From Nocardia sp. NBC_00565 (GTDB lineage Bacteria > Actinomycetota > Actinomycetes > Mycobacteriales > Mycobacteriaceae): 64,000 bases of DNA. The stretch spans positions 3,038,001-3,102,000 of the forward strand of contig NZ_CP107785.1 in the NCBI RefSeq assembly GCF_036345915.1, in the 5' to 3' direction. This document shows positions 1 to 64,000 of the stretch, piece by piece. The stretch's first letter is position 1. Each line of letters starts with the position of its first letter. The translations under genes were made by a program, and so were the position numbers. The notes beneath the pieces are model-generated. The model did not search any database. It had not been told where the DNA came from and was given only the letters and a program-made list of their open reading frames with translations.

Positions 1-2
1 GG

Positions 3-452
3 GCGCTCTGGCTCGGATCGATCGAGTCCACACCGCTGTGGCGCTGGCAGCAATGTCTCGATACCAACCTCACCGGGGTCTTCCTCGTGACCAAGGCCGT
101 CATTCCGCACGTCAGAGCCCGCGGTGGCGGTGCACTGGTCGCCATGACCACCAGTGGCGGCTCGACCGTACGCGGCGCGAACGCCTTCCGGGTGTCCAAG
201 GCGGCCACCGAGCATCTCTATCTCGGGCTGGCGGCCGAATTGAAGGCCGACAATATCGCCGTGAACTGCCTGGGTCCGTCGCGGCTGGTACTCACCGAGA
301 GCTGGCTCACCGATAACGGCGAATCCGATCTCTCCCGCAGCATGATCGGCACGCTCGCGGCGGCCGCCACATTCCTGGCCGGCCAGGACGGCACCGGTAT
401 CACCGGGACCATCCAGCGCCCGGAAGCCCTTGCGGCGCGCCGCGCGGGCTGA
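3..452 (+). CDS. SDR family oxidoreductase, C-terminal part (5' end outside window)
   Basis: The gene is cut by the window start and is read in the frame beginning at base 3. It carries the second half of a Rossmann SDR: the cofactor-side segment with DTNLTGVF, the catalytic serine strand MTTSGGS, and the helix AFRVSKAA. The usual YxxxK motif reads FRVSK, so the catalytic Tyr is replaced by Phe while the Lys is kept. The segment INxxxPS-like NCLGPSR follows. The C-terminus is degenerate (no clear GG-x-L dinucleotide-fold ending). It may be a non-reducing SDR-like protein or a divergent enzyme. A strong hairpin follows the stop codon. Confidence 0.75.
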   Translation, partial: ALWLGSIESTPLWRWQQCLDTNLTGVFLVTKAVIPHVRARGGGALVAMTTSGGSTVRGANAFRVSKAATEHLYLGLAAELKADNIAVNCLGPSRLVLTESWLTDNGESDLSRSMIGTLAAAATFLAGQDGTGITGTIQRPEALAARRAG

Positions 453-463
453 CGCCGATCGAC

Positions 464-496
464 GAGGCCCTGGAAGCGTTGCGCCTCCAGGGCCTC
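464..496. terminator. Bidirectional hairpin terminator between convergent genes
   Basis: A perfect 11-bp inverted repeat GAGGCCCTGGA / TCCAGGGCCTC has an 11-nt loop. It lies between the SDR stop (452) and the stop of the leftward hydratase (567), and the T-rich TATCTTGTT follows on the + side. Position and symmetry suit a terminator shared by both strands. Confidence 0.7.
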
Positions 497-566
497 TATC
501 TTGTTGCGGCGCAACCGAAAAGACTGAGCACCGGACTTCCGGCGCACCGCAACGGCTGGTGATCGC

Positions 567-1334
567 CTACTTCTTGCCCGCGGTGAGCCGGGCGATGGTG
601 GCGTGGAAATCGGCGGTCTGGAACGACAGGTCCTCGGCCGTGGTCGCGAAGTCGAGGGTGGCGAGCACGTTGCGCTCCAGATGCAGATTCAGCAGCCGCT
701 TGGTGCTCTCCACCGCCTGCCTCGGCAACTCCAGCATCCGCTTCGCGCAGGCCAGCGCCTCGGCCAGCGGATCGGCCACGACATGATTGGCCAGCCCCAG
801 CTCACGGGCCCGCTCGGCCGGAATCCGCGCACCGGTGAGGGCGTACTCCTTCGCGAACAGCAGGCTGGTGTGCAGCGGCCAGGTGAGCGGGCCGCCGTCG
901 GCCGCCACCAGCCCGACCTGCACATGCGGATCGGCGAGGTAGGCCGTTTCGGCGATGTAGACGATATCGCTGAGCGAGACCAGACTGCAGCCGAGTCCGA
1001 CGGCAGGCCCGTTGACCGCCGCGATCACCGGGATCCGGCAGCGCGCCATACCGAGCACGATGTCGCGGCCGTGCGCGATCGTCTTGGCGCGCAGGTCCGC
1101 ATCCTGGCTCAGCTCCGCGAGGTAGGCGAAGTCACCGCCCGCCGAGAACGCCTTACCGCCGCCGGTGAGCACGGCGACGCGGGCGTCGCGGTCCTCGTTC
1201 AATTTCGGCCACAGATGCGCCAGCCCCGTGTGCAGCGCGTCATTGACCGCGTTGAGGGCATCGGGCCGGTTCAAGGTGATGATCCGCAGCGGCCCGTCCG
1301 CTCGGACGTCGATTTCCTCCGGCAAGTCGTACAT
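567..1334 (-). CDS. Enoyl-CoA hydratase/isomerase family protein
   Basis: Crotonase-fold protein of 255 aa, the usual length. The oxyanion-hole segments are visible: FSAGGDFAYL early and NGPAVGLGCSLVSLSD in the middle, followed by LADPHVQVGLVAADGG where the family places its acid/base residues. It would hydrate or isomerise an enoyl-CoA in beta-oxidation. I chose the ATG at 1334 because GGGAG lies 7 nt upstream and it sits one base after the stop of the upstream dehydrogenase (TGATATG); an ATG 33 bases further upstream lies inside that gene. It is the last gene of a four-gene leftward operon (ligase, two dehydrogenase subunits, hydratase). The substrate is not deducible. Confidence 0.9.
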   Translation of the reverse strand: MYDLPEEIDVRADGPLRIITLNRPDALNAVNDALHTGLAHLWPKLNEDRDARVAVLTGGGKAFSAGGDFAYLAELSQDADLRAKTIAHGRDIVLGMARCRIPVIAAVNGPAVGLGCSLVSLSDIVYIAETAYLADPHVQVGLVAADGGPLTWPLHTSLLFAKEYALTGARIPAERARELGLANHVVADPLAEALACAKRMLELPRQAVESTKRLLNLHLERNVLATLDFATTAEDLSFQTADFHATIARLTAGKK

Positions 1335-1335
1335 A

Positions 1336-2424
1336 TCAAGCTCCCAATCCGAGAATTCGCCCGGCAATGATGTTCTTCTGAATCTGCGAGGTACCGCCCA
1401 TCACGCTCTGCGCGCGGCTGTAGAGATAGGCACTCAGCAGTTCGGGGTCGCGGGTGCCGCCCACGGCCAGCGCCGCATGCCCGACCGCTTGGTCCACCCA
1501 GGTCATGAGCAGCTTGTCGAGCGAGCCGTCCGGACCATGCGATACCCCGTCGAGCTGTTCGGACAGCCGTCTGCGCACATGCAGCCGCAGCATCTCGGTC
1601 TCTACCGCCGCCCAGGCCAGCTCCTCCGGCAACTTGCCCTCGGTCCGGGCGGCCAGCTGCCGGACGAGTTTGCCGTACCTGGCCGCATAGCCGAGGGTCG
1701 AGGGTTCGCGTTCGTGTCCGACAACCGTCATGGCCAACGCCCAGCCCTCGCCGGGCGCACCGACCATCTGCTCGGCGGGTACCCGCGCGCCGTCGAAGAG
1801 CACCTGGCCGAATTCGGTGGTGATACCGCTCATCATCCGCAGCGGCCGCTGTTCCACGCCGGGCTGTTTCATAGCGATCACGAAGGCCGAAATGCCTTTG
1901 TGCCGTGGTGCGTCCGGATCGGTGCGGGCCAGCAGCAGACACCAGTCGGCGACATCGGAGTAGCTCGTCCAGATCTTGTGGCCGTGGATGACATAGGAAT
2001 CGCCGTCGCGGGTCGCGGTGGTCCGCAGCGAGGCGAGATCCGAGCCGGCATCGGGTTCGCTGAATCCCTGGCACCAGCGCTCGGATCCGTCGATCATGCC
2101 CGGCAGGAACCGGCGTTGCAGTTCCCGGCTGCCGTGACGGCCGAGACCTTGCAGCAGATAGCCGAGGCTGGGTCGCGGCGGCGCACCGGCCCGGGCCAGC
2201 TCCTCGTCGAGGATGACGTCGTAGACCGGCGGCAGCTCGTGGCCGCCGTACTCCTGCGGCCAGGACAGTCCGAAGAACCCCGCCGCGTGCAGTGCCCGGT
2301 GCCAGTCACCCTGCTTCGCCCAGTATTCGTCTCCCGAGGTCGGGAACCGCCCGGCCTGCTCGACCAGCCAGGCACGCAACCGGTCCCGGAACGCGGCCTC
2401 CTCCGGCGAATCACGAAAGTCCAA
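1336..2424 (-). CDS. Acyl-CoA dehydrogenase, subunit of a likely heteromeric pair
   Basis: FAD-dependent acyl-CoA dehydrogenase of 362 aa, FadE type. Family landmarks are GFSEPDAGSDLASLRT (FAD/substrate loop), IHGHKIWTSY and the C-terminal MGGTSQIQKNIIAGRILGL. The start is a TTG at 2424 preceded by GGAGG 9 nt upstream; it overlaps the next-upstream dehydrogenase gene by 14 bases, a sign of translational coupling. Paired short dehydrogenases of about 360 and 300 aa are typical of the alpha2beta2 enzymes known from actinobacterial steroid side-chain oxidation, which act on bulky ring-bearing acyl-CoAs. By inference this pair also takes a bulky or branched substrate. Confidence 0.92.
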   Translation of the reverse strand: MDFRDSPEEAAFRDRLRAWLVEQAGRFPTSGDEYWAKQGDWHRALHAAGFFGLSWPQEYGGHELPPVYDVILDEELARAGAPPRPSLGYLLQGLGRHGSRELQRRFLPGMIDGSERWCQGFSEPDAGSDLASLRTTATRDGDSYVIHGHKIWTSYSDVADWCLLLARTDPDAPRHKGISAFVIAMKQPGVEQRPLRMMSGITTEFGQVLFDGARVPAEQMVGAPGEGWALAMTVVGHEREPSTLGYAARYGKLVRQLAARTEGKLPEELAWAAVETEMLRLHVRRRLSEQLDGVSHGPDGSLDKLLMTWVDQAVGHAALAVGGTRDPELLSAYLYSRAQSVMGGTSQIQKNIIAGRILGLGA

Positions 2425-3316
2425 GGTCGATCTCCTCCAAACGCACGGGGAACAGTTCGGTCGAGGTCAGCACTCGCCGCAGATAGACATGGGCCAGGCA
2501 CTCCCAGGTATTGCCGATACCGCCGTGCACCTGCACGGACGTCTCGCAGACGGTCCGGGCCGCCCTGGCGCAGTAGAGCTTGGCGATCACCGCGGCGCGC
2601 ACCGCTTCGGCCGGTGTCAGCTCGTCGACGGCCCACGCGGCGTGCCGCAGCACGCTCACCGAACCCTCGATCAACGCCAGCGCTTCGGCCAGCAGATGGG
2701 CCACGGCCTGATACGACCCGATCGTCTTCCCGTACTGCGCACGCACTTTCGCGTAGTCGACAGCGAGCGCGAGGGCACCGCGGGCCGCGCCGACCAGATC
2801 GGCACAGGTGGCGACCAGCGCCAGCGCGCGCCACTGGTGCGCCTGCGCCTCGGACAGTTCACCGACGGGTTCGGGGGTACCGACCAGTTCGGCTTCGGCT
2901 CTGGTCGGATCCGCTCCCGCGCGCGCGGTCCCGATCCCGCTCGCCAGAATCCAATCGCCGGTGATCATCAGCGCGCGTTGACATCCCATGGCGTCGACGG
3001 CCCGGCCGTCCACCGCGATCGTCCACCGCTGGGTGTCGTCGGCCAGTTGCCCGCGCAGATCGTCAGCGAGTACCGGGCCGAGGAACGGCACATCGACCAG
3101 CCCACGCCCGAATTCCTCGGCGACGATGGCGATTTCGACCCCGGAGGCTCCGTCGGAGCGCAGCGCGCGCCAGCCGGTGCTCGCGAGCGTCTTCGCCAGC
3201 CGCTCGATCCGGCCGACATCGGCCAGCTCCTGGACCGAGCCCGGACCGAGGTCGTCGGCCAGTTTGGCGGCCGCGTCGCGCAATTGCCGCTGTTCACTCG
3301 TCAGACGTACGTCCAT
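2411..3316 (-). CDS. Acyl-CoA dehydrogenase, small partner subunit
   Basis: A 301-aa acyl-CoA dehydrogenase homologue, shorter than the normal 380-400 aa. The C-terminal domain is recognisable by YAKVRAQYGKTIGSYQAVAH, then VQVHGGIGNTWECLAHVYLRR. The middle beta domain is shortened, as in the partner subunits of heteromeric FadE enzymes. The start ATG at 3316 has AAGGAG 5 nt upstream. The gene overlaps both neighbours (23 bases with the ligase, 14 bases with the other subunit), which supports co-translation and assembly as one complex. Confidence 0.9.
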   Translation of the reverse strand: MDVRLTSEQRQLRDAAAKLADDLGPGSVQELADVGRIERLAKTLASTGWRALRSDGASGVEIAIVAEEFGRGLVDVPFLGPVLADDLRGQLADDTQRWTIAVDGRAVDAMGCQRALMITGDWILASGIGTARAGADPTRAEAELVGTPEPVGELSEAQAHQWRALALVATCADLVGAARGALALAVDYAKVRAQYGKTIGSYQAVAHLLAEALALIEGSVSVLRHAAWAVDELTPAEAVRAAVIAKLYCARAARTVCETSVQVHGGIGNTWECLAHVYLRRVLTSTELFPVRLEEIDLGLS

Positions 3317-4697
3317 GACGCTCCTTGACTACTCGGCGCAGCACCTTGCCGGAGGGCAGGCGCGGAATCTCGGGCACGAACACCACTTGGCGCGGCCGCT
3401 TATAGGAGGCGAGCCGGTCCCCGACCAGGTCGATAAGTTCTTGGGATGCAACCGAATCCGTCACGGTCACGGCCGCGACGATCGCTTCGCCGTCGGCCGG
3501 ATCGGGGATTCCGTACACCGCGCAGTCGGATACGGCCGGATGACCGTGCAACACCGCCTCCACCTCGGCGGGGGCCACTGGGAACCCGCGCACCTTGATC
3601 ATTTCCTTGAGCCGGTCGGTGAGCCGCAGCCAACCGTCGGCGTCGAGATGGCCGACGTCACCGGTGCGGTACCAGCCGTCGTCGAACGCGTCGGCCGTCG
3701 CGTCATCCGGCAGGTAGCCGGCCATCAGCGACTCCGAGCGCACCTGGATCTCACCGGTCGCACCGGGCTCGACTTCGGCTCCGGTCTCCAGCGACACCAC
3801 GCGCACACGCACACCGGGCACTGGGCGTCCGACGCTGTCCAGGCGGGCGCCGTCGATCGGGTTGCAGGCGATGACGGGCAGCTCGCTGGCCCCGTACGCC
3901 GGCACCCAGCCGACTCCGGTCCGCCGCGTGACGATCTCGGCCACACTCGGTGTCACCGGCGTCGCACCCCACATGATGTAGCGCAGCGACGACAGGTCAT
4001 AGGACTCGAGTTCCGGATGCGAGGCGATGGCCAGCGCGATGGGCGCGACCGCCATCTCCACCGTGATCCGATCGGCCTCGATGTTGTGCAGCATCCGGTC
4101 CAGATCGAATCGGCGGTGCAACCGCACCCAGGCGCCGGTCTCCAGTGCCAGCACGATATTGAGCAGGCCGAGGATGTGCGAGGGCGGCGTGACGACCTGG
4201 ATCCGATCACGTGCGGTGAGCCCGAGCGCGGCGCGCCAGTGCCCGACGGCGGCGGCCAGGGACGCGTGCGTATGCCGCACTGCCTTCGGCAATCCCGTTG
4301 TACCCGAGCTGAATACGAGTACCGCATCGGCTTCCGGAGCGGGTGGCGGGAAGGTCGCGGACTCGACCGCGATCGGGTCGTCCAGTGCCAGCATCGGCAT
4401 CAGCTCCGCCAGCACCGGATGGTCGCCCACGGCATGCGCCGGTCGGGTGGTCGCCAACGCGTGCTCGACATCGGCCCGCTTCCAGGCCGGGCTGATCAAC
4501 ACGACCGCGGCGCCGAGTCGCCAGGTGGCCCGCACTGCGATCACGAATTCCGGCCGGTTCGACGACATCAGCGCCACCCGGTCCCCTGCGCGCACACCAC
4601 GTCGCGCCAGTGTCGCCGCCAGGCCGTTGGCCAGTCCGTCGAGCTCCGCCAGCGTGTACTCGCGCTCCTCGAAGCAGAGCGCGACCGTGTCGTTCAT
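3294..4697 (-). CDS. AMP-dependent acyl-CoA ligase
   Basis: ANL-superfamily ligase, 467 aa, slightly short. Visible motifs: the P-loop-like VLVFSSGTTGLPKAVRHTH, the YGASE adenine-binding segment, WYRTGDVGHLDADGWL around the hinge, and the C-terminal lysine segment LPSGKVLRRVVKE. It would convert a carboxylic acid to its CoA thioester with ATP, as the entry step of the leftward operon. The ATG at 4697 is preceded by GAGG. The 140-bp divergent region upstream contains a perfect GAGAATnnnATTCTC palindrome, so it is probably co-regulated with the rightward reductase gene at 4838. Confidence 0.92.
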   Translation of the reverse strand: MNDTVALCFEEREYTLAELDGLANGLAATLARRGVRAGDRVALMSSNRPEFVIAVRATWRLGAAVVLISPAWKRADVEHALATTRPAHAVGDHPVLAELMPMLALDDPIAVESATFPPPAPEADAVLVFSSGTTGLPKAVRHTHASLAAAVGHWRAALGLTARDRIQVVTPPSHILGLLNIVLALETGAWVRLHRRFDLDRMLHNIEADRITVEMAVAPIALAIASHPELESYDLSSLRYIMWGATPVTPSVAEIVTRRTGVGWVPAYGASELPVIACNPIDGARLDSVGRPVPGVRVRVVSLETGAEVEPGATGEIQVRSESLMAGYLPDDATADAFDDGWYRTGDVGHLDADGWLRLTDRLKEMIKVRGFPVAPAEVEAVLHGHPAVSDCAVYGIPDPADGEAIVAAVTVTDSVASQELIDLVGDRLASYKRPRQVVFVPEIPRLPSGKVLRRVVKERHGRTSDE

Positions 4698-4784
4698 ATC
4701 TCGACCTCATCAGGGAGCGGCCGCGCGGCACCCGACTCGGGAGACCGGCTGCACGACAACATTGAGAAGATCCTAACTTGTAGG

Positions 4785-4801
4785 GGAGAATAGTATTCTC
4801 C
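4785..4801. promoter_or_regulatory. Palindromic operator GGAGAATAGTATTCTCC
   Basis: A perfect 17-bp inverted repeat centred on one G, between the divergent ligase (4697) and reductase (4838) genes and 36 bp before the reductase start. It is the best copy of a 15-bp motif, GAGAATnnnATTCTC, that recurs in intergenic regions across the window. The bound protein is not shown here; the TetR at 41300-41914 is the candidate. Confidence 0.65.
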
Positions 4802-4837
4802 GTACATCAGAATCTTCATACCAGAAGGAGGCGGTCC

Positions 4838-5878
4838 ATGGCGAGACCTCCCTTGTTCCAGCGCGCGACGGTGACTCGGATCGTCAAGGAAACCGCTGAC
4901 GCCCGTACCTTCGTGCTCGCTCCGCACGAGGGACCGCTCGCCTACCGGGCCGGGCAGTTCTGCACGTTCCGGGTGCGAGTGGACGGCGCGGAGCTGTTCC
5001 GCTCCTACTCGATGTCGAGTGCGCCCGAGACCGACGGCGAACTCATGACCACCGTCAAGCGGGTGCCCGGCGGCAAGGTATCGAACTGGATGAACGACAA
5101 CCTCGTCGAAGGCGACGAGATCGAGATGACCCGCCCGGCGGGCCGATTCTGCCTGCGCGACACTGATGTTCCGCTGCTGGCCTTCAGCGGCGGCAGCGGC
5201 ATCACGCCGATCCTGTCCCTGGCCAAGAGCGCCCTCGCGAGCACCGAGCGCCGAGTGCGGCTGCTGTGCGCGGACCGGGACCAGGCGTCGGTGATCTTCG
5301 AGGCGGTGCTGTCCGACCTGGTCGAGCGGTTCCCGACCCGGCTCGAGGTGGTGCGCCACCTCGACGCCGAGCGCGGGTTGCTCGATCCCGCCACGGTGCG
5401 GGCGTTCGCGGGCGGCGACGGTCATGCGGACGCCTACATCTGCGGCCCCGAGGCCTTCATGGCAATGGTGGAAACCGCGCTACCCGGCCCCGGCCTGATC
5501 TACAGCGAACGATTCGGCGCACCGGCGCCGGTCACCGATGAGACCACCGCGGCCACCGAAACGCCCGCCGCCGCGCCACCCGCGGCCGGCACACCCGCCC
5601 AGGCCAAGGCAACGGTGACGATCATCCTCGGCCGGAAGAAAGTGTCGGTACCCCGCACCGACGGCGAGACATTGCTGGAGAGCGCGCGCCGCGGCGGTCT
5701 CACCCCACCGTTCTCCTGCGAATCCGGCAACTGTGCGACCTGCATGGCCAAACTCACCGCGGGTTCGGCGACCATGCGGGTCAACGACGCCCTGACCGAC
5801 GACGAGGTCGCCGACGGCTACGTGCTCACCTGCCAGGCGGTTCCCGATACCGACTCGATCACCGTCCAATACGAATGA
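4838..5878 (+). CDS. FAD/NAD(P)H ferredoxin reductase with C-terminal 2Fe-2S domain
   Basis: Single-chain electron-transfer reductase, 346 aa. Order: FAD-binding barrel with the RSYSMSSAPE flavin motif, NAD-binding domain with FSGGSGITPILSL and the C-terminal-side CGPEAFM, an Ala/Pro/Thr-rich linker at about residues 228-256, then a plant-type 2Fe-2S domain with CESGNCATCM and a fourth Cys in LTCQAV. This is the KshB / phenylacetate-oxygenase-reductase architecture, which passes electrons from NAD(P)H to a Rieske oxygenase or another acceptor. The Rieske ferredoxin at 17342 or an oxygenase elsewhere could be a partner. The start ATG has AGGAGG upstream. The alpha/beta hydrolase follows after 22 nt. 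Confidence 0.93.
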   Translation: MARPPLFQRATVTRIVKETADARTFVLAPHEGPLAYRAGQFCTFRVRVDGAELFRSYSMSSAPETDGELMTTVKRVPGGKVSNWMNDNLVEGDEIEMTRPAGRFCLRDTDVPLLAFSGGSGITPILSLAKSALASTERRVRLLCADRDQASVIFEAVLSDLVERFPTRLEVVRHLDAERGLLDPATVRAFAGGDGHADAYICGPEAFMAMVETALPGPGLIYSERFGAPAPVTDETTAATETPAAAPPAAGTPAQAKATVTIILGRKKVSVPRTDGETLLESARRGGLTPPFSCESGNCATCMAKLTAGSATMRVNDALTDDEVADGYVLTCQAVPDTDSITVQYE

Positions 5879-5900
5879 CAATGCAGAATCGAGGATCTGA

Positions 5901-6767
5901 ATGACCACAGCGACAGTGCACGGCCGCACGGTCGGCTATGAAGTAATCGGCGCGGGACGTCCCTGGGTGATCACACCGGGCGGCCGGTTCGACCGGCACT
6001 CGCCCGGCGTCCGCGAACTCGCCACCGCACTCGCCGAACGCGGCAACCAGGTGCTCATCTGGGACCGCCCGAATACCGGCGAGTCGGATGTGTGCTTCAC
6101 CGGACCATCCGAATCGGCGATGCAGGCCGACATCCTGGCGGGCCTGCTGAAACAGCTCGATATGTCGCCCGCGGTCATCGTCGGCGGTTCCGGCGGGGCC
6201 CGCGTGTCCTTGCTCGCGGCCGAACGACATCCGGACGTCTGCGCCGCACTCGCGGTGCTGTGGATCTCCGGCGGGGTCTACGGCTTGATCTCCATCGGCA
6301 ACTTCTACTACTCCGGATCGATCGAGGCGGCATGGACCGGCGGAATGGAGGCGGTGGCGGCACTACCGGAGTGGTCCGAGATCATCGCACGCAATCCGGC
6401 CAACCGACAGCGCTTCCTCGACCAGGACCCGAAGCAGTTCATCGCCACGATGGAGCAGTGGCTGGCGGCATTCTGTCTGGGCCCGGGCGAGGTCGTGCCC
6501 GGGCTGTCGACCGTGGACGCCGGCGCCATCGGACTCCCCACCCTGGTTTTCCGCAGCGGTGCCAGCGATATCCACCACCGCCGTGAGACATCGGAAGAAG
6601 TGGCCCGGCTACTGCCGAAGGCGCAACTGGTCGAGCCGCCGTGGGGTGACCGCGAATGGCAAGAACGGCAGGCGGCACGGAACAACGGCACGGCGGCCGG
6701 CCTGTTCGTCCGCTGGCCGCTACTGGCCCCGATCCTGCACGAATGGGCAAACGACGTCCTGCCCTGA
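5901..6767 (+). CDS. Alpha/beta hydrolase fold protein
   Basis: 288-aa alpha/beta hydrolase of the meta-cleavage-product hydrolase / MhpC-like type. The nucleophile elbow reads VGGSGGAR (Ser in G-x-S-x-G context). An acid candidate lies in RSGASDIHH. The late catalytic His normally found before the C-terminal helix is not evident: that region reads PPWGDREWQ. It may use the HH pair in DIHHRRE or be atypical. It is cotranscribed with the reductase. The start at 5901 has GAGG 6 nt upstream. Likely roles are ester or C-C bond hydrolysis in the pathway; the substrate is unknown. Confidence 0.85.
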   Translation: MTTATVHGRTVGYEVIGAGRPWVITPGGRFDRHSPGVRELATALAERGNQVLIWDRPNTGESDVCFTGPSESAMQADILAGLLKQLDMSPAVIVGGSGGARVSLLAAERHPDVCAALAVLWISGGVYGLISIGNFYYSGSIEAAWTGGMEAVAALPEWSEIIARNPANRQRFLDQDPKQFIATMEQWLAAFCLGPGEVVPGLSTVDAGAIGLPTLVFRSGASDIHHRRETSEEVARLLPKAQLVEPPWGDREWQERQAARNNGTAAGLFVRWPLLAPILHEWANDVLP

Positions 6768-6779
6768 ACACGCAGCCGA

Positions 6780-6807
6780 CGTGCGGGCCGCACTAGTGGC
6801 CCGCACG
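6780..6807. terminator. Hairpin terminator between convergent genes
   Basis: A perfect 10-bp stem, CGTGCGGGCC / GGCCCGCACG, with an 8-nt loop lies between the hydrolase stop (6767) and the stop of the CoA transferase on the other strand (6824). A distant TGAACA/TGTTCA pair flanks it. It probably serves both operons. Confidence 0.65.
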
Positions 6808-6823
6808 CTCCGGCGGTCGCTGT

Positions 6824-7939
6824 TCAGTGGCCGTGCTCGCCCAAATGTGGCGGCGGTCGGTAATCGGGCTCGAATCCAGCGATCCGGATCGGGCTGCCGA
6901 CCAGCCGATAGTCGCCCGCGGTCACCACGGCGTGCGGGGTGTCGTCGAGAGCCTCGGGCAGGGTGCGGACGGCGGCCGCCGGGATGCCGAGCGGCCGCAG
7001 GCGCGCTTCCCAGCCGGCCGCGGTGTCGGCGGCCAGGGCCGCGGTGACCGCGGCGAGCACTTCGTCGCGGTGCGCCGACCGCTCGGCCATCGTCGCGAAC
7101 CCGGCCACCCCCGCTTCCCCGGCGAAGGTCTTCCAGAACCCGTCGTGCGTGATGAACAGCGCCAGATGGCCGTCGGCGGTCGGAAAGATCTGCGCCGGAA
7201 CGTAATACGCGTGCGCGCCGAACGGGCGCCGGTGCGGCCGCTTGCCCTCGTTGAGGTAGGCCGAGGCATGATAGTTCAGCTGCGAGAACATGACATCGCG
7301 TAACGACACCTCCACCTGCCCACCGCGCCCGGACACGATCTGGGCGAGCAGGCCGAGCGCGGCGGTCAGTCCGGTGGAGTTGTCGGCCGAGGAGTAGCCG
7401 GGCAGCGTCGGCGGGCCGGCCGGATCGCCGGTCAACGCCGCGACTCCGGTGGCCGCCTGGATGACGTAGTCGAACGCCGGATCGTCACCGCCGTCCAGGC
7501 CGAAACCCGTGATCGCCACACAGACGATCCGTTCGTTCCACTGCCGCAGCGCCGGGTAGGTGAGGCCGAGCCTGCGGATCGCCGAGGGCTTCAGATTCAC
7601 CAGCAGCGCATGGGATTTCGCGACCAGCGCACCGAGCTGGGCCTGCCCCTCGGCGGAGGTCAGATCGAGACGGATGCTGCGCTTGCCGCGATTGAGACTG
7701 GCGAAGTAGCTGTCGCCGACCTGCCGCGAGATCTCACCGTCCGGTGGTTCCAGCTTGGTGACCTCGGCGCCCAGATCGGCGAGCATCATGGTGGCGTACG
7801 GACCGGCCAGCATGGTGCCGACCTCGAGGATGCGGATGCCGGCCAACGGCGCGGGGTCAGCGTCGGACTCCGCTGGGTCGGCGTGCTCGCCCGAGCGTCC
7901 GCGGCGAGCCTTGGCGCTTTCGCCGCGAGCGCCGATCAC
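6824..7939 (-). CDS. CaiB/BaiF family (type III) CoA transferase
   Basis: 371-aa formyl-CoA-transferase-like enzyme. Family signatures: LEVGTMLAGPYATMMLADLGAEVTKLE at the start of the core, NRGKRSIRLDL, and the putative catalytic Asp in AFDYVIQAATG. It would move CoA from a donor such as succinyl-CoA to an acid, or act as a racemase-like relative. The start is a GTG at 7939 that overlaps the stop of the luciferase-like gene (GTGA); the first about 30 residues are a polar Ala/Arg/Ser-rich extension, so a later start is possible. It is the last gene of the mutase operon. Confidence 0.9.
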   Translation of the reverse strand: MIGARGESAKARRGRSGEHADPAESDADPAPLAGIRILEVGTMLAGPYATMMLADLGAEVTKLEPPDGEISRQVGDSYFASLNRGKRSIRLDLTSAEGQAQLGALVAKSHALLVNLKPSAIRRLGLTYPALRQWNERIVCVAITGFGLDGGDDPAFDYVIQAATGVAALTGDPAGPPTLPGYSSADNSTGLTAALGLLAQIVSGRGGQVEVSLRDVMFSQLNYHASAYLNEGKRPHRRPFGAHAYYVPAQIFPTADGHLALFITHDGFWKTFAGEAGVAGFATMAERSAHRDEVLAAVTAALAADTAAGWEARLRPLGIPAAAVRTLPEALDDTPHAVVTAGDYRLVGSPIRIAGFEPDYRPPPHLGEHGH

Positions 7940-8892
7940 CGCAGATCCTTGGCGAGTTCGGCGATCATGTCCCGGGTCCGGCGCTTGGAGGCGACCAGTT
8001 CGTCGCGGTTGTCGCCGATCGGCAGCAACCGCACCGATAGATCGGTGGCCCCGGCGTCGCCGAATCGGCGCAACCCGGCGGCGATGGTCTGTTCGTCACC
8101 GGCGATGCAGATATCACCGATGTCCTTGGCATCGCCGGTTTCCAGCAGCCGCTGATAGTTGGGCGAGACCTCGGCCTCCCCCAGAATGCGATTCGCCCGC
8201 GCCTTCGCCTCGTCGACCTCGGACGGCCGGCACAGGCATACCGGCAGACCCGCCACCACCCGCGGCGCCGGACGTCCGGCATCCGAGGCGGCCTTCGTGA
8301 TACGCGGGACGATATGCTCACCGACCGCGCGCTCATCGGCCATCCAGAGAATGGTGCCGTCGGTATGTTCACCCGCGATGCGCAGCATGACCGGGCCGAG
8401 CGCGGCGATCAGCACCGGCACCGGTGCGACCGGTCCGAGGTCGAGCGGATTGTGCACGGTGAAGGTCGCATTCTCGACATCGACCTGGCCGGGCCCGCCC
8501 AGCGCTACGTTGAGCACGTCCAGATAGTCCCGGGTATATCCGGCGGGCTTGTCATACGGCAGCCCGAGCATATCCCGCACGATCCAGTGATGCGACGGAC
8601 CGACGCCGAGCGCCAACCGCCCGCCCGCCGCGGCCTGCGCCGAAAGCGCCTGCCGCGCAAGGGCGATCGGATGCTGCGCCTGCAGCGGCACCACCGCGGT
8701 CCCGAGCTCGATCCGCGATGTGCGCATACCCATCAGCGCGATGGTGATCAGCGCGTCGAAATCGGTGGGAATCTGCGGAATCCACGCGGTGTCCAAACCC
8801 GCTGACTCGGCCCACTCGATATCGGCCAACATCCGGGTCAGCTTGCGTGCCGCGTCCCCCTTCTCCGGCCCGATCATCACTCCGATACGCAC
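7936..8892 (-). CDS. LLM class (F420-type) oxidoreductase
   Basis: Luciferase-like TIM-barrel protein, 318 aa. The N-terminus VRIGVMIGPE, LGTAVVPLQAQHPIALARQALS and GRLALGVGPSHHWIV are typical of actinobacterial F420-dependent members. I place the start at the GTG at 8892 because a full GGAGG lies 5 nt upstream; an ATG 33 bases further upstream has no such site. Members use F420 or FMN for hydride transfer on ketones, enones or similar compounds. It lies between the mutase subunits and the CoA transferase, so it likely processes the same acid or its precursor. F420 use is family-level inference. Confidence 0.88.
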   Translation of the reverse strand: MRIGVMIGPEKGDAARKLTRMLADIEWAESAGLDTAWIPQIPTDFDALITIALMGMRTSRIELGTAVVPLQAQHPIALARQALSAQAAAGGRLALGVGPSHHWIVRDMLGLPYDKPAGYTRDYLDVLNVALGGPGQVDVENATFTVHNPLDLGPVAPVPVLIAALGPVMLRIAGEHTDGTILWMADERAVGEHIVPRITKAASDAGRPAPRVVAGLPVCLCRPSEVDEAKARANRILGEAEVSPNYQRLLETGDAKDIGDICIAGDEQTIAAGLRRFGDAGATDLSVRLLPIGDNRDELVASKRRTRDMIAELAKDLR

Positions 8893-8958
8893 GAATTCCT
8901 CCATTTTCCAATGCTTTTCGCGCATCCACCGCGGCGCTTCACCGCAGTCGAGACACGC

Positions 8959-9357
8959 TCAGGTCGGCGACGTTCCGGTGAGCGCCCTGATCTGGGTGAC
9001 CAATACCTCCAGCGATGTGCCGGTCGGAAATACCGCGGCCGCACCGACTTCCAACAGCCGCGCCACATCCGCCTGCGGAATGGTGCCGCCCACGATCACG
9101 GCGATATCGCCCGCGTCCGCGGCCCGCAGCGCCTCGACGGTGCGCATGGTCAGGGCGATATGCGCACCGGAGAGGATGCTCAAACCGACGACGGCGACGT
9201 CTTCCTGTAGCGCGATCGTCACGATGTCCTCGATGCGCTGGCGTATGCCGGTGTAGACGACCTCGAAACCGGCGTCACGCAGGGCGCGCGCGACGATCTT
9301 CGCACCGCGATCGTGGCCGTCCAAGCCGGGCTTGGCGACCAGCACTCGTGCCGTCAT
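8959..9357 (-). CDS. Acyl-CoA mutase small subunit, cobalamin-binding
   Basis: 132-aa stand-alone B12-binding domain. The base-off/His-on motif is intact: KPGLDGHDRGAK (D-x-H-x-x-G), with the supporting segments SGAHIALT and GGTIPQ and the lower-axial-pocket GTSLE. The gene starts at ATG 9357, whose T is the first base of the TGA of the large-subunit gene (TGATG), so the subunits are translationally coupled. A separate small subunit is the architecture of isobutyryl-CoA and 2-hydroxyisobutyryl-CoA mutases, not of the usual actinobacterial MutAB. Confidence 0.93.
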   Translation of the reverse strand: MTARVLVAKPGLDGHDRGAKIVARALRDAGFEVVYTGIRQRIEDIVTIALQEDVAVVGLSILSGAHIALTMRTVEALRAADAGDIAVIVGGTIPQADVARLLEVGAAAVFPTGTSLEVLVTQIRALTGTSPT

Positions 9358-10934
9358 CAGAACACCACCGGCTGCTGGAACTCGCCCCAGACCTGCTTCA
9401 GCGCGGTGGTCATCTCGCCCACCGTGCAGTAGGCATTGGCGCAATCGATCAGATAGTGCATCAGGTTCTCATCTCCTTCCGCGGCGCGGGTCAGGGCGGC
9501 GAGCCCGTCCCGAACCGCCGCGGGATCGCGTTCGGCCTTGACTCTGGCGAGGCGCTTCAGCTGTAGATCGCGACCCTCGGCATCCAATTCGTAGGTCGCG
9601 ATTTCCGGGGCGGGCTCATCGGAGACGAACCGATTCACACCGACGACCGGGCGCGTACCCGCCTCGACATCCTGATGCAGCTGATATGCCTCATCGGCGA
9701 TGAGACCCTGCAGATAGCCGTCCTCGATCGCGCGGACCATGCCGCCGTGACGCTCGAGATCGTCCATGATCTCGATGATGCGGGCCTCGGTGGCATCGGT
9801 CAGCGCCTCGACGAAGTAGGAGCCGCCCAGCGGATCCGCGACCCGGGTGACACCGGTCTCGTAGGCGAGGATCTGCTGGGTTCGCAGCGCCAGTGTCGCC
9901 GACTCCTCGCTGGGCAGGGCGAAGGGCTCGTCCCACGCCGCGGTGAACATCGACTGCACCCCGCCGAGCACCGAGGCCAGCGCCTCGTAGGCGACGCGAA
10001 CCAGATTGTTCTGTGCCTGCGGTGCATAGAGGGAAGCGCCACCGGCCACGCACCCGAAACGGAACATCGATGCCTTATCGGTGGTCGCACCGTAGCGCTC
10101 GCGCACGATCGTCGCCCAGCGCCTGCGCCCGGCCCGGTATTTCGCGATCTCCTCGAAGAAATCGCCGTGGGTGTAGAAGAAGAACGAGATCTGCGGCGCG
10201 AACTGGTCGATCGTCATCCGGCCCCGCGCCACCACGGTGTCGCAATAGGTGACCCCGTCGGCGAGGGTGAACGACATCTCCTGTACCGCATTGGCCCCGG
10301 CATCCCGGAAATGCGCACCGGCGACGGAGATCGCGTTGAATCGCGGCACCTCGGCCGCGCAGAACTCGATGGTATCGGCGATCAGCCGCAGCGAAGGCTC
10401 CGGCGGCCAGATCCAGGTGCCCCGGGAGGCGTACTCCTTGAGGATGTCGTTCTGGATTGTGCCCGTGAGCTGTTCGCGCGGCACACCCTTCTTCTCGGCG
10501 GCCGCCACATAGAACGCCAACAGGATCGCGGCCGTGCCGTTGATCGTGAAGCTGGTGCTGATCTTGTCCAGCGGTATGGCATCGAAGAGGATCTCCGCGT
10601 CAGCCAGCGTGTCCACCGCTACGCCGACCCGGCCGACCTCCTCGGTCACCTCCGGATCATCGGAGTCGTAACCGCACTGCGTGGGCAGATCGAGCGCGAC
10701 CGACAGCCCCGTACCGCCCTGCTCCAGCAGATAGCGGTACCGGCGATTGGACTCCTCCGCCGTGCCGAATCCGGAGTACTGCCGAAACGTCCACAGCCGC
10801 CCGCGGTAACCGGTCGCGAAGTTGCCGCGTGTGAAGGGAAAGCCGCCCGGCGCGGGCGGCTCGACATCGCGGTCCGCCGGTCCGTAGACCGGCTCGAGCG
10901 GGATGCCGGACGAGGTCTGAGCTTGGTCGTTCAT
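9357..10934 (-). CDS. Acyl-CoA mutase large subunit (methylmalonyl-CoA mutase family)
   Basis: 525-aa catalytic TIM-barrel subunit without its own B12 domain. By alignment to P. shermanii methylmalonyl-CoA mutase from memory, Tyr53 (in WTFRQYSGF) matches Tyr89, Arg171 (in KEYASRGTW) matches the carboxylate-binding Arg207, and His208 (in AGAHFRDAG) matches His244. Isobutyryl- and hydroxyisobutyryl-CoA mutases have Phe/Ile and Gln at the first two sites, so a malonyl-type dicarboxylyl-CoA substrate is predicted despite the split architecture. The start at ATG 10934 is chosen over a TTG at 10955; neither has a clear ribosome site. A GAGAAT half-site lies about 27 bp upstream. Confidence 0.92.
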   Translation of the reverse strand: MNDQAQTSSGIPLEPVYGPADRDVEPPAPGGFPFTRGNFATGYRGRLWTFRQYSGFGTAEESNRRYRYLLEQGGTGLSVALDLPTQCGYDSDDPEVTEEVGRVGVAVDTLADAEILFDAIPLDKISTSFTINGTAAILLAFYVAAAEKKGVPREQLTGTIQNDILKEYASRGTWIWPPEPSLRLIADTIEFCAAEVPRFNAISVAGAHFRDAGANAVQEMSFTLADGVTYCDTVVARGRMTIDQFAPQISFFFYTHGDFFEEIAKYRAGRRRWATIVRERYGATTDKASMFRFGCVAGGASLYAPQAQNNLVRVAYEALASVLGGVQSMFTAAWDEPFALPSEESATLALRTQQILAYETGVTRVADPLGGSYFVEALTDATEARIIEIMDDLERHGGMVRAIEDGYLQGLIADEAYQLHQDVEAGTRPVVGVNRFVSDEPAPEIATYELDAEGRDLQLKRLARVKAERDPAAVRDGLAALTRAAEGDENLMHYLIDCANAYCTVGEMTTALKQVWGEFQQPVVF

Positions 10935-11066
10935 CGATGAATACGGTACTTGCAAAAAATGAGAATGCCAATACCATCAAGAACGGACATCATTAGTCCG
11001 ATATGGAATCGGCTGCGCCAGCAGGCCGCCGACGAGCCACGCATGCCGCCACTACCGAGGAGAACG

Positions 11067-11897
11067 ATGCCGAGCCAGCAACACGCCCTTGCCGAGCGCA
11101 CCCTGGTCATATCCGGTGGCAGCCGCGGTATCGGCTTGGCGATCGCGCTGGGCGCGGCCAGGCTCGGGGCGAATGTGGTTCTCTTGGCCAAGACGGCCGA
11201 ACCGCACCCCCGGCTGCCCGGCACCGTGCACACCGCTGTCGCCGAACTGGAAGCCGCGGGCGGCAAGGCAGCCGCCGTGGTCGGCGATGTGCGTAATGAG
11301 CAGGACGTGCAACGCGCCGTGGACACCGCGCTCGAGCGGTTCGGCGGTATCGACTTCTGCGTCAACAACGCCAGTGCCATCGGCCTGGATGGCACGGAAA
11401 CGTTGTCCGCCAAGAAGTTCGACCTCATGCAGCAGATCAATCTGCGCGGCACCTTCCTGCTCACCAAGGCCTGTCTGCCACATCTGCGCGCCGCGGCGAA
11501 TCCGCATGTGCTCACCCTGTCGCCGCCGATGAATATGAACCCGCGCTGGCTCGGCGCGCACCCCGCCTACACGCTGTCGAAGTACGGGATGACCCTGCTG
11601 TCGCTGGGGTGGGCGGCCGAATTCGCCGACGCGGGCATCGCGGTGAACTGCCTGTGGCCCCAGACCTATATCGCCACCGCCGCCGTGGCGAATATGGCCG
11701 ACGGCGAACGCCTGCTCGACTTGGCGCGCAGCCCCGAGATCATGGCCGATGCCGCGGTCGAGATTCTGTCTCGCCCGGCGCGGGAGACCAGCGGGAACTG
11801 CTACATCGACGCGGAGGTGCTCATCGCGTCCGGCGTCGAGGACCTGTCCCGATACGGCGGCGGCGCACACCCCACGCTCGACCTGTTTCTCGACTGA
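11067..11897 (+). CDS. SDR family oxidoreductase (HSDL2-like)
   Basis: 276-aa short-chain dehydrogenase. It has the SGGSRGIGLAIALGAA nucleotide motif, NNAS, a serine strand written TLSPPMNM, and the catalytic YTLSKYG. The insertion AKTAEPHPRLPGTVHTAV after strand 2 is characteristic of the HSDL2-like subgroup, often linked to fatty or branched acyl metabolism. I start at ATG 11067, preceded by GAGGAG; the frame is open upstream to about 10950 but reads as non-coding. It is the first gene of a rightward operon divergent from the mutase genes. Confidence 0.9.
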   Translation: MPSQQHALAERTLVISGGSRGIGLAIALGAARLGANVVLLAKTAEPHPRLPGTVHTAVAELEAAGGKAAAVVGDVRNEQDVQRAVDTALERFGGIDFCVNNASAIGLDGTETLSAKKFDLMQQINLRGTFLLTKACLPHLRAAANPHVLTLSPPMNMNPRWLGAHPAYTLSKYGMTLLSLGWAAEFADAGIAVNCLWPQTYIATAAVANMADGERLLDLARSPEIMADAAVEILSRPARETSGNCYIDAEVLIASGVEDLSRYGGGAHPTLDLFLD

Positions 11898-11921
11898 TCC
11901 GATACCCGAGGGATGCCGCCC

Positions 11922-12353
11922 ATGACCGACAACACCACCCGCCAGGAGCTCTACGCAGCCGGACTGCGGGTCCGCACCGAAGTCGTCGGCCAGGAGTATG
12001 TGGCGCGGGCGATTGCCGATATGAGCGAATTCGCCCGCCCCATGCAGGAATTGGTCACCGAATACTGCTGGGGTGCGGTCTGGACCCGGCCGGGCCTGGA
12101 CCGGCGGACCCGGTCCATGATCAATCTGGCCATGCTGACCGCGCTCAACCGGCCAACCGAATTCGGCACGCACGTCCGCGGCGCGCTGACCAATGGGGTG
12201 ACACCGGACGAGATCCAGGAGGTGCTGCTGCAAACGGCCATCTACGCCGGTGTGCCCGCGGCGCTGGAATCCTTCCGGATCGCCGAGCGGATCCTCGCGG
12301 AGCACTCCGATGGCCGCTCCGATGACCCCTCCGATGACGGAGCAGTCCGATGA
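11922..12353 (+). CDS. Carboxymuconolactone decarboxylase family protein
   Basis: 143-aa AhpD/CMD-like all-helical protein resembling PcaC: it contains ELVTEYCWGAVWTRPGLDRRTRSMINLAML, then a histidine in FGTHVRGALTNGVT and the DEIQEVLLQTAIYAGVPAALES core. True PcaC decarboxylates 4-carboxymuconolactone, but many relatives in catabolic clusters have unknown roles. The CxxC of peroxiredoxin-type AhpD is absent, so a peroxidase role is unlikely. An in-frame ATG also lies 9 bases upstream at 11913. The stop overlaps the next start (ATGA). Confidence 0.88.
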   Translation: MTDNTTRQELYAAGLRVRTEVVGQEYVARAIADMSEFARPMQELVTEYCWGAVWTRPGLDRRTRSMINLAMLTALNRPTEFGTHVRGALTNGVTPDEIQEVLLQTAIYAGVPAALESFRIAERILAEHSDGRSDDPSDDGAVR

Positions 12354-13273
12354 CCGACGCCAAGACAGGACAGGTCGCGTTCCTCGGACTGGGCAATATG
12401 GGCGCGCGGATGTCGAAGCGACTCCTCGACGCCGGATATGCCGTGCTGGGATTCGATCCCGATGCGGATGCCCGCCGGTCACTGACCGCCGCCGGCGGTA
12501 CCGCGGCCCCGGACGCCGCGACGGCCGTGGCAGGCGCGTCGTTCGTCATCTTGATGCTCCCGAACTCCGCGGTCGTCGAGGCGACACTCGGCGATGCCGC
12601 CGTCCTCGACGCCCTGCGACCGGGTTCGATCGTGGTCGACATGAGTTCATCCGAACCGCTGTCGACCCAGCGGCTGTCCTACGCGCTGGCCAAACGGCGG
12701 ATCACCCTCATCGACGCGCCGGTATCCGGCGGGATCAGCGGCGCCGAGTCGGGCACGCTCACGATCATGGCCGGCGGCACCGAAACCGCCGTGGCCAGAA
12801 TCGCCGCGCTGCTCGAGCCGCTGGGCAAGCTGCACCGGGTCGGCAACACCGGTGCCGGACACGCGCTCAAGGCCATCAACAACCTGCTCGCCGCCGTACA
12901 TCTGCTCGCCGGCGCGGAGGGTTTCGCGGCCGGTCGACGTTTCGGTCTCGACCCCGAGCTGATGGTGTCGATGATCAACATCTCGAGCGGTCGCAGCGCC
13001 TCGACCGAACTCAAATTTCCGCGCTTCATCCTGCCGCAGACCTACGATTCCGGATTCGGTCTGGCCCTGATGCTCAAGGACATGCGCATCGCGACCGGTC
13101 TGGCCGACGCGCTCGGCGTCGGCTCGCCGCTCGGCCAGCGCGCCGTCGAACTGTGGGCCGAGGCCGACGCCGCGCTGGGGCCCGGGGCCGACCAGACCGA
13201 GATCGCGCGCTGGGTGCTGCGACAACCGAACGCCAAACCGGCCGACACCGCCGGTTCCGACCACCATCAGTAG
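12350..13273 (+). CDS. NAD(P)-dependent beta-hydroxyacid dehydrogenase (HIBADH family)
   Basis: 307-aa 3-hydroxyisobutyrate-dehydrogenase-like enzyme. It has the N-terminal FLGLGNMGARM Rossmann motif, the substrate-site DAPVSGGISGAESGTL, and the catalytic Lys in GHALKAINNLL. It would oxidise a 3-hydroxy acid or reduce a semialdehyde. The ATG overlaps the previous stop codon (ATGA), so coupling is expected. Four proteins of this superfamily occur in the window (also 39391, 40200 and the divergent 61435), suggesting several branched hydroxy-acid steps. Confidence 0.92.
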   Translation: MTDAKTGQVAFLGLGNMGARMSKRLLDAGYAVLGFDPDADARRSLTAAGGTAAPDAATAVAGASFVILMLPNSAVVEATLGDAAVLDALRPGSIVVDMSSSEPLSTQRLSYALAKRRITLIDAPVSGGISGAESGTLTIMAGGTETAVARIAALLEPLGKLHRVGNTGAGHALKAINNLLAAVHLLAGAEGFAAGRRFGLDPELMVSMINISSGRSASTELKFPRFILPQTYDSGFGLALMLKDMRIATGLADALGVGSPLGQRAVELWAEADAALGPGADQTEIARWVLRQPNAKPADTAGSDHHQ

Positions 13274-13296
13274 CGGCCACCCGCTCGGAGGAATTC

Positions 13297-13509
13297 GTGG
13301 AACCCCCCATCCAGTTCACCGTCCGCCAAATTCTGGACTACTACGGCAAGTGCCCGCGCTGCGGATATCCCGCGGGCGCGGCGCAGACGCTACGGTCGTT
13401 CGCCGACGACCGGGTCGAAGTCACCGTGGTGGCGACATGCGAATTACCTTGCGGCTGGCATGGTCCGGTAACCCCGACCACGATGACGGCAGGCAGCGCC
13501 GTGTCGTAA
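13297..13509 (+). CDS. Small zinc-ribbon protein, unknown function
   Basis: 70-aa protein starting at GTG 13297, which has a full GGAGG 5 nt upstream. It contains CPRCG near residue 19 and CELPCG near residue 52, a CxxC...CxxxC arrangement expected to bind one zinc. Between them is a short beta-like stretch, DRVEVTVVATC. It is not a known enzyme. As the last gene of the SDR/CMD/HIBADH operon it may be a regulatory or assembly partner. Its strong ribosome site and codon pattern make it a likely real gene. Confidence 0.7.
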   Translation: MEPPIQFTVRQILDYYGKCPRCGYPAGAAQTLRSFADDRVEVTVVATCELPCGWHGPVTPTTMTAGSAVS

Positions 13510-13535
13510 CCGCCGCCGGCCTGCTCCGACAGCGC

Positions 13536-13552
13536 GGAACAATATTTTGGTT
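13536..13552. promoter_or_regulatory. Operator copy 1 of the GGAACAAnnnTTTGGTT motif
   Basis: The 17-mer GGAACAATATTTTGGTT lies about 50 bp before the start of the double-TetR gene. Two further copies (14951 and 15018) precede the amidohydrolase gene after it. The motif is a near palindrome (AACmAA...TTkGTT). It is the probable binding site of the adjacent regulator. Confidence 0.6.
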
Positions 13553-13600
13553 GCGCCGTTATGCTCTGCCTATGGGCGATGCGACTCCGAGGTGCGGTGG

Positions 13601-14911
13601 GTGACGGCGGGATCCGGGCAAACCGAACGGGTGCGACGACCGCGGGCCGCCGCCGATGGCCGTGCCGACAGCCGGCGTCGCACCCAGATCCTGCACGCCG
13701 CGGCCGAATTGTTCGCCTCGTCGGGCTATGCCAGGGCGCTGCTCAAGGATGTCGCCGACGCGTGCGGAATCCTGCCGGGCAGCCTGTACCACCACTTCGA
13801 TTCCAAGGAATCGATCGCGGTCGAACTGCTCGAACGCTATCGTGACGCGCTCGACGCGGTGGCCGCAGCGGCGCCGCGCGGCGCCGATATCACCGCCGCC
13901 GACACCGCGTTCGAACCGATTTCGCGGTTCGCCACCGCGATTGCCGGCTGCGCGCTCGATCATCGTGCCGCACTGCAACTTTCGATCTACGAACCACATG
14001 CCGGCGCGGGCGCGGAACTCGTGCGGCTGGCCCGGCAGCGCCCGGTCGCGATCGAGAACGCGCTGCGCGAACTCTTGGACGCGGTACGGTCGGTCGGCTA
14101 CCTCGGGGCCGAGATCGATCGGTCGATCCTGACCGAGCAGATGTGCGAGACAATGCTGCACACCGGATTGTCGGTCCTGCATCGCGAGTCCGCGGCCGAT
14201 CAGGTCGCCACGGTGCTGTGCCGCTTGCTGTTCGAAGGTATCGCGGCGAAGCCGCCCACCGACCGCGACCTCGACCGCTCCCCCGCCATGCGGACCGCGC
14301 GGCGGATCGTGGACACCTGGGCCGAGCCCGCGGCGTATGCCGAGGACGACAGGTTGACGATGATCCGATCGGTGGCCAGGGCCGAATTCGCCCGACGCGG
14401 CTACGAGGCGACGACCATGCGCGATATCGCCGCGGCCGCCGAACTGGGTGCGGGCAGCGTGTATCGCACCGTCGAATCGAAAAAGGCGCTACTCGACTCG
14501 ATCATGGGTTCATTTCACGCCGAGCTCTCCGGCGCGTATCAGGCGGTGGTCGGCACCGATTCGACATCGGTCGCCAAGCTGGATGCGCTCACCTGGATCA
14601 ATCTGAGCGCGATCGAGCGGTTCGACGAGGAGTTCGCCATCCAGCGGGCCTGGTTCCGTTCGTCACCGCCCGATACGAGGGGTCTATTGTACGCGTTGCG
14701 GCAGCGGGCGCGCCAGATCCGCACGGTGATCGAGATCGGACAGCGGGCCGGGGAGATACGCCTCGATGGTGTGGCGATCAGCCGGTTGTCGGCCTGCGTC
14801 CGTGACCTGATCTGGATGCCGCCTGGGCTGGTGGCAAAGGTCGGCACGCATACGGCCCTTGCGCATTCGCGCGCCACACTGCTGCGCGGCGCCGCTCGCG
14901 CGCACCACTGA
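13601..14911 (+). CDS. Tandem double-TetR transcriptional regulator
   Basis: 436-aa protein made of two complete TetR units in one chain; normal TetR proteins are about 200 aa. The first DNA-binding domain (residues about 24-75) reads RRTQILHAAAELFASSGYARALLKDVADACGI with the HTH-closing GSLYHHFDSKE. The second (about 250-300) has the helix SVARAEFARRGYEATTMRDIA and GSVYRTVESKKALLD. Each is followed by a helical ligand domain. I start at GTG 13601, preceded by a GAGG about 10 nt upstream; the frame is open to 13547, inside the operator. It probably represses itself and the amidohydrolase operon through the three 17-mers. Confidence 0.88.
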   Translation: MTAGSGQTERVRRPRAAADGRADSRRRTQILHAAAELFASSGYARALLKDVADACGILPGSLYHHFDSKESIAVELLERYRDALDAVAAAAPRGADITAADTAFEPISRFATAIAGCALDHRAALQLSIYEPHAGAGAELVRLARQRPVAIENALRELLDAVRSVGYLGAEIDRSILTEQMCETMLHTGLSVLHRESAADQVATVLCRLLFEGIAAKPPTDRDLDRSPAMRTARRIVDTWAEPAAYAEDDRLTMIRSVARAEFARRGYEATTMRDIAAAAELGAGSVYRTVESKKALLDSIMGSFHAELSGAYQAVVGTDSTSVAKLDALTWINLSAIERFDEEFAIQRAWFRSSPPDTRGLLYALRQRARQIRTVIEIGQRAGEIRLDGVAISRLSACVRDLIWMPPGLVAKVGTHTALAHSRATLLRGAARAHH

Positions 14912-14950
14912 CACCCCTTGTGTGGTGCCGATACACTGACGTACAGTCGC

Positions 14951-14967
14951 GGAACAAATATTTGGTT
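14951..14967. promoter_or_regulatory. Operator copy 2 of the GGAACAAnnnTTTGGTT motif
   Basis: GGAACAAATATTTGGTT differs from copy 1 only in the three central bases. AACAAATATTTGGTT is a palindrome with one mismatched pair. It lies 106 bp before the amidohydrolase start. Confidence 0.6.
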
Positions 14968-15017
14968 TTCGACCAGAATCCCTGCCTGCCGACACCACAC
15001 AACGGAGCAGTCGAATG

Positions 15018-15034
15018 AGAACAACTTTTTGGTT
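15018..15034. promoter_or_regulatory. Operator copy 3 of the GGAACAAnnnTTTGGTT motif
   Basis: AGAACAACTTTTTGGTT matches the other two copies at all conserved positions except the first base. It ends 39 bp before the amidohydrolase start. Its centre is 67 bp from copy 2, consistent with co-operative repression. Confidence 0.55.
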
Positions 15035-15073
15035 TCGTGTGGCGAGGAACGCCCGCCCGGTGGCGGTTGCGCG

Positions 15074-16165
15074 ATGATCGAGCACAGTGACGGAACCGCG
15101 ACGCCGCTCATCGACGCCAGCGTCCACATCTACTTCAAGTCCAATCCCGAACTGCGGCAGTTCCTGCACGAGCCCTACCGCAGCCGCGGCATCCCCGATA
15201 TCGAAATGGACTGGTACGGCGCCCCGGGCGGGGAGTTCGCACCCGGTACCGAGGGGCCCGAGGGTGTGTATCCGGGCTCGGATCCGGACGCCGTCGGCCG
15301 CCACCTGTTCGACGCCGAGGGCGTCGATATCGCGATCCTGCACGCCATGACCCGGGGCACGCTGCCCGACCGGCACCTGACCTCGGCGATCCTGGCCGCG
15401 CACAACGAGATGCTGGTGTCGCGCTGGTTGGACGCCGGCGCCTACGCCGACCGGTACCGCGGCACGATCCGGGTGAACCCGGAGGATATCGCCGGCGCCG
15501 TGCGCGAGATCGAGCGCTGGCGCGAGCATCCGCGGGTGGTGCAGATCGGCATCCCCCTGCAATCGCGCGAACTCTACGGCAAACCGCAGTTCTGGCCGCT
15601 GTGGGAAGCGGCGGCCGCGGCGAATCTGCCGGTGGCCGTGCATATCGAAACTGGTTCCGGCGTCGGCTTTCCGCCCACCCCGTCGGGCCACACCCGGACC
15701 TACGAGCAGTACCTCGGCTTCATGGCCCTGAACTACCTCTACCACCTGATGAACATGATCGCCGAGGGCGTGTTCGAGCGTTTCCCGAATGTGCGGTTCG
15801 TCTGGGCCGACGGTGCGGCGGATCTGCTCACCCCGATGATGTGGCGAATGGATACCTTCGGGCGTCCGCATCTCGAACAGACCCCGTGGGCGCCGCGGAT
15901 GCCGAGTGACTATCTGCCCGAACACATCTTCTTCGTCCAGGGCAGCTTGGACGGCCCCGGCGATACGGAATTCGCCGGCGAATGGCTGGGCTTCACCGGC
16001 AAGGACCGCATGATCATGTTCGGTTCCAGCTATCCGGACTGGCAACTCAACGATCACCGCCGGCTGCCCGCCGCGCTGAGCCAGGAGCAGCGCGACCGAT
16101 TCCTGTGGCGCAATGCGGCGGATCTCTACGGCATCGACATCAACACCACCGCGGCCGCGCGGTAG
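15074..16165 (+). CDS. Amidohydrolase-fold (ACMSD-like) protein lacking canonical metal ligands
   Basis: 363-aa member of the amidohydrolase-2 / decarboxylase family (ACMSD, gamma-resorcylate decarboxylase). Compared with its neighbour at 16189, key positions are changed: the first acid-x-His reads DASVH instead of DSDVH, the segment VEHAFSW is WADGAADL, and the metal Asp of SSDYPHW is Ser (GSSYPDW). The middle His in VAVHIETGS remains. It is therefore probably a non-catalytic or altered partner that pairs with the next gene product. The ATG at 15074 is the only sensible start; ribosome site weak. Three upstream and autoregulatory 17-mers suggest control by the double-TetR protein. Confidence 0.88.
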   Translation: MIEHSDGTATPLIDASVHIYFKSNPELRQFLHEPYRSRGIPDIEMDWYGAPGGEFAPGTEGPEGVYPGSDPDAVGRHLFDAEGVDIAILHAMTRGTLPDRHLTSAILAAHNEMLVSRWLDAGAYADRYRGTIRVNPEDIAGAVREIERWREHPRVVQIGIPLQSRELYGKPQFWPLWEAAAAANLPVAVHIETGSGVGFPPTPSGHTRTYEQYLGFMALNYLYHLMNMIAEGVFERFPNVRFVWADGAADLLTPMMWRMDTFGRPHLEQTPWAPRMPSDYLPEHIFFVQGSLDGPGDTEFAGEWLGFTGKDRMIMFGSSYPDWQLNDHRRLPAALSQEQRDRFLWRNAADLYGIDINTTAAAR

Positions 16166-16188
16166 TCGCAGGCAGAACGGAGAAACCA

Positions 16189-17340
16189 ATGACTCGAGCA
16201 CAATTCGACATCCGTGAGCGGGTACCGAGCCCTGAACGGGTGGCGGTCCGGGTGGTCGATTCCGACGTCCACCCGGTACCCCGGCCGGGCCGACTGGCCG
16301 AGCTGTTCCCCGAGCCGTACCGCAGCAAGTACTTCCTGTCGCACCATATCGGCGACACCATCGTGTACGACGCGCCGGATTACGCGCACGCCTACGCGAT
16401 GCGGGTCGACGCGTTCCTGCCCGACGGCGGGTTCCCCGGTAGTGATCCCGATATGGCGTTCCGCCAGTGCATCATCGGAGCCGGATCGGATATCGCCATC
16501 CTCGAGCCCGGTTTGCGCATGGCCCGACTGCCCGAAATCACCTCGGCGGCCGCCGCGGCGACCAATATCTGGCTCGCCGAGGACTGGCTCGACGACGACA
16601 ACAACTGGCATCAGCGCTGGCGCGGTTCGATTTCCGCCGCCGCCGAGGATCCCGCCGGGGCAGGCCGGGAGATCGAGAAGTGGGCAGGCCACCCGTATAT
16701 GGCGCAGATCCTGATCCGCGCCGAACCGCGTCCGTCCTGGGGTGACCCGATGTACGACCCGGTCTGGGCCGCGGCGGTAAAACACAACTTGCCGGTCGCC
16801 TGCCACCTCAGCCGCGGCAACTTCGAGACGATGCCGATGCCGCCGGTGGGCTATCCCAGCTACAACCACGACTTCATGGTCACGTATTCGCTGCTAGCGA
16901 TGAACCAGGTGATGAGCCTGGTCTTCGACGGTGTCTTCGACCGGTTCCCGGCGCTGCGAATTGTGTTGGTGGAGCACGCCTTCAGCTGGATTCTGCCGCT
17001 GATGTGGCGGATGGACGCGATCTACGAGGCGCGCAAGTCCGCTATGGATATCAAGCGCAAGCCGTCGGAGTACGTGAAGGAGCACATCAAGTTCACCACG
17101 CAGCCGCTGGATTATCCGGAGGACAAGACGGAGCTGAGCCGGGCACTGGAGTGGATGGAGGCCGACAAGATTCTGCTGTTCTCCTCCGACTATCCGCACT
17201 GGACCTTCGATGAGCCCCGGTGGCTGGTCAAGCATTTGCCCGAGCATATGCGCGAGGCGGTGATGTGCCGCAACGGCATCGAGACCTACCACCTGCCCGA
17301 AACGGTTCCGGTGCTGCCCGGTCAGGTGCGGGTGTTCTGA
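16189..17340 (+). CDS. Amidohydrolase family (ACMSD-like) metal-dependent enzyme
   Basis: 383-aa TIM-barrel amidohydrolase-2 protein. All expected residues are present: DSDVH near residue 24, the middle His in VACHLSRGN, the catalytic-type His in LVEHAFSWILPLMWRMD, and the metal Asp in SSDYPHW. Relatives decarboxylate or hydrolyse ring-derived beta-keto or hydroxy acids. It follows the degenerate paralogue after 23 nt, and the two probably form a heteromer. The ATG has a GGAG upstream (acggagaaaccaatg). The Rieske gene starts one base after its stop. Confidence 0.93.
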   Translation: MTRAQFDIRERVPSPERVAVRVVDSDVHPVPRPGRLAELFPEPYRSKYFLSHHIGDTIVYDAPDYAHAYAMRVDAFLPDGGFPGSDPDMAFRQCIIGAGSDIAILEPGLRMARLPEITSAAAAATNIWLAEDWLDDDNNWHQRWRGSISAAAEDPAGAGREIEKWAGHPYMAQILIRAEPRPSWGDPMYDPVWAAAVKHNLPVACHLSRGNFETMPMPPVGYPSYNHDFMVTYSLLAMNQVMSLVFDGVFDRFPALRIVLVEHAFSWILPLMWRMDAIYEARKSAMDIKRKPSEYVKEHIKFTTQPLDYPEDKTELSRALEWMEADKILLFSSDYPHWTFDEPRWLVKHLPEHMREAVMCRNGIETYHLPETVPVLPGQVRVF

Positions 17341-17341
17341 G

Positions 17342-17749
17342 TTGACCACGGAATCGAACCCGGAATCGTCGAGTACACCGCGGCTGCCGCAAGGGCGCGA
17401 GCATGTCGTGGCCACCCTCGACGAAATTCCGCCGGGCGGCTTCAAACTCGTCCCCATCGGCCGGCACGGTGTGGGGGTCTACAACGTCAACGGCACATTC
17501 TACGCGATCGCGAACTACTGCCCGCACGAGGGTGGGCCGCTGTGTGTCGGCCGCACCCGCGGGCGCACCGTGGTGGATGAGAACGCGCCGGGCGACGCCG
17601 TGATGGAACGTGACAACGAGTACATCTACTGCCCGTGGCACCAATGGGGTTTCGAACTCGCCACCGGCACGACGGCGGTCAAACCGGAGTGGAGCATTCG
17701 CACCTATCCCGTCCGGGTGATCGGAAACGAAGTACTCGTCACGGCCTGA
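17342..17749 (+). CDS. Rieske [2Fe-2S] ferredoxin-like protein
   Basis: 135-aa soluble Rieske protein. The cluster motifs are CPHEGG near residue 59 and CPWHQWGF near residue 98, giving the C-x-H...C-x-x-H ligand set. The loop between them is longer than in short ferredoxins because of an insertion with RTRGRTVVDENAPGD. The start appears to be TTG at 17342, one base after the previous stop, so translation is likely coupled. It may pass electrons to an oxygenase, with the reductase at 4838 as a possible donor. No Rieske oxygenase alpha subunit lies in the window. Confidence 0.92.
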   Translation: MTTESNPESSSTPRLPQGREHVVATLDEIPPGGFKLVPIGRHGVGVYNVNGTFYAIANYCPHEGGPLCVGRTRGRTVVDENAPGDAVMERDNEYIYCPWHQWGFELATGTTAVKPEWSIRTYPVRVIGNEVLVTA

Positions 17750-17784
17750 GGAAATAGGGGATGCACGAATACGGGCCGGTGCCC

Positions 17785-18258
17785 TCAAGTGGTGACGATA
17801 CGGATCTCGCAGTTCGTTGCCGCCTCCAACGCGGTCTGGATCCGGCTTTCCGGAACCCGCGCGAGGTCGCTGCTCGCCAGGCGCACGGTAATGATGTCGA
17901 ACCCCTCGTCACCGGTGATGCGCGAAACGTCGCCGGTGATCCCGAATCCGCTCAGGATTCCGTTCGCGTCGTCGTCGGTGCCGCGACTGATATAGGTCAC
18001 GGCACCGGCCGTGGGGGCGGTGCCGAAGATTTCCGCGCACAGTTGTTCGGCATCGCGGCGCAGCATCGCGCCATCCGCACCGGTCATATGGAGTTGGATT
18101 TCCCGGCGATGCGCCGGCATCGTACCGACGCGCGAATCGGCGACGGCTATTCCGGCGCTGTTCGCACGCGTCACGAGCAATTCCATGCGCGCGCCGAGTT
18201 CCGGGCCCGAGAGCTCACCGGCCGGATCGATATTGATGCGGATTACTGCTGTTCGCAT
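17785..18258 (-). CDS. Conserved hypothetical protein
   Basis: About 157 aa, unrecognised. It begins with a beta-strand-like MRTAVIRINIDPAGELSG, has a helical segment GARMELLVTRANSAGIAV, and ends with a second alternating segment GFDIITVRLASSDLARVPESRIQTALEAA. It looks like a small alpha/beta protein with two similar halves, without signal peptide or membrane segments. Another ATG lies 9 bases upstream (18267). It is divergent from the NuoF-ferredoxin gene and convergent with the Rieske gene. Codon pattern supports this strand over the opposite one. Confidence 0.6.
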   Translation of the reverse strand: MRTAVIRINIDPAGELSGPELGARMELLVTRANSAGIAVADSRVGTMPAHRREIQLHMTGADGAMLRRDAEQLCAEIFGTAPTAGAVTYISRGTDDDANGILSGFGITGDVSRITGDEGFDIITVRLASSDLARVPESRIQTALEAATNCEIRIVTT

Positions 18259-18317
18259 GAGAGCCATTGTATGCACAGGGATTTCACTCAATTGACAGAA
18301 TATCGAAGGAAAAGATC

Positions 18318-19820
18318 ATGGACGCGATCGCGAAGCTGACCGTCGGCGCGCCGCCCGGATTTTCACCGAGATTGATCGACGGCGGGTCGGTCGTCGAAGA
18401 ATTGCGGGCGTATCGAGACTCCGGTGGATATGCCGCGCTCACCGATCCCGCCGGGCTCCTGACCGCGGTCACCGAATCCGGATTGCGCGGCCGCGGTGGC
18501 GCCGCCTTTCCGCTCGGCGTCAAACTCCACGCGGTGCGCGACCATTGCGGTCCGGGCGTCCGGCCGGTCGTGGTCGGCAACGGTGAAGAGGGTGAGCCCG
18601 CATCGGCCAAAGACCGCTGGCTGCTGCGTTATCGGCCGCACCGGGTGCTGGACGGCTTACGGTTGGCCGCGGCCATGGTCGACGCGGACCGGGCCTTCCT
18701 CTACCTCTCGGATCCGGCCGCCGCCGATGCGGTCGACAGTGCGCTCGCGGAACTGGACGGGACCGAATCGGTCGGGGTGCCGATTGAGGTCGTGACCGTC
18801 GAGCCCGGATATGTGGCGGGTGAGGAGAGTGCCGCCGTCCGTGCCATCAATGGCGGCCCCGCCAAGCCGACCGATAAGCCACCGCGAGTGTTCCAGGTGG
18901 GGGTCGATCGTCGGCCGACGCTGGTCAGCAATGTCGAGACCCTGGCCAACCTGCCTTTCATTCTCCGGCATGGCGCCGATGCCTATCGTGCGGTGGGCAC
19001 GACGGAATCACCCGGCACCTTCCTCGCGACCGTCAGCGGCGGCGGTCGCGAGCCCATGCTCTACGAGCTGCCGCACGGCATTTCCTTCGCCGATCTGCTC
19101 GCCCTGCATCGGATCTCCCCGGACGACGTCACGGGCGCATTGCTCGGTGGCTACTTCAGCGGCCTGATCAATCGACGCGTGCTGAACGCGCGATTGGATC
19201 ACGAAACGCTGCGGGCTTTGGGATCGGGACTCGGTTGCGGCGCGATCGGTCTGCTGACCCACGACGAATGCCCGGTCGCGGTGGCGGCATCGGTGCTGGA
19301 CTATTTCGATCGGGAAAACGCGGGCCAGTGCGGATCGTGCTTCAACGGGACGGCGGCGATGAGCGCGGCCGTCGACGCATTACGCGACGACGTCGCCGAC
19401 GATTCCGATATGGCCCGGCTGCGCCGGTGGTCGATCGTGCTACGAGGTCGCGGCGCATGCGGAACGCTCGATGCCGCGACGAATATGGCGCGCACCCTGC
19501 TCGACGAATTCCCCGCGGCGGTATCGCTGCATCGTGGCATGGGATGCGAGGTCTGCACCGCGACACCGTATTTCGCGGAACGTCCCTTCGAAGTGGAAGC
19601 GGTGAGTTTTGGTATGAGGGTCCGATTGGACCGCACCATGTGCGATGGTTTCGGAATCTGCGCCAAGCACGCGCCGGAGCATTTCTCACTCGACGACTGG
19701 GGCTATGCCTCCATGGAGGGCGACGGCTCGGTATCGGCGGAACAGCGCGACGGGGTGCACCGAGCACTGCTCGACTGTCCGGTGCACGCGATCATCGAAA
19801 TGGGTTCCGAGCGCGGATAA
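18318..19820 (+). CDS. NuoF-like FMN/NADH flavoprotein fused to a 3Fe-4S ferredoxin
   Basis: 500 aa. Residues about 40-400 match the 51-kDa (NuoF/HoxF) fold: GLRGRGGAAFPLGVK and GNGEEGEPASAKDR for FMN and NADH, then EPGYVAGEESA. The N3-cluster region reads C338-GS-C341-FNG and C381, so the third of the four usual cysteines is missing. Residues about 435-500 are a ferredoxin with C442, C448 and C487 (CDGFGIC...DCPVHA), the 3Fe-4S pattern of P450 ferredoxins. It likely moves electrons from NADH directly to a P450-type acceptor. Start ATG with AAGGAA upstream. Confidence 0.9.
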   Translation: MDAIAKLTVGAPPGFSPRLIDGGSVVEELRAYRDSGGYAALTDPAGLLTAVTESGLRGRGGAAFPLGVKLHAVRDHCGPGVRPVVVGNGEEGEPASAKDRWLLRYRPHRVLDGLRLAAAMVDADRAFLYLSDPAAADAVDSALAELDGTESVGVPIEVVTVEPGYVAGEESAAVRAINGGPAKPTDKPPRVFQVGVDRRPTLVSNVETLANLPFILRHGADAYRAVGTTESPGTFLATVSGGGREPMLYELPHGISFADLLALHRISPDDVTGALLGGYFSGLINRRVLNARLDHETLRALGSGLGCGAIGLLTHDECPVAVAASVLDYFDRENAGQCGSCFNGTAAMSAAVDALRDDVADDSDMARLRRWSIVLRGRGACGTLDAATNMARTLLDEFPAAVSLHRGMGCEVCTATPYFAERPFEVEAVSFGMRVRLDRTMCDGFGICAKHAPEHFSLDDWGYASMEGDGSVSAEQRDGVHRALLDCPVHAIIEMGSERG

Positions 19821-19847
19821 GCACACACCTACCGATCGGAGGCCACA

Positions 19848-20753
19848 ATGGACCGTCCGCTGGTGGCGCCGGATACCGCCGCCCCGCCATGGACTCAGGC
19901 CGAACTGCTGCGACTGATGGACGTACAACCCTGCGGCCCAGGCCGATACCTCGCCCCGGCACACGGCCCGACGGTCCGCAATGTCGCCGAAGCCGGACAG
20001 CTACTCGGCGCCGCGGTGGTGGCGGCCGCGAAGGAAGTACCCGGCCAGCGAGTCGTATCGGCGTCGATGATCTTCTCGCGAGCGGCGACGCACGACGCAC
20101 CGCTGGCCATCGATGTCGACGTGTTGCGCTCGGGCCGTACCTTCAGCACCGCGCAAGTCCACATCCGACAACACGATGCACTGCGCTGCGCGGGAATCGT
20201 GTTGCTGGACACCGGCGCCCCCGATCTGATCCGCTCGGCCGCGCCCATGCCGCGGGTCGATCCGCCGCATCTGCTGCGATCGCTCGACACACCGGGATCG
20301 GTGGTGGACGGCCGGGACATGCGTGTGGTCGGCGACGCCTATGATCCGGATCCCGACGCGGTCGGCCCACCAGAACTGTTCGCCTGGACGCGGTTTCGGG
20401 ACACGCCCGATCACGACTATCTGCATGCGGCGCTGCTGACCCAGTCGACGGGGCACTGGACCGTCGCCGCCGCACTGCGCCCGCATCCGGGTTTCGATCA
20501 GTCGATGGCACATTCGACGATCTCGACCGGAATCACCATGATCACCATCACCTTTCACGACGCGGCCGATGTGACGCAGTGGCTGCTGTACGCCACTCGG
20601 GTCACCTATGCCGGACGCGGCCATGCCCAGAGCGAGGGTCAGGTGTACGCGATCGACGGGAACCTTGTCGCCTCCTACAGCGTGCACGCGATGGTGCGGG
20701 GATTCCCGGCATCCGATACCGCCAGTGTCGGGCCCGCCGACACGCTGCTCTGA
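19848..20753 (+). CDS. Thioesterase family protein (double hot-dog, TesB-like)
   Basis: 301-aa acyl-CoA thioesterase-like protein. The N-terminal hot dog holds VVSASMIFSRAATHDAPLAIDVDVLRSGRTFSTAQVHIRQ, and the C-terminal hot dog holds STISTGITMITITFHDAADVTQWLLYATRVTYAGRGHAQSEGQVY, with the TesB-style Asp/Thr/Gln region. It would release an acid from CoA, as a safety valve or the end of a branch. The ATG has CGGAGG upstream, 27 nt after the flavoprotein gene, so it is in the same operon. Confidence 0.85.
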   Translation: MDRPLVAPDTAAPPWTQAELLRLMDVQPCGPGRYLAPAHGPTVRNVAEAGQLLGAAVVAAAKEVPGQRVVSASMIFSRAATHDAPLAIDVDVLRSGRTFSTAQVHIRQHDALRCAGIVLLDTGAPDLIRSAAPMPRVDPPHLLRSLDTPGSVVDGRDMRVVGDAYDPDPDAVGPPELFAWTRFRDTPDHDYLHAALLTQSTGHWTVAAALRPHPGFDQSMAHSTISTGITMITITFHDAADVTQWLLYATRVTYAGRGHAQSEGQVYAIDGNLVASYSVHAMVRGFPASDTASVGPADTLL

Positions 20754-20779
20754 ACACCGCCCTGATACCGGAGGACAGT

Positions 20780-21196
20780 ATGGAACCATCGGGCTATCCG
20801 GCATGGCCGGACTACCGCGTCGACGTGCGGCGCGTCCGCAACCTGGTCCGGGTCACGCATGCGGACCGCATCCTCGGCGAGACGACCTCGGCACTGCTCG
20901 TCGCCGAACAAGATCACGGGATTGCCTTCTATCTCCCCGCCACCGACGTGCGCTTCGACCTGCTCGCACCGGACCGGTACACCTCCCGCTGCCCGTTCAA
21001 GGGCACGGCACGGTACTGGCGGTTGGCCGACGGGCCCGACCTGGTCGCCTGGGAGTACCACGAGCCCTACCTCGAGGTCGCGCTGCTGTGCGACCACGTC
21101 GGCTTCTACCAGGACCGGGTCCGGGTCGAGGTCGGCGTGGCCGATCCATCGGTCAGCGGTCAGCCGTATCCGACGGGATCGGCCGACGCCAACTGA
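20780..21196 (+). CDS. DUF427 domain protein
   Basis: 138 aa, one DUF427 domain. The typical pattern is seen: VRVTHADRILGETTSALLVAEQDHGIAFYLPATDV, then SRCPFKGTARYW and AWEYHEPYLEVALLCDHVGFY. The function of this beta-sandwich family is not established; it is common in actinobacterial catabolic operons. The ATG at 20780 has GGAGG 5 nt upstream and lies 26 nt after the thioesterase gene. The operon ends here, facing the ligase on the other strand. Confidence 0.88.
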   Translation: MEPSGYPAWPDYRVDVRRVRNLVRVTHADRILGETTSALLVAEQDHGIAFYLPATDVRFDLLAPDRYTSRCPFKGTARYWRLADGPDLVAWEYHEPYLEVALLCDHVGFYQDRVRVEVGVADPSVSGQPYPTGSADAN

Positions 21197-21209
21197 TCGA
21201 ACCCCCGCC

Positions 21210-22745
21210 CTACTGCCCGGCCGCGACATCCTGTCGGACCCGGTACTTCTGAATCTTGCCGCTGGCGGTCCGTGGGAAATCTTCCACCACGTGCAACTCC
21301 TCCGGCCACTTCTGCTTGGCCAGACCGGCTTCGGCGAAGTGCGCGCGCAGGTCGTCCAACGTCGGCGCGGCACACCCCGGCTTCATCCGCACGACCGCGG
21401 CCACATGTTCACCGAGCCTGGCATCGGGCGCGGACACCGCCGCCACCTCCGCGATGCCCGGCAGTGCCAGCAGCACCTCCTCGACCTCGACCGCACTGAT
21501 GTTCTCCCCGCCCCGAATGATCAGATCCGAGGTGCGATCGGTAATGGTGAGGTAGCCGTCGGCGTCCAGCACACCGACGTCGCCGGTGTGATACCAGCCA
21601 TTGGCATCGAATGCCGCCGCGGTGAGAGCGTCATCGGTATAGCCGAGGCACAGATCCGGGCCGCGCGTGAGGATCTCCCCCGCGTCGGTGAACCGGATCT
21701 CCACCCCCGGCAACGCCTCACCGTCGGTGCAGACCCGCTTGATCTCCGGGGCGGTATGGCGCGAGGCCGTGACCGAGGGATGTTCGGTGCTGCCATAGGC
21801 GCGAAATACCGTGATGCCCAGATCGGTCATCCGCCGGGTGACCGCCACCGGGACCGACGACCCGCCCATACCCGCGTATTTCATATGCGGCAGGTGCTGT
21901 GGTCCGAAATCGGGGTGATCGAGCAGGCTGGTCATGAAATAGGTCGCGCCGCCACCGACGGTGAGCCCGTCCTCGGTCATCAGCTCGAGCACCTTGCCCG
22001 GATTCCAGACGTCGATGAGGTGCACCGCGCTGCCGTCCAGAATCGGAATCAGCAGTGCGTTCAACATGCCGATGAAATGCCCGACCGGCGCGCCGGTGAG
22101 CTGCACACCACGATCGGCCGGATAGCGGGCGGCCAGCTGACGGGTTTCGAATCCGAGCGTGCGATGGCTGTGGATCACGCCCTTCGGATCGCGGGTGGTG
22201 CCGGAGGTGAAAGCGATCAGTGCCGGCCCGGCCGGATCGGTCCCCAGCACCCCCGCCATGGGCTGCTCGGCGAGCAGATCATCGAAATCCCGACCCACCA
22301 CACCCACGATCGGCACATCCACACACAGATCCGCCTGGAATTCCAGCGCGCCGAAGCGCTCGGCGGTCACGAACACCCGCGGCCGCACCGACTCGAGGAT
22401 GTAGCCGAGCTCCTTACGTCCGTAGAAGTGCACGATCGGCACCACGACCGCACCGAGGAATGCCGAGGCCCAGAACGTGGCGGCAGCCTCCATCCAATTC
22501 GGCAACTGGAAGGCGACCACATCGCCGGGCCCGACCCCGCGCGCCCGCAACCCTGCCGCCAACCGGCGCGCCACCGTCTCCACTTCGCGCAATGTCCCCG
22601 ACCACGGACGCACCTGCGAATGCACCTGAAATCTGGCGTCCGGGGCCGAGGCCAGACCACCGGCCAACGCGTCGCCGATCGTCTCCGATGTCCACCACCC
22701 CTCAGCCTCATACCGTTCGACCAAATGCTGAGGGATCTTTCGCAT
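21210..22745 (-). CDS. AMP-dependent acyl-CoA synthetase
   Basis: 511-aa ANL ligase. Motifs in order: ALIAFTSGTTRDPKGVIHSH, YGSTEHPSV (the SxTE adenine motif), WYHTGDVGVLDADGYLTITDR, GGENISAVEVEEVL at the hinge, and the catalytic Lys in RTASGKIQKYRV. Lengthy N-terminal segment GWWTSETIGDALAGGLASAPD resembles cyclohexanecarboxylate- or long-chain-type ligases. ATG at 22745 with GGAG 8 nt upstream. It is divergent from the hydratase gene; the shared region carries an imperfect copy of the GAGAATnnnATTCTC motif. Confidence 0.92.
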   Translation of the reverse strand: MRKIPQHLVERYEAEGWWTSETIGDALAGGLASAPDARFQVHSQVRPWSGTLREVETVARRLAAGLRARGVGPGDVVAFQLPNWMEAAATFWASAFLGAVVVPIVHFYGRKELGYILESVRPRVFVTAERFGALEFQADLCVDVPIVGVVGRDFDDLLAEQPMAGVLGTDPAGPALIAFTSGTTRDPKGVIHSHRTLGFETRQLAARYPADRGVQLTGAPVGHFIGMLNALLIPILDGSAVHLIDVWNPGKVLELMTEDGLTVGGGATYFMTSLLDHPDFGPQHLPHMKYAGMGGSSVPVAVTRRMTDLGITVFRAYGSTEHPSVTASRHTAPEIKRVCTDGEALPGVEIRFTDAGEILTRGPDLCLGYTDDALTAAAFDANGWYHTGDVGVLDADGYLTITDRTSDLIIRGGENISAVEVEEVLLALPGIAEVAAVSAPDARLGEHVAAVVRMKPGCAAPTLDDLRAHFAEAGLAKQKWPEELHVVEDFPRTASGKIQKYRVRQDVAAGQ

Positions 22746-22834
22746 GGTGAGAGCTCCAATGCCCGACGCGGACGGCGGTCGCAGGGCTGTGCACCCGCCG
22801 CATGGCTGGATCGGATCGACAAGTCCGCTATGGC

Positions 22835-22850
22835 GGAGATGATATTCTCC
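22835..22850. promoter_or_regulatory. Imperfect copy of the GAGAAT/ATTCTC palindrome
   Basis: GGAGATGATATTCTCC keeps both GGAGA and TCTCC arms but has six instead of seven central bases. It lies between the divergent ligase (22745) and hydratase (22889) genes, the same location type as the other copies. Confidence 0.5.
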
Positions 22851-22888
22851 GCAACCAAGAATATAAATATCATGTTTGGAGAATGTGG

Positions 22889-23605
22889 ATGGTGGATCTC
22901 GAGCTGAACGATGGCGTCGCGGTCATAACGATCAATCGCCCGCAGGCCCGCAACGCCATCGCACCGGCCACGATGGACCAACTCGACAAGGCCATCGACT
23001 CCGCTGCAGGGGCGCGCACCCTGGTCATCCGCGGCGCCGGCGATCGCGCATTCGTCTCCGGCGGCGACCTCAAAGAGCTGAGCGCACTGCGGACCCTCGA
23101 CGCGGCATCGGAGATGGCCTGGCGGATGCGACTGATCTGCGATCGCCTCGCGGCGTTCCCGGCTCCGGTCATCGCGGCATTGAACGGCCACGCCTTCGGC
23201 GGCGGCGCGGAGGTCGCGGTGGCCGCCGACATCCGGATCGCCGCCGACGACATCAAGATCGGCTTCAACCAGGCCGCACTGGCCATCATGCCGGCCTGGG
23301 GCGGCGCCGAACGGCTCGCGGCGCTGGTCGGTCGGGGCCGAGCGCTGATGCTGGCGGGATCCGCGACCATCCTCCCCGCGGCCGAGGCACTGCGACTCGG
23401 ACTCGTTGACCAGGTATTGCCGCGGGCATCGTTCGACGCGGGATGGCGAGCACTGGCCGCGTCACTGGCCAACCCGTCAGCGGGCGAGATCAAGCGGGTC
23501 CTGGCCGGAGCCTCCCCCGAAGAAGCGGTGAACGCCTTCGCACACCTCTGGGTTTCGGACGCGCACTGGGCCGCGGCGGACAAGGCACTGAACGGCAAGA
23601 AGTGA
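22889..23605 (+). CDS. Enoyl-CoA hydratase/isomerase family protein
   Basis: 238-aa crotonase. It has NRPQARNAI at the start, the oxyanion-hole FVSGGDLKEL and NGHAFGGGAEVAVAADIRIA, then FNQAALAIMPAWGGAERL where one family Glu is replaced by Gln/Ala context, so isomerase or other activity is possible. Slightly shorter than average (255-265). Start ATG 22889 with GGAG 7 nt upstream; ATG 22883 is an alternative. It is the first gene of a rightward run that leads to the amidohydrolase at 23694, though that gene has its own operator. Confidence 0.9.
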   Translation: MVDLELNDGVAVITINRPQARNAIAPATMDQLDKAIDSAAGARTLVIRGAGDRAFVSGGDLKELSALRTLDAASEMAWRMRLICDRLAAFPAPVIAALNGHAFGGGAEVAVAADIRIAADDIKIGFNQAALAIMPAWGGAERLAALVGRGRALMLAGSATILPAAEALRLGLVDQVLPRASFDAGWRALAASLANPSAGEIKRVLAGASPEEAVNAFAHLWVSDAHWAAADKALNGKK

Positions 23606-23656
23606 CCGAAACCGACCCTGGCGCGAACACGGGGAATATTGCTACCTTCAAAATAT

Positions 23657-23671
23657 GAGAATATGATTCTC
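23657..23671. promoter_or_regulatory. Perfect GAGAATATGATTCTC operator
   Basis: Exact match to GAGAATnnnATTCTC, 22 bp before the amidohydrolase start, inside the 88-bp gap after the hydratase gene. It probably overlaps the promoter. Confidence 0.65.
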
Positions 23672-23693
23672 GTAACTAACGAAGGAGGATCTC

Positions 23694-24887
23694 ATGACGA
23701 AGCTCGAGTTGCCGTATCAGCTGTTCGACGCGGACAACCACATGTACGAAACCAAAGAGGCCCTGACCAAGTTCCTCCCGAAGGAATACGAGGGGGCCAT
23801 CCAGTACGTGGAGATCAACGGTCGCACCAAGATCGCGGTACTCGGCCAGATCAGCGAATACATCCCCAACCCCACCTTCGAGGTGGTCGCGCGCCCCGGC
23901 GCAATGGAGGATTACTTCAAGAACGGCAACCCCGAGGGCAAGAGCCGCCGGGAGATCTTCGGCAAAGCGATGCCCTCGATTCCCGCCTTCCGCGAGCCCG
24001 CACCGCGCCTGGAACTCATGGACGAACTGCAGCTGAACCGATCGCTGATGTTCCCCACCCTGGCCAGCCTCGTCGAAGAGCGCATGCGCCACCACCCGGA
24101 TCTGATCCACGCCGTGATCCACGCACTGAACCAGTGGATGCTCGAAACCTGGGGCAACAACGAAAGTTTCGTCTACAAGGACCGCATCTTCAACGTTCCC
24201 GTCATCACCCTGCCGATCGTCGAGAAGGCGATACAGGAACTGGACTGGGTGGTCGAGAACGGCGCCAAGGCGATCCTGGTGCGTCCGGCTCCGGTGCCCG
24301 GCCTGCGCGGTATGCGCTCGTTCGCGCTGCCGGAGTTCGACCCGTTCTGGAAGCGGGTCGTCGAGCACGACATCCTGGTCACCATGCACTCCTCCGACAG
24401 CGGCTATTCGCGATACAACGCCGAGTGGGAGGGCAGCAATCTGGAGATGCTGCCGTTCAAGACCAACACCTTCCGGATGACCACCGAGTGGCGGCCGATC
24501 CAGGACGCGGTGGCCTCGTGGGTCTGCCATGGCGCGCTGTTCCGGCACCCCGAACTGAAGATCGCGGTCATCGAGAACGGCGCCGCGTGGATGGCGCCGT
24601 TGCTGCAGAACCTGGCCGACACCTACAAGAAGGCCCCGGAAGGCTTCGGCTTCCAGGACCCGGTCGAGGCAGTCAAGCGCAATATCCACGTCAGCCCGTT
24701 CTGGGAAGAGGATCTGCAGGAGCTGTCGAATCTGATCGGCGTCGAGCGGGTGCTCTTCGGCTCGGACTACCCGCATCCGGAGGGTCTGGCCGAGCCCGCG
24801 CGCTACATCCACGAACTCAAGGACATGGCACTCGAGGACCAGAGCAAGATCATGGGCGGCAACCTCGCGAGGTTGCTGAAGGCATGA
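23694..24887 (+). CDS. Amidohydrolase family (ACMSD-like) protein
   Basis: 397-aa amidohydrolase-2 protein. Visible: N-terminal FDADNHMYET (acid-x-N-H), the middle His in LVTMHSSDSG, IENGAAWMAPLL where the usual VEH-His is Asn, and the metal Asp in FGSDYPHPEG. The metal site is therefore mostly kept, but the catalytic-type His is changed, as in the paralogue at 26743. Reaction unknown; hydrolysis or decarboxylation of a pathway ring or keto-acid intermediate is the family expectation. Strong GGAGG upstream; the stop overlaps the next ATG (ATGA). Confidence 0.9.
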   Translation: MTKLELPYQLFDADNHMYETKEALTKFLPKEYEGAIQYVEINGRTKIAVLGQISEYIPNPTFEVVARPGAMEDYFKNGNPEGKSRREIFGKAMPSIPAFREPAPRLELMDELQLNRSLMFPTLASLVEERMRHHPDLIHAVIHALNQWMLETWGNNESFVYKDRIFNVPVITLPIVEKAIQELDWVVENGAKAILVRPAPVPGLRGMRSFALPEFDPFWKRVVEHDILVTMHSSDSGYSRYNAEWEGSNLEMLPFKTNTFRMTTEWRPIQDAVASWVCHGALFRHPELKIAVIENGAAWMAPLLQNLADTYKKAPEGFGFQDPVEAVKRNIHVSPFWEEDLQELSNLIGVERVLFGSDYPHPEGLAEPARYIHELKDMALEDQSKIMGGNLARLLKA

Positions 24888-26311
24888 GATGGGAGACCAT
24901 CCCACAAATGGTCCTCAGCTCGGCCGACCGCTTCGGTGATGCCGAAGCGGTCGTCGATGGGCCGCTGCGGCTGAGTTTCGTCGAACTGGTGGACCGGGTG
25001 CGCAGGGCCGCGGGCGCCTTTTCGGCGGCGGGGATCGAAAAGGGCGACCGCGCCGCGATCTGGGCGCCCAACTCGGCCGAGTGGATCATCGCGGCGTTCG
25101 GTCTGCTGACCGCGGGCGGCGTGCTGGTCCCGGTCAACACCCGGTTCAAGGCGGAGGAGGCTGCCGATGTCGTCCGCCGCAGCGGAGCCGAGTTGCTCTT
25201 GGTGCAACAGGGGTTCCTCGGTGTGGAGTACACCGGCCCCGGCGCCGTGCCGGTGATCGATCTGAAGTCGGAATTCCTTTCCAGCGGTTCACCTTTCGAA
25301 CGCGAGGTGAGCGGCGACGAGATCGCCGACATCATCTATACGTCGGGCACGACGGGCCGCTCGAAGGGCGTGATGATGAATCATCGGCAGACGCTGCGGT
25401 TGTATTCGGAATGGTGCGATCTGGCCGATCTGCGCGAAGGCGATCGCTATCTGCTCGTCAATCCGTTCTTCCACACCTTCGGCTACAAGGCCGGTCTGGT
25501 GACCTCACTGATCCGCGGCGCCACCATGCTGCCGGTGCCGGTCTTCGAGGTCGAGCGGGTGCTCGAACTGGTCGAGCGGGAGAAGGTGACGATGTTGCCG
25601 GGCCCGCCGACGCTGTACCACACACTGCTGGACGGGCAGGGCAAATACGATCTGTCCTCCCTGCGGTCGGCGGTCACCGGTGCCGCGGACATACCGGTCG
25701 AGCTCATCCGGCGGGTGCACACCGAACTACCGTTCCAGTCGATCATGACCGGATACGGGTTGACCGAGGCGGGCACCGCCACCGCATCGCGCCCCGGTGA
25801 CACCTTCGAGCAGATCGCGACGACCGTCGGCACCCCGTGTGACGGTATCGAGGTGCGCATCGCCGACGACGGCGAGGTGCTGGTGCGCGGCTACAGCGTC
25901 ATGCAGGGCTATCTCGACGATCCCACCGCCACCGCCGAGGCCATCGATGCCGATGGCTGGCTGCACACCGGCGACCTCGGCAGCCTCGACGCGGAGGGCA
26001 GGCTGCGGATCATCGGACGTAAGAAGGACATGTTCATCGTCGGCGGCTTCAATGCCTATCCGGCGGAGATCGAGGATTTCCTACTCGAGCACCCGGCCGT
26101 GGCCCAGGTCGCGGTGGTCGGGGTGCCCGATGACCGACTCGGGCAGGTCGGCAAGGCCTTCGTCGTCGCGAAAAGCCCGGTCTCGGAAGAAGAACTGATC
26201 AGCTGGAGCCGGAGCCGAATGGCCGGATACAAGGCGCCGCGGTCTGTGCGGTTCCTGAATGAGCTCCCGCTCAACGCTACCGGGAAGGTGATGAAAGACC
26301 AGCTGCGATAA
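24884..26311 (+). CDS. Acyl-CoA ligase, FadD3-like
   Basis: 475-aa ANL ligase. Motifs: DIIYTSGTTGRSKGVMMNH, NPFFHTFGYKAGLVTSLIRGAT, YGLTEAGTATAS, WLHTGDLGSLDAEGRL, and the Lys in NATGKVMKDQLR at the very C-terminus. The NPFFHTFGYKAG segment is reminiscent of FadD3, the ligase for the HIP propionate of steroid ring degradation; this is a resemblance only, and the present substrate may differ. The ATG overlaps the amidohydrolase stop, so the two are translated together. Confidence 0.92.
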   Translation: MRWETIPQMVLSSADRFGDAEAVVDGPLRLSFVELVDRVRRAAGAFSAAGIEKGDRAAIWAPNSAEWIIAAFGLLTAGGVLVPVNTRFKAEEAADVVRRSGAELLLVQQGFLGVEYTGPGAVPVIDLKSEFLSSGSPFEREVSGDEIADIIYTSGTTGRSKGVMMNHRQTLRLYSEWCDLADLREGDRYLLVNPFFHTFGYKAGLVTSLIRGATMLPVPVFEVERVLELVEREKVTMLPGPPTLYHTLLDGQGKYDLSSLRSAVTGAADIPVELIRRVHTELPFQSIMTGYGLTEAGTATASRPGDTFEQIATTVGTPCDGIEVRIADDGEVLVRGYSVMQGYLDDPTATAEAIDADGWLHTGDLGSLDAEGRLRIIGRKKDMFIVGGFNAYPAEIEDFLLEHPAVAQVAVVGVPDDRLGQVGKAFVVAKSPVSEEELISWSRSRMAGYKAPRSVRFLNELPLNATGKVMKDQLR

Positions 26312-26429
26312 AGGCCTGGTTCGGAGGCAACATCGTCGCGGGGCGGCGCAACAGCGCAACCCCACCGGCCCGCGGCGACCGGCATTCCACAGGTGCTGCT
26401 CGTCGGCAGTGTGGTGGCCGACCTCGCCG

Positions 26430-26579
26430 ATGTGCTGCTGCAACGTATCTGCGCCCGATCTGGACCCGCGTATCCCGGTGGTGCTGTGCGACGCGCGCGA
26501 TCGCGCCTCCTGCAAGACGGTGCTGATGACGCTGCTGGAACACCTGATCGAGCAGTCCGTGTCCCGCACCGCGCGGTAA
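26430..26579 (+). pseudogene. Possible remnant of a conservon (Cvn-type) GTPase C-terminus
   Basis: A short frame ending in TAA at 26579 reads DLDPRIPVVLCDARDRAS followed by CKTVLMTLLEHLIEQS. This resembles the last helix and strand of CvnD-type small GTPases (PVVLCDARDR...VLxTLVEHxL). The preceding 150 residues are missing, and the upstream part of the frame is cysteine-rich nonsense. It is probably a decayed fragment left by recombination. Recognition rests on a 35-residue stretch only. Confidence 0.4.
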
Positions 26580-26650
26580 TCGGATCGCGCACCGAACCCC
26601 ACCCGTCCGCTATCGCAGCCGTGGCCGATGGGTGTATCGTCGCAGCGGAT

Positions 26651-26665
26651 GAGAGTAACATTCTC
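26651..26665. promoter_or_regulatory. Operator GAGAGTAACATTCTC
   Basis: One mismatch to GAGAATnnnATTCTC. It lies 77 bp before the amidohydrolase start at 26743. Confidence 0.6.
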
Positions 26666-26742
26666 TATATAGGAGATCGAGCATCTCACCCAGTGGTCGG
26701 GGCCGCTTACCCCGCATGGTCCCCATGACAGCGAGGAATCAC

Positions 26743-27999
26743 ATGAATATCGATGACATGATCCTGGTCAGTATTGATGACCATGTGGTCGAACCCGCCG
26801 ATATGTTCGACCGGCACACACCGAAGAAATATGCCGAGCACATCCCCCAGCTGATCACCAACGACCAAGGCATCGATCAGTGGGTCTACCGGGGCAAGCC
26901 GGTCGGAGTGACCGGTCTGAACGCGGTGGTGGGCTGGCCGAAGGAAGAGTGGGACAAGAACCCGGCCCAATACGCCGAGATGCGTCCCGGGGTCTACGAC
27001 ATCCACGACCGGGTCGCGGATATGAACGCCAACGGCATTCTGTCCTCGATGTGTTTCCCGACATTCGCCGGATTCAGCGCGGGACATCTGAGCCAGTTCA
27101 AGGATGAAATCACCGTCGCGGTGATCTCGGCCTACAACGACTGGCATATCGATGAGTGGTGCGCGACCTATCCGGGCCGGTTCATTCCGAACGCGATCCT
27201 GCCGCTGTGGGATCCCGCATTGGCCGTCGCCGAGATCAACCGGGTCGCTGCCAAGGGCTGTCGCGGGGTCACCATGCCCGAACTTCCGCATATCGACGGC
27301 CTGCCCTCCTACCACGACGGCGAGTACTGGGCCCCGGTGTTCACCGCGCTCTCCGATACCGGACTGGTGATGAACCTGCATATCGGGCAGGGTTTCGGCG
27401 CACTCAAACTGGCGCCGAACGCACCGATCGACAACCTCATGTGCCTGGCACCGACGGTGTCCCAGGTCGCCATTCAGGACTTGCTGTGGGGACCGGCGCT
27501 GCGCACCTATCCCGGACTGAAGGTCGCCCTGTCCGAGGGCGGGATCGGCTGGATCCCGTTCTACCTCGACCGCTCCGACCGCCACTACACCAACCAGAAA
27601 TGGCTGCGCCGCGACTTCGGCGGCCGCCTGCCGAGCGATGTGTTCCGCGAGCATGTCATGGCCTGCTACGTCACCGATAAGACCTCGCTGAAAATGCGCC
27701 ATGAAATCGGAATCGACATCATCGCCTGGGAATGCGACTACCCGCACTCGGACTCACTGTTCCCCGACGCACCGGAATTCGTCCTCGACGAACTGAACAG
27801 CGCAGGCGCCGACGACGCCGATATCGACAAGATCACCTGGCAGAACGCCAGCCGCTTCCTCAACTGGGATCCCTTCGCCCATACCCCGCGCGAAGAGGGC
27901 ACCGTCGGCGCGCTGCGCGCCAAGGCCAAGGACGTCGACCTCACCATTCGCCCCCGCAAGGAATGGGCCGAACGCTACGCCGCGGCACGGGCCAGCTGA
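26743..27999 (+). CDS. Amidohydrolase family (ACMSD-like) protein
   Basis: 418-aa amidohydrolase-2 protein, longer at the C-terminus than the other three in the window (extra segment after LNWDPF with HTPREEGTVGALRAKAKDVDL). Visible: ISIDDHVVEP-like SIDDHVVEP at the N-terminus, the middle His in LVMNLHIGQG, LSEGGIGWIPFYLDR where the usual His is Gly, and the metal Asp in WECDYPHSDS. Members with the DDHxxEP start are frequent in actinobacterial steroid/terpenoid-type clusters, with unproven activity. ATG 26743 is chosen because GAGGAATCAC precedes it; an ATG 27 bases upstream has no good site. Confidence 0.9.
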   Translation: MNIDDMILVSIDDHVVEPADMFDRHTPKKYAEHIPQLITNDQGIDQWVYRGKPVGVTGLNAVVGWPKEEWDKNPAQYAEMRPGVYDIHDRVADMNANGILSSMCFPTFAGFSAGHLSQFKDEITVAVISAYNDWHIDEWCATYPGRFIPNAILPLWDPALAVAEINRVAAKGCRGVTMPELPHIDGLPSYHDGEYWAPVFTALSDTGLVMNLHIGQGFGALKLAPNAPIDNLMCLAPTVSQVAIQDLLWGPALRTYPGLKVALSEGGIGWIPFYLDRSDRHYTNQKWLRRDFGGRLPSDVFREHVMACYVTDKTSLKMRHEIGIDIIAWECDYPHSDSLFPDAPEFVLDELNSAGADDADIDKITWQNASRFLNWDPFAHTPREEGTVGALRAKAKDVDLTIRPRKEWAERYAAARAS

Positions 28000-28025
28000 G
28001 CACGCCGACCGCATAAGGGAATCCC

Positions 28026-28328
28026 ATGCAGATGATGGTCTTCTCCACCCCGCGCGCGGGTATGGAAGAGGAATACAACAAATGGTACGAAGAGGTCCAT
28101 ATTCCCGATCTGCTATCGATACCGGGGATGAAATCCTGCACCCGATTCCGCGGACAATCGGTCGCGGGACAACCCGCGGAGTTCGCTTATTGCGCCGTCT
28201 ATGAGATCGACGGAGATTTCGACGCGATCATGCGCGAGATGCAGGCACGAGCCGCCGACGGACGCAGCCAACTCAGCCCGGCGATCGACCCGGCCGCCAC
28301 GAAAGTGACTGTCTGGGAACCGTTCTGA
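28026..28328 (+). CDS. EthD-like dimeric alpha/beta-barrel protein
   Basis: 100 aa. MMVFSTPRAGMEEEYNKWYEEVHIPDLLSIPGM is the typical ferredoxin-like strand-helix with the W-Y-x-x-x-H-x-P-D/E signature of the EthD / NIPSNAP-like stress-barrel group, and AEFAYCAVYEIDGDFDAIMREM forms the second half. Such proteins often support P450 or oxygenase operons, or act on small ring compounds; no defined reaction. AAGGGA upstream of the ATG; 26 nt after the amidohydrolase gene. Confidence 0.82.
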   Translation: MQMMVFSTPRAGMEEEYNKWYEEVHIPDLLSIPGMKSCTRFRGQSVAGQPAEFAYCAVYEIDGDFDAIMREMQARAADGRSQLSPAIDPAATKVTVWEPF

Positions 28329-28421
28329 CGGCAACGGCGGCCGCGCGGCGCGGCGCCGTTTCTCGATCTGGCCCGCCGACAGTACGTTTCGCCCACCCCC
28401 GTCGCTGTCGGCGGTGCCACT

Positions 28422-28457
28422 GCCTCCCGCGGATCACCCCGCTGATCCGCGGGAGGC
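28422..28457. promoter_or_regulatory. 15-bp perfect hairpin that includes a ribosome-binding site
   Basis: GCCTCCCGCGGATCA and TGATCCGCGGGAGGC are perfect inverted repeats with a 6-nt loop. The right arm contains GGGAGG, the likely ribosome site of the dehydrogenase gene starting at 28466. If transcribed, the stem would hide this site. It could instead be the operator of a dimeric repressor, or a terminator for the gene before. Confidence 0.6.
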
Positions 28458-28465
28458 CCCTAACC

Positions 28466-29629
28466 ATGTCCCCAGCTGCGAAGGACCGGTCCCCGGTGAA
28501 CCTCGACCCAACTGCCGACCAACGGCTCTTCCAATCGACCACCCGCGAATTCCTCGCGAAATCCGTTCCGGTCGAGGCCGTGCGCGCACTCGCCGAAGCC
28601 GGTCGTGGATTCGATCGCGCATGGTGGCGCAAGGGTGCCGAACTCGGTTGGACCGCGCCGCTGGTCCCGGAACGATTCGGCGGCGGATCGGTATCGGAGG
28701 CGCCGATGGCCGATCTGGCACTGGTCGCCGTGGAATTCGGCCGCGCGTGCGCGCCCGGCCCGCTGACCACCACCAGTGCCGTGATCTCCGGGCTGGTCCT
28801 GGAGCAGGACCGCTTCGCCGACCTGCTCGCCGAGATCGTCGGCGGCGAAACCGTCGCCGTCTGGGCGCATTACGAGCCGGGACGCGGGTTAGAACCGCGC
28901 GACGCGGACACGACGGCGGTACCCGACGGCGACGGTTTCCGGATATCCGGTATCAAGGACCGCGTCGAGTCCGGCGACCAAGCCGATATCTTCCTGGTGG
29001 ACGCCCACGGCCCCGACGGACCGGTACAGGTACTCATCCGGGCCGACGCACCCGGGGTGAGCGTCGCACCGACGTGGACCCTCGATGTGGTCCGGCGTAC
29101 CGCACAGGTTTCCTGCACCGACGTCGCGGTCGGCGCGGACGCGGTGGTCCAGCGCGACCCGGCCGAAGCCACCGCGGCGATGCGCACGCAGTTGCGGGTC
29201 GCCGCCGCGTTGACCGCGGCGGAGATGACCGGCGCGACCGACCGGGCCTTCGAAATGACCATGCGGTGGATGTTCGACCGCTACACCTTCGGCCGCCAAC
29301 TGGCCTCCTTCCAGGCGCTCAAGCACCGGGTGGCCGACTACAAGACCTGGCTGGAAGCGTGCCACGCCACCGCGTGGGCGGCGGCCAATGCCTTCGCCGA
29401 CGATCCGACGGCAGCCGCCGAAGCCGTCAGCGTCGCCAAGTCCTATATCGGCGCCACGGCTCCCGGCATCGTCCAGGAGTGCGTGCAACTGCACGGCGGC
29501 ATCGGCGTGACCTGGGAACACGATATGCACCTCTACCTGCGGCGAGTCACCCTCGGGCGGGCTCTGTACGGAACGCCGGGAGAACACCGGCGCCTGCTCA
29601 CCGATCTCATGGAGAGGAACGCCGCATGA
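28466..29629 (+). CDS. Acyl-CoA dehydrogenase
   Basis: 387-aa acyl-CoA dehydrogenase. The N-terminal helices hold LDPTADQRLFQSTTREFLA; the C-terminal domain shows MFDRYTFGRQLASFQALKHRVADYK (FAD contact with RYTFGRQ) and QLHGGIGVTWEHDMHLYLRR. It lacks the long beta-domain loop of true SCAD/MCAD enzymes, as usual for the small partner of FadE pairs. It overlaps the next dehydrogenase gene by 4 bases (ATGA), so the two likely form a heteromer. The start at 28466 has GGGAGG upstream, inside a hairpin. Confidence 0.9.
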   Translation: MSPAAKDRSPVNLDPTADQRLFQSTTREFLAKSVPVEAVRALAEAGRGFDRAWWRKGAELGWTAPLVPERFGGGSVSEAPMADLALVAVEFGRACAPGPLTTTSAVISGLVLEQDRFADLLAEIVGGETVAVWAHYEPGRGLEPRDADTTAVPDGDGFRISGIKDRVESGDQADIFLVDAHGPDGPVQVLIRADAPGVSVAPTWTLDVVRRTAQVSCTDVAVGADAVVQRDPAEATAAMRTQLRVAAALTAAEMTGATDRAFEMTMRWMFDRYTFGRQLASFQALKHRVADYKTWLEACHATAWAAANAFADDPTAAAEAVSVAKSYIGATAPGIVQECVQLHGGIGVTWEHDMHLYLRRVTLGRALYGTPGEHRRLLTDLMERNAA

Positions 29630-30876
29630 CCGACGGCACCGCAGCCAACGACGTCGAATCCGTCGACAGCTTCCGCGACCGGGCCCGGCGCTGGCTCGAA
29701 GACAACCTGCCGCCCGCGCCGCCGAATCAGCTCGGCGAAACGAGCAAATCCGCGGCGGCCTGGACGCGGGCCAAGGAATTGCAGCGCATTCTGTACGACG
29801 GCGGCTTCGCCGGTATCTGTTTTCCGAAGGAGTACGGCGGCCTCGGCTTGACCCCCACCCACCAGCGGGCATTCAGCGAGGAATCCCGCGATTACGAAAT
29901 GCCGCTGGCACTGAATATCCCGACGCTCACCATCTGCGCGGCGACCATCCTGGACATGGGCAGCGAGGAGCAGAAGCGCACCCATATCTCGGCGGTGCTG
30001 CGCGGCGAGGAACTGCTGGTGCAGTTCCTGTCCGAACCGAGGGGCGGTTCGGATCTGGCCGGGTTGACCACCCGCGCCGACCGAAAGGGCGATAGCTGGG
30101 TGCTCAACGGCGCCAAGATCTGGAGCTCGGGGGCCTATGCCGCCGACTACGCGCTGTGCCTGGCGCGCACGGATTGGGATGTGCCCAAACACGCTGGGCT
30201 GACCATGTTCTTGGTGCCGGTGCGCACGCCGGGCGTCACCGTGCAGCAGATCACCCAGGTCGACGGCTCCCGTGAGTTCTGCCAGGAATTCTTCGACGAT
30301 GTCGTGCTGCCCGCCGACGCCGTCGTCGGCCAGGTCAACGGTGGCTGGGAAACCGCGAACCGGCAGTTGTTCCATGAGCGCAGTGCCGTCGGCGGCGCGT
30401 CACCGTATTCCAGTGGCATCCAATCCCATAGCGGCCGTGATGTTTCCGGCCTCGTCGACTTGGCGCGGCGCACCGGTCAGCTCGCCGACCCGCGAGTCCG
30501 TGAGGACATCGGCGAGGCCCGAGCCCTCAATATGGTGCACGACCAGCTGATCGCCCGGATCACCCACGGCATCGGATCCGGCGCTCTGCCGCCGGCCGCC
30601 GGATCGATCGTCCGCCTGTTCAGCGCCCAGAATTCCTGGCTGCAAGCCGATATGGCCGTCCGGATCGCCGGGGCCTCGGCCGCCACCGGTACCACCGCCG
30701 ACGACGCGGGATTCGGCCAGGCCGGCCAGGACTACCTGATGCGGCAGGCATGGAGCCTGGCCGGCGGCAGTACCGAAATGGCCCGCAATATCATCAGCGA
30801 ACGCGTACTCGGCATGCCCCGCGAATTCGCCGCCGACCGCGACATTCCGTTCAACCAGGTGGAACACGGCCACTAG
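29626..30876 (+). CDS. Acyl-CoA dehydrogenase
   Basis: 416-aa acyl-CoA dehydrogenase, FadE large-type. Visible: FLSEPRGGSDLAGLTTRADR (substrate/FAD loop), WVLNGAKIWSSGA, FFDDVVLPADAVVG and the C-terminal LAGGSTEMARNIISERVLGMPRE. It probably forms a pair with the preceding gene product and oxidises an acyl-CoA made by the ligase at 24884. The ATG overlaps the preceding stop. The operon ends here and faces the leftward CoA transferase. Confidence 0.93.
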   Translation: MTDGTAANDVESVDSFRDRARRWLEDNLPPAPPNQLGETSKSAAAWTRAKELQRILYDGGFAGICFPKEYGGLGLTPTHQRAFSEESRDYEMPLALNIPTLTICAATILDMGSEEQKRTHISAVLRGEELLVQFLSEPRGGSDLAGLTTRADRKGDSWVLNGAKIWSSGAYAADYALCLARTDWDVPKHAGLTMFLVPVRTPGVTVQQITQVDGSREFCQEFFDDVVLPADAVVGQVNGGWETANRQLFHERSAVGGASPYSSGIQSHSGRDVSGLVDLARRTGQLADPRVREDIGEARALNMVHDQLIARITHGIGSGALPPAAGSIVRLFSAQNSWLQADMAVRIAGASAATGTTADDAGFGQAGQDYLMRQAWSLAGGSTEMARNIISERVLGMPREFAADRDIPFNQVEHGH

Positions 30877-30931
30877 ATAACGATGGCAGCCGCCCCGCGC
30901 ACGGACCGGCCGCCACCAGGAATACTTCGAA

Positions 30932-32137
30932 CTAGGTGATCGCGCCCGCTGTCTTGAGCGCGATGACGCGGTCCCAGTCCATACCGAGTTCGAGCAGGAC
31001 CTCTTCGGTCTGCGCCGCGAACTCCGGCCCCGGTCCCGTTTCGGGCGCGGTGACGTCGAATTGCACCGGGCTGGAGACCAATTCGAGGGTGCCGGCCTGG
31101 ACCAGATATTCGTTGGCCCGGATCTGCGGGTCGGCGGTCACCTGCAGGCTGTCCTGCACCGGCGCCCACGGCCCGGACATCGTGCCCAGCCGTTCGGTCC
31201 ACTCGGCGAGAGTCCGGGTCGCGAACACCTCGCGCAGGATCTTCACCGCCTCAGCGGTATTCGCGGCGATCAGCTCGGCGGTCGCGAAACGCGGATCGTC
31301 GGCCAGTTCCGGACGGTCGATATGGCGGCACACATCGGCCCAGAATTTGGTCGGCTGCAACATCACCAGCGATATGTACCTGCCGTCCGCGGTGAGGTAG
31401 AGACCCGACAACGGATTGGTCGGCGCACCGTGCGCGCCCGGCGCGGGCGCCACCATCGCCTCGCCCATATACGCCGACAGCGCGATCGTATGTCCCATCG
31501 CCCACAGACCGCTGCCGAGCAACGAGACGTCGACCACCGACGGTTCACCGGTTCGCTCACGTTTGAGCAGGGCCGCCGCGATACCACCGGCCAGATTCGT
31601 GCCGGAGATGGTGTCCCCGAACGCCGGTCCCGGTGGTGGAATCATGCCCTCGATCCCGGGCGGGGTGATGGTGGCGGCGACCGAGCCGCGGCACCAGAAC
31701 GCGGTCATATCGAATCCCCCCTTATCGGCCTCCGGGCCGCGTGGGCCGAGCGCACTGCCGCGGGCGTAGATGATGTCGGGCCGCACCGCACGGATATCGG
31801 CCACGTCGATATGGAATTTCTGGCGTGTCTGCGGCAGGAAACTGGTCAGGAACACATCGGCGCCGCGGGCCAGTTCGTAGATGACCTCCTGCCCTTCCGG
31901 CACCGACATATCGACGCCGATGCTGCGCTTACCGCGATTGGCGTGTTCGACATTCGGATTCGGGTCACCCTCGACCTTGAACTTGCCGATCTGGCGCAGC
32001 CCGCGCTGCGGATCGCCGGATACGGCATGCTCCACCTTGATGACATCGGCCCCCCACTCGGCGAGCACCGCGCCCGCCGAGGGAACGAAGCCGTACATCG
32101 CGACCTCGAGGACCCGAATTCCTTCCAGCGGCCTCAT
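30932..32137 (-). CDS. CaiB/BaiF family CoA transferase
   Basis: 401-aa type III CoA transferase. Landmarks: LEVAMYGFVPSAGAVLAEWGADVIKVEH, NRGKRSIGVDM, PDIIYARGSALG and the putative catalytic Asp in GGFDMTAFWCRGSVA. It would transfer CoA between acids, or act as a racemase-like relative such as 2-methylacyl-CoA racemase. The ATG overlaps the stop of the aldehyde dehydrogenase gene (4 bases), so both are made from one message: the aldehyde would be oxidised to an acid and then loaded with CoA. Confidence 0.92.
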   Translation of the reverse strand: MRPLEGIRVLEVAMYGFVPSAGAVLAEWGADVIKVEHAVSGDPQRGLRQIGKFKVEGDPNPNVEHANRGKRSIGVDMSVPEGQEVIYELARGADVFLTSFLPQTRQKFHIDVADIRAVRPDIIYARGSALGPRGPEADKGGFDMTAFWCRGSVAATITPPGIEGMIPPPGPAFGDTISGTNLAGGIAAALLKRERTGEPSVVDVSLLGSGLWAMGHTIALSAYMGEAMVAPAPGAHGAPTNPLSGLYLTADGRYISLVMLQPTKFWADVCRHIDRPELADDPRFATAELIAANTAEAVKILREVFATRTLAEWTERLGTMSGPWAPVQDSLQVTADPQIRANEYLVQAGTLELVSSPVQFDVTAPETGPGPEFAAQTEEVLLELGMDWDRVIALKTAGAIT

Positions 32138-33624
32138 GCGATCACCGCCGCATAGGTCTTGCTCTCGAGGAACTCCTCCAGCCCGGCGACACCGCTCTCC
32201 CGGCCGATACCCGACTGTTTGTAGCCGCCGAACGGGGCGTCGGGACCGAAGTAGTTGCCGCCGTTGATGCTGAAGGTGCCGCTGCGGATCCGCCGAGCGA
32301 GCGCGAGCGCACGGTCGGCGTCCGCGCTGAACACCGCGCCGGACAGACCATAGATGGAGTTGTTGGCGATCCGCACGGCATCGTCCTCGTCGTCGAAGGG
32401 GATGACGACGAGTACCGGTCCGAAGACCTCTTCCTGCGCGATTTCGCTGTCCGGGTCCACACCGGCGAGCAGAGTCGGGGCGTAGAAGAAGCCCGGATCG
32501 ACCTTCGTTCCGCCGGCTACCAGCTTCGCCCCGGCCGCGACCGCGCGCTCGACCAGGCCGTGCACCTTGTCTCGCTGGCGCGCGCTGATCAACGGGCCCA
32601 TATACGTTTTCGGGTTACCGGGATCGCCGTAGCTGACCCGCGCGAAATTGGCCGCGACCAACTCGACGATCTCGTCATGATGCTGCCGCGGCACCAACAG
32701 CCGCGAGGTGAGCGCACAGCCCTGCCCGGCGTGACTGCAGATGGTGAAGGCCGCGAACTGGGCCGCGGACTTGAATTCGGCATCGTCGAGCAGCACCATC
32801 GCGGACTTGCCGCCGAGCTCCAGGAAGACGCGCTTGAGCGATTCGCTCGCCGCCGCCATGATCTGGCGGCCAACCGGGGTCGAGCCGGTGAAGGTGATCA
32901 GATCCACGTCCGGATGGGTGGTCATCAGTTTGCCGGTCGCCACATCGGTGGAGGACAACACGTTCACCACGCCGGGCGGAATATCGGTGTGTTCGGCGAT
33001 CAGCTCGCCCAGAGCGAGCGTGGCCAACGGGGTGTCCGGGGCGGCCTTGAGCACGACCGTGCAGCCTGCGGCCAGGGCGGGCATCAACTTGGCCAGCGCC
33101 AGCTGATGCGGATAGTTGTAGGCCACGATCGCGGAAACGACTCCGGCGGCTTCCTTTTCGACCCACCGGCGGTGCCGCAGGCCACGGGATTCGATCTCAC
33201 CGAGGTCCTCGGTCAGCTGATACTCCGGCAGCAGATCGGCGTAGTAGCGGGCGATCTCGATCGGAACTTCGAGCTGATTGGCGTGGGTGAGCATGCGAGT
33301 GGCCCCGACCTCCGCGATGGTCAACTCGCGCAGATCCTCCACGTTCTCGCGCAACACCCGATGCAGCTGGTCGAGGCAGCGGGCGCGGAACTCGACATCC
33401 GTCGACCAGGTGGTGGTGTCGAAGGCCCGGCGCGCGGCGGCGATCGCCGCCTCGGTGTGCGCGAGCGTCGCGTCCGGCGCGTAGCCGTATACCTCGCCCG
33501 TGGCGGGATTGAGCGATTCGAACGTCTGCTCGGTCGCGATGAGCTGCCCATCGATGAGAAGCCGTTTGGTGACTGCCGTGGTCGCCGCTTGGTCGCCTAC
33601 CGGCTCGGTGTCCTGGGATGGCAT
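32134..33624 (-). CDS. NAD(P)-dependent aldehyde dehydrogenase
   Basis: 496-aa ALDH. The catalytic set is intact: Asn in VAYNYPHQLAL, Glu in FLELGGKSAMV, and Cys in SHAGQGCALTSRLLV; the NAD motif FTGSTPVGRQI and the late EEVFGPVLVVIPF are present. It oxidises a pathway aldehyde to an acid in the cytoplasm. ATG 33624 with GAGGAG upstream. It is the first gene of the pair with the CoA transferase and is divergent from the SDR at 33858; the shared 233-bp region has two copies of the palindromic motif. Confidence 0.94.
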   Translation of the reverse strand: MPSQDTEPVGDQAATTAVTKRLLIDGQLIATEQTFESLNPATGEVYGYAPDATLAHTEAAIAAARRAFDTTTWSTDVEFRARCLDQLHRVLRENVEDLRELTIAEVGATRMLTHANQLEVPIEIARYYADLLPEYQLTEDLGEIESRGLRHRRWVEKEAAGVVSAIVAYNYPHQLALAKLMPALAAGCTVVLKAAPDTPLATLALGELIAEHTDIPPGVVNVLSSTDVATGKLMTTHPDVDLITFTGSTPVGRQIMAAASESLKRVFLELGGKSAMVLLDDAEFKSAAQFAAFTICSHAGQGCALTSRLLVPRQHHDEIVELVAANFARVSYGDPGNPKTYMGPLISARQRDKVHGLVERAVAAGAKLVAGGTKVDPGFFYAPTLLAGVDPDSEIAQEEVFGPVLVVIPFDDEDDAVRIANNSIYGLSGAVFSADADRALALARRIRSGTFSINGGNYFGPDAPFGGYKQSGIGRESGVAGLEEFLESKTYAAVIA

Positions 33625-33644
33625 CCCGTCTCCTCGCTGAGTAT

Positions 33645-33659
33645 GGAAATTTGATTCTC
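33645..33659. promoter_or_regulatory. Operator GGAAATTTGATTCTC
   Basis: Right half perfect, left half with two changes from GAGAATnnnATTCTC. It lies 21 bp upstream of the aldehyde dehydrogenase start. A further GAGAAT half-site is at 33667-33672. Confidence 0.5.
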
Positions 33660-33792
33660 AAATTGAGAGAATAATGTATCCGACGAACGCGAACAGTAGC
33701 AATGGAACACCGGCCCGGATAGCCCCCTCGACGCCACCGGCGGACACGCCATGCCCGACGCAGCCTCCGGGCCTTGCGGACGGATACTGGAC

Positions 33793-33807
33793 GAGAGTAC
33801 GGTTCTC
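33793..33807. promoter_or_regulatory. Operator GAGAGTACGGTTCTC
   Basis: One change in each arm from GAGAATnnnATTCTC. It lies 50 bp before the SDR start at 33858. Confidence 0.55.
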
Positions 33808-33857
33808 CAAACTGGAAGGGAGATTCTTGTGATCGACGCTACAGCGGAGGCCAAGCC

Positions 33858-34562
33858 ATGAAAACCGCAGTAGTCACCGGAGGCGGATCCGGAATCGGCC
33901 TGGCCATCGCGCACCGGCTGCGCGCCGATGGCTATCACGTCGCCACCCTCGACCTGCGGCCGACCGAAACAGAATTCGCGCACACCGCCGACGTCTCCGA
34001 CCGTACCCAGGTGCAGGCCGCGCTCGAGGCGATCCGCGCACAACTCGGCCCGGTCACGGTCCTGGTCAACGCGGCGGGCCTGGACGGCGTCAAGCGCTTC
34101 GGCAAGCTCACCTTCGAAGAGTGGCACCGGGTGATCGATGTCAACCTCAACGGCGTTTTCCATTGCATCCAGGCTGTGCTGCCCGATATGCGGGAGGCCG
34201 GCTGGGGGCGCATCGTGAATATCTCGTCCTCCAGCGCGCATTCGGGCCAGCCGTTCATGTCGCACTATGTCTCGGCCAAATCGGCGGTCAACGGGCTGAC
34301 CAAATCGCTGGCACTCGAGCTCGGGCCGTGGGGCATCACCGTCAACGCGGTACCGCCCGGATTCGTCGACACCCCCATGCTGCGCAAGGCCGAAGCCGCC
34401 AACCTCCTCGGCGGAACGATCGAAGAACACATTCAGCGCACCCCGGTGCGGCGCGTCGGACGTCCCGAAGATATCGCCGCCGCCTGTTCGTTCCTGATCT
34501 CCGAGGAGGCCGGCTACATCACCGGTCAGATCCTCGGCGTCAACGGCGGCCGCAACACCTAG
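33858..34562 (+). CDS. SDR family oxidoreductase (FabG-like)
   Basis: 234-aa classical SDR. TGGGSGIGLAIAHRL, NAAGLDG, VNISSSSAHSG (catalytic Ser), YVSAKSAVN (Tyr and Lys) and the ending GQILGVNGGRNT are all in place. It would interconvert a hydroxyl and a keto group, most likely at the acyl-CoA or free-acid level. The ATG at 33858 lies 50 bp after the operator. It is the first of a long rightward operon that includes the mycofactocin-type SDR, ferredoxin, P450 and DUF35-thiolase. Confidence 0.92.
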   Translation: MKTAVVTGGGSGIGLAIAHRLRADGYHVATLDLRPTETEFAHTADVSDRTQVQAALEAIRAQLGPVTVLVNAAGLDGVKRFGKLTFEEWHRVIDVNLNGVFHCIQAVLPDMREAGWGRIVNISSSSAHSGQPFMSHYVSAKSAVNGLTKSLALELGPWGITVNAVPPGFVDTPMLRKAEAANLLGGTIEEHIQRTPVRRVGRPEDIAAACSFLISEEAGYITGQILGVNGGRNT

Positions 34563-34618
34563 AAACACGCCCGCCGGTTCCGGTGGGCCGCACGACAAAT
34601 ATCTGAAAGGACCCACCA

Positions 34619-35479
34619 GTGGGACGTGTAGAGGGCAAGGTCGCCTTTATCACCGGCGCCGCCCGTGGCCAGGGCCGCAGCCATGCGGTGAAGCTGGCGT
34701 CGGAGGGCGCCGACATCATCGCCGTCGACATCTGCCGCGATATCGAAACGATCCAATATCCGTTGTCGCGCCCGGAGGACCTGGAAGAGACCGCGCGGCT
34801 GGTCGAAAAATCCGGCCGGCGCATCGTCACGGTCGAGGCGGATGTGCGCGACGGCGCGCAACTGCGCGACGCCCTCGCACGCGGTGTCGAGGAACTGGGC
34901 CAGCTCGACATCGTGGTGGCGCAGGCCGGCATTGCCGGTATGAAGGGCCAGCCGCAGTGGCAGGCGTGGACCGACGTGATCGACACCAACCTGGTCGGCG
35001 TCATCAACACCATCCATGCCGCGCTGCCGTATCTGGACGAGGGCGCCTCCATCATCGCCACCGGCTCGACCGCGGCGCTGATGGATGTGTCCAAGGTCGA
35101 TCAGCCGGGCAAGGATCCCGGCGGCGTCGCCTACATGGTCGCCAAGCGCGCACTGTCGATGTTCGTCCACGAGATCGCCACCCACCTCGCGGCGCGGAAC
35201 ATCCGCGCGAACGTGGTGCATCCGACGAATGTCAATACCCCGATGCTGCAGAGCGAGCCGATGTATCGGTCGTTCCGCCCGGATCTGGAACACCCGACCC
35301 GCGCGGATGCCGAGCCCGCCTTCTTCGTGCAGCAGGCCATGCCGATCCCTTATCTCGAGCCGGAGGAGATCAGCAACGCGGTGTTGTTCCTGGCCTCCGA
35401 CGAGTCCCGATACATCACCGGTACGCAGCTGCGCGTGGACGCCGGCGGATATCTGAAGTGGTACGACTACCACATCTGA
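34619..35479 (+). CDS. Mycofactocin-type SDR oxidoreductase
   Basis: 286-aa SDR. The N-terminus GRVEGKVAFITGAARGQGRS followed by HAVKLASEGADIIAVDIC is the hallmark of the mycofactocin-coupled SDR group, in which the NAD is bound tightly and reoxidised through mycofactocin. The catalytic YMVAK and the end ITGTQLRVDAGGYLKWYDYHI fit too. It would oxidise an alcohol to a carbonyl compound. Start GTG 34619 with AAAGGA upstream. No mycofactocin biosynthesis genes lie in this window; they would be elsewhere in the genome. Confidence 0.93.
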   Translation: MGRVEGKVAFITGAARGQGRSHAVKLASEGADIIAVDICRDIETIQYPLSRPEDLEETARLVEKSGRRIVTVEADVRDGAQLRDALARGVEELGQLDIVVAQAGIAGMKGQPQWQAWTDVIDTNLVGVINTIHAALPYLDEGASIIATGSTAALMDVSKVDQPGKDPGGVAYMVAKRALSMFVHEIATHLAARNIRANVVHPTNVNTPMLQSEPMYRSFRPDLEHPTRADAEPAFFVQQAMPIPYLEPEEISNAVLFLASDESRYITGTQLRVDAGGYLKWYDYHI

Positions 35480-35493
35480 AGGGAAGAAATACC

Positions 35494-35685
35494 GTGAAGG
35501 TTCAAGTCGATCCGGATCGCTGCCAAGGTCACACATTGTGCGCTATGGCCGCACCCCATTCATTCGTGCTGAGTGACATCGATGGTCATTCGTCGCCGGT
35601 CAGTGCGGATGTTCCGCCCGACCAAGAGGAACAGGTGCGCGAAGCCGCCCACTCGTGCCCGGAACGGGCGATCTCCCTTTTATGA
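35494..35685 (+). CDS. 3Fe-4S type ferredoxin for P450
   Basis: 63-aa ferredoxin, typical length. Cluster residues are C10, C16 and C55 (C-QGH-TL-C and SCPERAI); the fourth ligand position of 4Fe-4S proteins is His13, giving the CxxHxxC form known from actinobacterial P450 partners. The GTG start at 35494 has GGGAAG upstream. It lies 14 bp before the P450 gene and is presumably its electron donor; its own reductase could be the NuoF fusion (18318) or the FAD reductase (4838). Confidence 0.93.
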   Translation: MKVQVDPDRCQGHTLCAMAAPHSFVLSDIDGHSSPVSADVPPDQEEQVREAAHSCPERAISLL

Positions 35686-35699
35686 GAGAGGACACCGCC

Positions 35700-37064
35700 A
35701 TGAGCGTCGATAACGTGGCGACCGACGACGAACGCAAACAGCCCCGCTATTCTTTCGACCGATTCGCCTCGGAATATCGTGGCCGGTTCCTGGAAATCAC
35801 CGAGGAAATGCAGGAGAAGTGCCCGGTCGCCTGGTCGGACACGCACGACGGGCATTGGGTCGCCGCGGGCAACCGCGAGGTCTTCGAACTCGCCCGCTGC
35901 CCGCACATGTCCAACGACAATGATCCTGCCGGTGAGCGTCGCGGCTACAAAGGCATCTCCATTCCCACGCCGCCCAGGGCGCGGGGTGTGCGCGGCGGAA
36001 TTCTGGAAATGGACGAGCCCGAGCACCGCGAGGTCCGCGCGGCGCTCAACCCGTACCTGTCGCCGGCCGCGGTCAATCGCTGGATCCCGTTCATCGACGA
36101 GGTGGTGCGGGCCGCGCTCGATGAGAAGATCGAGTCCGGTCAAATCGATTTCGTCGATGATCTGGCCAATGTGGTGCCCGCGGTGCTGACGCTGGCGATG
36201 CTGGGCATTCCGATCGCCAAATGGACGGTCTACAACGAGCCGGTGCACGCATCGGTGTACACACCACCGGACTCGCCCGACTATCCGCGTATCGCGCAGA
36301 TGCATCAGGAGATGGGCAAAGATCTGCTGCTCAATCTGTTCGAGATCAAGCAGAATCCGCGCCCCGGCTTGATCAATGCGGTCGCCAACGCCACGATGAA
36401 CGGTGAACCGCTGCCCGATATGGAGGGGCTCGGCATGCTGGGCCTGCTCATCGGCGGCGGTTTCGACACCACGACCGCGCTCACCGCGCACGCGTTGGAA
36501 TGGCTATCGGACAATCCCCAGGACCGCGAAATCCTCAGCCGCGATCGGGAGGAACTCCTGGATTCGGCCACCGAGGAATTCCTGCGCTTCTATTGCCCGG
36601 CTCCGGGTGACGGTCGCACGATCGCCGAGGATTGCGAGGTGATCGGCACCGACTACCGGGAAGGTGACCGGGTGTGGCTCTCCTGGGCGATGGCGAACCG
36701 GGATCCGGAGGTCTTCGAGGATCCGAACAAGGTCATCCTGGATCGGCGGCGCAACCGGCACTACGCCTTCGGGCTCGGCATCCACCGGTGCATCGGTTCG
36801 AATCTGGCCCGCACGGTGTTCAAGCGGATGCTGCTCGCCGTGCTCGACCGGATGCCGGACTACCGATGCGATCCGGAGGGCACGGTGCACTACAACACCA
36901 TCGCCATCATCCAGGGCATGCGCCATCTCCCGGCGACGTTCACCCCCGGACCGCGGCTGGGCGCCGGACTCGAAGAGACCCTGGCGCATCTGCAACGCAT
37001 CTGCGATGAACAGGGACTCGCGGCACCGGTGACAGCTCGGGCTCAGGCGGCCGAAATCGACTGA
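35700..37064 (+). CDS. Cytochrome P450
   Basis: 454-aa soluble bacterial P450, slightly longer than usual. Visible: the I-helix GGGFDTTTALTAHAL, the K-helix ExxR within EEFLRFY, and the heme loop FGLGIHRCIGSNLAR with Cys364 as ligand. It hydroxylates or oxidises a hydrophobic pathway compound with O2, fed by the adjacent ferredoxin. ATG 35700 with GAGAGGA upstream, 14 nt after the ferredoxin. CYP family not assigned. Its C-terminal 30 residues (ETLAHLQRICDEQGLAAPVT) are an extra tail. Confidence 0.94.
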   Translation: MSVDNVATDDERKQPRYSFDRFASEYRGRFLEITEEMQEKCPVAWSDTHDGHWVAAGNREVFELARCPHMSNDNDPAGERRGYKGISIPTPPRARGVRGGILEMDEPEHREVRAALNPYLSPAAVNRWIPFIDEVVRAALDEKIESGQIDFVDDLANVVPAVLTLAMLGIPIAKWTVYNEPVHASVYTPPDSPDYPRIAQMHQEMGKDLLLNLFEIKQNPRPGLINAVANATMNGEPLPDMEGLGMLGLLIGGGFDTTTALTAHALEWLSDNPQDREILSRDREELLDSATEEFLRFYCPAPGDGRTIAEDCEVIGTDYREGDRVWLSWAMANRDPEVFEDPNKVILDRRRNRHYAFGLGIHRCIGSNLARTVFKRMLLAVLDRMPDYRCDPEGTVHYNTIAIIQGMRHLPATFTPGPRLGAGLEETLAHLQRICDEQGLAAPVTARAQAAEID

Positions 37065-37115
37065 CCTGCCGCGGTCATCGCAACGTCCGGGGCCTGCGTC
37101 ATCCCCCGGATCAAC

Positions 37116-37161
37116 CGGCCGCGCGTGGCCGTCCTCAGCCCGGACCGGCCACGCGCGGCCG
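37116..37161. terminator. Strong hairpin between the P450 and DUF35-thiolase genes
   Basis: CGGCCGCGCGTGGCC and GGCCACGCGCGGCCG are perfect 15-bp arms around a 16-nt loop that itself can pair GTCC/GGAC. It sits mid-operon, 27 bp before the next start. It may partly terminate or stabilise the upstream message. Confidence 0.5.
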
Positions 37162-37187
37162 TCGACACAGCGAAGTTAGGAGGCGAT

Positions 37188-38846
37188 GTGGCCGAACCGT
37201 CGGGACGTCCCCTGCCGTTGCTCACCCAGGACAACGAGTTCTTCTGGACCTCGGGCGCCGATGGCCGCCTGCGCATCCAGGAGTGCCGATCCTGCGCGGC
37301 ACTGATTCACCCGCCACAGCCGGTGTGCCGGTACTGCCGCGACCGGCGCATGGGGGCGCGCATCGTCTCCGGCTTCGCCACGCTCATCGGCTTCACCGTC
37401 AACCATCGTTTCGCATCGCCCGGGCTCGAGACTCCCTATGTGGTGGCACAGGTTGCCATCGAGGAGGATCCGCGGGTCCGCCTCACCACCAACGCGGTCG
37501 AATGCGATCCGGCCGATCTTGTCCTCGGCATGCGGATGCAGGTCGTCTTCCAACCGGACGGCGACGTGTGGCTACCGCTGTTCCGGCCCACCGCCGAACA
37601 GCCCGAACCCGCGCCCCTGCCCACCGATGATATTGCGCCACAAGAGTTCTCGCGCCATGTTCGGCCGATGGTCAGCCAGGATAAGTTCGAGGACAAGGTC
37701 GCCATCACCGGCATCGGCATGTCGGAGATCGGGCGCCGCCTCATGGTTGCCCCGCTATCGCTGACGATTCAGTCGTGCGAGCGCGCGGTGGCCGACGCCG
37801 GTCTCACCATGGCCGATATCGACGGACTGTCGACCTATCCCGGTGGCGGCAATGTCGGCGGCTTCGGCGAGGGCGGGGTCACCGCGCTCGAGGCTGCCTT
37901 GGGAATCCGGCCCACCTGGTACAACGGCGGCTTCGAAACCTTCGGGCCCGGCGGATCGGTGATCGCGGCCATGCTGGCGGTCGCGGGTGGCCTGGCCCGG
38001 CATGTGCTCTGCTTCCGTACCGTCTGGGAGGCCACCTATAACGAGCTGATCCGGACGGGCAAGATCACCCCGCCCGGCGGCCGCACCCCGAGCTGGATGG
38101 TGCCGTTCGGCGGCATCTCGGCCGCACACACCCTGGCCCAGAACGCGCAACGGCATTTCCACCGGTACGGCACCACGCGGGAGACGCTGGGCTGGATCGC
38201 GCTGAACCAGCGGGCCAATGCCGAACTGAATCCCACCGCCGTCTATCGCGACCCGCTGACGATGGAGGACTACCTCGGGGCCCGATCCGTCACGACGCCG
38301 TTCGGGCTCTACGACTGCGATGTGCCCTGCGACGCCTCGGTCGCCGTGGTGGTCTCGGCGGCCGACACCGTGCCCGATCTGGCCAAGCCGGCGATCCGAG
38401 TCGAGGCGGTCGGCACCCAGATCCTCGAGCGCATCGAATGGGATCAGAGCACACTGACCCACGAACCGCAGGTGCTCGGCCAGTCCGCGCATATGTGGTC
38501 GCGCACGTCGCTGCGCCCGGCCGATGTAGACGTGGCCGAACTCTACGACGGATTCACCTTCAACTGCCTGTCCTGGATCGAGGCCCTCGGCTTCTGCGGT
38601 ATCGGCGAGGCCAAGGACTTCCTGGAGGGCGGCAAGAACATCGCCCGCGACGGCGTGCTACCGCTCAACACCCATGGCGGTCAGCTCTCGCATGGACGCA
38701 CCCATGGCATGGGCCTACTGTACGAAGCCGTCACACAGTTGCGCGGCGAGGCCGGAGACCGGCAGATTCCGGACGCCCGGGTGGCGGTCACCAGCAGCGG
38801 CGGCCTGACGCCCAGCGGCGTCCTGCTCCTGACAAACGACGTATAA
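37188..38846 (+). CDS. DUF35 (Zn-ribbon/OB) - thiolase-like fusion, predicted retro-aldolase
   Basis: 552 aa. Residues about 1-150 are a DUF35 unit: zinc ribbon with C33, C36, C47 and C50, then an OB fold. Residues about 165-552 are a non-decarboxylating thiolase-like lipid-transfer (Ltp2-type) domain, with GIGMSEIGRR, CDASVAVVVS and AELYDGFTFNCLSWIEALGFC. In steroid side-chain degradation the DUF35 protein ChsH2 and thiolase-like Ltp2 are separate and together cleave a beta-hydroxy acyl-CoA by retro-aldol reaction; here both are in one chain. It lacks the Cys-His-Cys thiolase set. GTG start with AGGAGG upstream. Confidence 0.92.
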   Translation: MAEPSGRPLPLLTQDNEFFWTSGADGRLRIQECRSCAALIHPPQPVCRYCRDRRMGARIVSGFATLIGFTVNHRFASPGLETPYVVAQVAIEEDPRVRLTTNAVECDPADLVLGMRMQVVFQPDGDVWLPLFRPTAEQPEPAPLPTDDIAPQEFSRHVRPMVSQDKFEDKVAITGIGMSEIGRRLMVAPLSLTIQSCERAVADAGLTMADIDGLSTYPGGGNVGGFGEGGVTALEAALGIRPTWYNGGFETFGPGGSVIAAMLAVAGGLARHVLCFRTVWEATYNELIRTGKITPPGGRTPSWMVPFGGISAAHTLAQNAQRHFHRYGTTRETLGWIALNQRANAELNPTAVYRDPLTMEDYLGARSVTTPFGLYDCDVPCDASVAVVVSAADTVPDLAKPAIRVEAVGTQILERIEWDQSTLTHEPQVLGQSAHMWSRTSLRPADVDVAELYDGFTFNCLSWIEALGFCGIGEAKDFLEGGKNIARDGVLPLNTHGGQLSHGRTHGMGLLYEAVTQLRGEAGDRQIPDARVAVTSSGGLTPSGVLLLTNDV

Positions 38847-38858
38847 GGAAGTGCACGT

Positions 38859-39362
38859 ATGGATGTCGCCGATCTCGCCCTGGCACTGATCCGACTCGTC
38901 ATAGGCGCGACCATGATCGCCCACGGCACCAACCACTGGCTCGGCGGCGGCCGCATCCCCGGCACCGCCCGCTGGTTCACCGGCCTCGGACTACGCAACG
39001 GCACACTCCACGCCTGGCTCAGCGTCATCACCGAAATCAGCGCAGGCACACTACTGATCCTCGGACTCCTCACCCCACTGGCCTGCGCAGCCGTCATCTC
39101 CGTCATGCTCGTCGCCGGACTACTCGCCCACCGCCCCAACGGATTCTTCGTCTTCAAAGAAGGCTACGAATACGTCCTCGTCCTCGCCGCCACCACACTC
39201 GCCCTCGCCGCCCTCGGACCCGGACGACTCTCCCTCGACCACGCCACCGACATCACCATCCACGGCTGGACCGGCGCCGCAATCGCCCTCGGCGTCGCCG
39301 CCGTATCAACCACCGGACTGCTCGCACTCTACTGGCGACCACAGCCCGAAGAAGCCGCGTAA
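38859..39362 (+). CDS. DoxX family membrane protein
   Basis: 167-aa integral membrane protein with four predicted hydrophobic segments (LALALIRLVIGATMIAHG; LSVITEISAGTLLILGLL; AVISVMLVAGLLAH; and a last one near AIALGVAAVSTTGLLALYW). DoxX relatives accompany oxidative catabolic genes, with suggested redox or quinone links; function uncertain here. Its codon use is unlike its neighbours: many CTC, GGA, GCA, CTA and CGA codons, a Streptomyces-like taste, so it may have joined the operon separately. AAGGAAG upstream of the ATG. Confidence 0.88.
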   Translation: MDVADLALALIRLVIGATMIAHGTNHWLGGGRIPGTARWFTGLGLRNGTLHAWLSVITEISAGTLLILGLLTPLACAAVISVMLVAGLLAHRPNGFFVFKEGYEYVLVLAATTLALAALGPGRLSLDHATDITIHGWTGAAIALGVAAVSTTGLLALYWRPQPEEAA

Positions 39363-39390
39363 CAAGCATATTCGAACTGGAGGTGCGCTG

Positions 39391-40203
39391 ATGCGCGTCG
39401 GATTCATTGGATTGGGTAGCCAGGGCGGGCCGATGGCACGCCGGATCGTCGAGGCCGGATTCGAGACGACCCTGTGGGCGCGTCGTCGCGCCTCGCTCGA
39501 GCCGTACGCCGATACCGCCGCCCGAGTCGCGGATTCGCCACAGGAGTTGGCTCAGGCGAGCGACCTGGTCTGTCTGTGCGTCGGCAATGACGCCGACGTC
39601 CGCGACGTGCTCACCGGCGAACAGGGTGTGCTCGCGGGTTTGTCGGCGGGCGGAATCGTCGTCGTGCACAGCACAATTCATCCGGACACTGTCCGTCAGC
39701 TCGCCGATATCGCCGCGGCGCAGGATGTTTCGCTGATCGACGCGGCGGTGAGCGGCGGCGCACCCGCGGTCGCCGAGGGTCGCCTGCTGGTCATGGTCGG
39801 TGGTCCGGCCGATATCGTGCAACGCTGCCGTCCAGTTTTCCAGACCTACGCCGATCCGATTGTGCACCTGGGCGATATCGGCGCGGGCCAGGTCACCAAG
39901 CTGCTCAACAACCTGCTGTTCACCGCGAATCTCGCGACCGCCGCGAGCACTTTGACGTTGGGGCAGGAGTTGGGCATCGACCAGGCCCGCCTCGGCGAGG
40001 TGATCGGGCACGGCTCCGCGAACAGTTACGCGCTCGGGCGCATCCTCAATAGCACGCTGGCGACGATCGGCCAGCGCGCGGGCCACATACTGCGCAAAGA
40101 TATCCAGCTGGTGGCCGATCTGGCGAAGAACACCAATGCGGCAACCGGCGTGGCGCTCACCGCGGCCGATGCCACGCTGACCCTCATGGGCCACGAGCGG
40201 TGA
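39391..40203 (+). CDS. NAD(P)-dependent beta-hydroxyacid dehydrogenase (HIBADH family)
   Basis: 270-aa enzyme. GFIGLGSQGGPMARR (nucleotide motif), DAAVSGGAPAVAEGRL (substrate loop) and the catalytic Lys in GQVTKLLNNLL are complete. It oxidises a 3-hydroxy acid or reduces a semialdehyde. Strong GGAGG before the ATG. The stop overlaps the GTG/TGA junction with a second, related enzyme, so the pair is co-translated and could handle sequential or stereoisomeric substrates. Confidence 0.92.
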   Translation: MRVGFIGLGSQGGPMARRIVEAGFETTLWARRRASLEPYADTAARVADSPQELAQASDLVCLCVGNDADVRDVLTGEQGVLAGLSAGGIVVVHSTIHPDTVRQLADIAAAQDVSLIDAAVSGGAPAVAEGRLLVMVGGPADIVQRCRPVFQTYADPIVHLGDIGAGQVTKLLNNLLFTANLATAASTLTLGQELGIDQARLGEVIGHGSANSYALGRILNSTLATIGQRAGHILRKDIQLVADLAKNTNAATGVALTAADATLTLMGHER

Positions 40204-41009
40204 CCGCGATGCGGATCGGATTCATCGGAGCCGGGCGCATGGGCACACCGATGGTGCGACGACTCGTCGCGGCGGGACACGATGTGCACGTGCTCGGCCG
40301 ATCGAGTGAAGCACGCAGGGCCATCAAGGAATTGGGTGCGCAGCCGGTCTCGTTCGCGGCCGCCGTCGGCACCGACGCTGCAGTGGTGGTGATCTGCGTG
40401 TTCACCGACGAGCAGGTCCGCGAGATCTGTCTGGACAGCCCGCTGCTCACCACCATGCCGCCCGGGTCGACTCTCGTCATCCACACCACCGGAAGCCCGG
40501 AAACGGCCGAAGCCGTTGCCGCCCAGGCTGTTTCGCACGATATAACGGTACTCGACGCGCCGGTGAGCGGCGGTCCACACGATATCGAGGCAGGTCGGAT
40601 CACGCTGTTCGTCGGCGGCGACGAGGACACCGTCGCCCGCATCGAACCCGTCCTGCGCGGCTACGGCGATCCGGTTCTGCACGTGGGGCCGATGGGTAGC
40701 GGACAGCGGGTGAAGCTCGTCAACAACGCGCTGTTCACAGCCCAGATCGGACTGGTCGCGCAAGCCGTGCGGCTGGCCGGGCAACTCGGCATCGACGAGG
40801 CGACGCTGCTGTCGGCACTCCCCCACGCCAGCTCCGCCGGTCGTGCCGTCACCAGTGTGGCGGCCAAGGGTTCGGTCGCCGCGTTCAGCGCGTCGGTCGG
40901 CGAATTCCTCCGCAAGGATGTGGCCGTCGTGCGCGCCCTGGCCGCCGAACTCGGCGCCGATATGGGCGCGCTCGACAACGCCATCGCCGCATCCACCGAC
41001 GACAGCTGA
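40200..41009 (+). CDS. NAD(P)-dependent beta-hydroxyacid dehydrogenase (HIBADH family), second copy
   Basis: 269-aa paralogue of the preceding gene. GFIGAGRMGTPMVRR, DAPVSGGPHDIEAGRI and the Lys in GQRVKLVNNAL are intact. The start is a GTG at 40200 that overlaps the previous stop (GTGA), or ATG 40209. The two copies are clearly diverged, so this is not a recent duplication. It is the last gene of the operon and is followed by a strong hairpin. Confidence 0.92.
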   Translation: MTAMRIGFIGAGRMGTPMVRRLVAAGHDVHVLGRSSEARRAIKELGAQPVSFAAAVGTDAAVVVICVFTDEQVREICLDSPLLTTMPPGSTLVIHTTGSPETAEAVAAQAVSHDITVLDAPVSGGPHDIEAGRITLFVGGDEDTVARIEPVLRGYGDPVLHVGPMGSGQRVKLVNNALFTAQIGLVAQAVRLAGQLGIDEATLLSALPHASSAGRAVTSVAAKGSVAAFSASVGEFLRKDVAVVRALAAELGADMGALDNAIAASTDDS

Positions 41010-41019
41010 ACGCACTCCC

Positions 41020-41052
41020 GAGCCCGGGTGCCACGATGTCGCACCCGGGCTC
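41020..41052. terminator. Hairpin terminator after the long P450 operon
   Basis: GAGCCCGGGTGC / GCACCCGGGCTC is a perfect 12-bp stem with a 9-nt loop, 11 bp after the last stop codon. No T-run follows, as is common in actinobacteria. The remaining 247 bp up to the TetR stop (41300) show no gene I can support. Confidence 0.65.
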
Positions 41053-41299
41053 CGGACCGGATCACACCGCGGCCACCTGATCCTGCTCGCCGACCTCGGC
41101 CCGCGCGGGCTCGGCGGGCTTTTCCGGCTCCCGGTACAGGTAGTCGTCACGTCCACCCGCAGCCGCCTGCGGTTGCTTCGAATACCACCGCTGTCCGGCG
41201 CGTCACCACTGGCAGATTTCACTGCGGCTCCTTCTCATAGGAGCGCAACCCACGACCAATATAGTTGCTTAGCAGAAACAAAATAAAGAGGTAACCCGG

Positions 41300-41914
41300 T
41301 CAGGCGGGCGCGGCGGTACGCAGACAGAACAGCGTCATGCGCTGCACGTCGGCAGGGGCCGGTTGCACCCGACGCTGCAGATAGTCCCCGAGTTTGCCCA
41401 CGATGGCGTGTGCGACGAGCGCGGCATCGAATTCCGGGTCGGCACTGCCGAGTTCGGTGAACGGCTGATACAGCAGCGAGGCCAGCAGGACATCGGCCGA
41501 CCGGAAACCGGTGGCGCAATCCTCGGCCAGGGTGCCCGCGTTCCACAGCACCGCGCGGGTGGTCGCCGCGGTGTCATCGGCGCCCTGGGCCAGAATGCCC
41601 TCGACCCAACGGCGAATCTTGCCCTGCGCGGTGACTTCCTTGTCCATCTGATGGGCCAGATAACTCAGCAGCCGCTCGGCGCCGTCCTCGATGAGGGCGG
41701 CCACCAGCGCGTCCTTGGACGGAAAATGCCGGTAGAACGCGTCGTTCGACAGTCCGGCGGCGGCCACGATATCCGCGACCCGCGGCCGTGACCCGGTACC
41801 GCGCTCGCGCATCACCGCCAGCGCGGCATCGAGCAACCGACGCACCTCATCGGCATAGTTGGCGCCCCGCCGGGCCAGTGCCCGTTGGGCGATGCGGGTC
41901 ACGATATCCGTCAC
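41300..41914 (-). CDS. TetR family regulator, candidate master regulator of the palindrome regulon
   Basis: 204-aa TetR protein when started at GTG 41914. The HTH domain (about residues 20-75) reads RRLLDAALAVMRERGTGSRPRVADIVAAAGL and NDAFYRHFPSKDALV; a helical effector domain follows (MDKEVTAQGKIRRWVEGILA, ADVLLASLLYQPF). The reading frame stays open upstream to 42058, across the operator, so the start is uncertain and no good ribosome site is seen. The AAGAATAGTATTCTT palindrome lies 28 bp upstream, implying autoregulation. Such a regulator would be released by an acyl-CoA intermediate (family-level inference). Confidence 0.88.
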   Translation of the reverse strand: MTDIVTRIAQRALARRGANYADEVRRLLDAALAVMRERGTGSRPRVADIVAAAGLSNDAFYRHFPSKDALVAALIEDGAERLLSYLAHQMDKEVTAQGKIRRWVEGILAQGADDTAATTRAVLWNAGTLAEDCATGFRSADVLLASLLYQPFTELGSADPEFDAALVAHAIVGKLGDYLQRRVQPAPADVQRMTLFCLRTAAPA

Positions 41915-41941
41915 CGGAAGCGAAACATCATTCTCACCTAT

Positions 41942-41956
41942 AAGAATAGTATTCTT
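41942..41956. promoter_or_regulatory. Operator AAGAATAGTATTCTT in the TetR promoter
   Basis: A perfect 15-bp palindrome of the GAGAATnnnATTCTC family with A/T instead of G/C at the ends. It lies between the divergent TetR (41914) and phosphatase (42052) genes. A second ATTCTC half-site is at 41930-41935. Confidence 0.65.
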
Positions 41957-42051
41957 GGGAGCGCGGGCCGACGCAACCGGTCCGGATGCGGGACCCCGCC
42001 CCCGTTGCGCCGAGGCACTCGGCCGCCCACGACTCCACAGGGAGGAGCCCG

Positions 42052-43089
42052 ATGACATCCGCGCTGACTCGCGTGCAGGTAGCCGGCGACGAACAGGGCA
42101 ATCTCCGAGTCTCCTGGCGACTCAGCGGCGACGGCCCGGTAGAACTCGCGATCGGGCCGAGTCCCGACGCCATCGATCGCGACCACCCCATCGCCCGCGT
42201 CGAGAATCGCACGCAGGTCGTGCTGCCCGCCCCCGGCCCGGGACGCCACTACGTAAGCCTCACCCCCAGCGGCGGTTCGCCGGTCGTCGCCGCCGAGCGG
42301 CTGCTCCGCCTCGACGGCGCACGCAACTTCCGCGATCTCGGCGGCTATCCCACCGCAGACGGCGGAACGACGCGCTGGGGCATGGTCTTTCGATCGGACG
42401 CACCGCATCGGTTGAGCCCGGCCGACCTCGCGGTGCTCGCCGGAGCCGACCTGCGCGTCGGCTACGATCTGCGCGCCGACGAGGAACGCGATCGGGCTCC
42501 GGCCAACTTGTCGCAGTCGGTTCGGCGCGCGCCGCTCACCATCCGCGGCCTGGCCGCGTGGACCAAGGAGAATTCCCGGCGCTTCGCCGGCGACCGAAAC
42601 GATCCCGTGCCCAACGACTTCCACGCACGGATGTACCAGGCCATGATCGAAACCGATGCCGACACCTTCGGCCGACTCGTAACCGACCTCGCCGAATCCG
42701 GCAGCCTGCCTGCGCTGATCCATTGCACCGCGGGCAAGGATCGCACCGGCGTCGCGGTCGCCCTGCTGCTCTCGGCGCTGGGCGTCGGCGCCGCGACCAT
42801 CCTGGACGACTATGAACTCAGTGCCGCGTACTTCACCGAGCCCCTGCTGCGCCGACTGCGCGCACGTTCGGCCGATGCGGACTTCGACGTCGAACGCCAC
42901 CGCGCCCTCTACGGCGCGCCGCGCTATGCGATGGCGGCCATGCTGACCGTGCTGTGCGCTCGGTACGGTAGCGTCGCGAACTATCTGACCGAACGCGCCG
43001 GCGTCGCGCCCGAGGCGCTCACAGAGCTGCGCGTCCGCCTGGTGCAGCCGCCGATCACCGCGCGGGAACCGGCGGCCCGGCACCGATAG
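42052..43089 (+). CDS. Tyrosine-protein phosphatase (PtpB-like)
   Basis: 345-aa protein. The active-site P-loop is IHCTAGKDRTGVAVALLL with Cys225 and Arg231, the PtpB type of dual-specific / lipid-acting phosphatase; NFRDLGGYPTADGGTTRWG is the usual family N-terminal motif. Residues 1-85 form an extra beta-rich part (RVSWRLSGDGPVELAIGPSPD) like a short fibronectin-type module. It dephosphorylates phospho-Tyr/Ser proteins or phosphoinositides. Its link to catabolism is unclear, but it is divergent from the TetR and shares the operator. ATG 42052 with GGAGGAG upstream. Confidence 0.9.
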   Translation: MTSALTRVQVAGDEQGNLRVSWRLSGDGPVELAIGPSPDAIDRDHPIARVENRTQVVLPAPGPGRHYVSLTPSGGSPVVAAERLLRLDGARNFRDLGGYPTADGGTTRWGMVFRSDAPHRLSPADLAVLAGADLRVGYDLRADEERDRAPANLSQSVRRAPLTIRGLAAWTKENSRRFAGDRNDPVPNDFHARMYQAMIETDADTFGRLVTDLAESGSLPALIHCTAGKDRTGVAVALLLSALGVGAATILDDYELSAAYFTEPLLRRLRARSADADFDVERHRALYGAPRYAMAAMLTVLCARYGSVANYLTERAGVAPEALTELRVRLVQPPITAREPAARHR

Positions 43090-43094
43090 GACGG

Positions 43095-43922
43095 TTATCG
43101 ACCGGCGCGCAGGGCGGCGCAGACGCCGCCGTCGACGAGCAGGTCGATGCCATTGAGGAAACCCGCCCGATCCGAGAGCGCGAAGCCGACCACGGCCGCG
43201 ACATCCTCGGCACGGCCCCTGCGCCGCAAGGGAGTTCGCTGCACGAGCACGTCCATTGTCGGATGCGCCTCGGCTTCCTGTCGCCCCTGCGGCGTGTCGA
43301 TGATGCCGGGCGAGACCGAGCAGATCCGGCCGCCCGCGGGCCCGAGCCGCACCGCCTCCTGCCACACGAATCGCTGCACACCGCGTTTGGCCCACGAATA
43401 GGCCAGGCCTGGATTCTCGATATCGGGTCCGAGTACCTGGTGCATGCGATCGAGGAACTGGTCGTGCAGCGGATCGTCCAGAACAGCCAGTGCGTCCGGA
43501 TCCGGGGCGGCGGGGTCGAGCATCGGCGCCATCGATGCGAACACCACCAGCGCCGTCCCCTCGGTCGCCAGCGGCCGCAGCGTCTCGGCGAGGCGCGCGG
43601 TGGCCACCAGATCGACCGTGAAGATCTGGCGCCAGTCGGCCATCGTCGGCGAAATACCGGCGGCATGCGCCACCGACCGCAGCGTGCCCAGTTCCGCGAC
43701 CCGTTTCGTCAACCGGGCCAGCCCGTCCGCATCGGTGATATCGAGTACGAAGGGCTCGGCGGCGCCACCGCGCGCCGATAACTCCGCCGCCGCCGCGGTC
43801 ACGGTATCCGGATCACGGTCCACCATCAGCACCGTATCGACCTGCCCGACCAGCTCGCGCGCGCAGGCCAGACCCATCCCGCGACCGGCGCCCGTCACCA
43901 CTGCGACCGTTGTCATCGCCAC
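43095..43922 (-). CDS. SDR family oxidoreductase
   Basis: 275-aa SDR with VVTGAGRGMGLACARELVG, DITDADGLARL, HAAGISPT, a serine strand VVFASMAP, and the catalytic YSWAKRGVQ. An insertion of about 25 residues (PDALAVLDDPLHDQFLDRMHQ) precedes the catalytic Tyr, making a lid like that of hydroxysteroid-type SDRs. The end NGIDLLVDGGVCAAL is regular. It lies in a leftward pair with the VOC gene, from a promoter with a perfect palindrome at 44438. ATG 43922; an alternative is 6 bases later. Confidence 0.92.
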   Translation of the reverse strand: MAMTTVAVVTGAGRGMGLACARELVGQVDTVLMVDRDPDTVTAAAAELSARGGAAEPFVLDITDADGLARLTKRVAELGTLRSVAHAAGISPTMADWRQIFTVDLVATARLAETLRPLATEGTALVVFASMAPMLDPAAPDPDALAVLDDPLHDQFLDRMHQVLGPDIENPGLAYSWAKRGVQRFVWQEAVRLGPAGGRICSVSPGIIDTPQGRQEAEAHPTMDVLVQRTPLRRRGRAEDVAAVVGFALSDRAGFLNGIDLLVDGGVCAALRAGR

Positions 43923-43940
43923 TCTCCTTCTCGCTGAAAT

Positions 43941-44402
43941 CTACTGTTGCCCAATGGTTTCCGGATCCGCCCAGCACCGCGCCAGCCCCTCCTGCGCGGC
44001 CCGGGTGACCAGTTCGATCCGGACTCCCGACTTGCCCGTCAAGAAGGCGAAGAAGGGCGTGCCCGACACCGCGCGAGCGGCCTCCACCACATATCCGTAT
44101 CGCTCCAGCTGGGCCGTATCGGCGGCCACATCATCGGACCAGAAGCCCAGGTGATGGACGCCGGAACCGGCGACCGGCTCCCACAGCGTGTCCGGAATGC
44201 TGCGCACGATCTCCATCCGCGGCTCCGTCGTGGAGAAGACGCATCGCAGGTTCAGGACGGCCTCGCCGGTGGGCAGCGTCACGGCGATGGGCCCGCCCGC
44301 CTCCGGACCCCACTGGTATCCGAACACCGACGACAGCATGGCCATCGTCGCCTCGAAGTCGGCGGTGACGACACCGATGTGGAACTGATCCTCGGCTCTC
44401 AT
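43941..44402 (-). CDS. VOC (glyoxalase/dioxygenase-fold) family protein
   Basis: 153 aa, two beta-alpha-beta-beta-beta modules. The first His is in FHIGVVTADFEATMA, a second in VHHLGFWSDDV, and Glu in VRIELVTRA gives the metal-binding set of methylmalonyl-CoA epimerase, glyoxalase I or extradiol enzymes. Length and the HIGVVT/HHLGFW pattern fit an epimerase-like or small-molecule enzyme; substrate unknown. Upstream AGGAGG 6 nt before the ATG. It is divergent from the acyl-CoA dehydrogenase operon. Confidence 0.88.
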   Translation of the reverse strand: MRAEDQFHIGVVTADFEATMAMLSSVFGYQWGPEAGGPIAVTLPTGEAVLNLRCVFSTTEPRMEIVRSIPDTLWEPVAGSGVHHLGFWSDDVAADTAQLERYGYVVEAARAVSGTPFFAFLTGKSGVRIELVTRAAQEGLARCWADPETIGQQ

Positions 44403-44436
44403 CCCCGACCTCCTGGCGTAACAGCGTTCACTGGAA

Positions 44437-44453
44437 TAAGAATGATATTCTTA
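44437..44453. promoter_or_regulatory. Operator TAAGAATGATATTCTTA
   Basis: A perfect 17-bp palindrome of the AAGAATnnnATTCTT subtype between the VOC gene (44402) and the acyl-CoA dehydrogenase gene (44494); it probably controls both directions. Confidence 0.65.
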
Positions 44454-44493
44454 ACCATGAGAAGCATGTTTCCATCATCTGAGAGGAGGCGCA

Positions 44494-45795
44494 ATGGCGT
44501 GGGATTTCACGACCGAGCCCGAGTTCCAGGCGAAACTGGACTGGGCCGATGCGTTCGTCCGCGACGAGGTCGAACCGCTCGACCTGATCTGGCCACATCA
44601 GCAGTTCGTGCCACCGGACGAAACCCGGCGCAAGGTGATCGATCCGCTCAAGGAGCAGGTCAGGCAGCAGGGGCTGTGGGCAACCCATCTCGGGCCCGAC
44701 TTGGGCGGACAGGGATACGGCCAGCTGAAACTGGCGCTGCTCAACGAGATCCTCGGCCGCTCGTCGTGGGCGCCGGTCATCTTCGGCTGCCAAGCGCCCG
44801 ACACCGGCAACGCCGAGATCATCGCGCATTTCGGCACCGAGGAGCAGAAGCAGCGCTACCTGCGTCCGCTGCTGGAGGGCGAGCTGTTCTCCAGCTATTC
44901 GATGACCGAACCGCACGCCGGCGCCGATCCGACCCAGTTCACCACCCGCGCGGTCCGCGACGGTGCCGACTGGATCATCAACGGCTGGAAGTACTTCTCC
45001 TCCAACGCCAGAACCGCGTCGTTCCTGATCGTGATGGTGGTGACGAACCCGGATATCAGCGCCTACCAGGGCATGTCGATGTTCCTGGTGCCGACCGATA
45101 CGCCGGGGGTCGAGATCGAGCGCAATGTCGGCTTGTACGGGGAACCGTTGAACGACGGCTCGCACGCCCTCATCCACTACAACAACGTGCGGGTACCCCA
45201 CACCGCCCTGCTCGGCGGCGAAGGTCAGGCCTTCGCCGCGGCCCAGGTCCGGCTCGGCGGCGGCCGGATCCACCATGCCATGCGCACCATCGGCCTGGCG
45301 CAGAAGGCGCTGGACATGACGTGCGAGCGCGCCCTCAGCCGGCGGACCGCGGGCAGCCTGCTGTCGGAAAAGCAATTCGTGCAGGGCTATATCGCCGACT
45401 CCTACGCCCAGCTGCTCCAGTTCCGCCTGATGGTGCTGTACACCGCGTGGGAGATCGATAAATACAACGACTACAGGAAGGTCCGCAAGGACATCGCCGC
45501 GGTGAAGGTCGTCATGCCCACCGTGCTGCACGACATCGCCTGGCGCGCAATGCAAGTGCACGGCGCGCTCGGTACGACCAACGAGATGCCGTTCTTCATG
45601 ATGATCCATGGCGCCGGCGTGATGGGCCTGGCCGACGGGCCGACCGAGGTGCACAAGATGACCGTGGCCAAACAGGTGCTGCGCGACTACAGCGCCAGCG
45701 GCGATCAGTGGCCCACCGAATGGGTCCCGCGCAAGCTCGCGGCCGCGCAGGCCAAATACGCCGAATATCTCGAACACGAAGTAGGTAACCAGTGA
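44494..45795 (+). CDS. Acyl-CoA dehydrogenase, ACAD10/11-like
   Basis: 433-aa acyl-CoA dehydrogenase. SMTEPHAGADPTQFTTRAV (FAD/substrate loop), IINGWKYFSSNA, GLYGEPLNDGSHALIHYNNV and AMQVHGALGTTNEMPFFMM are seen. The pairing with a following aminoglycoside-phosphotransferase-like kinase matches the domain pair of human ACAD10/11 and the LvaA/LvaC pair of Pseudomonas levulinate catabolism, where a 4-hydroxyacyl-CoA is phosphorylated and then turned into an enoyl-CoA. By analogy this gene would carry out the phosphate-eliminating step. ATG with GAGGAGG upstream. Confidence 0.92.
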   Translation: MAWDFTTEPEFQAKLDWADAFVRDEVEPLDLIWPHQQFVPPDETRRKVIDPLKEQVRQQGLWATHLGPDLGGQGYGQLKLALLNEILGRSSWAPVIFGCQAPDTGNAEIIAHFGTEEQKQRYLRPLLEGELFSSYSMTEPHAGADPTQFTTRAVRDGADWIINGWKYFSSNARTASFLIVMVVTNPDISAYQGMSMFLVPTDTPGVEIERNVGLYGEPLNDGSHALIHYNNVRVPHTALLGGEGQAFAAAQVRLGGGRIHHAMRTIGLAQKALDMTCERALSRRTAGSLLSEKQFVQGYIADSYAQLLQFRLMVLYTAWEIDKYNDYRKVRKDIAAVKVVMPTVLHDIAWRAMQVHGALGTTNEMPFFMMIHGAGVMGLADGPTEVHKMTVAKQVLRDYSASGDQWPTEWVPRKLAAAQAKYAEYLEHEVGNQ

Positions 45796-46814
45796 TAGAC
45801 ACCGCCCGCCTGGCCGATTGGATGGACGCGGCCGGGCTCCCCGGTAAGGGCGAGCCGCTCGAGGCGCGATTTCTGTCCGGCGGCACCCAGAACGAGATCT
45901 ACCTGCTCACCCGCGGCGAGGAGCAGAGCGTCATCCGGCTGCCACCGGAGAACGCGCCCGCCGACCGCGATAAGGGCATTCTGCGCGAGTGGCGCATCAC
46001 CGCGGCGCTCGACGGCACCGATGTGCCGCATACGCCGGCGATCGCGGTGTGCACCGACCATTCGGTGATCGGTCGCACCTTCTATCTCATGGGATATGTC
46101 GACGGCTGGTCGCCGATGGGGGCACGCAATGGCTGGCCGGCGCCCTTCGATACCGACGCCGAGGCTCGCAACGGCCTGGCCTACCAGCTGGCCGAGGGCA
46201 TCGCCCTGCTGTCGAAGGTGGACTGGCGGGCGAAGGGGCTGCACGATCTGGGCCGGCCCGACGGTTTCCACGACCGCCAGGTCGCCCGCTGGACCAGCTT
46301 CTTCGAGCACAACAAGGGCCGCGAGCTGGACGGTATGGACGTGGCGACGAACTGGCTGCGCGAGAACAAGCCGCTCGACTTCATCCCCGGCCTGATGCAC
46401 GGCGACTACCAGTTCGCCAATGTGATGTTCAAGCACGGCAAACCGGCACAGCTGGCCGCGCTCATCGACTGGGAGATGGGCACCGTCGGCGATCCGAAGC
46501 TCGACCTCGCCTGGATGGTGCAGGGCTGGCCCGAAGATATGCACTCCCCCGCAGCCGCCAACACCAGCTATGTGAACCTGACCGGCATGCCGACGCGCGA
46601 GCAGTTGGTAGCCCACTACGCCGAGGTCTCCGGCCGGCAGGTGGACGACCTGGACTACTACCTGGTCCTGGCCAAATGGAAGCTGGCGATCGTGTTGGAG
46701 CGTGGCTTCCAGCGGGCCGGCGACGACATCAAGCTGCAGTCGTTCGGTCCGATCGTGCCCAAGCTCATGCGCGAGGCCGCCGAACTCGCCGAGAGTACGG
46801 AGTACAAGTCGTGA
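45792..46814 (+). CDS. APH-like phosphotransferase, predicted 4-hydroxyacyl-CoA kinase
   Basis: 340-aa choline/aminoglycoside-kinase-fold protein. The nucleotide loop is LSGGTQNEIYLLTRG, the Lys/Arg region SVIRLPP, the catalytic loop MHGDYQFANVMF (HGDxxxxN) and the metal Asp in ALIDWEMGTVGDPKLDLAW. It matches the kinase half of ACAD10/11 and LvaA. With the dehydrogenase before it and the hydratase after it, it would phosphorylate a 4-hydroxyacyl-CoA. The GTG start at 45792 overlaps the dehydrogenase stop (GTGA). Confidence 0.92.
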   Translation: MIDTARLADWMDAAGLPGKGEPLEARFLSGGTQNEIYLLTRGEEQSVIRLPPENAPADRDKGILREWRITAALDGTDVPHTPAIAVCTDHSVIGRTFYLMGYVDGWSPMGARNGWPAPFDTDAEARNGLAYQLAEGIALLSKVDWRAKGLHDLGRPDGFHDRQVARWTSFFEHNKGRELDGMDVATNWLRENKPLDFIPGLMHGDYQFANVMFKHGKPAQLAALIDWEMGTVGDPKLDLAWMVQGWPEDMHSPAAANTSYVNLTGMPTREQLVAHYAEVSGRQVDDLDYYLVLAKWKLAIVLERGFQRAGDDIKLQSFGPIVPKLMREAAELAESTEYKS

Positions 46815-47590
46815 CCGATATCGAGAACGCCGAATTCCTCCTCGACCGGCACGGCCCGGTCATGATCATCCGACTGAACCGGCCGCAGGCGCGAAATGCG
46901 CTGACCCGCACCATGATGCAGGGGATCGGCGCGGCCGTCATCGCGGCCGAGACCGATCCCTCGGTCCGGGCGGTACTGCTCACCGGCACCGGCGACCGGG
47001 CCTTCGGCTCCGGTATGGACCTGCGCGCCTTCGCCGGTGGCACCGATTTCGGCGGTGGCCAGGAGACCGACGCCTATGGCCGACTTGCCAAGGGGCAGAC
47101 CAGCATTCCGGTGATCGGCGCTGCCAATGGTACGGCCATCGGCGGCGGCCTCGAACTGCTACTCGGCAGCGATGTCATCGTCGCCTCCGCCGCGGCAAAG
47201 TTCGGCTTCCCCGAGGCCAAGCGCGGACTGTTCGCCGCGGGCGGCGGCACCTCGATCGGCACCAGGATTCCGTTGGGCATCGCCTTGGAATTGCTGCTCA
47301 CCGGCGAGTTCATCGACGCCGATCGGGCGTACCAGATCGGGTTGGTCAATGCCGTCGCGGCGCCGGATCAAGTGTTCGACACCGCGCTGGCCCTGGCCGA
47401 GAAGATCGCCGCCAACGCACCGCTGGGTCTGGCGGCCACCAAGGAATTGACCCGCCTCGCGGTCACCGATAGCGACCTGGCCGAACAACGCCTCAGCAAA
47501 TGGCAATCCATCGTGTTCTCCAGCGCGGACGCCAAAGAAGGCGCGATGGCGTTCGTGGAGAAGCGGTCGCCGAACTGGCAGGGCCGGTGA
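46811..47590 (+). CDS. Enoyl-CoA hydratase/isomerase family protein
   Basis: 259-aa crotonase-fold enzyme. NRPQARNAL, the oxyanion-hole FGSGMDLRAF and NGTAIGGGLELLLGSDVIVAS, and FPEAKRGLFAAGGGTSIGTRIP with an ordered Glu are visible. It would hydrate the enoyl-CoA released by the dehydrogenase. The GTG start at 46811 overlaps the kinase stop (GTGA). Three successive 4-base overlaps mark this as one tightly coupled unit. Confidence 0.92.
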   Translation: MTDIENAEFLLDRHGPVMIIRLNRPQARNALTRTMMQGIGAAVIAAETDPSVRAVLLTGTGDRAFGSGMDLRAFAGGTDFGGGQETDAYGRLAKGQTSIPVIGAANGTAIGGGLELLLGSDVIVASAAAKFGFPEAKRGLFAAGGGTSIGTRIPLGIALELLLTGEFIDADRAYQIGLVNAVAAPDQVFDTALALAEKIAANAPLGLAATKELTRLAVTDSDLAEQRLSKWQSIVFSSADAKEGAMAFVEKRSPNWQGR

Positions 47591-47596
47591 TCGCGG

Positions 47597-48571
47597 ATGC
47601 GTGCTGCGGTCTGCCCGGCGTACGGGCCGCCCGAGGTCGTCCGGATCGAGGAGCGCCCGTCGCCGGAGCCGGCGGCGGGCCAGGTGCGGATCCGGGTCGG
47701 CGCTGCGGCCGTCAACTTTCCGGATGTGCTGCTGCTGGCGAACAAGTACCAGATCAGCGTGCCGCCGCCGTTCGTACCCGGCAGCGAATTCGCCGGTGAG
47801 ATCGTCGAATCCGGCGCTGGCAGTGCGGATTTCGCCGTCGGCGACCGGGTCACCGGCACCGGGCTCTACGGCGCCTTCGCCGAAGAGGTGGTGGTGTCCG
47901 CGGCCGGGCTCACCCGGATCCCGGACGGTGTCGACGATCGCACCGCCGCCGCGTTCGGGGTCGCGTATCGCACCGCGTACCACGCACTTCGATCCGTCGC
48001 GCGGGTACATGCGGGCGCCGAGTTGATCGTGCTCGGCGCCGGCGGCGGTGTCGGGTTGGCCGCGGTCCAGCTGGGCGTTGCGCTCGGTTTGTCGGTGACC
48101 GCGGTCGCCTCCAGCACCGACAAGCTGGATATCTCGGCGTCCTACGGTGCCCGACATCTCATCAACCATCGATCCGATGACCTGCGAAAGGCACTGCGTG
48201 CGGCGATTCCGGATGGCGCCGACGCCGTCCTCGACCCGGTCGGGGGCGAGCTCGCCGAACCGGCACTGCGCGCCCTCGGTCGGGGTGGACGATTCGTCAC
48301 CATCGGCTACGCCTCGGGTGTCGTCCCGCGCATTCCGCTCAATCTGGTGCTGGTCAAAGGTCTGCATGTGCTCGGGTTCCAGTTCCAGGACCTGGTACCG
48401 GAAGAATTCCGCCGCAATGAGGACGAGTTGCGGGAGCTGCTCGTCACGAAGCAGGTGCTCCCCCATATCGGTGCCAGCTTCACCCTCGCCGAAACCGCGG
48501 CCGCGCTGCGCGTCGTCGCCGAGGGCCGAGCGATCGGGAAGGTTCTCATCGAGCCGGCCGGTACCAACTAG
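47597..48571 (+). CDS. NADPH:quinone oxidoreductase-like MDR protein
   Basis: 324-aa medium-chain reductase without the zinc ligands, so a quinone- or enoyl-reductase type. N-terminal MRAAVCPAYGPPEVVRIEERPSPEP, the NADPH motif LGAGGGVGLAAVQLGVALG, and the C-terminal VPHIG-like VLPHIGASFTLAETAAALRVVAEGRAIGKVLIEP are normal. It may reduce an enoyl or enone intermediate. It lies six bases after the hydratase gene and is the last member of the operon, followed by a perfect terminator hairpin. Confidence 0.92.
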   Translation: MRAAVCPAYGPPEVVRIEERPSPEPAAGQVRIRVGAAAVNFPDVLLLANKYQISVPPPFVPGSEFAGEIVESGAGSADFAVGDRVTGTGLYGAFAEEVVVSAAGLTRIPDGVDDRTAAAFGVAYRTAYHALRSVARVHAGAELIVLGAGGGVGLAAVQLGVALGLSVTAVASSTDKLDISASYGARHLINHRSDDLRKALRAAIPDGADAVLDPVGGELAEPALRALGRGGRFVTIGYASGVVPRIPLNLVLVKGLHVLGFQFQDLVPEEFRRNEDELRELLVTKQVLPHIGASFTLAETAAALRVVAEGRAIGKVLIEPAGTN

Positions 48572-48579
48572 AGCGGCCA

Positions 48580-48614
48580 CTCGGCCCGATGCCGACCAAA
48601 AACATCGGGCCGAG
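48580..48614. terminator. Bidirectional hairpin terminator
   Basis: CTCGGCCCGATG / CATCGGGCCGAG is a perfect 12-bp stem with an 11-nt loop ending in AAAAA (T-run on the other strand), between convergent genes ending at 48571 and 48625. Confidence 0.75.
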
Positions 48615-48624
48615 CACCGTTCGC

Positions 48625-49134
48625 TCAGACAGGTATGAGGTCGACGGCCGCCGAAAGACGAGTCGAGGGCAGACCGCTGCGGAAGGTCTCGACGGTGTCG
48701 ATCGAATCGACCGGGACCGCGGCCGCGGCGAGAGCCTGCGCCTTGAACGCCCGCGCGGCCACGCTCAGCGGATGCTGTACCGAACCGACGCGGCGGTGCA
48801 ACTCGCTCGGACAGGATTCACCGAGCACTGTGACCTCGATGATTCCGCGCTCCAGCGACTCCAATACACCGCACCGAACACGGTGATCGGATTCGAACAG
48901 TTCACCGGCCACTGCGACCGCGTGCGGCTGCGTGGGGTGCGTCGGCGACGACAGGGAAACCTCCAGATCGAGCACCGTCGCGCCCAGGATCCGCAAGGGC
49001 AGCGCATTCGCCGGATCCGCGACGATCACGGTCACTTCCCAGCCGGCGAGGACCCGGTCGAATAGCCAGCCGCCGGCGCACCGCACCACCTCGGCCACGC
49101 TCGGCGACACGACGCCGAGCCGGTACCTCAGCAC
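48625..49134 (-). CDS. Conserved hypothetical protein downstream of TetR
   Basis: 169 aa from GTG 49134, which overlaps the TetR stop codon (GTGCTGA). It begins LRYRLGVVSPSVAEVVRCAGGWLFDRVLAGWEVTVIVAD, has a central beta-like half (LPLRILGATVLDLEVSL) and ends with a helical part (AARAFKAQALAAAAVPVDSIDTVETF). No transmembrane segment, no known catalytic motif. I do not recognise the family. The coupled start suggests it works with the TetR, perhaps as an effector or partner. Confidence 0.65.
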   Translation of the reverse strand: MLRYRLGVVSPSVAEVVRCAGGWLFDRVLAGWEVTVIVADPANALPLRILGATVLDLEVSLSSPTHPTQPHAVAVAGELFESDHRVRCGVLESLERGIIEVTVLGESCPSELHRRVGSVQHPLSVAARAFKAQALAAAAVPVDSIDTVETFRSGLPSTRLSAAVDLIPV

Positions 49135-49748
49135 GTGTCGGGGCGCGTCAGATCGCGTGCGAGTGATAGAGCGTACTGCTGGAACACTCGGGTCAGTGGA
49201 ATCGAAGGGTCGAGCAGCCATGAAGTTTCCATTCCATTGAGAAAAGCGACTATCTCCACTGCCTTGACGGCAGGGTCCAGATCCGTGCGGTACCGTCCGG
49301 CCCGCTGACCGCTGCTGATCCGCTCGGCGAGCGTGTCGACAGCGGCGCGGTAACGGCCAAGCAGGCGATCGTGCAAGGGGGCGTCGGGATCGAGATTCTC
49401 GATCAACAGCACGACGAACATGCCGATCAGATCGGGTGAACGCCGGAATCTATCGGCGACATGCTCGACCGACTCGACCAGGTCGCCGGTGAAATCCGCA
49501 TGCTGTTCGTCGTCGGAGTCCCTGGCCTCCAGCACGGCGTGCAGCAGTTGCTCCTTGGACGCGAAATGGTGCAGCAGTCCGGCCGGACTCACCCCGGCCT
49601 CCCGTGCGATCTGCGCCAGGGTGATCGACCGCCACCCGTTGCGGGCCAGCAGCCGCTTGGCGACCGCGAGAATTCGCTGCTTGCGCTCCTCGCCCTTGAC
49701 GAGCAACGCATCGTAGGGACGCGCGGCATTCGACCGTGGTTCGGACAC
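49128..49748 (-). CDS. TetR family transcriptional regulator
   Basis: 206-aa TetR protein. HTH region ILAVAKRLLARNGWRSITLAQIAREAGVSPAGLLHHFASKEQLL (about residues 26-75) is textbook; the effector domain follows with AEQHADFTGDLVES-like helices and IVAFLNGMETSWLLDPSIPL near the end. A perfect 14-bp inverted repeat lies 52 bp upstream, probably its own operator, and it faces away from the ABC transporter operon, whose last gene ends at 49856. It may be the transporter's local regulator. Confidence 0.92.
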   Translation of the reverse strand: MSEPRSNAARPYDALLVKGEERKQRILAVAKRLLARNGWRSITLAQIAREAGVSPAGLLHHFASKEQLLHAVLEARDSDDEQHADFTGDLVESVEHVADRFRRSPDLIGMFVVLLIENLDPDAPLHDRLLGRYRAAVDTLAERISSGQRAGRYRTDLDPAVKAVEIVAFLNGMETSWLLDPSIPLTRVFQQYALSLARDLTRPDTC

Positions 49749-49779
49749 CGAACTCCTTTGCTGCGGCTGTAGCGATTGC

Positions 49780-49795
49780 TTCCAGGTCGCTGGAA
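49780..49795. promoter_or_regulatory. Short inverted repeat TTCCAG-GTCG-CTGGAA upstream of TetR
   Basis: A 6-bp inverted repeat with a 4-bp centre, 32-47 bp upstream of the TetR start, within the likely promoter. It could be a second binding site. Confidence 0.35.
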
Positions 49796-49799
49796 AGGA

Positions 49800-49833
49800 T
49801 CAGCAACCTACTGAACACACAGTAGGTTGCTGA
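49800..49833. promoter_or_regulatory. Perfect 14-bp inverted repeat, probable TetR operator
   Basis: TCAGCAACCTACTG and CAGTAGGTTGCTGA flank a 6-bp centre, AACACA. It lies 52 bp upstream of the TetR gene at 49748 and 23 bp before the end of the small membrane-protein gene of the ABC operon. Length and symmetry are typical of TetR operators. Confidence 0.75.
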
Positions 49834-49855
49834 GCGTAGTGTGACAAGCACCACT

Positions 49856-50230
49856 TTATCGGGAGATAGCGGCGATTTCGTCGGGGTGGATCTCCTTGGT
49901 CGCCACCAATCGCTCCCCGAGCTGGGCGAGATCGTAGGACTGCCGGGCCATCCAGAACCGCAGCACACCGGTCAGCGAATAACGCAGGAACAGTGCCGCG
50001 CCGACGACACTGGCCGCGACGCCGATCAGTCCGATAGCCAACGCATCACGCTGTGCCAGTGGATCGGAGGTGCCGTGCGCCATGAAGTAGGCCACGACGG
50101 CCAGCACCGGGCCCAGCACCAGCAGCGCGACGCCCACGCGCAGCCACAGTGCGCCCCGGCCGGCGGCCGGGTCCGGAATCTTCAATTCGGCCAATTCGCG
50201 TTCGAAGCGTTCAGTACGTGTTTCGGTCAT
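49856..50230 (-). CDS. Small membrane protein coupled to the ABC operon
   Basis: 124 aa with two hydrophobic segments (LRVGVALLVLGPVLAVVAYFMAHG and ALAIGLIGVAASVVGAALFLRYS) in a hairpin, a polar N-terminus with acidic/basic residues (TETRTERFERELAELKIPD), and a C-terminal amphipathic part (SYDLAQLGERLVATKEIHPDE). I do not know the family. Its ATG overlaps the ATPase stop by one base, so it is translationally coupled to the importer and may be an accessory. Confidence 0.78.
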   Translation of the reverse strand: MTETRTERFERELAELKIPDPAAGRGALWLRVGVALLVLGPVLAVVAYFMAHGTSDPLAQRDALAIGLIGVAASVVGAALFLRYSLTGVLRFWMARQSYDLAQLGERLVATKEIHPDEIAAISR

Positions 50231-50934
50231 CAGGAGCTTCCTAAATAGAGTGCGGCCAATTCGCGGCGGAGTCCGCCGTCCGGTTGACCTTGGTGTTCGA
50301 TTCGGCCACGGACCAATACGGCCGCGTGGTCGGCAATATCGAGGACGGCGGAGGCGAACTGCTCGACCACCAGGACCGCCACCCCCTGTCGGGCTATCTC
50401 GGCGACCTGGTCGTAGAGTCGCTCAACCACCAGCGGCGCCAGCCCCATGGACAGCTCGTCGAGCATCAGAACGGCCGGATCGGTGGTCAGGCCACGAGCG
50501 AGCGCGAGCATTTGCTGCTCACCACCGGACATCGTGCCCGCGGTCTGATCGGCGCGCTTGGCCAGAATGGGGAATCGGCTGAACGCCAGCTCCTCGATCT
50601 CGGCGCGGGAGCGCCCGGTGAAGGTCATCATCAGCAGGTTGTCCCGGACCGACAGGTTCGGGAATATGCCTCGGCCCTCAGGAATCAGGCAGACCCCGGC
50701 GCGCGCCAGATCACGCGGACGCGCCCCGGTCACCTCCCGTCCGCCCAGCGACAGCCGACCGGACGCGACCGGATGCACACCGGCGGCGACCCGCAGCGTG
50801 GTGGTCTTGCCCGCGCCGTTCGGGCCGAGCAACGCCACCACCTGACCCGCCCCGACGCTCAGGTCGACCCCGTGCAGCACGGTGATCGCGTCGTAAGCCG
50901 CACGCACATCGCGCAATTCGAGTACGGATCTCAT
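50230..50934 (-). CDS. Branched-chain-type ABC transporter ATP-binding protein (LivF-like)
   Basis: 234-aa ATPase. Walker A LLGPNGAGKTTTLRV, signature TMSGGEQQMLALARGL, Walker B VLMLDELSMGLAP and the following LVVEQFASAVLDIADHAAVL (H-loop region with altered sequence) are visible. Together with LivG it energises import of an amphiphilic substrate. It overlaps the preceding gene by 4 bases. Given the catabolic genes around, the cargo is probably the aromatic or branched acid rather than leucine. Confidence 0.94.
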   Translation of the reverse strand: MRSVLELRDVRAAYDAITVLHGVDLSVGAGQVVALLGPNGAGKTTTLRVAAGVHPVASGRLSLGGREVTGARPRDLARAGVCLIPEGRGIFPNLSVRDNLLMMTFTGRSRAEIEELAFSRFPILAKRADQTAGTMSGGEQQMLALARGLTTDPAVLMLDELSMGLAPLVVERLYDQVAEIARQGVAVLVVEQFASAVLDIADHAAVLVRGRIEHQGQPDGGLRRELAALYLGSS

Positions 50935-51644
50935 CCTTCTCCCAGGTAGGCGGCCAGCACGGTCTCGTCCTGCCGGATCACCTCGGGCGTACCCGACGAG
51001 ATGATCTTGCCGAGGTCCAGCACGTACAGCTGGTCGCAGACGTTCATGACCAGGCCCATATCGTGCTCGACCAGCAGGACCGCAACGCCGTCCTCGGCCA
51101 GCGACCGCAACAGCGCGGCGAACCGTTCGGTTTCGGTGTGGTCCAGACCGGCGGCCGGCTCATCGAGCAGGACCAGACTGGGCCGCGCGGCCATCGCCCG
51201 GCCCACCTCGACCAGTCGGCCGGTGCCGGTCGGCAGCGCGTCGGCGGTCGCGTCCGCGACGTCACGCAGGCCGAGCCGGTCGATGAGCTCATCGACGGTC
51301 CGGCCGGCCGCCCGGCGGTGCCGACCGAGTTCCGCGGCGACCAAGAGGTTGTCGCGGACGCTCAACCGGCCGAACAGTTCCAGACGCTGGAAGGTACGCG
51401 ACAGTCCGTGCTTGGACCGGCGCGCCGGTCCGAGCCGGGTCACATTCCGGCCGTTCATGGCGACCCGCCCGGACGACGGCCGGCGTAACCCGCAGATCAC
51501 GTCGAACAACGTGCTCTTGCCCGCGCCGTTGGGCCCGATCAGACCGGTTACCTGACCCCGTTCCGCGGCCAGCCCGGCCCCGTCGAGTGCGCGGTGACCG
51601 CCGAAGGCCACCGTGACTCCCTCAACTTCCAAGTGCGACGGCAC
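50931..51644 (-). CDS. Branched-chain-type ABC transporter ATP-binding protein (LivG-like)
   Basis: 237-aa ATPase. Walker A LIGPNGAGKSTLFDVICG, signature-equivalent LPTGTGRLVEVGRAMAA (a degenerate LSGGQ), Walker B LVLLDEPAAGLDHTE and the H-loop VEHDMGLVMNVC are in order. The short LivG-specific extension TFQRLELFGRLSVRDNLLVAAE is present. It overlaps the permease gene by 23 bases, so assembly is likely co-translational. Confidence 0.94.
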   Translation of the reverse strand: MPSHLEVEGVTVAFGGHRALDGAGLAAERGQVTGLIGPNGAGKSTLFDVICGLRRPSSGRVAMNGRNVTRLGPARRSKHGLSRTFQRLELFGRLSVRDNLLVAAELGRHRRAAGRTVDELIDRLGLRDVADATADALPTGTGRLVEVGRAMAARPSLVLLDEPAAGLDHTETERFAALLRSLAEDGVAVLLVEHDMGLVMNVCDQLYVLDLGKIISSGTPEVIRQDETVLAAYLGEG

Positions 51645-53742
51645 GATCGAGCACCTCCTTGTCCGCGGCGGTCCACGGCCGCCGGATGCCCCACCATTCG
51701 ACGGGCACCTCCGGCTCGGCCGGCGGCCGCGCCCGCGCGCCCGCCCAGCGGGGGACGAGGACCGCGGCGATCAGCACCGCGATCGTGAACACGTACCCGT
51801 TGATCACCCCGCGCAGGTTCAGCACCCAGAGCAGGGCGAGCCCCGCCAACAGCGTCGGCAGCACGACCCGATCCCGAAGTACCGGAATCCATTCCCCGCG
51901 CATCTGGCCCAGCGCGCCCTGCCCGAGGAACCCGCCCGCGAACGCGATACCACCCACGGCGGGTAGCACCGTGGCCAGATTCTGCAACGACGGCCACAAC
52001 ACCGGTATCGCGTGCAACGGGCCCTGATAGGCGACGCCGGTGAACAAACCGCTGCCGACGGCGCCGAGTCCCGCGATCACCACGACCAGGAAGATCGGCA
52101 ATCCGGCGACGAAACCGAATTGTTCGGCGGTCACCGAACGCAACTGCATCCCGTACAGCGCCCCGCCGAGTCCGGCTATCGATGCCGAGAGCGCGAACAC
52201 CAGCATCCGCGCCAGCAGCAGGTTGCCGCCGAGCGTGGCGTAGGCGGCCTCGCTGTCGCGCAGCGCGATCAGCCGACGGCCCATCCGGCTGCGGCGCAGC
52301 ATTGCCACCGCGAAGCTGGCCAACCCGAGCAGCACGGCCGCGAATACCGTGATCTGCGCCGTGCTGTCCAAGTTGACGCCGAACAGCCGGGGACCGACCA
52401 GATTCACCGAGCCCTGCTCGAACAGCGCGATCTCCACCCCGAACACATGAAATGACGGCAGGGTGAAGATCCAGCGGTCCATGACCACCGCGAACGCGGC
52501 CGTACCCAAGGCGAGATAGACCCCGGACAGCCGTAGCGCAGGCAGCGCGATCAGCGCACCGACCACCGCGGCGACCGCCATCGCGGCGAGCAGCGCCCAC
52601 CATTGCCCGTTCACGCCGAGATAGGCATAGGCGACCGCACCGATTCCCGCGATGCTCAACTGGCACAACGAGATCTGCCCCGCGAAACCCGCGAGCGGTA
52701 CGAAGGACAGCGCGATCACGCCGAAGGCGAAGATCTGACCGTAGGTGATCAGATCCGCCTCGCTCAGCATGGTGGCCAGCATGATGCCGACCACGACCAC
52801 CACGACCGCGAAAACGGCCGAACCACGGACTGTCGGCAGATGCACCGGACTCAACCGGCGGTCCCGCCCGCGCAACCGCCCGTGCGGGAACACCAGCAGC
52901 GCGACGAACAACAGCAGCGCCGGTGCCGCCAGCCGCAACCCGGGCAGATAGTCGTTCTGCGGCAGGTAGCCGGTGAGGTAGCTCTCCAGACAGCCGACCA
53001 CGACCGCGCCGAGGAAGGTCATCGGGAGATTGCGCAACCGACCGAAGATCGCCGCGCTGTACGCACTCACGATCAGCAGTGAGAGCTGGGCGGCGTCCAG
53101 TGCCACCGTCGGCGCGATGAGAATGCCGCCGATGGCCGCCAACTCGATGCCGAGAATCCAGGCCACCCGGTTGGCCCGCTGCGGATCCGCGCCGGTGAGC
53201 CCGACCAGTGCCCGATCATCGACGGTGGCCCGCATCTCCGCACCGGTTCTGGTCCGGTACAACAGGATTCGCAAAACCACGGCGACCACGATCGCGACGA
53301 TCATCGTCAGCGCTTGATGCCAGGTGATCGTCACCGCCCCGACATGGAAGGGGCGCTGCTCGGCGAAGAACCTCGGCAGCGAGCGCGAGATATCCGGATT
53401 CCAGATCCACTGTGCGGTCAGCATGAGGCCGCTCAGCAGCGCCACCGTCATGACCAGCTTTTCCGCGTCACCGAGCCCCTGGGTCGGCGCGAGTGCCCAC
53501 GCGAACGCCAACCCGAACAGCGGTGCGAACACCAGCAATACCAGCGCTATCGCGACCGGTACCGGAAGATCCCAGTCGACGGTGAGCTGCCAGTACACGA
53601 ACGCCGACATCATGCCCGCCGCGCCGTGCGCGAAATTGAAGACACCGGTCGTGGTGTAGGTGAGCACCAACCCGCTGCCGATGATCGCGTAGATCGCCGC
53701 GGTGCTCAGACCGACGATGCCGAATGCGAAGAACTGCTCCAT
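51622..53742 (-). CDS. Fused LivH-LivM ABC permease
   Basis: 706-aa integral membrane protein that joins two branched-chain-type permeases. The N-terminal half (about 1-290) begins FGIVGLSTAAIYAIIGSGLVLTYTTTGVFNFAHGA, the LivH signature. The C-terminal half (about 310-640) has LITYGQIFAFGVIALSFVPLAGFAGQISLCQLSIAGIGA, the LivM signature, with the cytoplasmic coupling segment RSRMGRRLIALRDSEAAYATLG. A short cytoplasmic tail follows. Fusion of LivH and LivM is known in actinobacteria but not the rule. It starts one base after the binding-protein stop. Confidence 0.93.
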   Translation of the reverse strand: MEQFFAFGIVGLSTAAIYAIIGSGLVLTYTTTGVFNFAHGAAGMMSAFVYWQLTVDWDLPVPVAIALVLLVFAPLFGLAFAWALAPTQGLGDAEKLVMTVALLSGLMLTAQWIWNPDISRSLPRFFAEQRPFHVGAVTITWHQALTMIVAIVVAVVLRILLYRTRTGAEMRATVDDRALVGLTGADPQRANRVAWILGIELAAIGGILIAPTVALDAAQLSLLIVSAYSAAIFGRLRNLPMTFLGAVVVGCLESYLTGYLPQNDYLPGLRLAAPALLLFVALLVFPHGRLRGRDRRLSPVHLPTVRGSAVFAVVVVVVGIMLATMLSEADLITYGQIFAFGVIALSFVPLAGFAGQISLCQLSIAGIGAVAYAYLGVNGQWWALLAAMAVAAVVGALIALPALRLSGVYLALGTAAFAVVMDRWIFTLPSFHVFGVEIALFEQGSVNLVGPRLFGVNLDSTAQITVFAAVLLGLASFAVAMLRRSRMGRRLIALRDSEAAYATLGGNLLLARMLVFALSASIAGLGGALYGMQLRSVTAEQFGFVAGLPIFLVVVIAGLGAVGSGLFTGVAYQGPLHAIPVLWPSLQNLATVLPAVGGIAFAGGFLGQGALGQMRGEWIPVLRDRVVLPTLLAGLALLWVLNLRGVINGYVFTIAVLIAAVLVPRWAGARARPPAEPEVPVEWWGIRRPWTAADKEVLDRAVALGS

Positions 53743-53743
53743 A

Positions 53744-55123
53744 TTATTTGACGTCGCTCGCGCTCTTGCCGATATCGGCCAGCGTCACTGCCCGGCCGAA
53801 GTCGCCCTTGAATACGTAGGCGTTCATATCGCAGCGGTAGGGCCCGTTGTTGGGCTTGAAGTCCGCGTTCACCCAGCCCTGCGGTGTCGCTTTGACGACG
53901 TTGAAGCACTTCGGCGCGACGGTGGGACTCGACATATCCATCGGAGCCTGCAGACCGCCCGCGGTAAACGCGGTTTCCTTGCGCGCGGTATCGACCAGGC
54001 AGGTGCGGGTGAGGTCCGCACCGCAGCTCGCCGCGGACTTGGCGAACAGCAGCCACTGTGTCAGGGCGCGCAGACCGGGGTAGGTCAGCTCCGCGCCGGG
54101 GGCGTACTTGGCGAACAGGTCCTTGGCCTGCTTGACCGCCACGATGGTGTTCGCGGATTCGAGCGATGCCGTTCCGGACAGGTCGGAGAAGTTGTTCTGC
54201 GCGGTCAGCGACTTGCCCGCCAACTCGATGAACGCTGGGTTGTAGGCGTTGCTGTTGGCATCGATCCAGTCCAGTTTGTAATCCATGCTGGTGAGGATGT
54301 CTTCGAGCTTGGCAAGGCTGCGGAAGTCGCCCAGAAAGATCAGGCCCTTCACACCCTTGGTCTTGATGGATTGCGCGTACGGGGTCCAGTCCGACACGCC
54401 CGCCGCCGGGTAGAGATCGCTGTAGACCAGCGTCGCCCCTTGGTCGGGCAGGGCCTCGGCGTACTTGTCGGCCATGACTTTCGTGACCGGACTGTCGCCG
54501 ACGATGATGCCCACCGCACTCGCCGAGTTCGGATACGCCTCCTTGTACAACCACTGATGGAGACCGGCGTAGACGTCGAACGGCCGAGATGCGGACGCAC
54601 CGCCGCCGACCTGGAGGTCGGATCCGGTGTTCTCCGTCATCGCCACCTGAGACGGGAACTCGGGCATGGTGCACGACAGCCGATCCTTGACACCGAGCGC
54701 GTCCAGTGCGGTGAAGCCGCCGACCAGCGCGAAGTCCTGGCGGCATGCCTCGAGCATCCGCTGCCTGCCCTCCATGAGCTTGGCGTCGCGCACATTGACG
54801 GTCACCTTGCGGCCGTTGATACCGCCGTTGTCATTGCACCAGGAGGAGAAGACCTTGGCGGTATCGACCAGTTCGGTGTTCTTGGTGAAACCCATATCGG
54901 TGAAGACACCGACCTGGATCTGGTCCGCGGTGACGCCCTGCGTCGGCGAACTCGTCGCCTTACCGGGCTGGCAGACGGCCTGCAGGTCACCGAAATCGCT
55001 CGACACCGCCGCCGCCTTGCCGGGTGGAGCGCTCTCCTCGGTTCCGCTGCCACCGCGGCCACTACAGCCGGCCACTAGCAACGAAGCCGCCATCAAGGCG
55101 ACAAGTATCCGCTGCGATCTCAC
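53744..55123 (-). CDS. ABC transporter substrate-binding lipoprotein (LivK-like)
   Basis: 459-aa periplasmic-type binding protein. The N-terminal lipobox is SLLVAGCSGRG (lipid-modified Cys about residue 20), after a positive MRSQRILVALMAAS stretch. The mature protein has the two-lobed Leu/Ile/Val-binding fold with FSSWCNDNGGINGRKVTVNVRDAK and VGIIVGDSPVTK. Length 459 aa exceeds LivK (about 370), suggesting a larger ligand pocket. It is the first gene of the importer operon. A 12-bp imperfect hairpin lies in its leader at 55141-55183. Confidence 0.93.
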   Translation of the reverse strand: MRSQRILVALMAASLLVAGCSGRGGSGTEESAPPGKAAAVSSDFGDLQAVCQPGKATSSPTQGVTADQIQVGVFTDMGFTKNTELVDTAKVFSSWCNDNGGINGRKVTVNVRDAKLMEGRQRMLEACRQDFALVGGFTALDALGVKDRLSCTMPEFPSQVAMTENTGSDLQVGGGASASRPFDVYAGLHQWLYKEAYPNSASAVGIIVGDSPVTKVMADKYAEALPDQGATLVYSDLYPAAGVSDWTPYAQSIKTKGVKGLIFLGDFRSLAKLEDILTSMDYKLDWIDANSNAYNPAFIELAGKSLTAQNNFSDLSGTASLESANTIVAVKQAKDLFAKYAPGAELTYPGLRALTQWLLFAKSAASCGADLTRTCLVDTARKETAFTAGGLQAPMDMSSPTVAPKCFNVVKATPQGWVNADFKPNNGPYRCDMNAYVFKGDFGRAVTLADIGKSASDVK

Positions 55124-55140
55124 TGAATCCTCCTAACAAA

Positions 55141-55183
55141 GGTCCGCCCGCCACCGGATATGCGTGGTGTCGGCGGCCGGACC
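55141..55183. other. Imperfect hairpin in the leader of the ABC binding-protein gene
   Basis: GGTCCGCCCGCC and GGCGGCCGGACC pair with one mismatch across a 19-nt gap, 18 bp upstream of the 55123 start. It could be an operator or a 5' leader structure; function unknown. Confidence 0.35.
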
Positions 55184-55287
55184 CCGGCTCATCGTTGAGC
55201 GGAACGCCATTCTAATGACGCTCTCCGTCTCGGAAAACTATCCTCTCATCTGAGGAGAACTAAACCCATCGTTTTTGAGGAAGTTCA

Positions 55288-55752
55288 GTGGAGAATCAAC
55301 GAAACAAGAGATCCATCACCATGTCGGAGACCGCACAGGACGAGTTCCTGCGCAGCCAGCCGCTGTGCCGAATGGCCACCGTCGGCCCGGGCGGGCATCC
55401 GCACACCAGCGCCCTGTGGTTCGTCTGGCACAAACAGTCGCTGTGGCTCAACTCCCTGGTGCGCAGCAAACGCTGGGCCGATGCCGGCCGAGATCCACGC
55501 GTCAGCGTGATCGTCGACGATGGCGGCGCCGATTTCTTCCGTCTGCGTGGCGTCGAACTGCGCGGCAGCGTGGCGGCCGTCGGCGAGGTCCCACGCAAAG
55601 GCGAAGCGCACGAGGCCCTCGCCACCGTCGAGCAACTCTTCGCGGACAAGTACATGGGCGGCGGACAGTTCCGCTACGACGACCGACACGCCTGGCTGCG
55701 GCTGACCGCGGACCGCATCGTGAGTTGGGACTTCGCCAAGCTGCGCAGCTGA
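55288..55752 (+). CDS. Pyridoxamine 5'-phosphate oxidase-fold (FMN/F420-binding) protein
   Basis: 154-aa split-barrel protein. It has FLRSQPLCRMATVGPGGHPHTSALWFVWHKQSLWLNSLVRSKRW followed by VSVIVDDGG, the pattern of mycobacterial F420/FMN-binding PPOX-like proteins. It could be a flavin- or F420-dependent reductase. The GTG at 55288 has GAGG 8 nt upstream; an ATG at 55321 is the alternative. It stands alone, divergent from the ABC operon. Confidence 0.88.
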   Translation: MENQRNKRSITMSETAQDEFLRSQPLCRMATVGPGGHPHTSALWFVWHKQSLWLNSLVRSKRWADAGRDPRVSVIVDDGGADFFRLRGVELRGSVAAVGEVPRKGEAHEALATVEQLFADKYMGGGQFRYDDRHAWLRLTADRIVSWDFAKLRS

Positions 55753-55796
55753 TACCGACGCGGCCTTCCCTGATGAAAATTTGGTAGTTACAATGT

Positions 55797-55811
55797 GAGA
55801 ATACAATTCTC
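55797..55811. promoter_or_regulatory. Perfect GAGAATACAATTCTC operator
   Basis: Exact match to GAGAATnnnATTCTC, 45 bp after the PPOX-like gene. A GGGAGAGG ribosome-like site and ATG 55832 follow (53-codon frame to 55993), so a small gene may be controlled here. Confidence 0.55.
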
Positions 55812-55831
55812 CAACAAGGGAGAGGTCGGCG

Positions 55832-55993
55832 ATGCCGCCCTTCGTCGAACCGGGATCCGGCGGCTCAGCCGCCCAGGCCCGTTCCCCGAGACCGGATATC
55901 CCGATGAGCGGGCGGCACTCGGCCACGAACTGGTCTTTACGCAACACTATGTGGGCGCCTGCGTCCGCAAACCGAACCGGAGCTCGACGATGA
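55832..55993 (+). CDS. Possible small protein after an operator (weak)
   Basis: 53 codons from ATG 55832, preceded by GGGAGAGG and a perfect operator 20 bp further upstream. The translation (PPFVEPGSGGSAAQ, RHSATNWSLRNTMW) is polar and unrecognised, and opposite-strand frames are also open. It could be a decayed coding segment. Listed because operator and ribosome site precede it. Confidence 0.25.
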   Translation: MPPFVEPGSGGSAAQARSPRPDIPMSGRHSATNWSLRNTMWAPASANRTGARR

Positions 55994-56328
55994 GACTAAT
56001 TCCGACCGCGATCGGCTATCTGCGCAGCGACGTGTCCGGTATCCGGCAAAGCTGGGATGAGACCCAGATCCGAAGCCTCGCTGGGCGTCTCGGATACAAC
56101 CTCACCAAGACGGTGGCCTTCAGCGGCCGAACCTGCGATCCGGTGGCGCGACTGATCACCATGGCCAGGGACGCACATGCAGACGCGGTCATCACACCCG
56201 GGATCACGCACTTCGATGGCGCGATACCGGCCGAGCTGGACGCGGTCGCCGCTGTTATCACGGTCGCACCGAAGCCCGCCTCGACCTTCGGGAGATCGCG
56301 GCCCAACGAAAGCACCGCTTCCTCTTAG
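55990..56328 (+). CDS. Small resolvase-N-terminal-like protein
   Basis: 112 aa. TAIGYLRSDVSGIRQSWDETQIRSLAGRLGYNLTKTVAF resembles the first strand and helix of serine recombinases (IGYxRVSxxxQ...), and the second half DAHADAVITPGITHFDG the following strand. The catalytic Ser and DNA-binding part of a real recombinase are lacking (the position reads S-D, and there is no HTH). Short proteins of this kind are common in Nocardia genomes with unknown function. The start ATG 55990 is chosen because the similarity begins there. Confidence 0.6.
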   Translation: MRLIPTAIGYLRSDVSGIRQSWDETQIRSLAGRLGYNLTKTVAFSGRTCDPVARLITMARDAHADAVITPGITHFDGAIPAELDAVAAVITVAPKPASTFGRSRPNESTASS

Positions 56329-56405
56329 CGGTAATAGAGTTCACTGAATTCGGTAAGCTGCGTCTATCTGACGGCAGCCGGCCGGACAGCGCAAGGGAGG
56401 TCAGC

Positions 56406-57239
56406 GTGCAAACTGGTGGATCGACAGTGGTGCTCGGCGGCGGTGGCGTCGCCGGAACGGCCTGGATGGTCGGCCTCGCCGCAGGATTACGCCACAAAGG
56501 CATCGATTTGGCACAGGCGGACCTCATCGTCGGCACCTCGGCGGGTTCACTCGCCGGCACACTGATCACCAGCGGTATCGATCTCGACGATCTCGCCGAA
56601 GCCCCGAGTCCGGGTACACCGCCGAGCGTCAGCTATGAACTCAACCCAGAACTACTGGCCGATATGTCCCGCTTGCGCTCGGACACCAGCCTCGATCCGG
56701 CGGAGTCGCGCCGCCGCATCGGCGAGCTCGCCACGTCCGTGACCAGCGGCGCCGAAGATCATCTGGCCTGGATGCGGTGGATGATCGGGACGCCGGACTG
56801 GCCCGCGTCCCGCTTCTGGGTCACCGCGCTCGATATCGACAGTGGCGAACGCGTGACGTGGGACCGGGCCAGCGGCGTCGCGCTGCTCACCGCCGTCGCC
56901 TCCAGTTGCTGTGTGCCGACATTGATCCCACCGGTCCTGATCAACAACCGGCTGTACATGGACGGTGGTGCCAGCTCACCGACGAACGCCGATCTCGCCG
57001 CAGGCGCCCGGCGCTTGGTGGTCATCGACCCCATCGCCCACGTATATCCGCGCGGCCCACTCGAGCGCGAAATAGCCGCGGTCGGCGCCGACCGCCTGAC
57101 GACAATCGGCCCGAACGCCGCGGCGCAGACTGCCTATGGCACCAATATGCTCGACAATACGAGCTGGCAACCGGCCTACCGAGCCGGTGTCGACCAGGTC
57201 GGCGAGGTAGTCGACGAGCTGCGCGCCACCCTCGGCTGA
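56406..57239 (+). CDS. Patatin-like phospholipase family protein
   Basis: 277-aa patatin fold. The oxyanion-hole GGGGVAGTAW, the nucleophile GTSAGSLAG (G-x-S-x-G), and the catalytic Asp in MDGGASSPTNADLA are present, giving the Ser-Asp dyad. It would release fatty acids from lipids or act on acyl esters. GTG start with GGGAGG upstream. It does not share the pathway operator and appears to be a free-standing gene. Confidence 0.9.
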   Translation: MQTGGSTVVLGGGGVAGTAWMVGLAAGLRHKGIDLAQADLIVGTSAGSLAGTLITSGIDLDDLAEAPSPGTPPSVSYELNPELLADMSRLRSDTSLDPAESRRRIGELATSVTSGAEDHLAWMRWMIGTPDWPASRFWVTALDIDSGERVTWDRASGVALLTAVASSCCVPTLIPPVLINNRLYMDGGASSPTNADLAAGARRLVVIDPIAHVYPRGPLEREIAAVGADRLTTIGPNAAAQTAYGTNMLDNTSWQPAYRAGVDQVGEVVDELRATLG

Positions 57240-57339
57240 CGACTGAGGCCCAACCGCCTACGAACGGTATCGCGGAGATCGGAGTCCACGATTCACACCG
57301 TTCGAAGCCTGCCGGGCCTCATACCATCGAATTACTCGG

Positions 57340-58080
57340 CTATTCGACGGGCGACGCCATCGGGGCAGCAGCGTCACCGGCGGCGTGCAGAGTGTTGTAC
57401 ATCTGAACAGCGCTGGCGATGCCGACCGGGATACCCACAATCGCACCACCTGCAACGGCGCCGAGGCCGCCGAGGACGCTCGCGCCGATCAGGCATCCGA
57501 AGGCCGCTGCCGGCAGAGCAATCGGCCCAGTCGGGAGTGCGACGAGGCCGCCGGTGACCGCTCCGATCGGACATCCGAGTGCCAACCCGGTGACACCGCC
57601 GACCATGCCACCGACACCGACCGCCAGGCCGAACTGTGTCGCCACGACACCGAGCGCACCGTTGAAGTCTGCCTGGGCGTCCACATCCTGTAGCGGCGCC
57701 TCGACGGGCCGCACCGCCTGCTCGGTCTCGAGGACAGCAGCCTGCTGCGGGCCACTGCCGGCTGCGTGCGTCGCCTCCGGTGCCACCGCGAACGGGCTAC
57801 CGGCCAGGGTCGCACCATCAGCGTCTTTGACCTGGAACTGGTCACCGCGAGTGGTCAGCGAACCGATTGGACTATCGAGTACCACCGAGTTATCCGACAA
57901 CACGCTGATGTACCGAACACCCGGCAGGATATCGACGCTCAGCGTGTCGGGATTCGCCGCTTGTGCCGGCCCCGATGCAACCGCTTCGGGCGCGGGCGCG
58001 GCAGCAGCGGTTCCGGCGGTGATCGCTACGGCGATCGCGGTCATCGCAGTGGTCGCAATCGCGCGGGTGTTGTTCTTCAT
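57340..58080 (-). CDS. Secreted protein with glycine-rich hydrophobic C-terminus
   Basis: 246 aa. A signal peptide is plain: MKNNTRAIATTAMTAIAVAI followed by TAGTAAAAPAPEA with an AxA-type site near residue 27. A polar middle part (DTLSVDILPGVRYISVLSDNS, FQVKDADGATLAG) is followed by a Gly/Ala/Val-rich block (GVGGMVGGVTGLALGCPIGAVTGGLVALP) that resembles glycine-zipper segments. Such proteins are frequent in Nocardia and Rhodococcus with unknown role, possibly cell-envelope or channel-like. ATG 58080 with GAGG upstream. Confidence 0.85.
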   Translation of the reverse strand: MKNNTRAIATTAMTAIAVAITAGTAAAAPAPEAVASGPAQAANPDTLSVDILPGVRYISVLSDNSVVLDSPIGSLTTRGDQFQVKDADGATLAGSPFAVAPEATHAAGSGPQQAAVLETEQAVRPVEAPLQDVDAQADFNGALGVVATQFGLAVGVGGMVGGVTGLALGCPIGAVTGGLVALPTGPIALPAAAFGCLIGASVLGGLGAVAGGAIVGIPVGIASAVQMYNTLHAAGDAAAPMASPVE

Positions 58081-58511
58081 CGTGAATCCTCATCTTTGTT
58101 ATTGGCCGGAGGTGACAAATAGTTCGTTCGAATCTGCACGCGCAGCGCTACGCCCTCGACCCGAAAGGCAGTGGGCAACCGCGGCCGACATCTGATCAAA
58201 CAATCAGATCAAATGACTAGTTCAAGTGATCCACTGCACACTCATAATCAACGGCGCCCACTCTCCTGTCAACAGATCGGGCCAAATAAAACGCTGCGTT
58301 TACGTGGCACGCCGATGCGAATTGCTCTGAACTGTCGTCCAGATCGGGATGCCGCAGGGCCATCCGGGGCCAGCATCGGCCGATTCCCGTCGGCCGATGC
58401 TCTAAGCAGTCGCTCAGGTGACAGGGCCATCGGACGGCGCGTCGATGAGTTGTAGGCCGGATAGCTATGACTCGTGCAGCGATCACGGCAGTGCCCGAGC
58501 CTGACCGATAC
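58081..58511. other. 430-bp region without a supportable gene
   Basis: No good coding signal on either strand. CTGAT/ATCAG and TGATC/GATCA inverted repeats lie at 58192-58211, upstream of the secreted-protein gene, and could be a local operator. Confidence 0.4.
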
Positions 58512-58944
58512 TCACCCCTGTTCGCAGTTGAGCAACACTCCGAGATCCATGACCTCGATGCCCCGGCCACAGGCGCCCATCGATGTCGCGATGCGCTCAT
58601 AGTGACCGAGCGCCTCGCGCCACGGCAGAACCTCAGGTGCCGCCCGCGACGTCATTGTCGAGTAGGACTAGCGCCGCCACGGCCGCTCCGAGACCCGTTG
58701 TCCTGGCCATCACGTCGTTGTCGGTGACCGCGAGCGCGGCCAGCGCCTCGTCACCCTTCAGCGCCTGCACCAACAGTGCGGTGATCGGGCGCCGTTCGGT
58801 CGAAGGACGCTGGTTGTGGCGTTCCCACAGCAGTTTCCACAGGAACTCGGCGGGATCGACGTCCGAATCGCCGATTCGCACCGACAGTGAAGAGTGGTTT
58901 CCGACCACGCGGCACGCCGGACTGAGCGATACCGTCCGCTTCAA
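58512..58944 (-). pseudogene. Probable frameshifted remnant of an unknown protein
   Basis: From TTG 58944 one frame reads DSDVDPAEFLWKLLWERHNQ, ITALLVQALKGDEALAALAV and TGLGAAVAALVLLDNDVAGGT, then stops at 58633. A different frame continues immediately after as PEVLPWREALGHYERIATSM and GIEVMDLGVLLNCEQG to the stop at 58512. Both parts have protein-like composition, and a one-base shift near 58640 joins them. It suggests a broken gene; the intact family is not one I recognise. The C/H-rich upstream sequence (DCAHCRRDH) may belong to it. Confidence 0.45.
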
Positions 58945-59240
58945 GGTCTCACGATGGTCCCGTCGGCAGTGCGCACAGTCGGCCAGCCACCGTTCAGTGG
59001 GTGGTCCTCGTACGGATACCGGGCCGCCGCAGCCTCGTCGACATCGATCCCGAGCCCTGGGTTGTCGTTCGACCACAGAGCCCCGTCGCGTACCTCGGCC
59101 AGACCGGGGAACACCTCGCGAGCCCGGTCACCGAACAGGTGAGCCTCGTGAATCCCGAAGTTCGACACCGACAGATCGAGGTGCAGTTGTGCCATGACTG
59201 GTGTCGCCGCCGGCTGCGCGGGGACTCGGGTTCGCCTGAC
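58941..59240 (-). pseudogene. C-terminal remnant of a mandelate-racemase / sugar-acid dehydratase-type enolase-superfamily gene
   Basis: The last about 85 residues of an enolase-superfamily acid-sugar dehydratase are clear: LHLDLSVSNFGIHEAHLF (end of the barrel), then NDNPGLGIDVDEAAAARYPYEDH and NGGWPTVRTADGTIVRP at the stop. The first about 320 residues, including all metal-binding acids, are absent: similarity begins at about 59200 and upstream sequence is unrelated. It is therefore a truncated gene, broken at about 59.2 kb, possibly the edge of an inserted or deleted segment. Confidence 0.7.
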
Positions 59241-59310
59241 GAACATCAGGTCAACCTTCTTTCGTCTTCTGTCAGGAGTCGACTCCTGCACTTCAGCAAG
59301 CCTGAACTAA

Positions 59311-59324
59311 GTCGGTCGATTGAC
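59311..59324. promoter_or_regulatory. TTGAC-type motif, copy A
   Basis: GTCGGTCGATTGAC is a 10-of-14 palindrome. Similar GTCA/TTGAC elements occur at 59353-59363, 59489-59498, 61299-61310 and 63985-63996, near all genes of the 59.5-64 kb cluster. Confidence 0.4.
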
Positions 59325-59488
59325 TGTGTTATAACACACATCACTACGAGTAGGTCAACCGACGAAGTCAAGCGTTTTACACAATCTCAACGACGAGTAC
59401 CTCCGTGAAACAATCGCCGCTGCGCCCTCACGCCGTCGATCGGCGCACATACTTGACGCTCCCCGCCGAACCGATCTAATCTCAAACA

Positions 59489-59498
59489 GTCATTTGAC
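59489..59498. promoter_or_regulatory. TTGAC-type motif, copy B, before the PhyH gene
   Basis: GTCATTTGAC, nearly palindromic, followed by another GTCA at 59502. It lies 43 bp before ATG 59541. Possible site of the TetR at 60676-61278. Confidence 0.45.
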
Positions 59499-59540
59499 CC
59501 AGTCATGCGATCAATAGTCGAGACGATCGAGAAATGGACG

Positions 59541-60440
59541 ATGCACATGAGCGGCGGACTCACCACACTCCCGAGCACCACCACGATCGACGAGGCCGTC
59601 GAGGTCATCTTTCGCGATGGCGGAGTGATCATCGAAGACCTCTACAGCGAAGAGACGATCAACGGACTGCTCAAAGACCTCGAGCCGGTCCTGCAGGTTG
59701 TCCGCGCCGGCGATGACGCGGTCTTCGCCGGAACTCGGACCCGTCGTGCCGGCTCGCTCTTCGCGCGGTCCACCCACATGGCCGACGTGGCGCTCAGCCC
59801 GCTGTACCTCGGGATCTCGCGTGCGATCTTGCAGAAGCCCGTCAATGTCTTCTTCGGCGAGGACAGCACACCGATCACGCCTGATATCCAGATCGGGATG
59901 ACGCAGGCAATTCAGATCGCACCGGGACAGGGCGCACAACCGATCCACCGCGACGACACTGTCTTTCTTTGGCGCCACCCGTCGTTCGGGCGCGAAGCAC
60001 GCGTACAGCTCATGGTCGCCGTCACTGACTTCACAAAGGAAAACGGGGGAACACTCGTGATCCCGGGCAGCCATCTCTGGGACGACGAGCGCGAACCCAC
60101 TGCCGCCGAAGCAGTCTCGACCGAGATGAAGGCCGGTTCCGGGCTCATTTTCATCGGCTCGACGTATCACGGCGGTGGCAACAACAGCTCCAACGAACTA
60201 CGCACTGGCGTCACGATGTCCTACGACCTGTCAACGCTGCGCCAGGAAGAGAACCAGTACCTTTCCATCCCATTGGAGACCGTAAAAGGATTCCCCCCCG
60301 AACTGCAGCGACTTCTCGGCTGGTCGGCAGGGGAGAATTTCATGGGCTGGATCGAGATGGAGGGTCAAATGGTCGACCCGCACGGCCTGCTCGAGCGAAA
60401 CGACTACCCATCTGCGCTTGGCGGACTGCCGACAGCCTGA
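59541..60440 (+). CDS. Phytanoyl-CoA dioxygenase (PhyH) family protein
   Basis: 299-aa Fe(II)/2-oxoglutarate oxygenase. The facial triad is seen in IHRDDT (H-x-D) and STYHGGG (distal His), with the 2-oxoglutarate Arg in LRTGVTM. PhyH relatives hydroxylate branched acyl-CoAs or small molecules. I start at ATG 59541 (MHMSGGLTTLP); ATG 59505 is in frame, but it lies right against the TTGAC element. It stands between decayed fragments and a strong terminator hairpin, and opposite its likely regulator (60676). Confidence 0.9.
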   Translation: MHMSGGLTTLPSTTTIDEAVEVIFRDGGVIIEDLYSEETINGLLKDLEPVLQVVRAGDDAVFAGTRTRRAGSLFARSTHMADVALSPLYLGISRAILQKPVNVFFGEDSTPITPDIQIGMTQAIQIAPGQGAQPIHRDDTVFLWRHPSFGREARVQLMVAVTDFTKENGGTLVIPGSHLWDDEREPTAAEAVSTEMKAGSGLIFIGSTYHGGGNNSSNELRTGVTMSYDLSTLRQEENQYLSIPLETVKGFPPELQRLLGWSAGENFMGWIEMEGQMVDPHGLLERNDYPSALGGLPTA

Positions 60441-60476
60441 ACATCCCACGTCTGCACGGTGTACTCGGCAGCTCTT

Positions 60477-60514
60477 ACTCTCCGTGGCGCGGTGAATACT
60501 GCGCCTCGGAGAGT
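60477..60514. terminator. Bidirectional hairpin terminator after PhyH and TetR
   Basis: ACTCTCCG-T-GGCGC and GCGCC-T-CGGAGAGT form a 13-bp stem with one T-T mismatch and a 10-nt loop, between the convergent PhyH (ends 60440) and TetR (ends 60676) genes. The remaining 160 bp to the TetR stop hold nothing clear. Confidence 0.7.
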
Positions 60515-60675
60515 ATGAGACAGGGGGCAGTACTTTCGCGCGTCACCATGTCGACGAGTGTGGTTGAGCGAAAACATCGGTGCCGTTGCAGAATCCCGCA
60601 CTATATTAATTACTGTGCGTGAAATTACGCTATCTTGTGGTGAATTCCGCTCGCGTTCGAAGGGGGACAATGTCC

Positions 60676-61278
60676 TCAGTCTCGCGTGGTGCGATGATTT
60701 CGTACCAGGAGCTCGATGGCTTCGCTCGCGAGCGCGAGCTCAGCCTTGAATCGGATGAGGTCCTGATGTGCGCACCACTCGAGAACTAGCCCGTCAAGCG
60801 TCGAGATCAGAAAGTTTGCAAGCGGTATTAATAGTGCGCGGTCGTCGCCGTCGTCGGCCGCCCGCTCGAAAGCATCGACGAACCGCCTGAGAAACAGCTC
60901 GATGATTTCCGGCGCAAGCTGAGCGTGGTCACCCTTTTGACGCGTGGCCCACAAGAATAGATCGAACTGCGCGCGGGCATAGCGTGGGTTCTCCATGTAC
61001 CAGTCTGCTGAGCTGACCAAGATGTCGACCGCGGCCTTACCGAGCCCGATCCCCTCCTCGACCTCGAGCCGCTCGGCCATGCCTTCGTTCTGCGTCTGGA
61101 AGACCGCGACAAATAAGTCTTCCTTCGTATGAAAGCAGTAGTGCAGAGTCGCCAACGGCGCGTCGGCCGCGGCGGCGATGCGGCGGGTGGTCGCACCACT
61201 GACGCCGTAGGTTCCGATGACATCGACCGCCGCCTCGACAAAGTCTTGTCGACGCTGCTCGGCTGGGATTCGCGCCAT
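60676..61278 (-). CDS. TetR family transcriptional regulator
   Basis: 200-aa TetR protein. The HTH is FVEAAVDVIGTYGVSGATTRRIAAAADAPLATLHYCFHTKEDLF (about residues 11-55), and the effector domain ends with NFLISTLDGLVLEWCAHQDL. The start at ATG 61278 is fixed by AGGAGAGG upstream; ATG 61296 is weaker. It lies between PhyH and the imine-reductase-like gene and probably controls the TTGAC elements around them. Confidence 0.92.
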   Translation of the reverse strand: MARIPAEQRRQDFVEAAVDVIGTYGVSGATTRRIAAAADAPLATLHYCFHTKEDLFVAVFQTQNEGMAERLEVEEGIGLGKAAVDILVSSADWYMENPRYARAQFDLFLWATRQKGDHAQLAPEIIELFLRRFVDAFERAADDGDDRALLIPLANFLISTLDGLVLEWCAHQDLIRFKAELALASEAIELLVRNHRTTRD

Positions 61279-61298
61279 CTCACCTCTCCTGATCAACG

Positions 61299-61310
61299 GT
61301 CTGAGTCAAC
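61299..61310. promoter_or_regulatory. TTGAC-type motif, copy C, upstream of TetR
   Basis: GTCTGAGTCAAC (reverse GTTGACTCAGAC) lies about 20 bp upstream of the TetR start and fits an autoregulatory element of the same loose family. Confidence 0.35.
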
Positions 61311-61434
61311 AGATCATTACAATACAGGCGATGCGGAACCATACCGTGCGTCACCCCGCATGTCGGACAGTCCGTCGACGCGCACTCGCAGCAGTATCCG
61401 CGAGTGCGCATCAGGTGGTCACGGCGGTAGAGCG

Positions 61435-62289
61435 CTACTCCGTGGAAAGCTCGTCGTAGACGGCAGCGAACGCTTCGTGACCGCGTCCCTTGCTCTGGAC
61501 CTGGCCGAGGTCCCGGAGCACAAGATCCAGGTAGGAGCCCCGTCCGACCGCCTGCAGCGCGTCCCGTGCGATCTCACTGGCCGAGATGTGCATGTCGATC
61601 GGCGCCTGGTCCGTCGAGAAGTCCCCCGATTCCACCTTGTGCACCGCGGTCTCGGTCGACTCGGCGAGGACAAGCAGCAGATCGCGGGTCGCCCTTGCCA
61701 CTTCATGGATACCGATACCTTGGCTGCGCGCGTAGAGCGCCGCATCGTAGAAGGCCCCGAGGGCCGAGTGGTAGAAGCCCATCGTCACGGCGAGGTCCAG
61801 TACGGCCGGAGTACCGACGTCCTCGCCCGCATGCCACGACCGACCACCCAGGACCGACAGCGTTTTTTCGTGATTTTCCCAGACCCCCGCATCTCCGCCG
61901 TAGATCAAAGCGGTCTCGGGCCTGCCGATGCCTTCCGGATATGAGGCGATAATGCCATCCAGGTACTTTCCACCCCGGCCGAGCACCAGCTCGGACACGA
62001 CGTGGGCGTCCTTCGCATCACTGGTGGTCAGATTGACGATTGTTCGGCCCTCGAGATCCACGTCATCGGCACCGAGCAGATCGACAACGCCCGCGGTGTC
62101 GAGCACCACCACCACCGTGAGTTCGGATGCTGCCACCGCCTCAGCGACGGAAGCCGCGAGTGGGAAACGGAACTCGTCCGCGGTCTTCGGTGAACGGTTC
62201 CAGCCCGTCACAGTGTGGCCGGCGGCCGCGAAGGACTCCGCCATCGCGACACCCATGCGGCCCAGTCCCACAATCGAAACGCTCGCCAT
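61435..62289 (-). CDS. Imine-reductase-like NAD(P)-dependent oxidoreductase
   Basis: 284-aa 6-phosphogluconate-dehydrogenase-superfamily protein. The nucleotide motif is SIVGLGRMGVAMAESF. In place of the catalytic Lys of HIBADH enzymes (GxxxKxxNN) it has VGTPAVLDLAVTMG, with Asp; and YLDGIIASYPEGIGRPETALIYGGD mirrors the YLDG-x-PxxIG...YSG motif of imine reductases / reductive aminases. It is therefore closer to IREDs than to hydroxyacid dehydrogenases. Start ATG 62289 with AGGAAAGAG upstream. It follows the acyl-CoA ligase gene after 20 nt and forms an operon with it. Confidence 0.85.
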   Translation of the reverse strand: MASVSIVGLGRMGVAMAESFAAAGHTVTGWNRSPKTADEFRFPLAASVAEAVAASELTVVVVLDTAGVVDLLGADDVDLEGRTIVNLTTSDAKDAHVVSELVLGRGGKYLDGIIASYPEGIGRPETALIYGGDAGVWENHEKTLSVLGGRSWHAGEDVGTPAVLDLAVTMGFYHSALGAFYDAALYARSQGIGIHEVARATRDLLLVLAESTETAVHKVESGDFSTDQAPIDMHISASEIARDALQAVGRGSYLDLVLRDLGQVQSKGRGHEAFAAVYDELSTE

Positions 62290-62309
62290 ATCTCTTTCCT
62301 TTGTTCGAC

Positions 62310-63926
62310 TCATCCTTGGATTTTGTTGGCCTGCCCCGACCAGGCGGCATCGCGCAGCGCGAACTTCTGGATCTTGCCGGTGGATGTCTTCGGGAGTTCG
62401 ACAACGAACTCGATATCGCGCGGCGCCTTGTACCGCGCGATCCGGGACCGCACATGCTCGATCAGCTCGTGCTCGCTGGTCTGCGCGCCACGGCGCAGAA
62501 TGACGAATGCCTTGGGCCGCTCGCCCCACTTCTCGTCGGGCACACCGACCACGGCTGCCTCGCTGACAGCGGCATGGGCCATGAGAGCCTGCTCGACCTC
62601 GATCGTCGAGATGTTCTCACCGCCCGAGATCACGACGTCCTTGGCTCGGTCCCGGAGCTCTACGTATCCATCGGGATGCATCACACCGAGGTCGCCGCTG
62701 TGGAACCATCCACCCGCGAACGCGGCCGCGGTGCCGTCCGGATCGCGGAAGTACCCGGCCATAACATTGTTACCGCGCATGACGACTTCGCCCATCGTCT
62801 CGCCATCCGAGACGACGTCCTGCATGTTCGCGTCGACGACACGCAATCGCTCAGCCTGGATCATGCCGACACCCTGCCGCGCCTTACGAACTGCCAGCTG
62901 ATCATTGTCGAGCCGCGCCCACGAGTCCTGTGGCTGACACACGGAATACGGCCCGTAGGTCTCGGTCAACCCGTAGACATGAACGATCGAGAAGCCGAGC
63001 GCCTCCATCTGTTCGATCGTCGCTGGGGCCGGCGGTGCGCCGGCGGTCGTCACCGTGATGGGCCGCTCCAGCGGTTTGGCTTCTGAAGCGTTGATGATCG
63101 TCGTCATGACGGTCGGGGCGCCGTTGATATGGCTGATGCCTTCGGTGCCGATCAGGTCCCAAATCACGTCGGGGCGAACCTCCCGCAAGCACACGTGTGT
63201 GCCTCCGATGGCTGTGACGGCCCAGCCCGTGCACCAGCCATTGCAATGGAACATCGGCAAGGTCCACAGGTAGACGCTGTCAGCTGTGTGGCCGGAGTGA
63301 ATGATCTCGCCCAGGGCATTGAGGTATGCGCCCCGATGGGTGTAGACGACACCCTTAGGACGCCCGGTGGTTCCAGATGTGTAGTTCAACGCCAACGGTG
63401 CGTACTCGTCTTCGACGGACCAGTGCACGGCACTGTCGTCGGCGGATGCAAGGAAATCTTCGTGTGTCACAAAGGTTCGGTGGTCCGACGACTCGGGCAG
63501 ATCGACCGATCCCGAGCCAACCACCACCACCGTATGGATTGCCGGTGCCTCGGACAGTGACCGATGAGCCGTCGCCAGCAGTTCCGCGTCGACCACCAGC
63601 ACCGACGCGCCCGAGTGGTCGAGGACGTAGCCGACCTCGGGCGCCGCGAGTCGGGTGTTGATCGCGAGCAGCACTGCGCCGGCGAGAGGCACTGCGAACT
63701 GCGCGATGAGCGCTTCGGGCACGTTGGGCATCAAGTAGGCGACACGATCTCCCGGCGCGACTCCAGCCGACCTGAGTGCCCGTGCAGTAGCCTCCGCACT
63801 CTCAGCGAATGCACGGTAGGTGAGCCGGCGGTCCGCGTAGACGATGGCGTCCTTGTCGGGCCAGACATCGGCCGCCCTTCGCAAGAAGGACAAGGGGGTC
63901 AGCTGCGTCGAGTACACGTGCTTCAT
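62310..63926 (-). CDS. Long-chain-type acyl-CoA ligase
   Basis: 538-aa ANL ligase of the DMSP/propionate-style long-chain FadD group. Motifs: LALNYTSGTTGRPKGVVYTH, YGLTETYGPYSV, WFHSGDLGVMHPDGYV, VISGGENISTIEVEQAL and the Lys in TSTGKIQKFALRD. It also has the LPMFHCNGWCTGWAV segment typical of this subgroup. The start at ATG 63926 is fixed by GGAG 5 nt upstream. It lies just inside the right window edge and follows a perfect AGTCAATTGACT element at 63985. Confidence 0.93.
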   Translation of the reverse strand: MKHVYSTQLTPLSFLRRAADVWPDKDAIVYADRRLTYRAFAESAEATARALRSAGVAPGDRVAYLMPNVPEALIAQFAVPLAGAVLLAINTRLAAPEVGYVLDHSGASVLVVDAELLATAHRSLSEAPAIHTVVVVGSGSVDLPESSDHRTFVTHEDFLASADDSAVHWSVEDEYAPLALNYTSGTTGRPKGVVYTHRGAYLNALGEIIHSGHTADSVYLWTLPMFHCNGWCTGWAVTAIGGTHVCLREVRPDVIWDLIGTEGISHINGAPTVMTTIINASEAKPLERPITVTTAGAPPAPATIEQMEALGFSIVHVYGLTETYGPYSVCQPQDSWARLDNDQLAVRKARQGVGMIQAERLRVVDANMQDVVSDGETMGEVVMRGNNVMAGYFRDPDGTAAAFAGGWFHSGDLGVMHPDGYVELRDRAKDVVISGGENISTIEVEQALMAHAAVSEAAVVGVPDEKWGERPKAFVILRRGAQTSEHELIEHVRSRIARYKAPRDIEFVVELPKTSTGKIQKFALRDAAWSGQANKIQG

Positions 63927-63984
63927 CAAGTCTCCAGGGTCGTGTCCGAACGTAACCATCGATGCTCGCGCGCGAAGCCGTCTT

Positions 63985-63996
63985 AGTCAATTGACT
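63985..63996. promoter_or_regulatory. TTGAC-type operator AGTCAATTGACT
   Basis: A perfect 12-bp palindrome, 58 bp upstream of the ligase start. It is the clearest copy of the motif in this cluster and the best guess for the binding site of the TetR at 60676-61278. Confidence 0.55.
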
Positions 63997-64000
63997 GGTT

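Follow-up and report, generated by a model that had tools for sequence, protein, structure and literature searches.

A conserved palindrome before dispersed catabolic operons of Nocardia is the likely operator of TetR D, a regulator encoded 10 kb from the window

We analysed a stretch of 64,000 nt from the chromosome of Nocardia sp. NBC_00565 (NZ_CP107785.1, positions 3,038,001-3,102,000, forward strand; hereafter the window), in which a 15-bp palindrome, GAGAATNNNATTCTC, recurs between catabolic genes. The elements considered are listed below in window coordinates, except for TetR D, which lies outside. D-type and A-type denote the predicted reader, TetR D or TetR A. G numbers denote the genomes compared and L numbers individual loci.

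G000:C1:3027263-3027946, TetR D, within the catabolic island, 10 kb to the left of the window
4786..4800, exact GAGAATAGTATTCTC, D-type, between a leftward AMP-ligase/acyl-CoA-dehydrogenase/ECH operon and a rightward ferredoxin-reductase-like gene
13601..14911 (+), TetR C, with two TetR_N domains, a disfavoured candidate reader
22835..22849, degenerate box GGAGATGATATTCTC, one base shorter than the palindrome and with three mismatches, 47 bp ahead of the ECH gene 22889-23605
22857..22871, a further degenerate box, at a distance of 22 bp from the one at 22835
23657..23671, exact GAGAATATGATTCTC, D-type, 30 bp before the amidohydrolase 23694-24887
26651..26665, GAGAGTAACATTCTC, one mismatch, 85 bp before the amidohydrolase 26743-27999
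33645..33659, GGAAATTTGATTCTC, two mismatches, 28 bp upstream of the aldehyde dehydrogenase gene 32134-33624 (-)
33793..33807, GAGAGTACGGTTCTC, two mismatches, 58 bp before the SDR 33858-34562
41300..41902 (-), TetR A, a local regulator that likely reads the AAGAAT/CAGAAT subtype
41921..41935, partner box of 41942, 21 bp away, 4/12 mismatches
41942..41956, AAGAATAGTATTCTT, A-type, flanked by TetR A and the tyrosine-phosphatase-like gene 42052-43089
44438..44452, AAGAATGATATTCTT, A-type, with the VOC gene 43941-44402 (-) on one side and the acyl-CoA dehydrogenase operon 44494-48571 (+) on the other
44459..44473, partner box of 44438, 21 bp away, 4/12 mismatches
49128..49748 (-), TetR B, a disfavoured candidate reader
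55797..55811, exact GAGAATACAATTCTC, D-type, lacking a convincing intact gene downstream

An earlier note on this DNA had described the palindrome at nine places, and a copy is indeed found at each of them. However, these copies occupy eight intergenic regions rather than nine, as those at 33645 and 33793 share one, two of the positions (given as 4785 and 44437) were off by one, and the copy at 22835 is degenerate. The series had also been seen as a 51-kb unit, which proved too narrow: sites within one mismatch of the form RAGAATNNNATTCTY are spread at least between G000:C1:3004813, which lies 33 kb before the window, and 3093811, and further intergenic ones were found near 2.13, 2.20, 2.41, 2.50, 2.56, 7.06, and 9.41 Mb. 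Exact copies of GAGAATNNNATTCTC number three in the window, where a first-order Markov model expects 0.0015 (an excess of about 2,000-fold), and nine in the 9.7-Mb chromosome, where it expects 0.23. The motif is commoner than composition would give. When up to three mismatches are allowed the window has 24 matches, a number reached by none of 100 shuffles (mean 11.75, largest 22). A reversed-pattern control, itself a palindrome of the same letters, gave no exact match across the 151 genomes of the family. Two further matches in the window, at 8182 and 11169, have two mismatches, lie within genes, and are probably due to chance.

Eight of the nine named sites were checked in orthologous promoters. 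They were seen to recur in some relatives while the spacers change, and to be absent upstream of some orthologues and paralogues. The site at 4786 has exact copies in the corresponding promoters of G003, G004, G007, and G021. At 23657 the 30-bp distance is kept in G007, G009, and G021 with a different spacer, and no site was found at a paralogue of 52% identity. The site at 26651 has a counterpart (GAGAGT..CATTCTC) at 91 bp in G009 and at 60 bp in G021. Orthologues of the gene behind 33645 have boxes with two mismatches at 25-26 bp in G002, G010, and G021, and one with three mismatches in G009, and the site at 33793 precedes the SDR in G009 and G021; in G002 and G010 it is present at a distance of 172-174 bp upstream of the ALDH gene. 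The box at 22835 would not be convincing by itself, but a second degenerate box lies at 22857, and the orthologous promoter has two boxes in G003, at 47 and 25 bp before the start codon, and one in G007, at 25 bp. The subtype at 44438 is kept in G002, G004, and G010 (with one outer base changed in G010); in G003 no box was listed before the called start, and three paralogues likewise had none. These recurrences uphold the proposal of a conserved operator shared across much of the island.

Using a TetR helix-turn-helix profile built in this analysis, we found TetR D, of which a second copy lies at 2200337-2200990. The precomputed annotation of P0001, a protein 98% identical to TetR D, gives PF00440 (TetR_N), the N-terminal helix-turn-helix, and the predicted fold of TetR D is the all-helical one of TetR proteins, nearest to Rv0078/EthR2. 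Of 80 related loci, 79 have the palindrome, with at most one mismatch, in the 250 bp upstream of D (77 of them exactly), and thus in the regulator's own promoter as a predicted autoregulatory operator. In 64 of the 80, a copy also follows D at no more than about 300 bp. As a control, only 3 of 1,340 random 250-bp segments, taken from 67 of the 80 loci, contained it. With 4,969 proteins at E <= 1e-20, TetR D is widespread and apparently uncharacterised.

The distribution of D follows that of the sites at two scales. Among 24 genomes of the genus, D is present in exactly the ten with at least six RAGAATNNNATTCTY sites. Among the 151 genomes of the family, 33 of the 34 that carry D have at least one exact GAGAATNNNATTCTC site, versus 8 of the 117 that lack it, and at least two such sites occur in 30 of the 34 versus none of the 117. 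The association holds when permuted within five mixed genera (p ~5e-6). A few genomes depart from the pattern: G132 has D and no exact site, D of G009 has an in-frame TGA, yet this genome has seven sites, and D of G002 is a 64-residue stretch. Weak homologues of D in Mycobacterium were also tried as a source of the same motif and rejected, since two of three 18-kb stretches carried a different palindrome, GGTAATGTCATTACC, beside the TetR gene; in the third, none was found. Nine more short loci were inspected, and three of them (L281, L282, and L284) showed GGTAAY-type repeats akin to GGTAATGTCATTACC.

Many sites come in pairs. A second box (at most 4/12 mismatches) was observed at 21 or 22 bp, on either side, at 48 of 89 dissimilar sites, compared with 1, 0, 5, 7, and 2 for five control sets of offsets; as the genomes behind these sites and the 80 D loci are related and a few pairs entered the count twice, once from each side, the effective numbers are smaller. 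At about half of the sites, the second box would thus stand at the spacing needed by paired dimers. By our own reading of the promoters, six of the seven strong 21-bp pairs are at TetR A or A-like promoters and the four strong 22-bp pairs are elsewhere.

The reading that we favour, with a probability of about 0.66, is that TetR D reads GAGAATNNNATTCTC at its own operon and at dispersed catabolic operons, and TetR A reads the AAGAAT/CAGAAT subtype. The palindrome would be the operator of D, which most likely represses these operons from predicted sites that mostly precede the start codon by 20-140 bp; it would often bind as two adjacent dimers on boxes 21-22 bp apart. It would probably be released on binding a pathway intermediate, perhaps an acyl-CoA. 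We infer this scheme from sequence comparisons. The acyl-CoA-binding FadR proteins are among the fold matches of the D model, and a match of this kind says little about the ligand.

TetR A (PF00440, E 2.2e-11, at its N-terminal helix-turn-helix) more likely reads the subtype, whose outermost pair is not G-C, at its own operons, including 41942 and 44438, usually as 21-bp pairs. The AAGAAT..ATTCTT sites at these two positions have two mismatches to the G..C form and none to RAGAATNNNATTCTY. The earlier note had rightly placed a copy (41942) in the promoter of the TetR at 41300 and had rightly set this subtype apart; its distribution follows TetR A. At 57% identity or more, A is found in 11 of the 151 family genomes, and ten more have relatives at 32-45% identity. 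In 10 of these 11 genomes MAGAATNNNATTCTK lies within 1.8 kb of A, compared with 34 sites in total in the 140 others; G081 has A and no M..K site. Paired boxes are present at TetR A promoters, and at loci L250, L251, and L252 no box was found within the 1.5 kb inspected.

More tentatively, and at rather less than even odds, A and D would share the core AGAATNNNATTCT and form nested regulons separated mainly by the outermost pair, which would be G-C at sites of D and A-T or C-G at those of A, and by the box register (22 bp for D, 21 bp for A), within a pathway conserved from Mycobacterium to Nocardia and Rhodococcus. There are exceptions to the outer-base rule: boxes with G..C ends occur at 21 bp at the A-like TetR at 2408275, and TetR A promoters include mixed boxes such as GAGAATATCCTTCTT.

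These exceptions would also fit a scheme in which D alone reads every palindrome, AAGAAT included, and A is one of its targets and reads something else. The core is identical in both site types, all 11 genomes with A also carry D, and the helix-turn-helix sequences of the two proteins are dissimilar. We consider this scheme unlikely, though worth keeping in mind, because the non-G..C subtype and the strong 21-bp pairs are concentrated at A and A-like promoters and the subtype of the 44438 promoter is kept in three other species.

A reader other than D or A that travels with the island, be it TetR B, the TetR at G021:C11:93675 and its kin, or a protein that is not a TetR, is improbable. Co-occurrence is unable to separate co-inherited genes, the genomes lacking D may simply lack the island, and several TetR genes lie near sites. 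However, among the TetR genes inspected it is D that is repeatedly bracketed by the motif, and for each of A, B, and C there is at least one site-rich genome in which it fails. TetR B was rejected as sole reader, having no match at 1e-20 in G021, which has 12 sites, as was the tandem TetR C, found in only 4 of the 24 genus genomes at 1e-30.

The original proposal, that TetR A is the sole master regulator and reads most sites, drew on the motif in its own promoter, and A is present in nine of the ten site-rich genomes of the genus. We now regard it as very improbable: G007 has 11 exact RAGAATNNNATTCTY sites and its best match to A is only 1.1e-7, and A is missing (at 57% identity or more) from 23 of the 34 family genomes with D, one or more exact GAGAATNNNATTCTC sites being present in 22 of these 23. 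Finally, that the palindromes are chance matches or a dispersed repeat rather than operators is practically out of the question, for although the matches at 22835, 8182, and 11169 would look like chance if taken alone and several one-mismatch matches elsewhere in the genome fall within genes, the excess of exact copies, the empty reversed control, the intergenic position of the exact sites in the stretches inspected, and their conservation beside changing spacers all speak against it.

KstR and KstR2, TetR repressors that control cholesterol catabolism in actinobacteria, have a TetR fold, a dispersed catabolic regulon, and an autoregulatory palindrome, as is predicted for D, but the letters of the KstR operator, as given in the earlier note, differ from GAGAATNNNATTCTC. 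Family scores exclude D and A from the KstR-like group (NF033703, cut-off 280 bits: D 22.6, A 20.6). For KstR2, no model was among the families listed; its structure 4w97 is fold match 42 of D. FadR-type TetR repressors control fatty-acid degradation genes, and those of Thermus, Bacillus, and Sulfolobus are fold neighbours of D; neither D (26.1 bits) nor A (22.4) approaches the cut-off of 200 for FadR (NF053878), nor that of 150 for ScbR-type autoregulator receptors (NF041196; D 45.0, A 32.1). QacR, also among the fold matches of D (12-13% identity in the alignments), binds a 28-bp palindrome as a tetramer, according to PMC4482099. The two boxes found here, about two helical turns apart, would similarly fit paired dimers, but they are separate 15-bp palindromes 21-22 bp apart, one of them usually degenerate.

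The exact operator words had no match in the literature searched (open-licence PMC papers), and searches there for combinations of features gave nothing nearer than motif X of Mycobacterium sp. VKM Ac-1817D. PMC6593523 describes a palindrome before dispersed operons for P450s, aldehyde/alcohol and short-chain dehydrogenases, and TetR genes, mostly lacking KstR/KstR2 sites. The regulator to which that paper assigns it is the TetR G155_05115, orthologous to Rv0767c, which has a copy close to its start codon. Motif X may be related to GAGAATNNNATTCTC, to which we liken it by description and gene context only. That context is partly alike and partly different: D of M. interjectum (L167) is followed by a P450 and an SDR gene, and Rv0767c adjoins cyp123 and the oxidoreductase Rv0765c in the gene list of PMC10470581, but Rv0767c also adjoins cyp51 and aldA, whereas in the seven loci drawn the neighbours of D are genes for Rieske proteins, acyl-CoA dehydrogenases, and ECH. 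The sites of Rv0767c are reported in PMC10312376 to be GAC/GTC-enriched, unlike the palindrome here.

The core target operons recur together in several genera. The regulon genes (a Rieske oxygenase, CoA ligases, and acyl-CoA dehydrogenases), together with two genes nearby, one for a B12-dependent mutase within the window and, in the Rhodococcus locus, one for a MeaB-like GTPase, point to a degradation pathway, and gene content suggests that TetR D is tied to a Rieske-oxygenase/beta-oxidation route. We assign no substrate, since the nearest families to the Rieske protein L189, carnitine/glycine-betaine-type and aromatic oxygenases, have cut-offs far above its scores, and the reductase in the window reaches about half of the PaaE cut-off.

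These results move the candidate regulator from TetR A to TetR D, and give the latter, across Mycobacterium, Nocardia, and Rhodococcus, a testable operator, a list of targets, and a candidate pathway. In D and A, nature could offer an example of how related regulons avoid cross-talk.

The palindrome GAGAATNNNATTCTC is far more frequent in this region than chance would allow. Exact copies number 3 in the window (G000:C1:3038001-3102000) against 0.0015 expected, and 9 in the genome (9,711,624 bases in a single contig) against 0.23 expected. The observation of the earlier note is sound. The sites and the TetR genes considered as their readers are as follows (window coordinates, except for D and its flanking sites).

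4786, 23657, 55797: exact copies of GAGAATNNNATTCTC
26651, 33645, 33793: near copies of GAGAATNNNATTCTC
41942, 44438: AAGAAT-ended copies
22835: degenerate copy
41300-41902 (-): TetR A, the reader first suspected
49128-49748 (-): TetR B
13601-14911 (+): TetR C
G000:C1:3027263-3027946: D, a TetR gene 10 kb left of the window, the favoured reader
G000:C1, site 3021614, then the D operon: CMD, Rieske oxygenase, 108-aa protein, amidohydrolase, SnoaL, two acyl-CoA dehydrogenases, D
G000:C1, site 3027947, after D, then TesB-like and DapB-like genes

The pattern RAGAATNNNATTCTY occurs exactly at 13 genome sites (none for the reversed control) and with one mismatch allowed at 38 (2 for the control). 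As far as the surrounding sequence was read, exact sites in the source genome are intergenic, and within the island most of them precede a start codon by 20-140 bp. Outside the island, several matches with one mismatch fall inside genes, as expected by chance. The set is not confined to the 51 kb assigned to the regulon: further sites lie left of the window and at other loci. For eight of the nine named sites, orthologous promoters in other Nocardia were checked. Each site was found again in some, often at an unchanged distance while the spacer bases differ, and was absent from some orthologues or paralogues. Downstream of the exact palindrome at 55797 (window 55797-56328) there is only an ORF lacking a Pfam match, perhaps a decayed gene.

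To identify the reader, we compared 24 genomes of the genus, including the source genome. TetR C (436 aa, two TetR_N domains) is present in only 4 of them and is disfavoured; PMC7413915 also discusses a double-HTH TetR, for rubber degradation. TetR B was rejected as sole reader, having no match at 1e-20 in G021, a 12-site genome, nor in the 78%-complete G015. Orthologues of TetR A (at least 57% identity) occur in 9 of the 24 genomes, source genome counted, and these have 6-14 RAGAATNNNATTCTY sites each, against 0-2 in the remaining 15, except for G007 with 11. Listing TetRs across the fetched stretches revealed one, D, repeatedly flanked on both sides by palindromes, and it occurs in exactly the ten site-rich genomes (in G002 scored from a 64-residue stretch). 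The only other genus genome with a match is G020 (28%, 8e-12). The homologue in G009 (G009:C77:9406-10071) has one in-frame TGA, yet the genome keeps 7 RAGAATNNNATTCTY sites. The idea of a regulon was right in kind; TetR A is probably the wrong regulator for most sites.

The association between D and the sites extends to the family (151 genomes, 30 genera). D is present in 34 genomes at E <= 1e-70; a 35th match (G080, 29% identity) was scored as negative. At least one exact GAGAATNNNATTCTC site was found in 33 of the 34 genomes with D, G132 being the sole exception, and in 8 of the 117 without it; the latter have one site each, consistent with chance by rough scaling. Two or more sites occur in 30/34 and 0/117, respectively, and the totals are 166 and 8. 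Permuting D within the five genera holding both states gives p of about 5e-6. The 250 bp upstream of D hold a palindrome with no more than one mismatch in 79 of 80 loci (77 exact), and the roughly 300 bp downstream do so in 64, compared with 3 of 1,340 random windows from 67 of these loci. The 80 come from Mycobacterium and Mycolicibacterium, Nocardia, Rhodococcus, and Williamsia; since D loci are related, the count of 80 overstates their independence.

In the source genome, D is the last gene of its operon, whose family names were transferred from a Rhodococcus locus (L189). Gene maps of 7 of the 80 loci show this block, complete or partial, in Mycobacterium, Rhodococcus, Williamsia, and other Nocardia. 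The ligase/dehydrogenase/ECH block at the left end of the window, together with its site and reductase gene, is present in Williamsia too. A family scan of 50 of the 64 predicted window proteins (one of the 50 an extra ORF) gave catabolic content: acyl-CoA dehydrogenases, CoA ligases, enoyl-CoA hydratases, CoA transferases, several amidohydrolases, a B12-dependent mutase, P450, ALDH, and SDRs. No match in the family searches named the pathway substrate. At 6824-10934, the B12-dependent acyl-CoA mutase, split into a large subunit and a separate B12 domain, is grouped with genes for a CoA transferase and an LLM oxidoreductase. A cluster 30 kb right of the window (G000:C1:3133745-3140317) looks, from its N-termini, of the meta-cleavage/steroid type.

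TetR A seems tied to a subtype of the palindrome with outer bases other than G..C, to which 41942 and 44438 belong; at the latter the subtype is retained in G002 and G004, and in G010 with one outer base altered. TetR A (at least 57% identity) occurs in 11 family genomes, all with D, and relatives of 32-45% identity in ten more. Of the 11 genomes with A, 10 have MAGAATNNNATTCTK no farther than 1.8 kb from it (G081 excepted), and the 140 others hold 34 such sites altogether. Boxes often come in pairs at A promoters, such as GAGAATATCCTTCTT-n6-AAGAATGCAATTCTT or, in other genera, CAGAAT..ATTCTG; 3 of the 18 A loci examined showed no box (L250-L252; 1.5 kb each). Contrary to a clean outer-base rule, the boxes of the A-like TetR at 2408275 end in G..C, and A promoters mix box types. 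The discrimination between D and A may be an unusual twist of the system.

Pairing was studied on the 89 dissimilar sites to which 322 distinct ones (no more than one mismatch) were reduced. When up to 3 mismatches in 12 are tolerated, a second box lies at -21 (8), -22 (3), +21 (5), and +22 (7); each remaining offset between 12 and 45 bp has 0 or 1. Allowing 4 mismatches, 48 of the 89 have a partner at 21-22 bp, a few pairs being counted from both sides, against 1, 0, 5, 7, and 2 for five control offset sets. Partners occur at 23657, 26651, 41942, and 44438; none is listed for 4786 and 55797. Among strong pairs (at most 2 mismatches), 6 of 7 at 21 bp are, by our reading, at A or A-like promoters, and all four at 22 bp are away from them. 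Two helical turns of spacing would set two dimers on one face of the DNA, which would fit cooperative repression.

In Mycobacterium, another TetR adjoins amidohydrolase and acyl-CoA dehydrogenase genes with a different palindrome, GGTAATGTCATTACC (L230:8436-8454, L231:9262-9280), perhaps a sister regulon. PMC6593523 describes a palindrome, motif X, adjoining 14 operons, of which phytosterol induced 12 more than 3-fold, and assigns it to the orthologue of Rv0767c. Motif X may be the same system as the palindrome and D, or a sister system. Should the two prove identical, the palindrome itself would not be new, and this analysis would add its letters, the broad test of co-occurrence, the pairing, and the A subtype.
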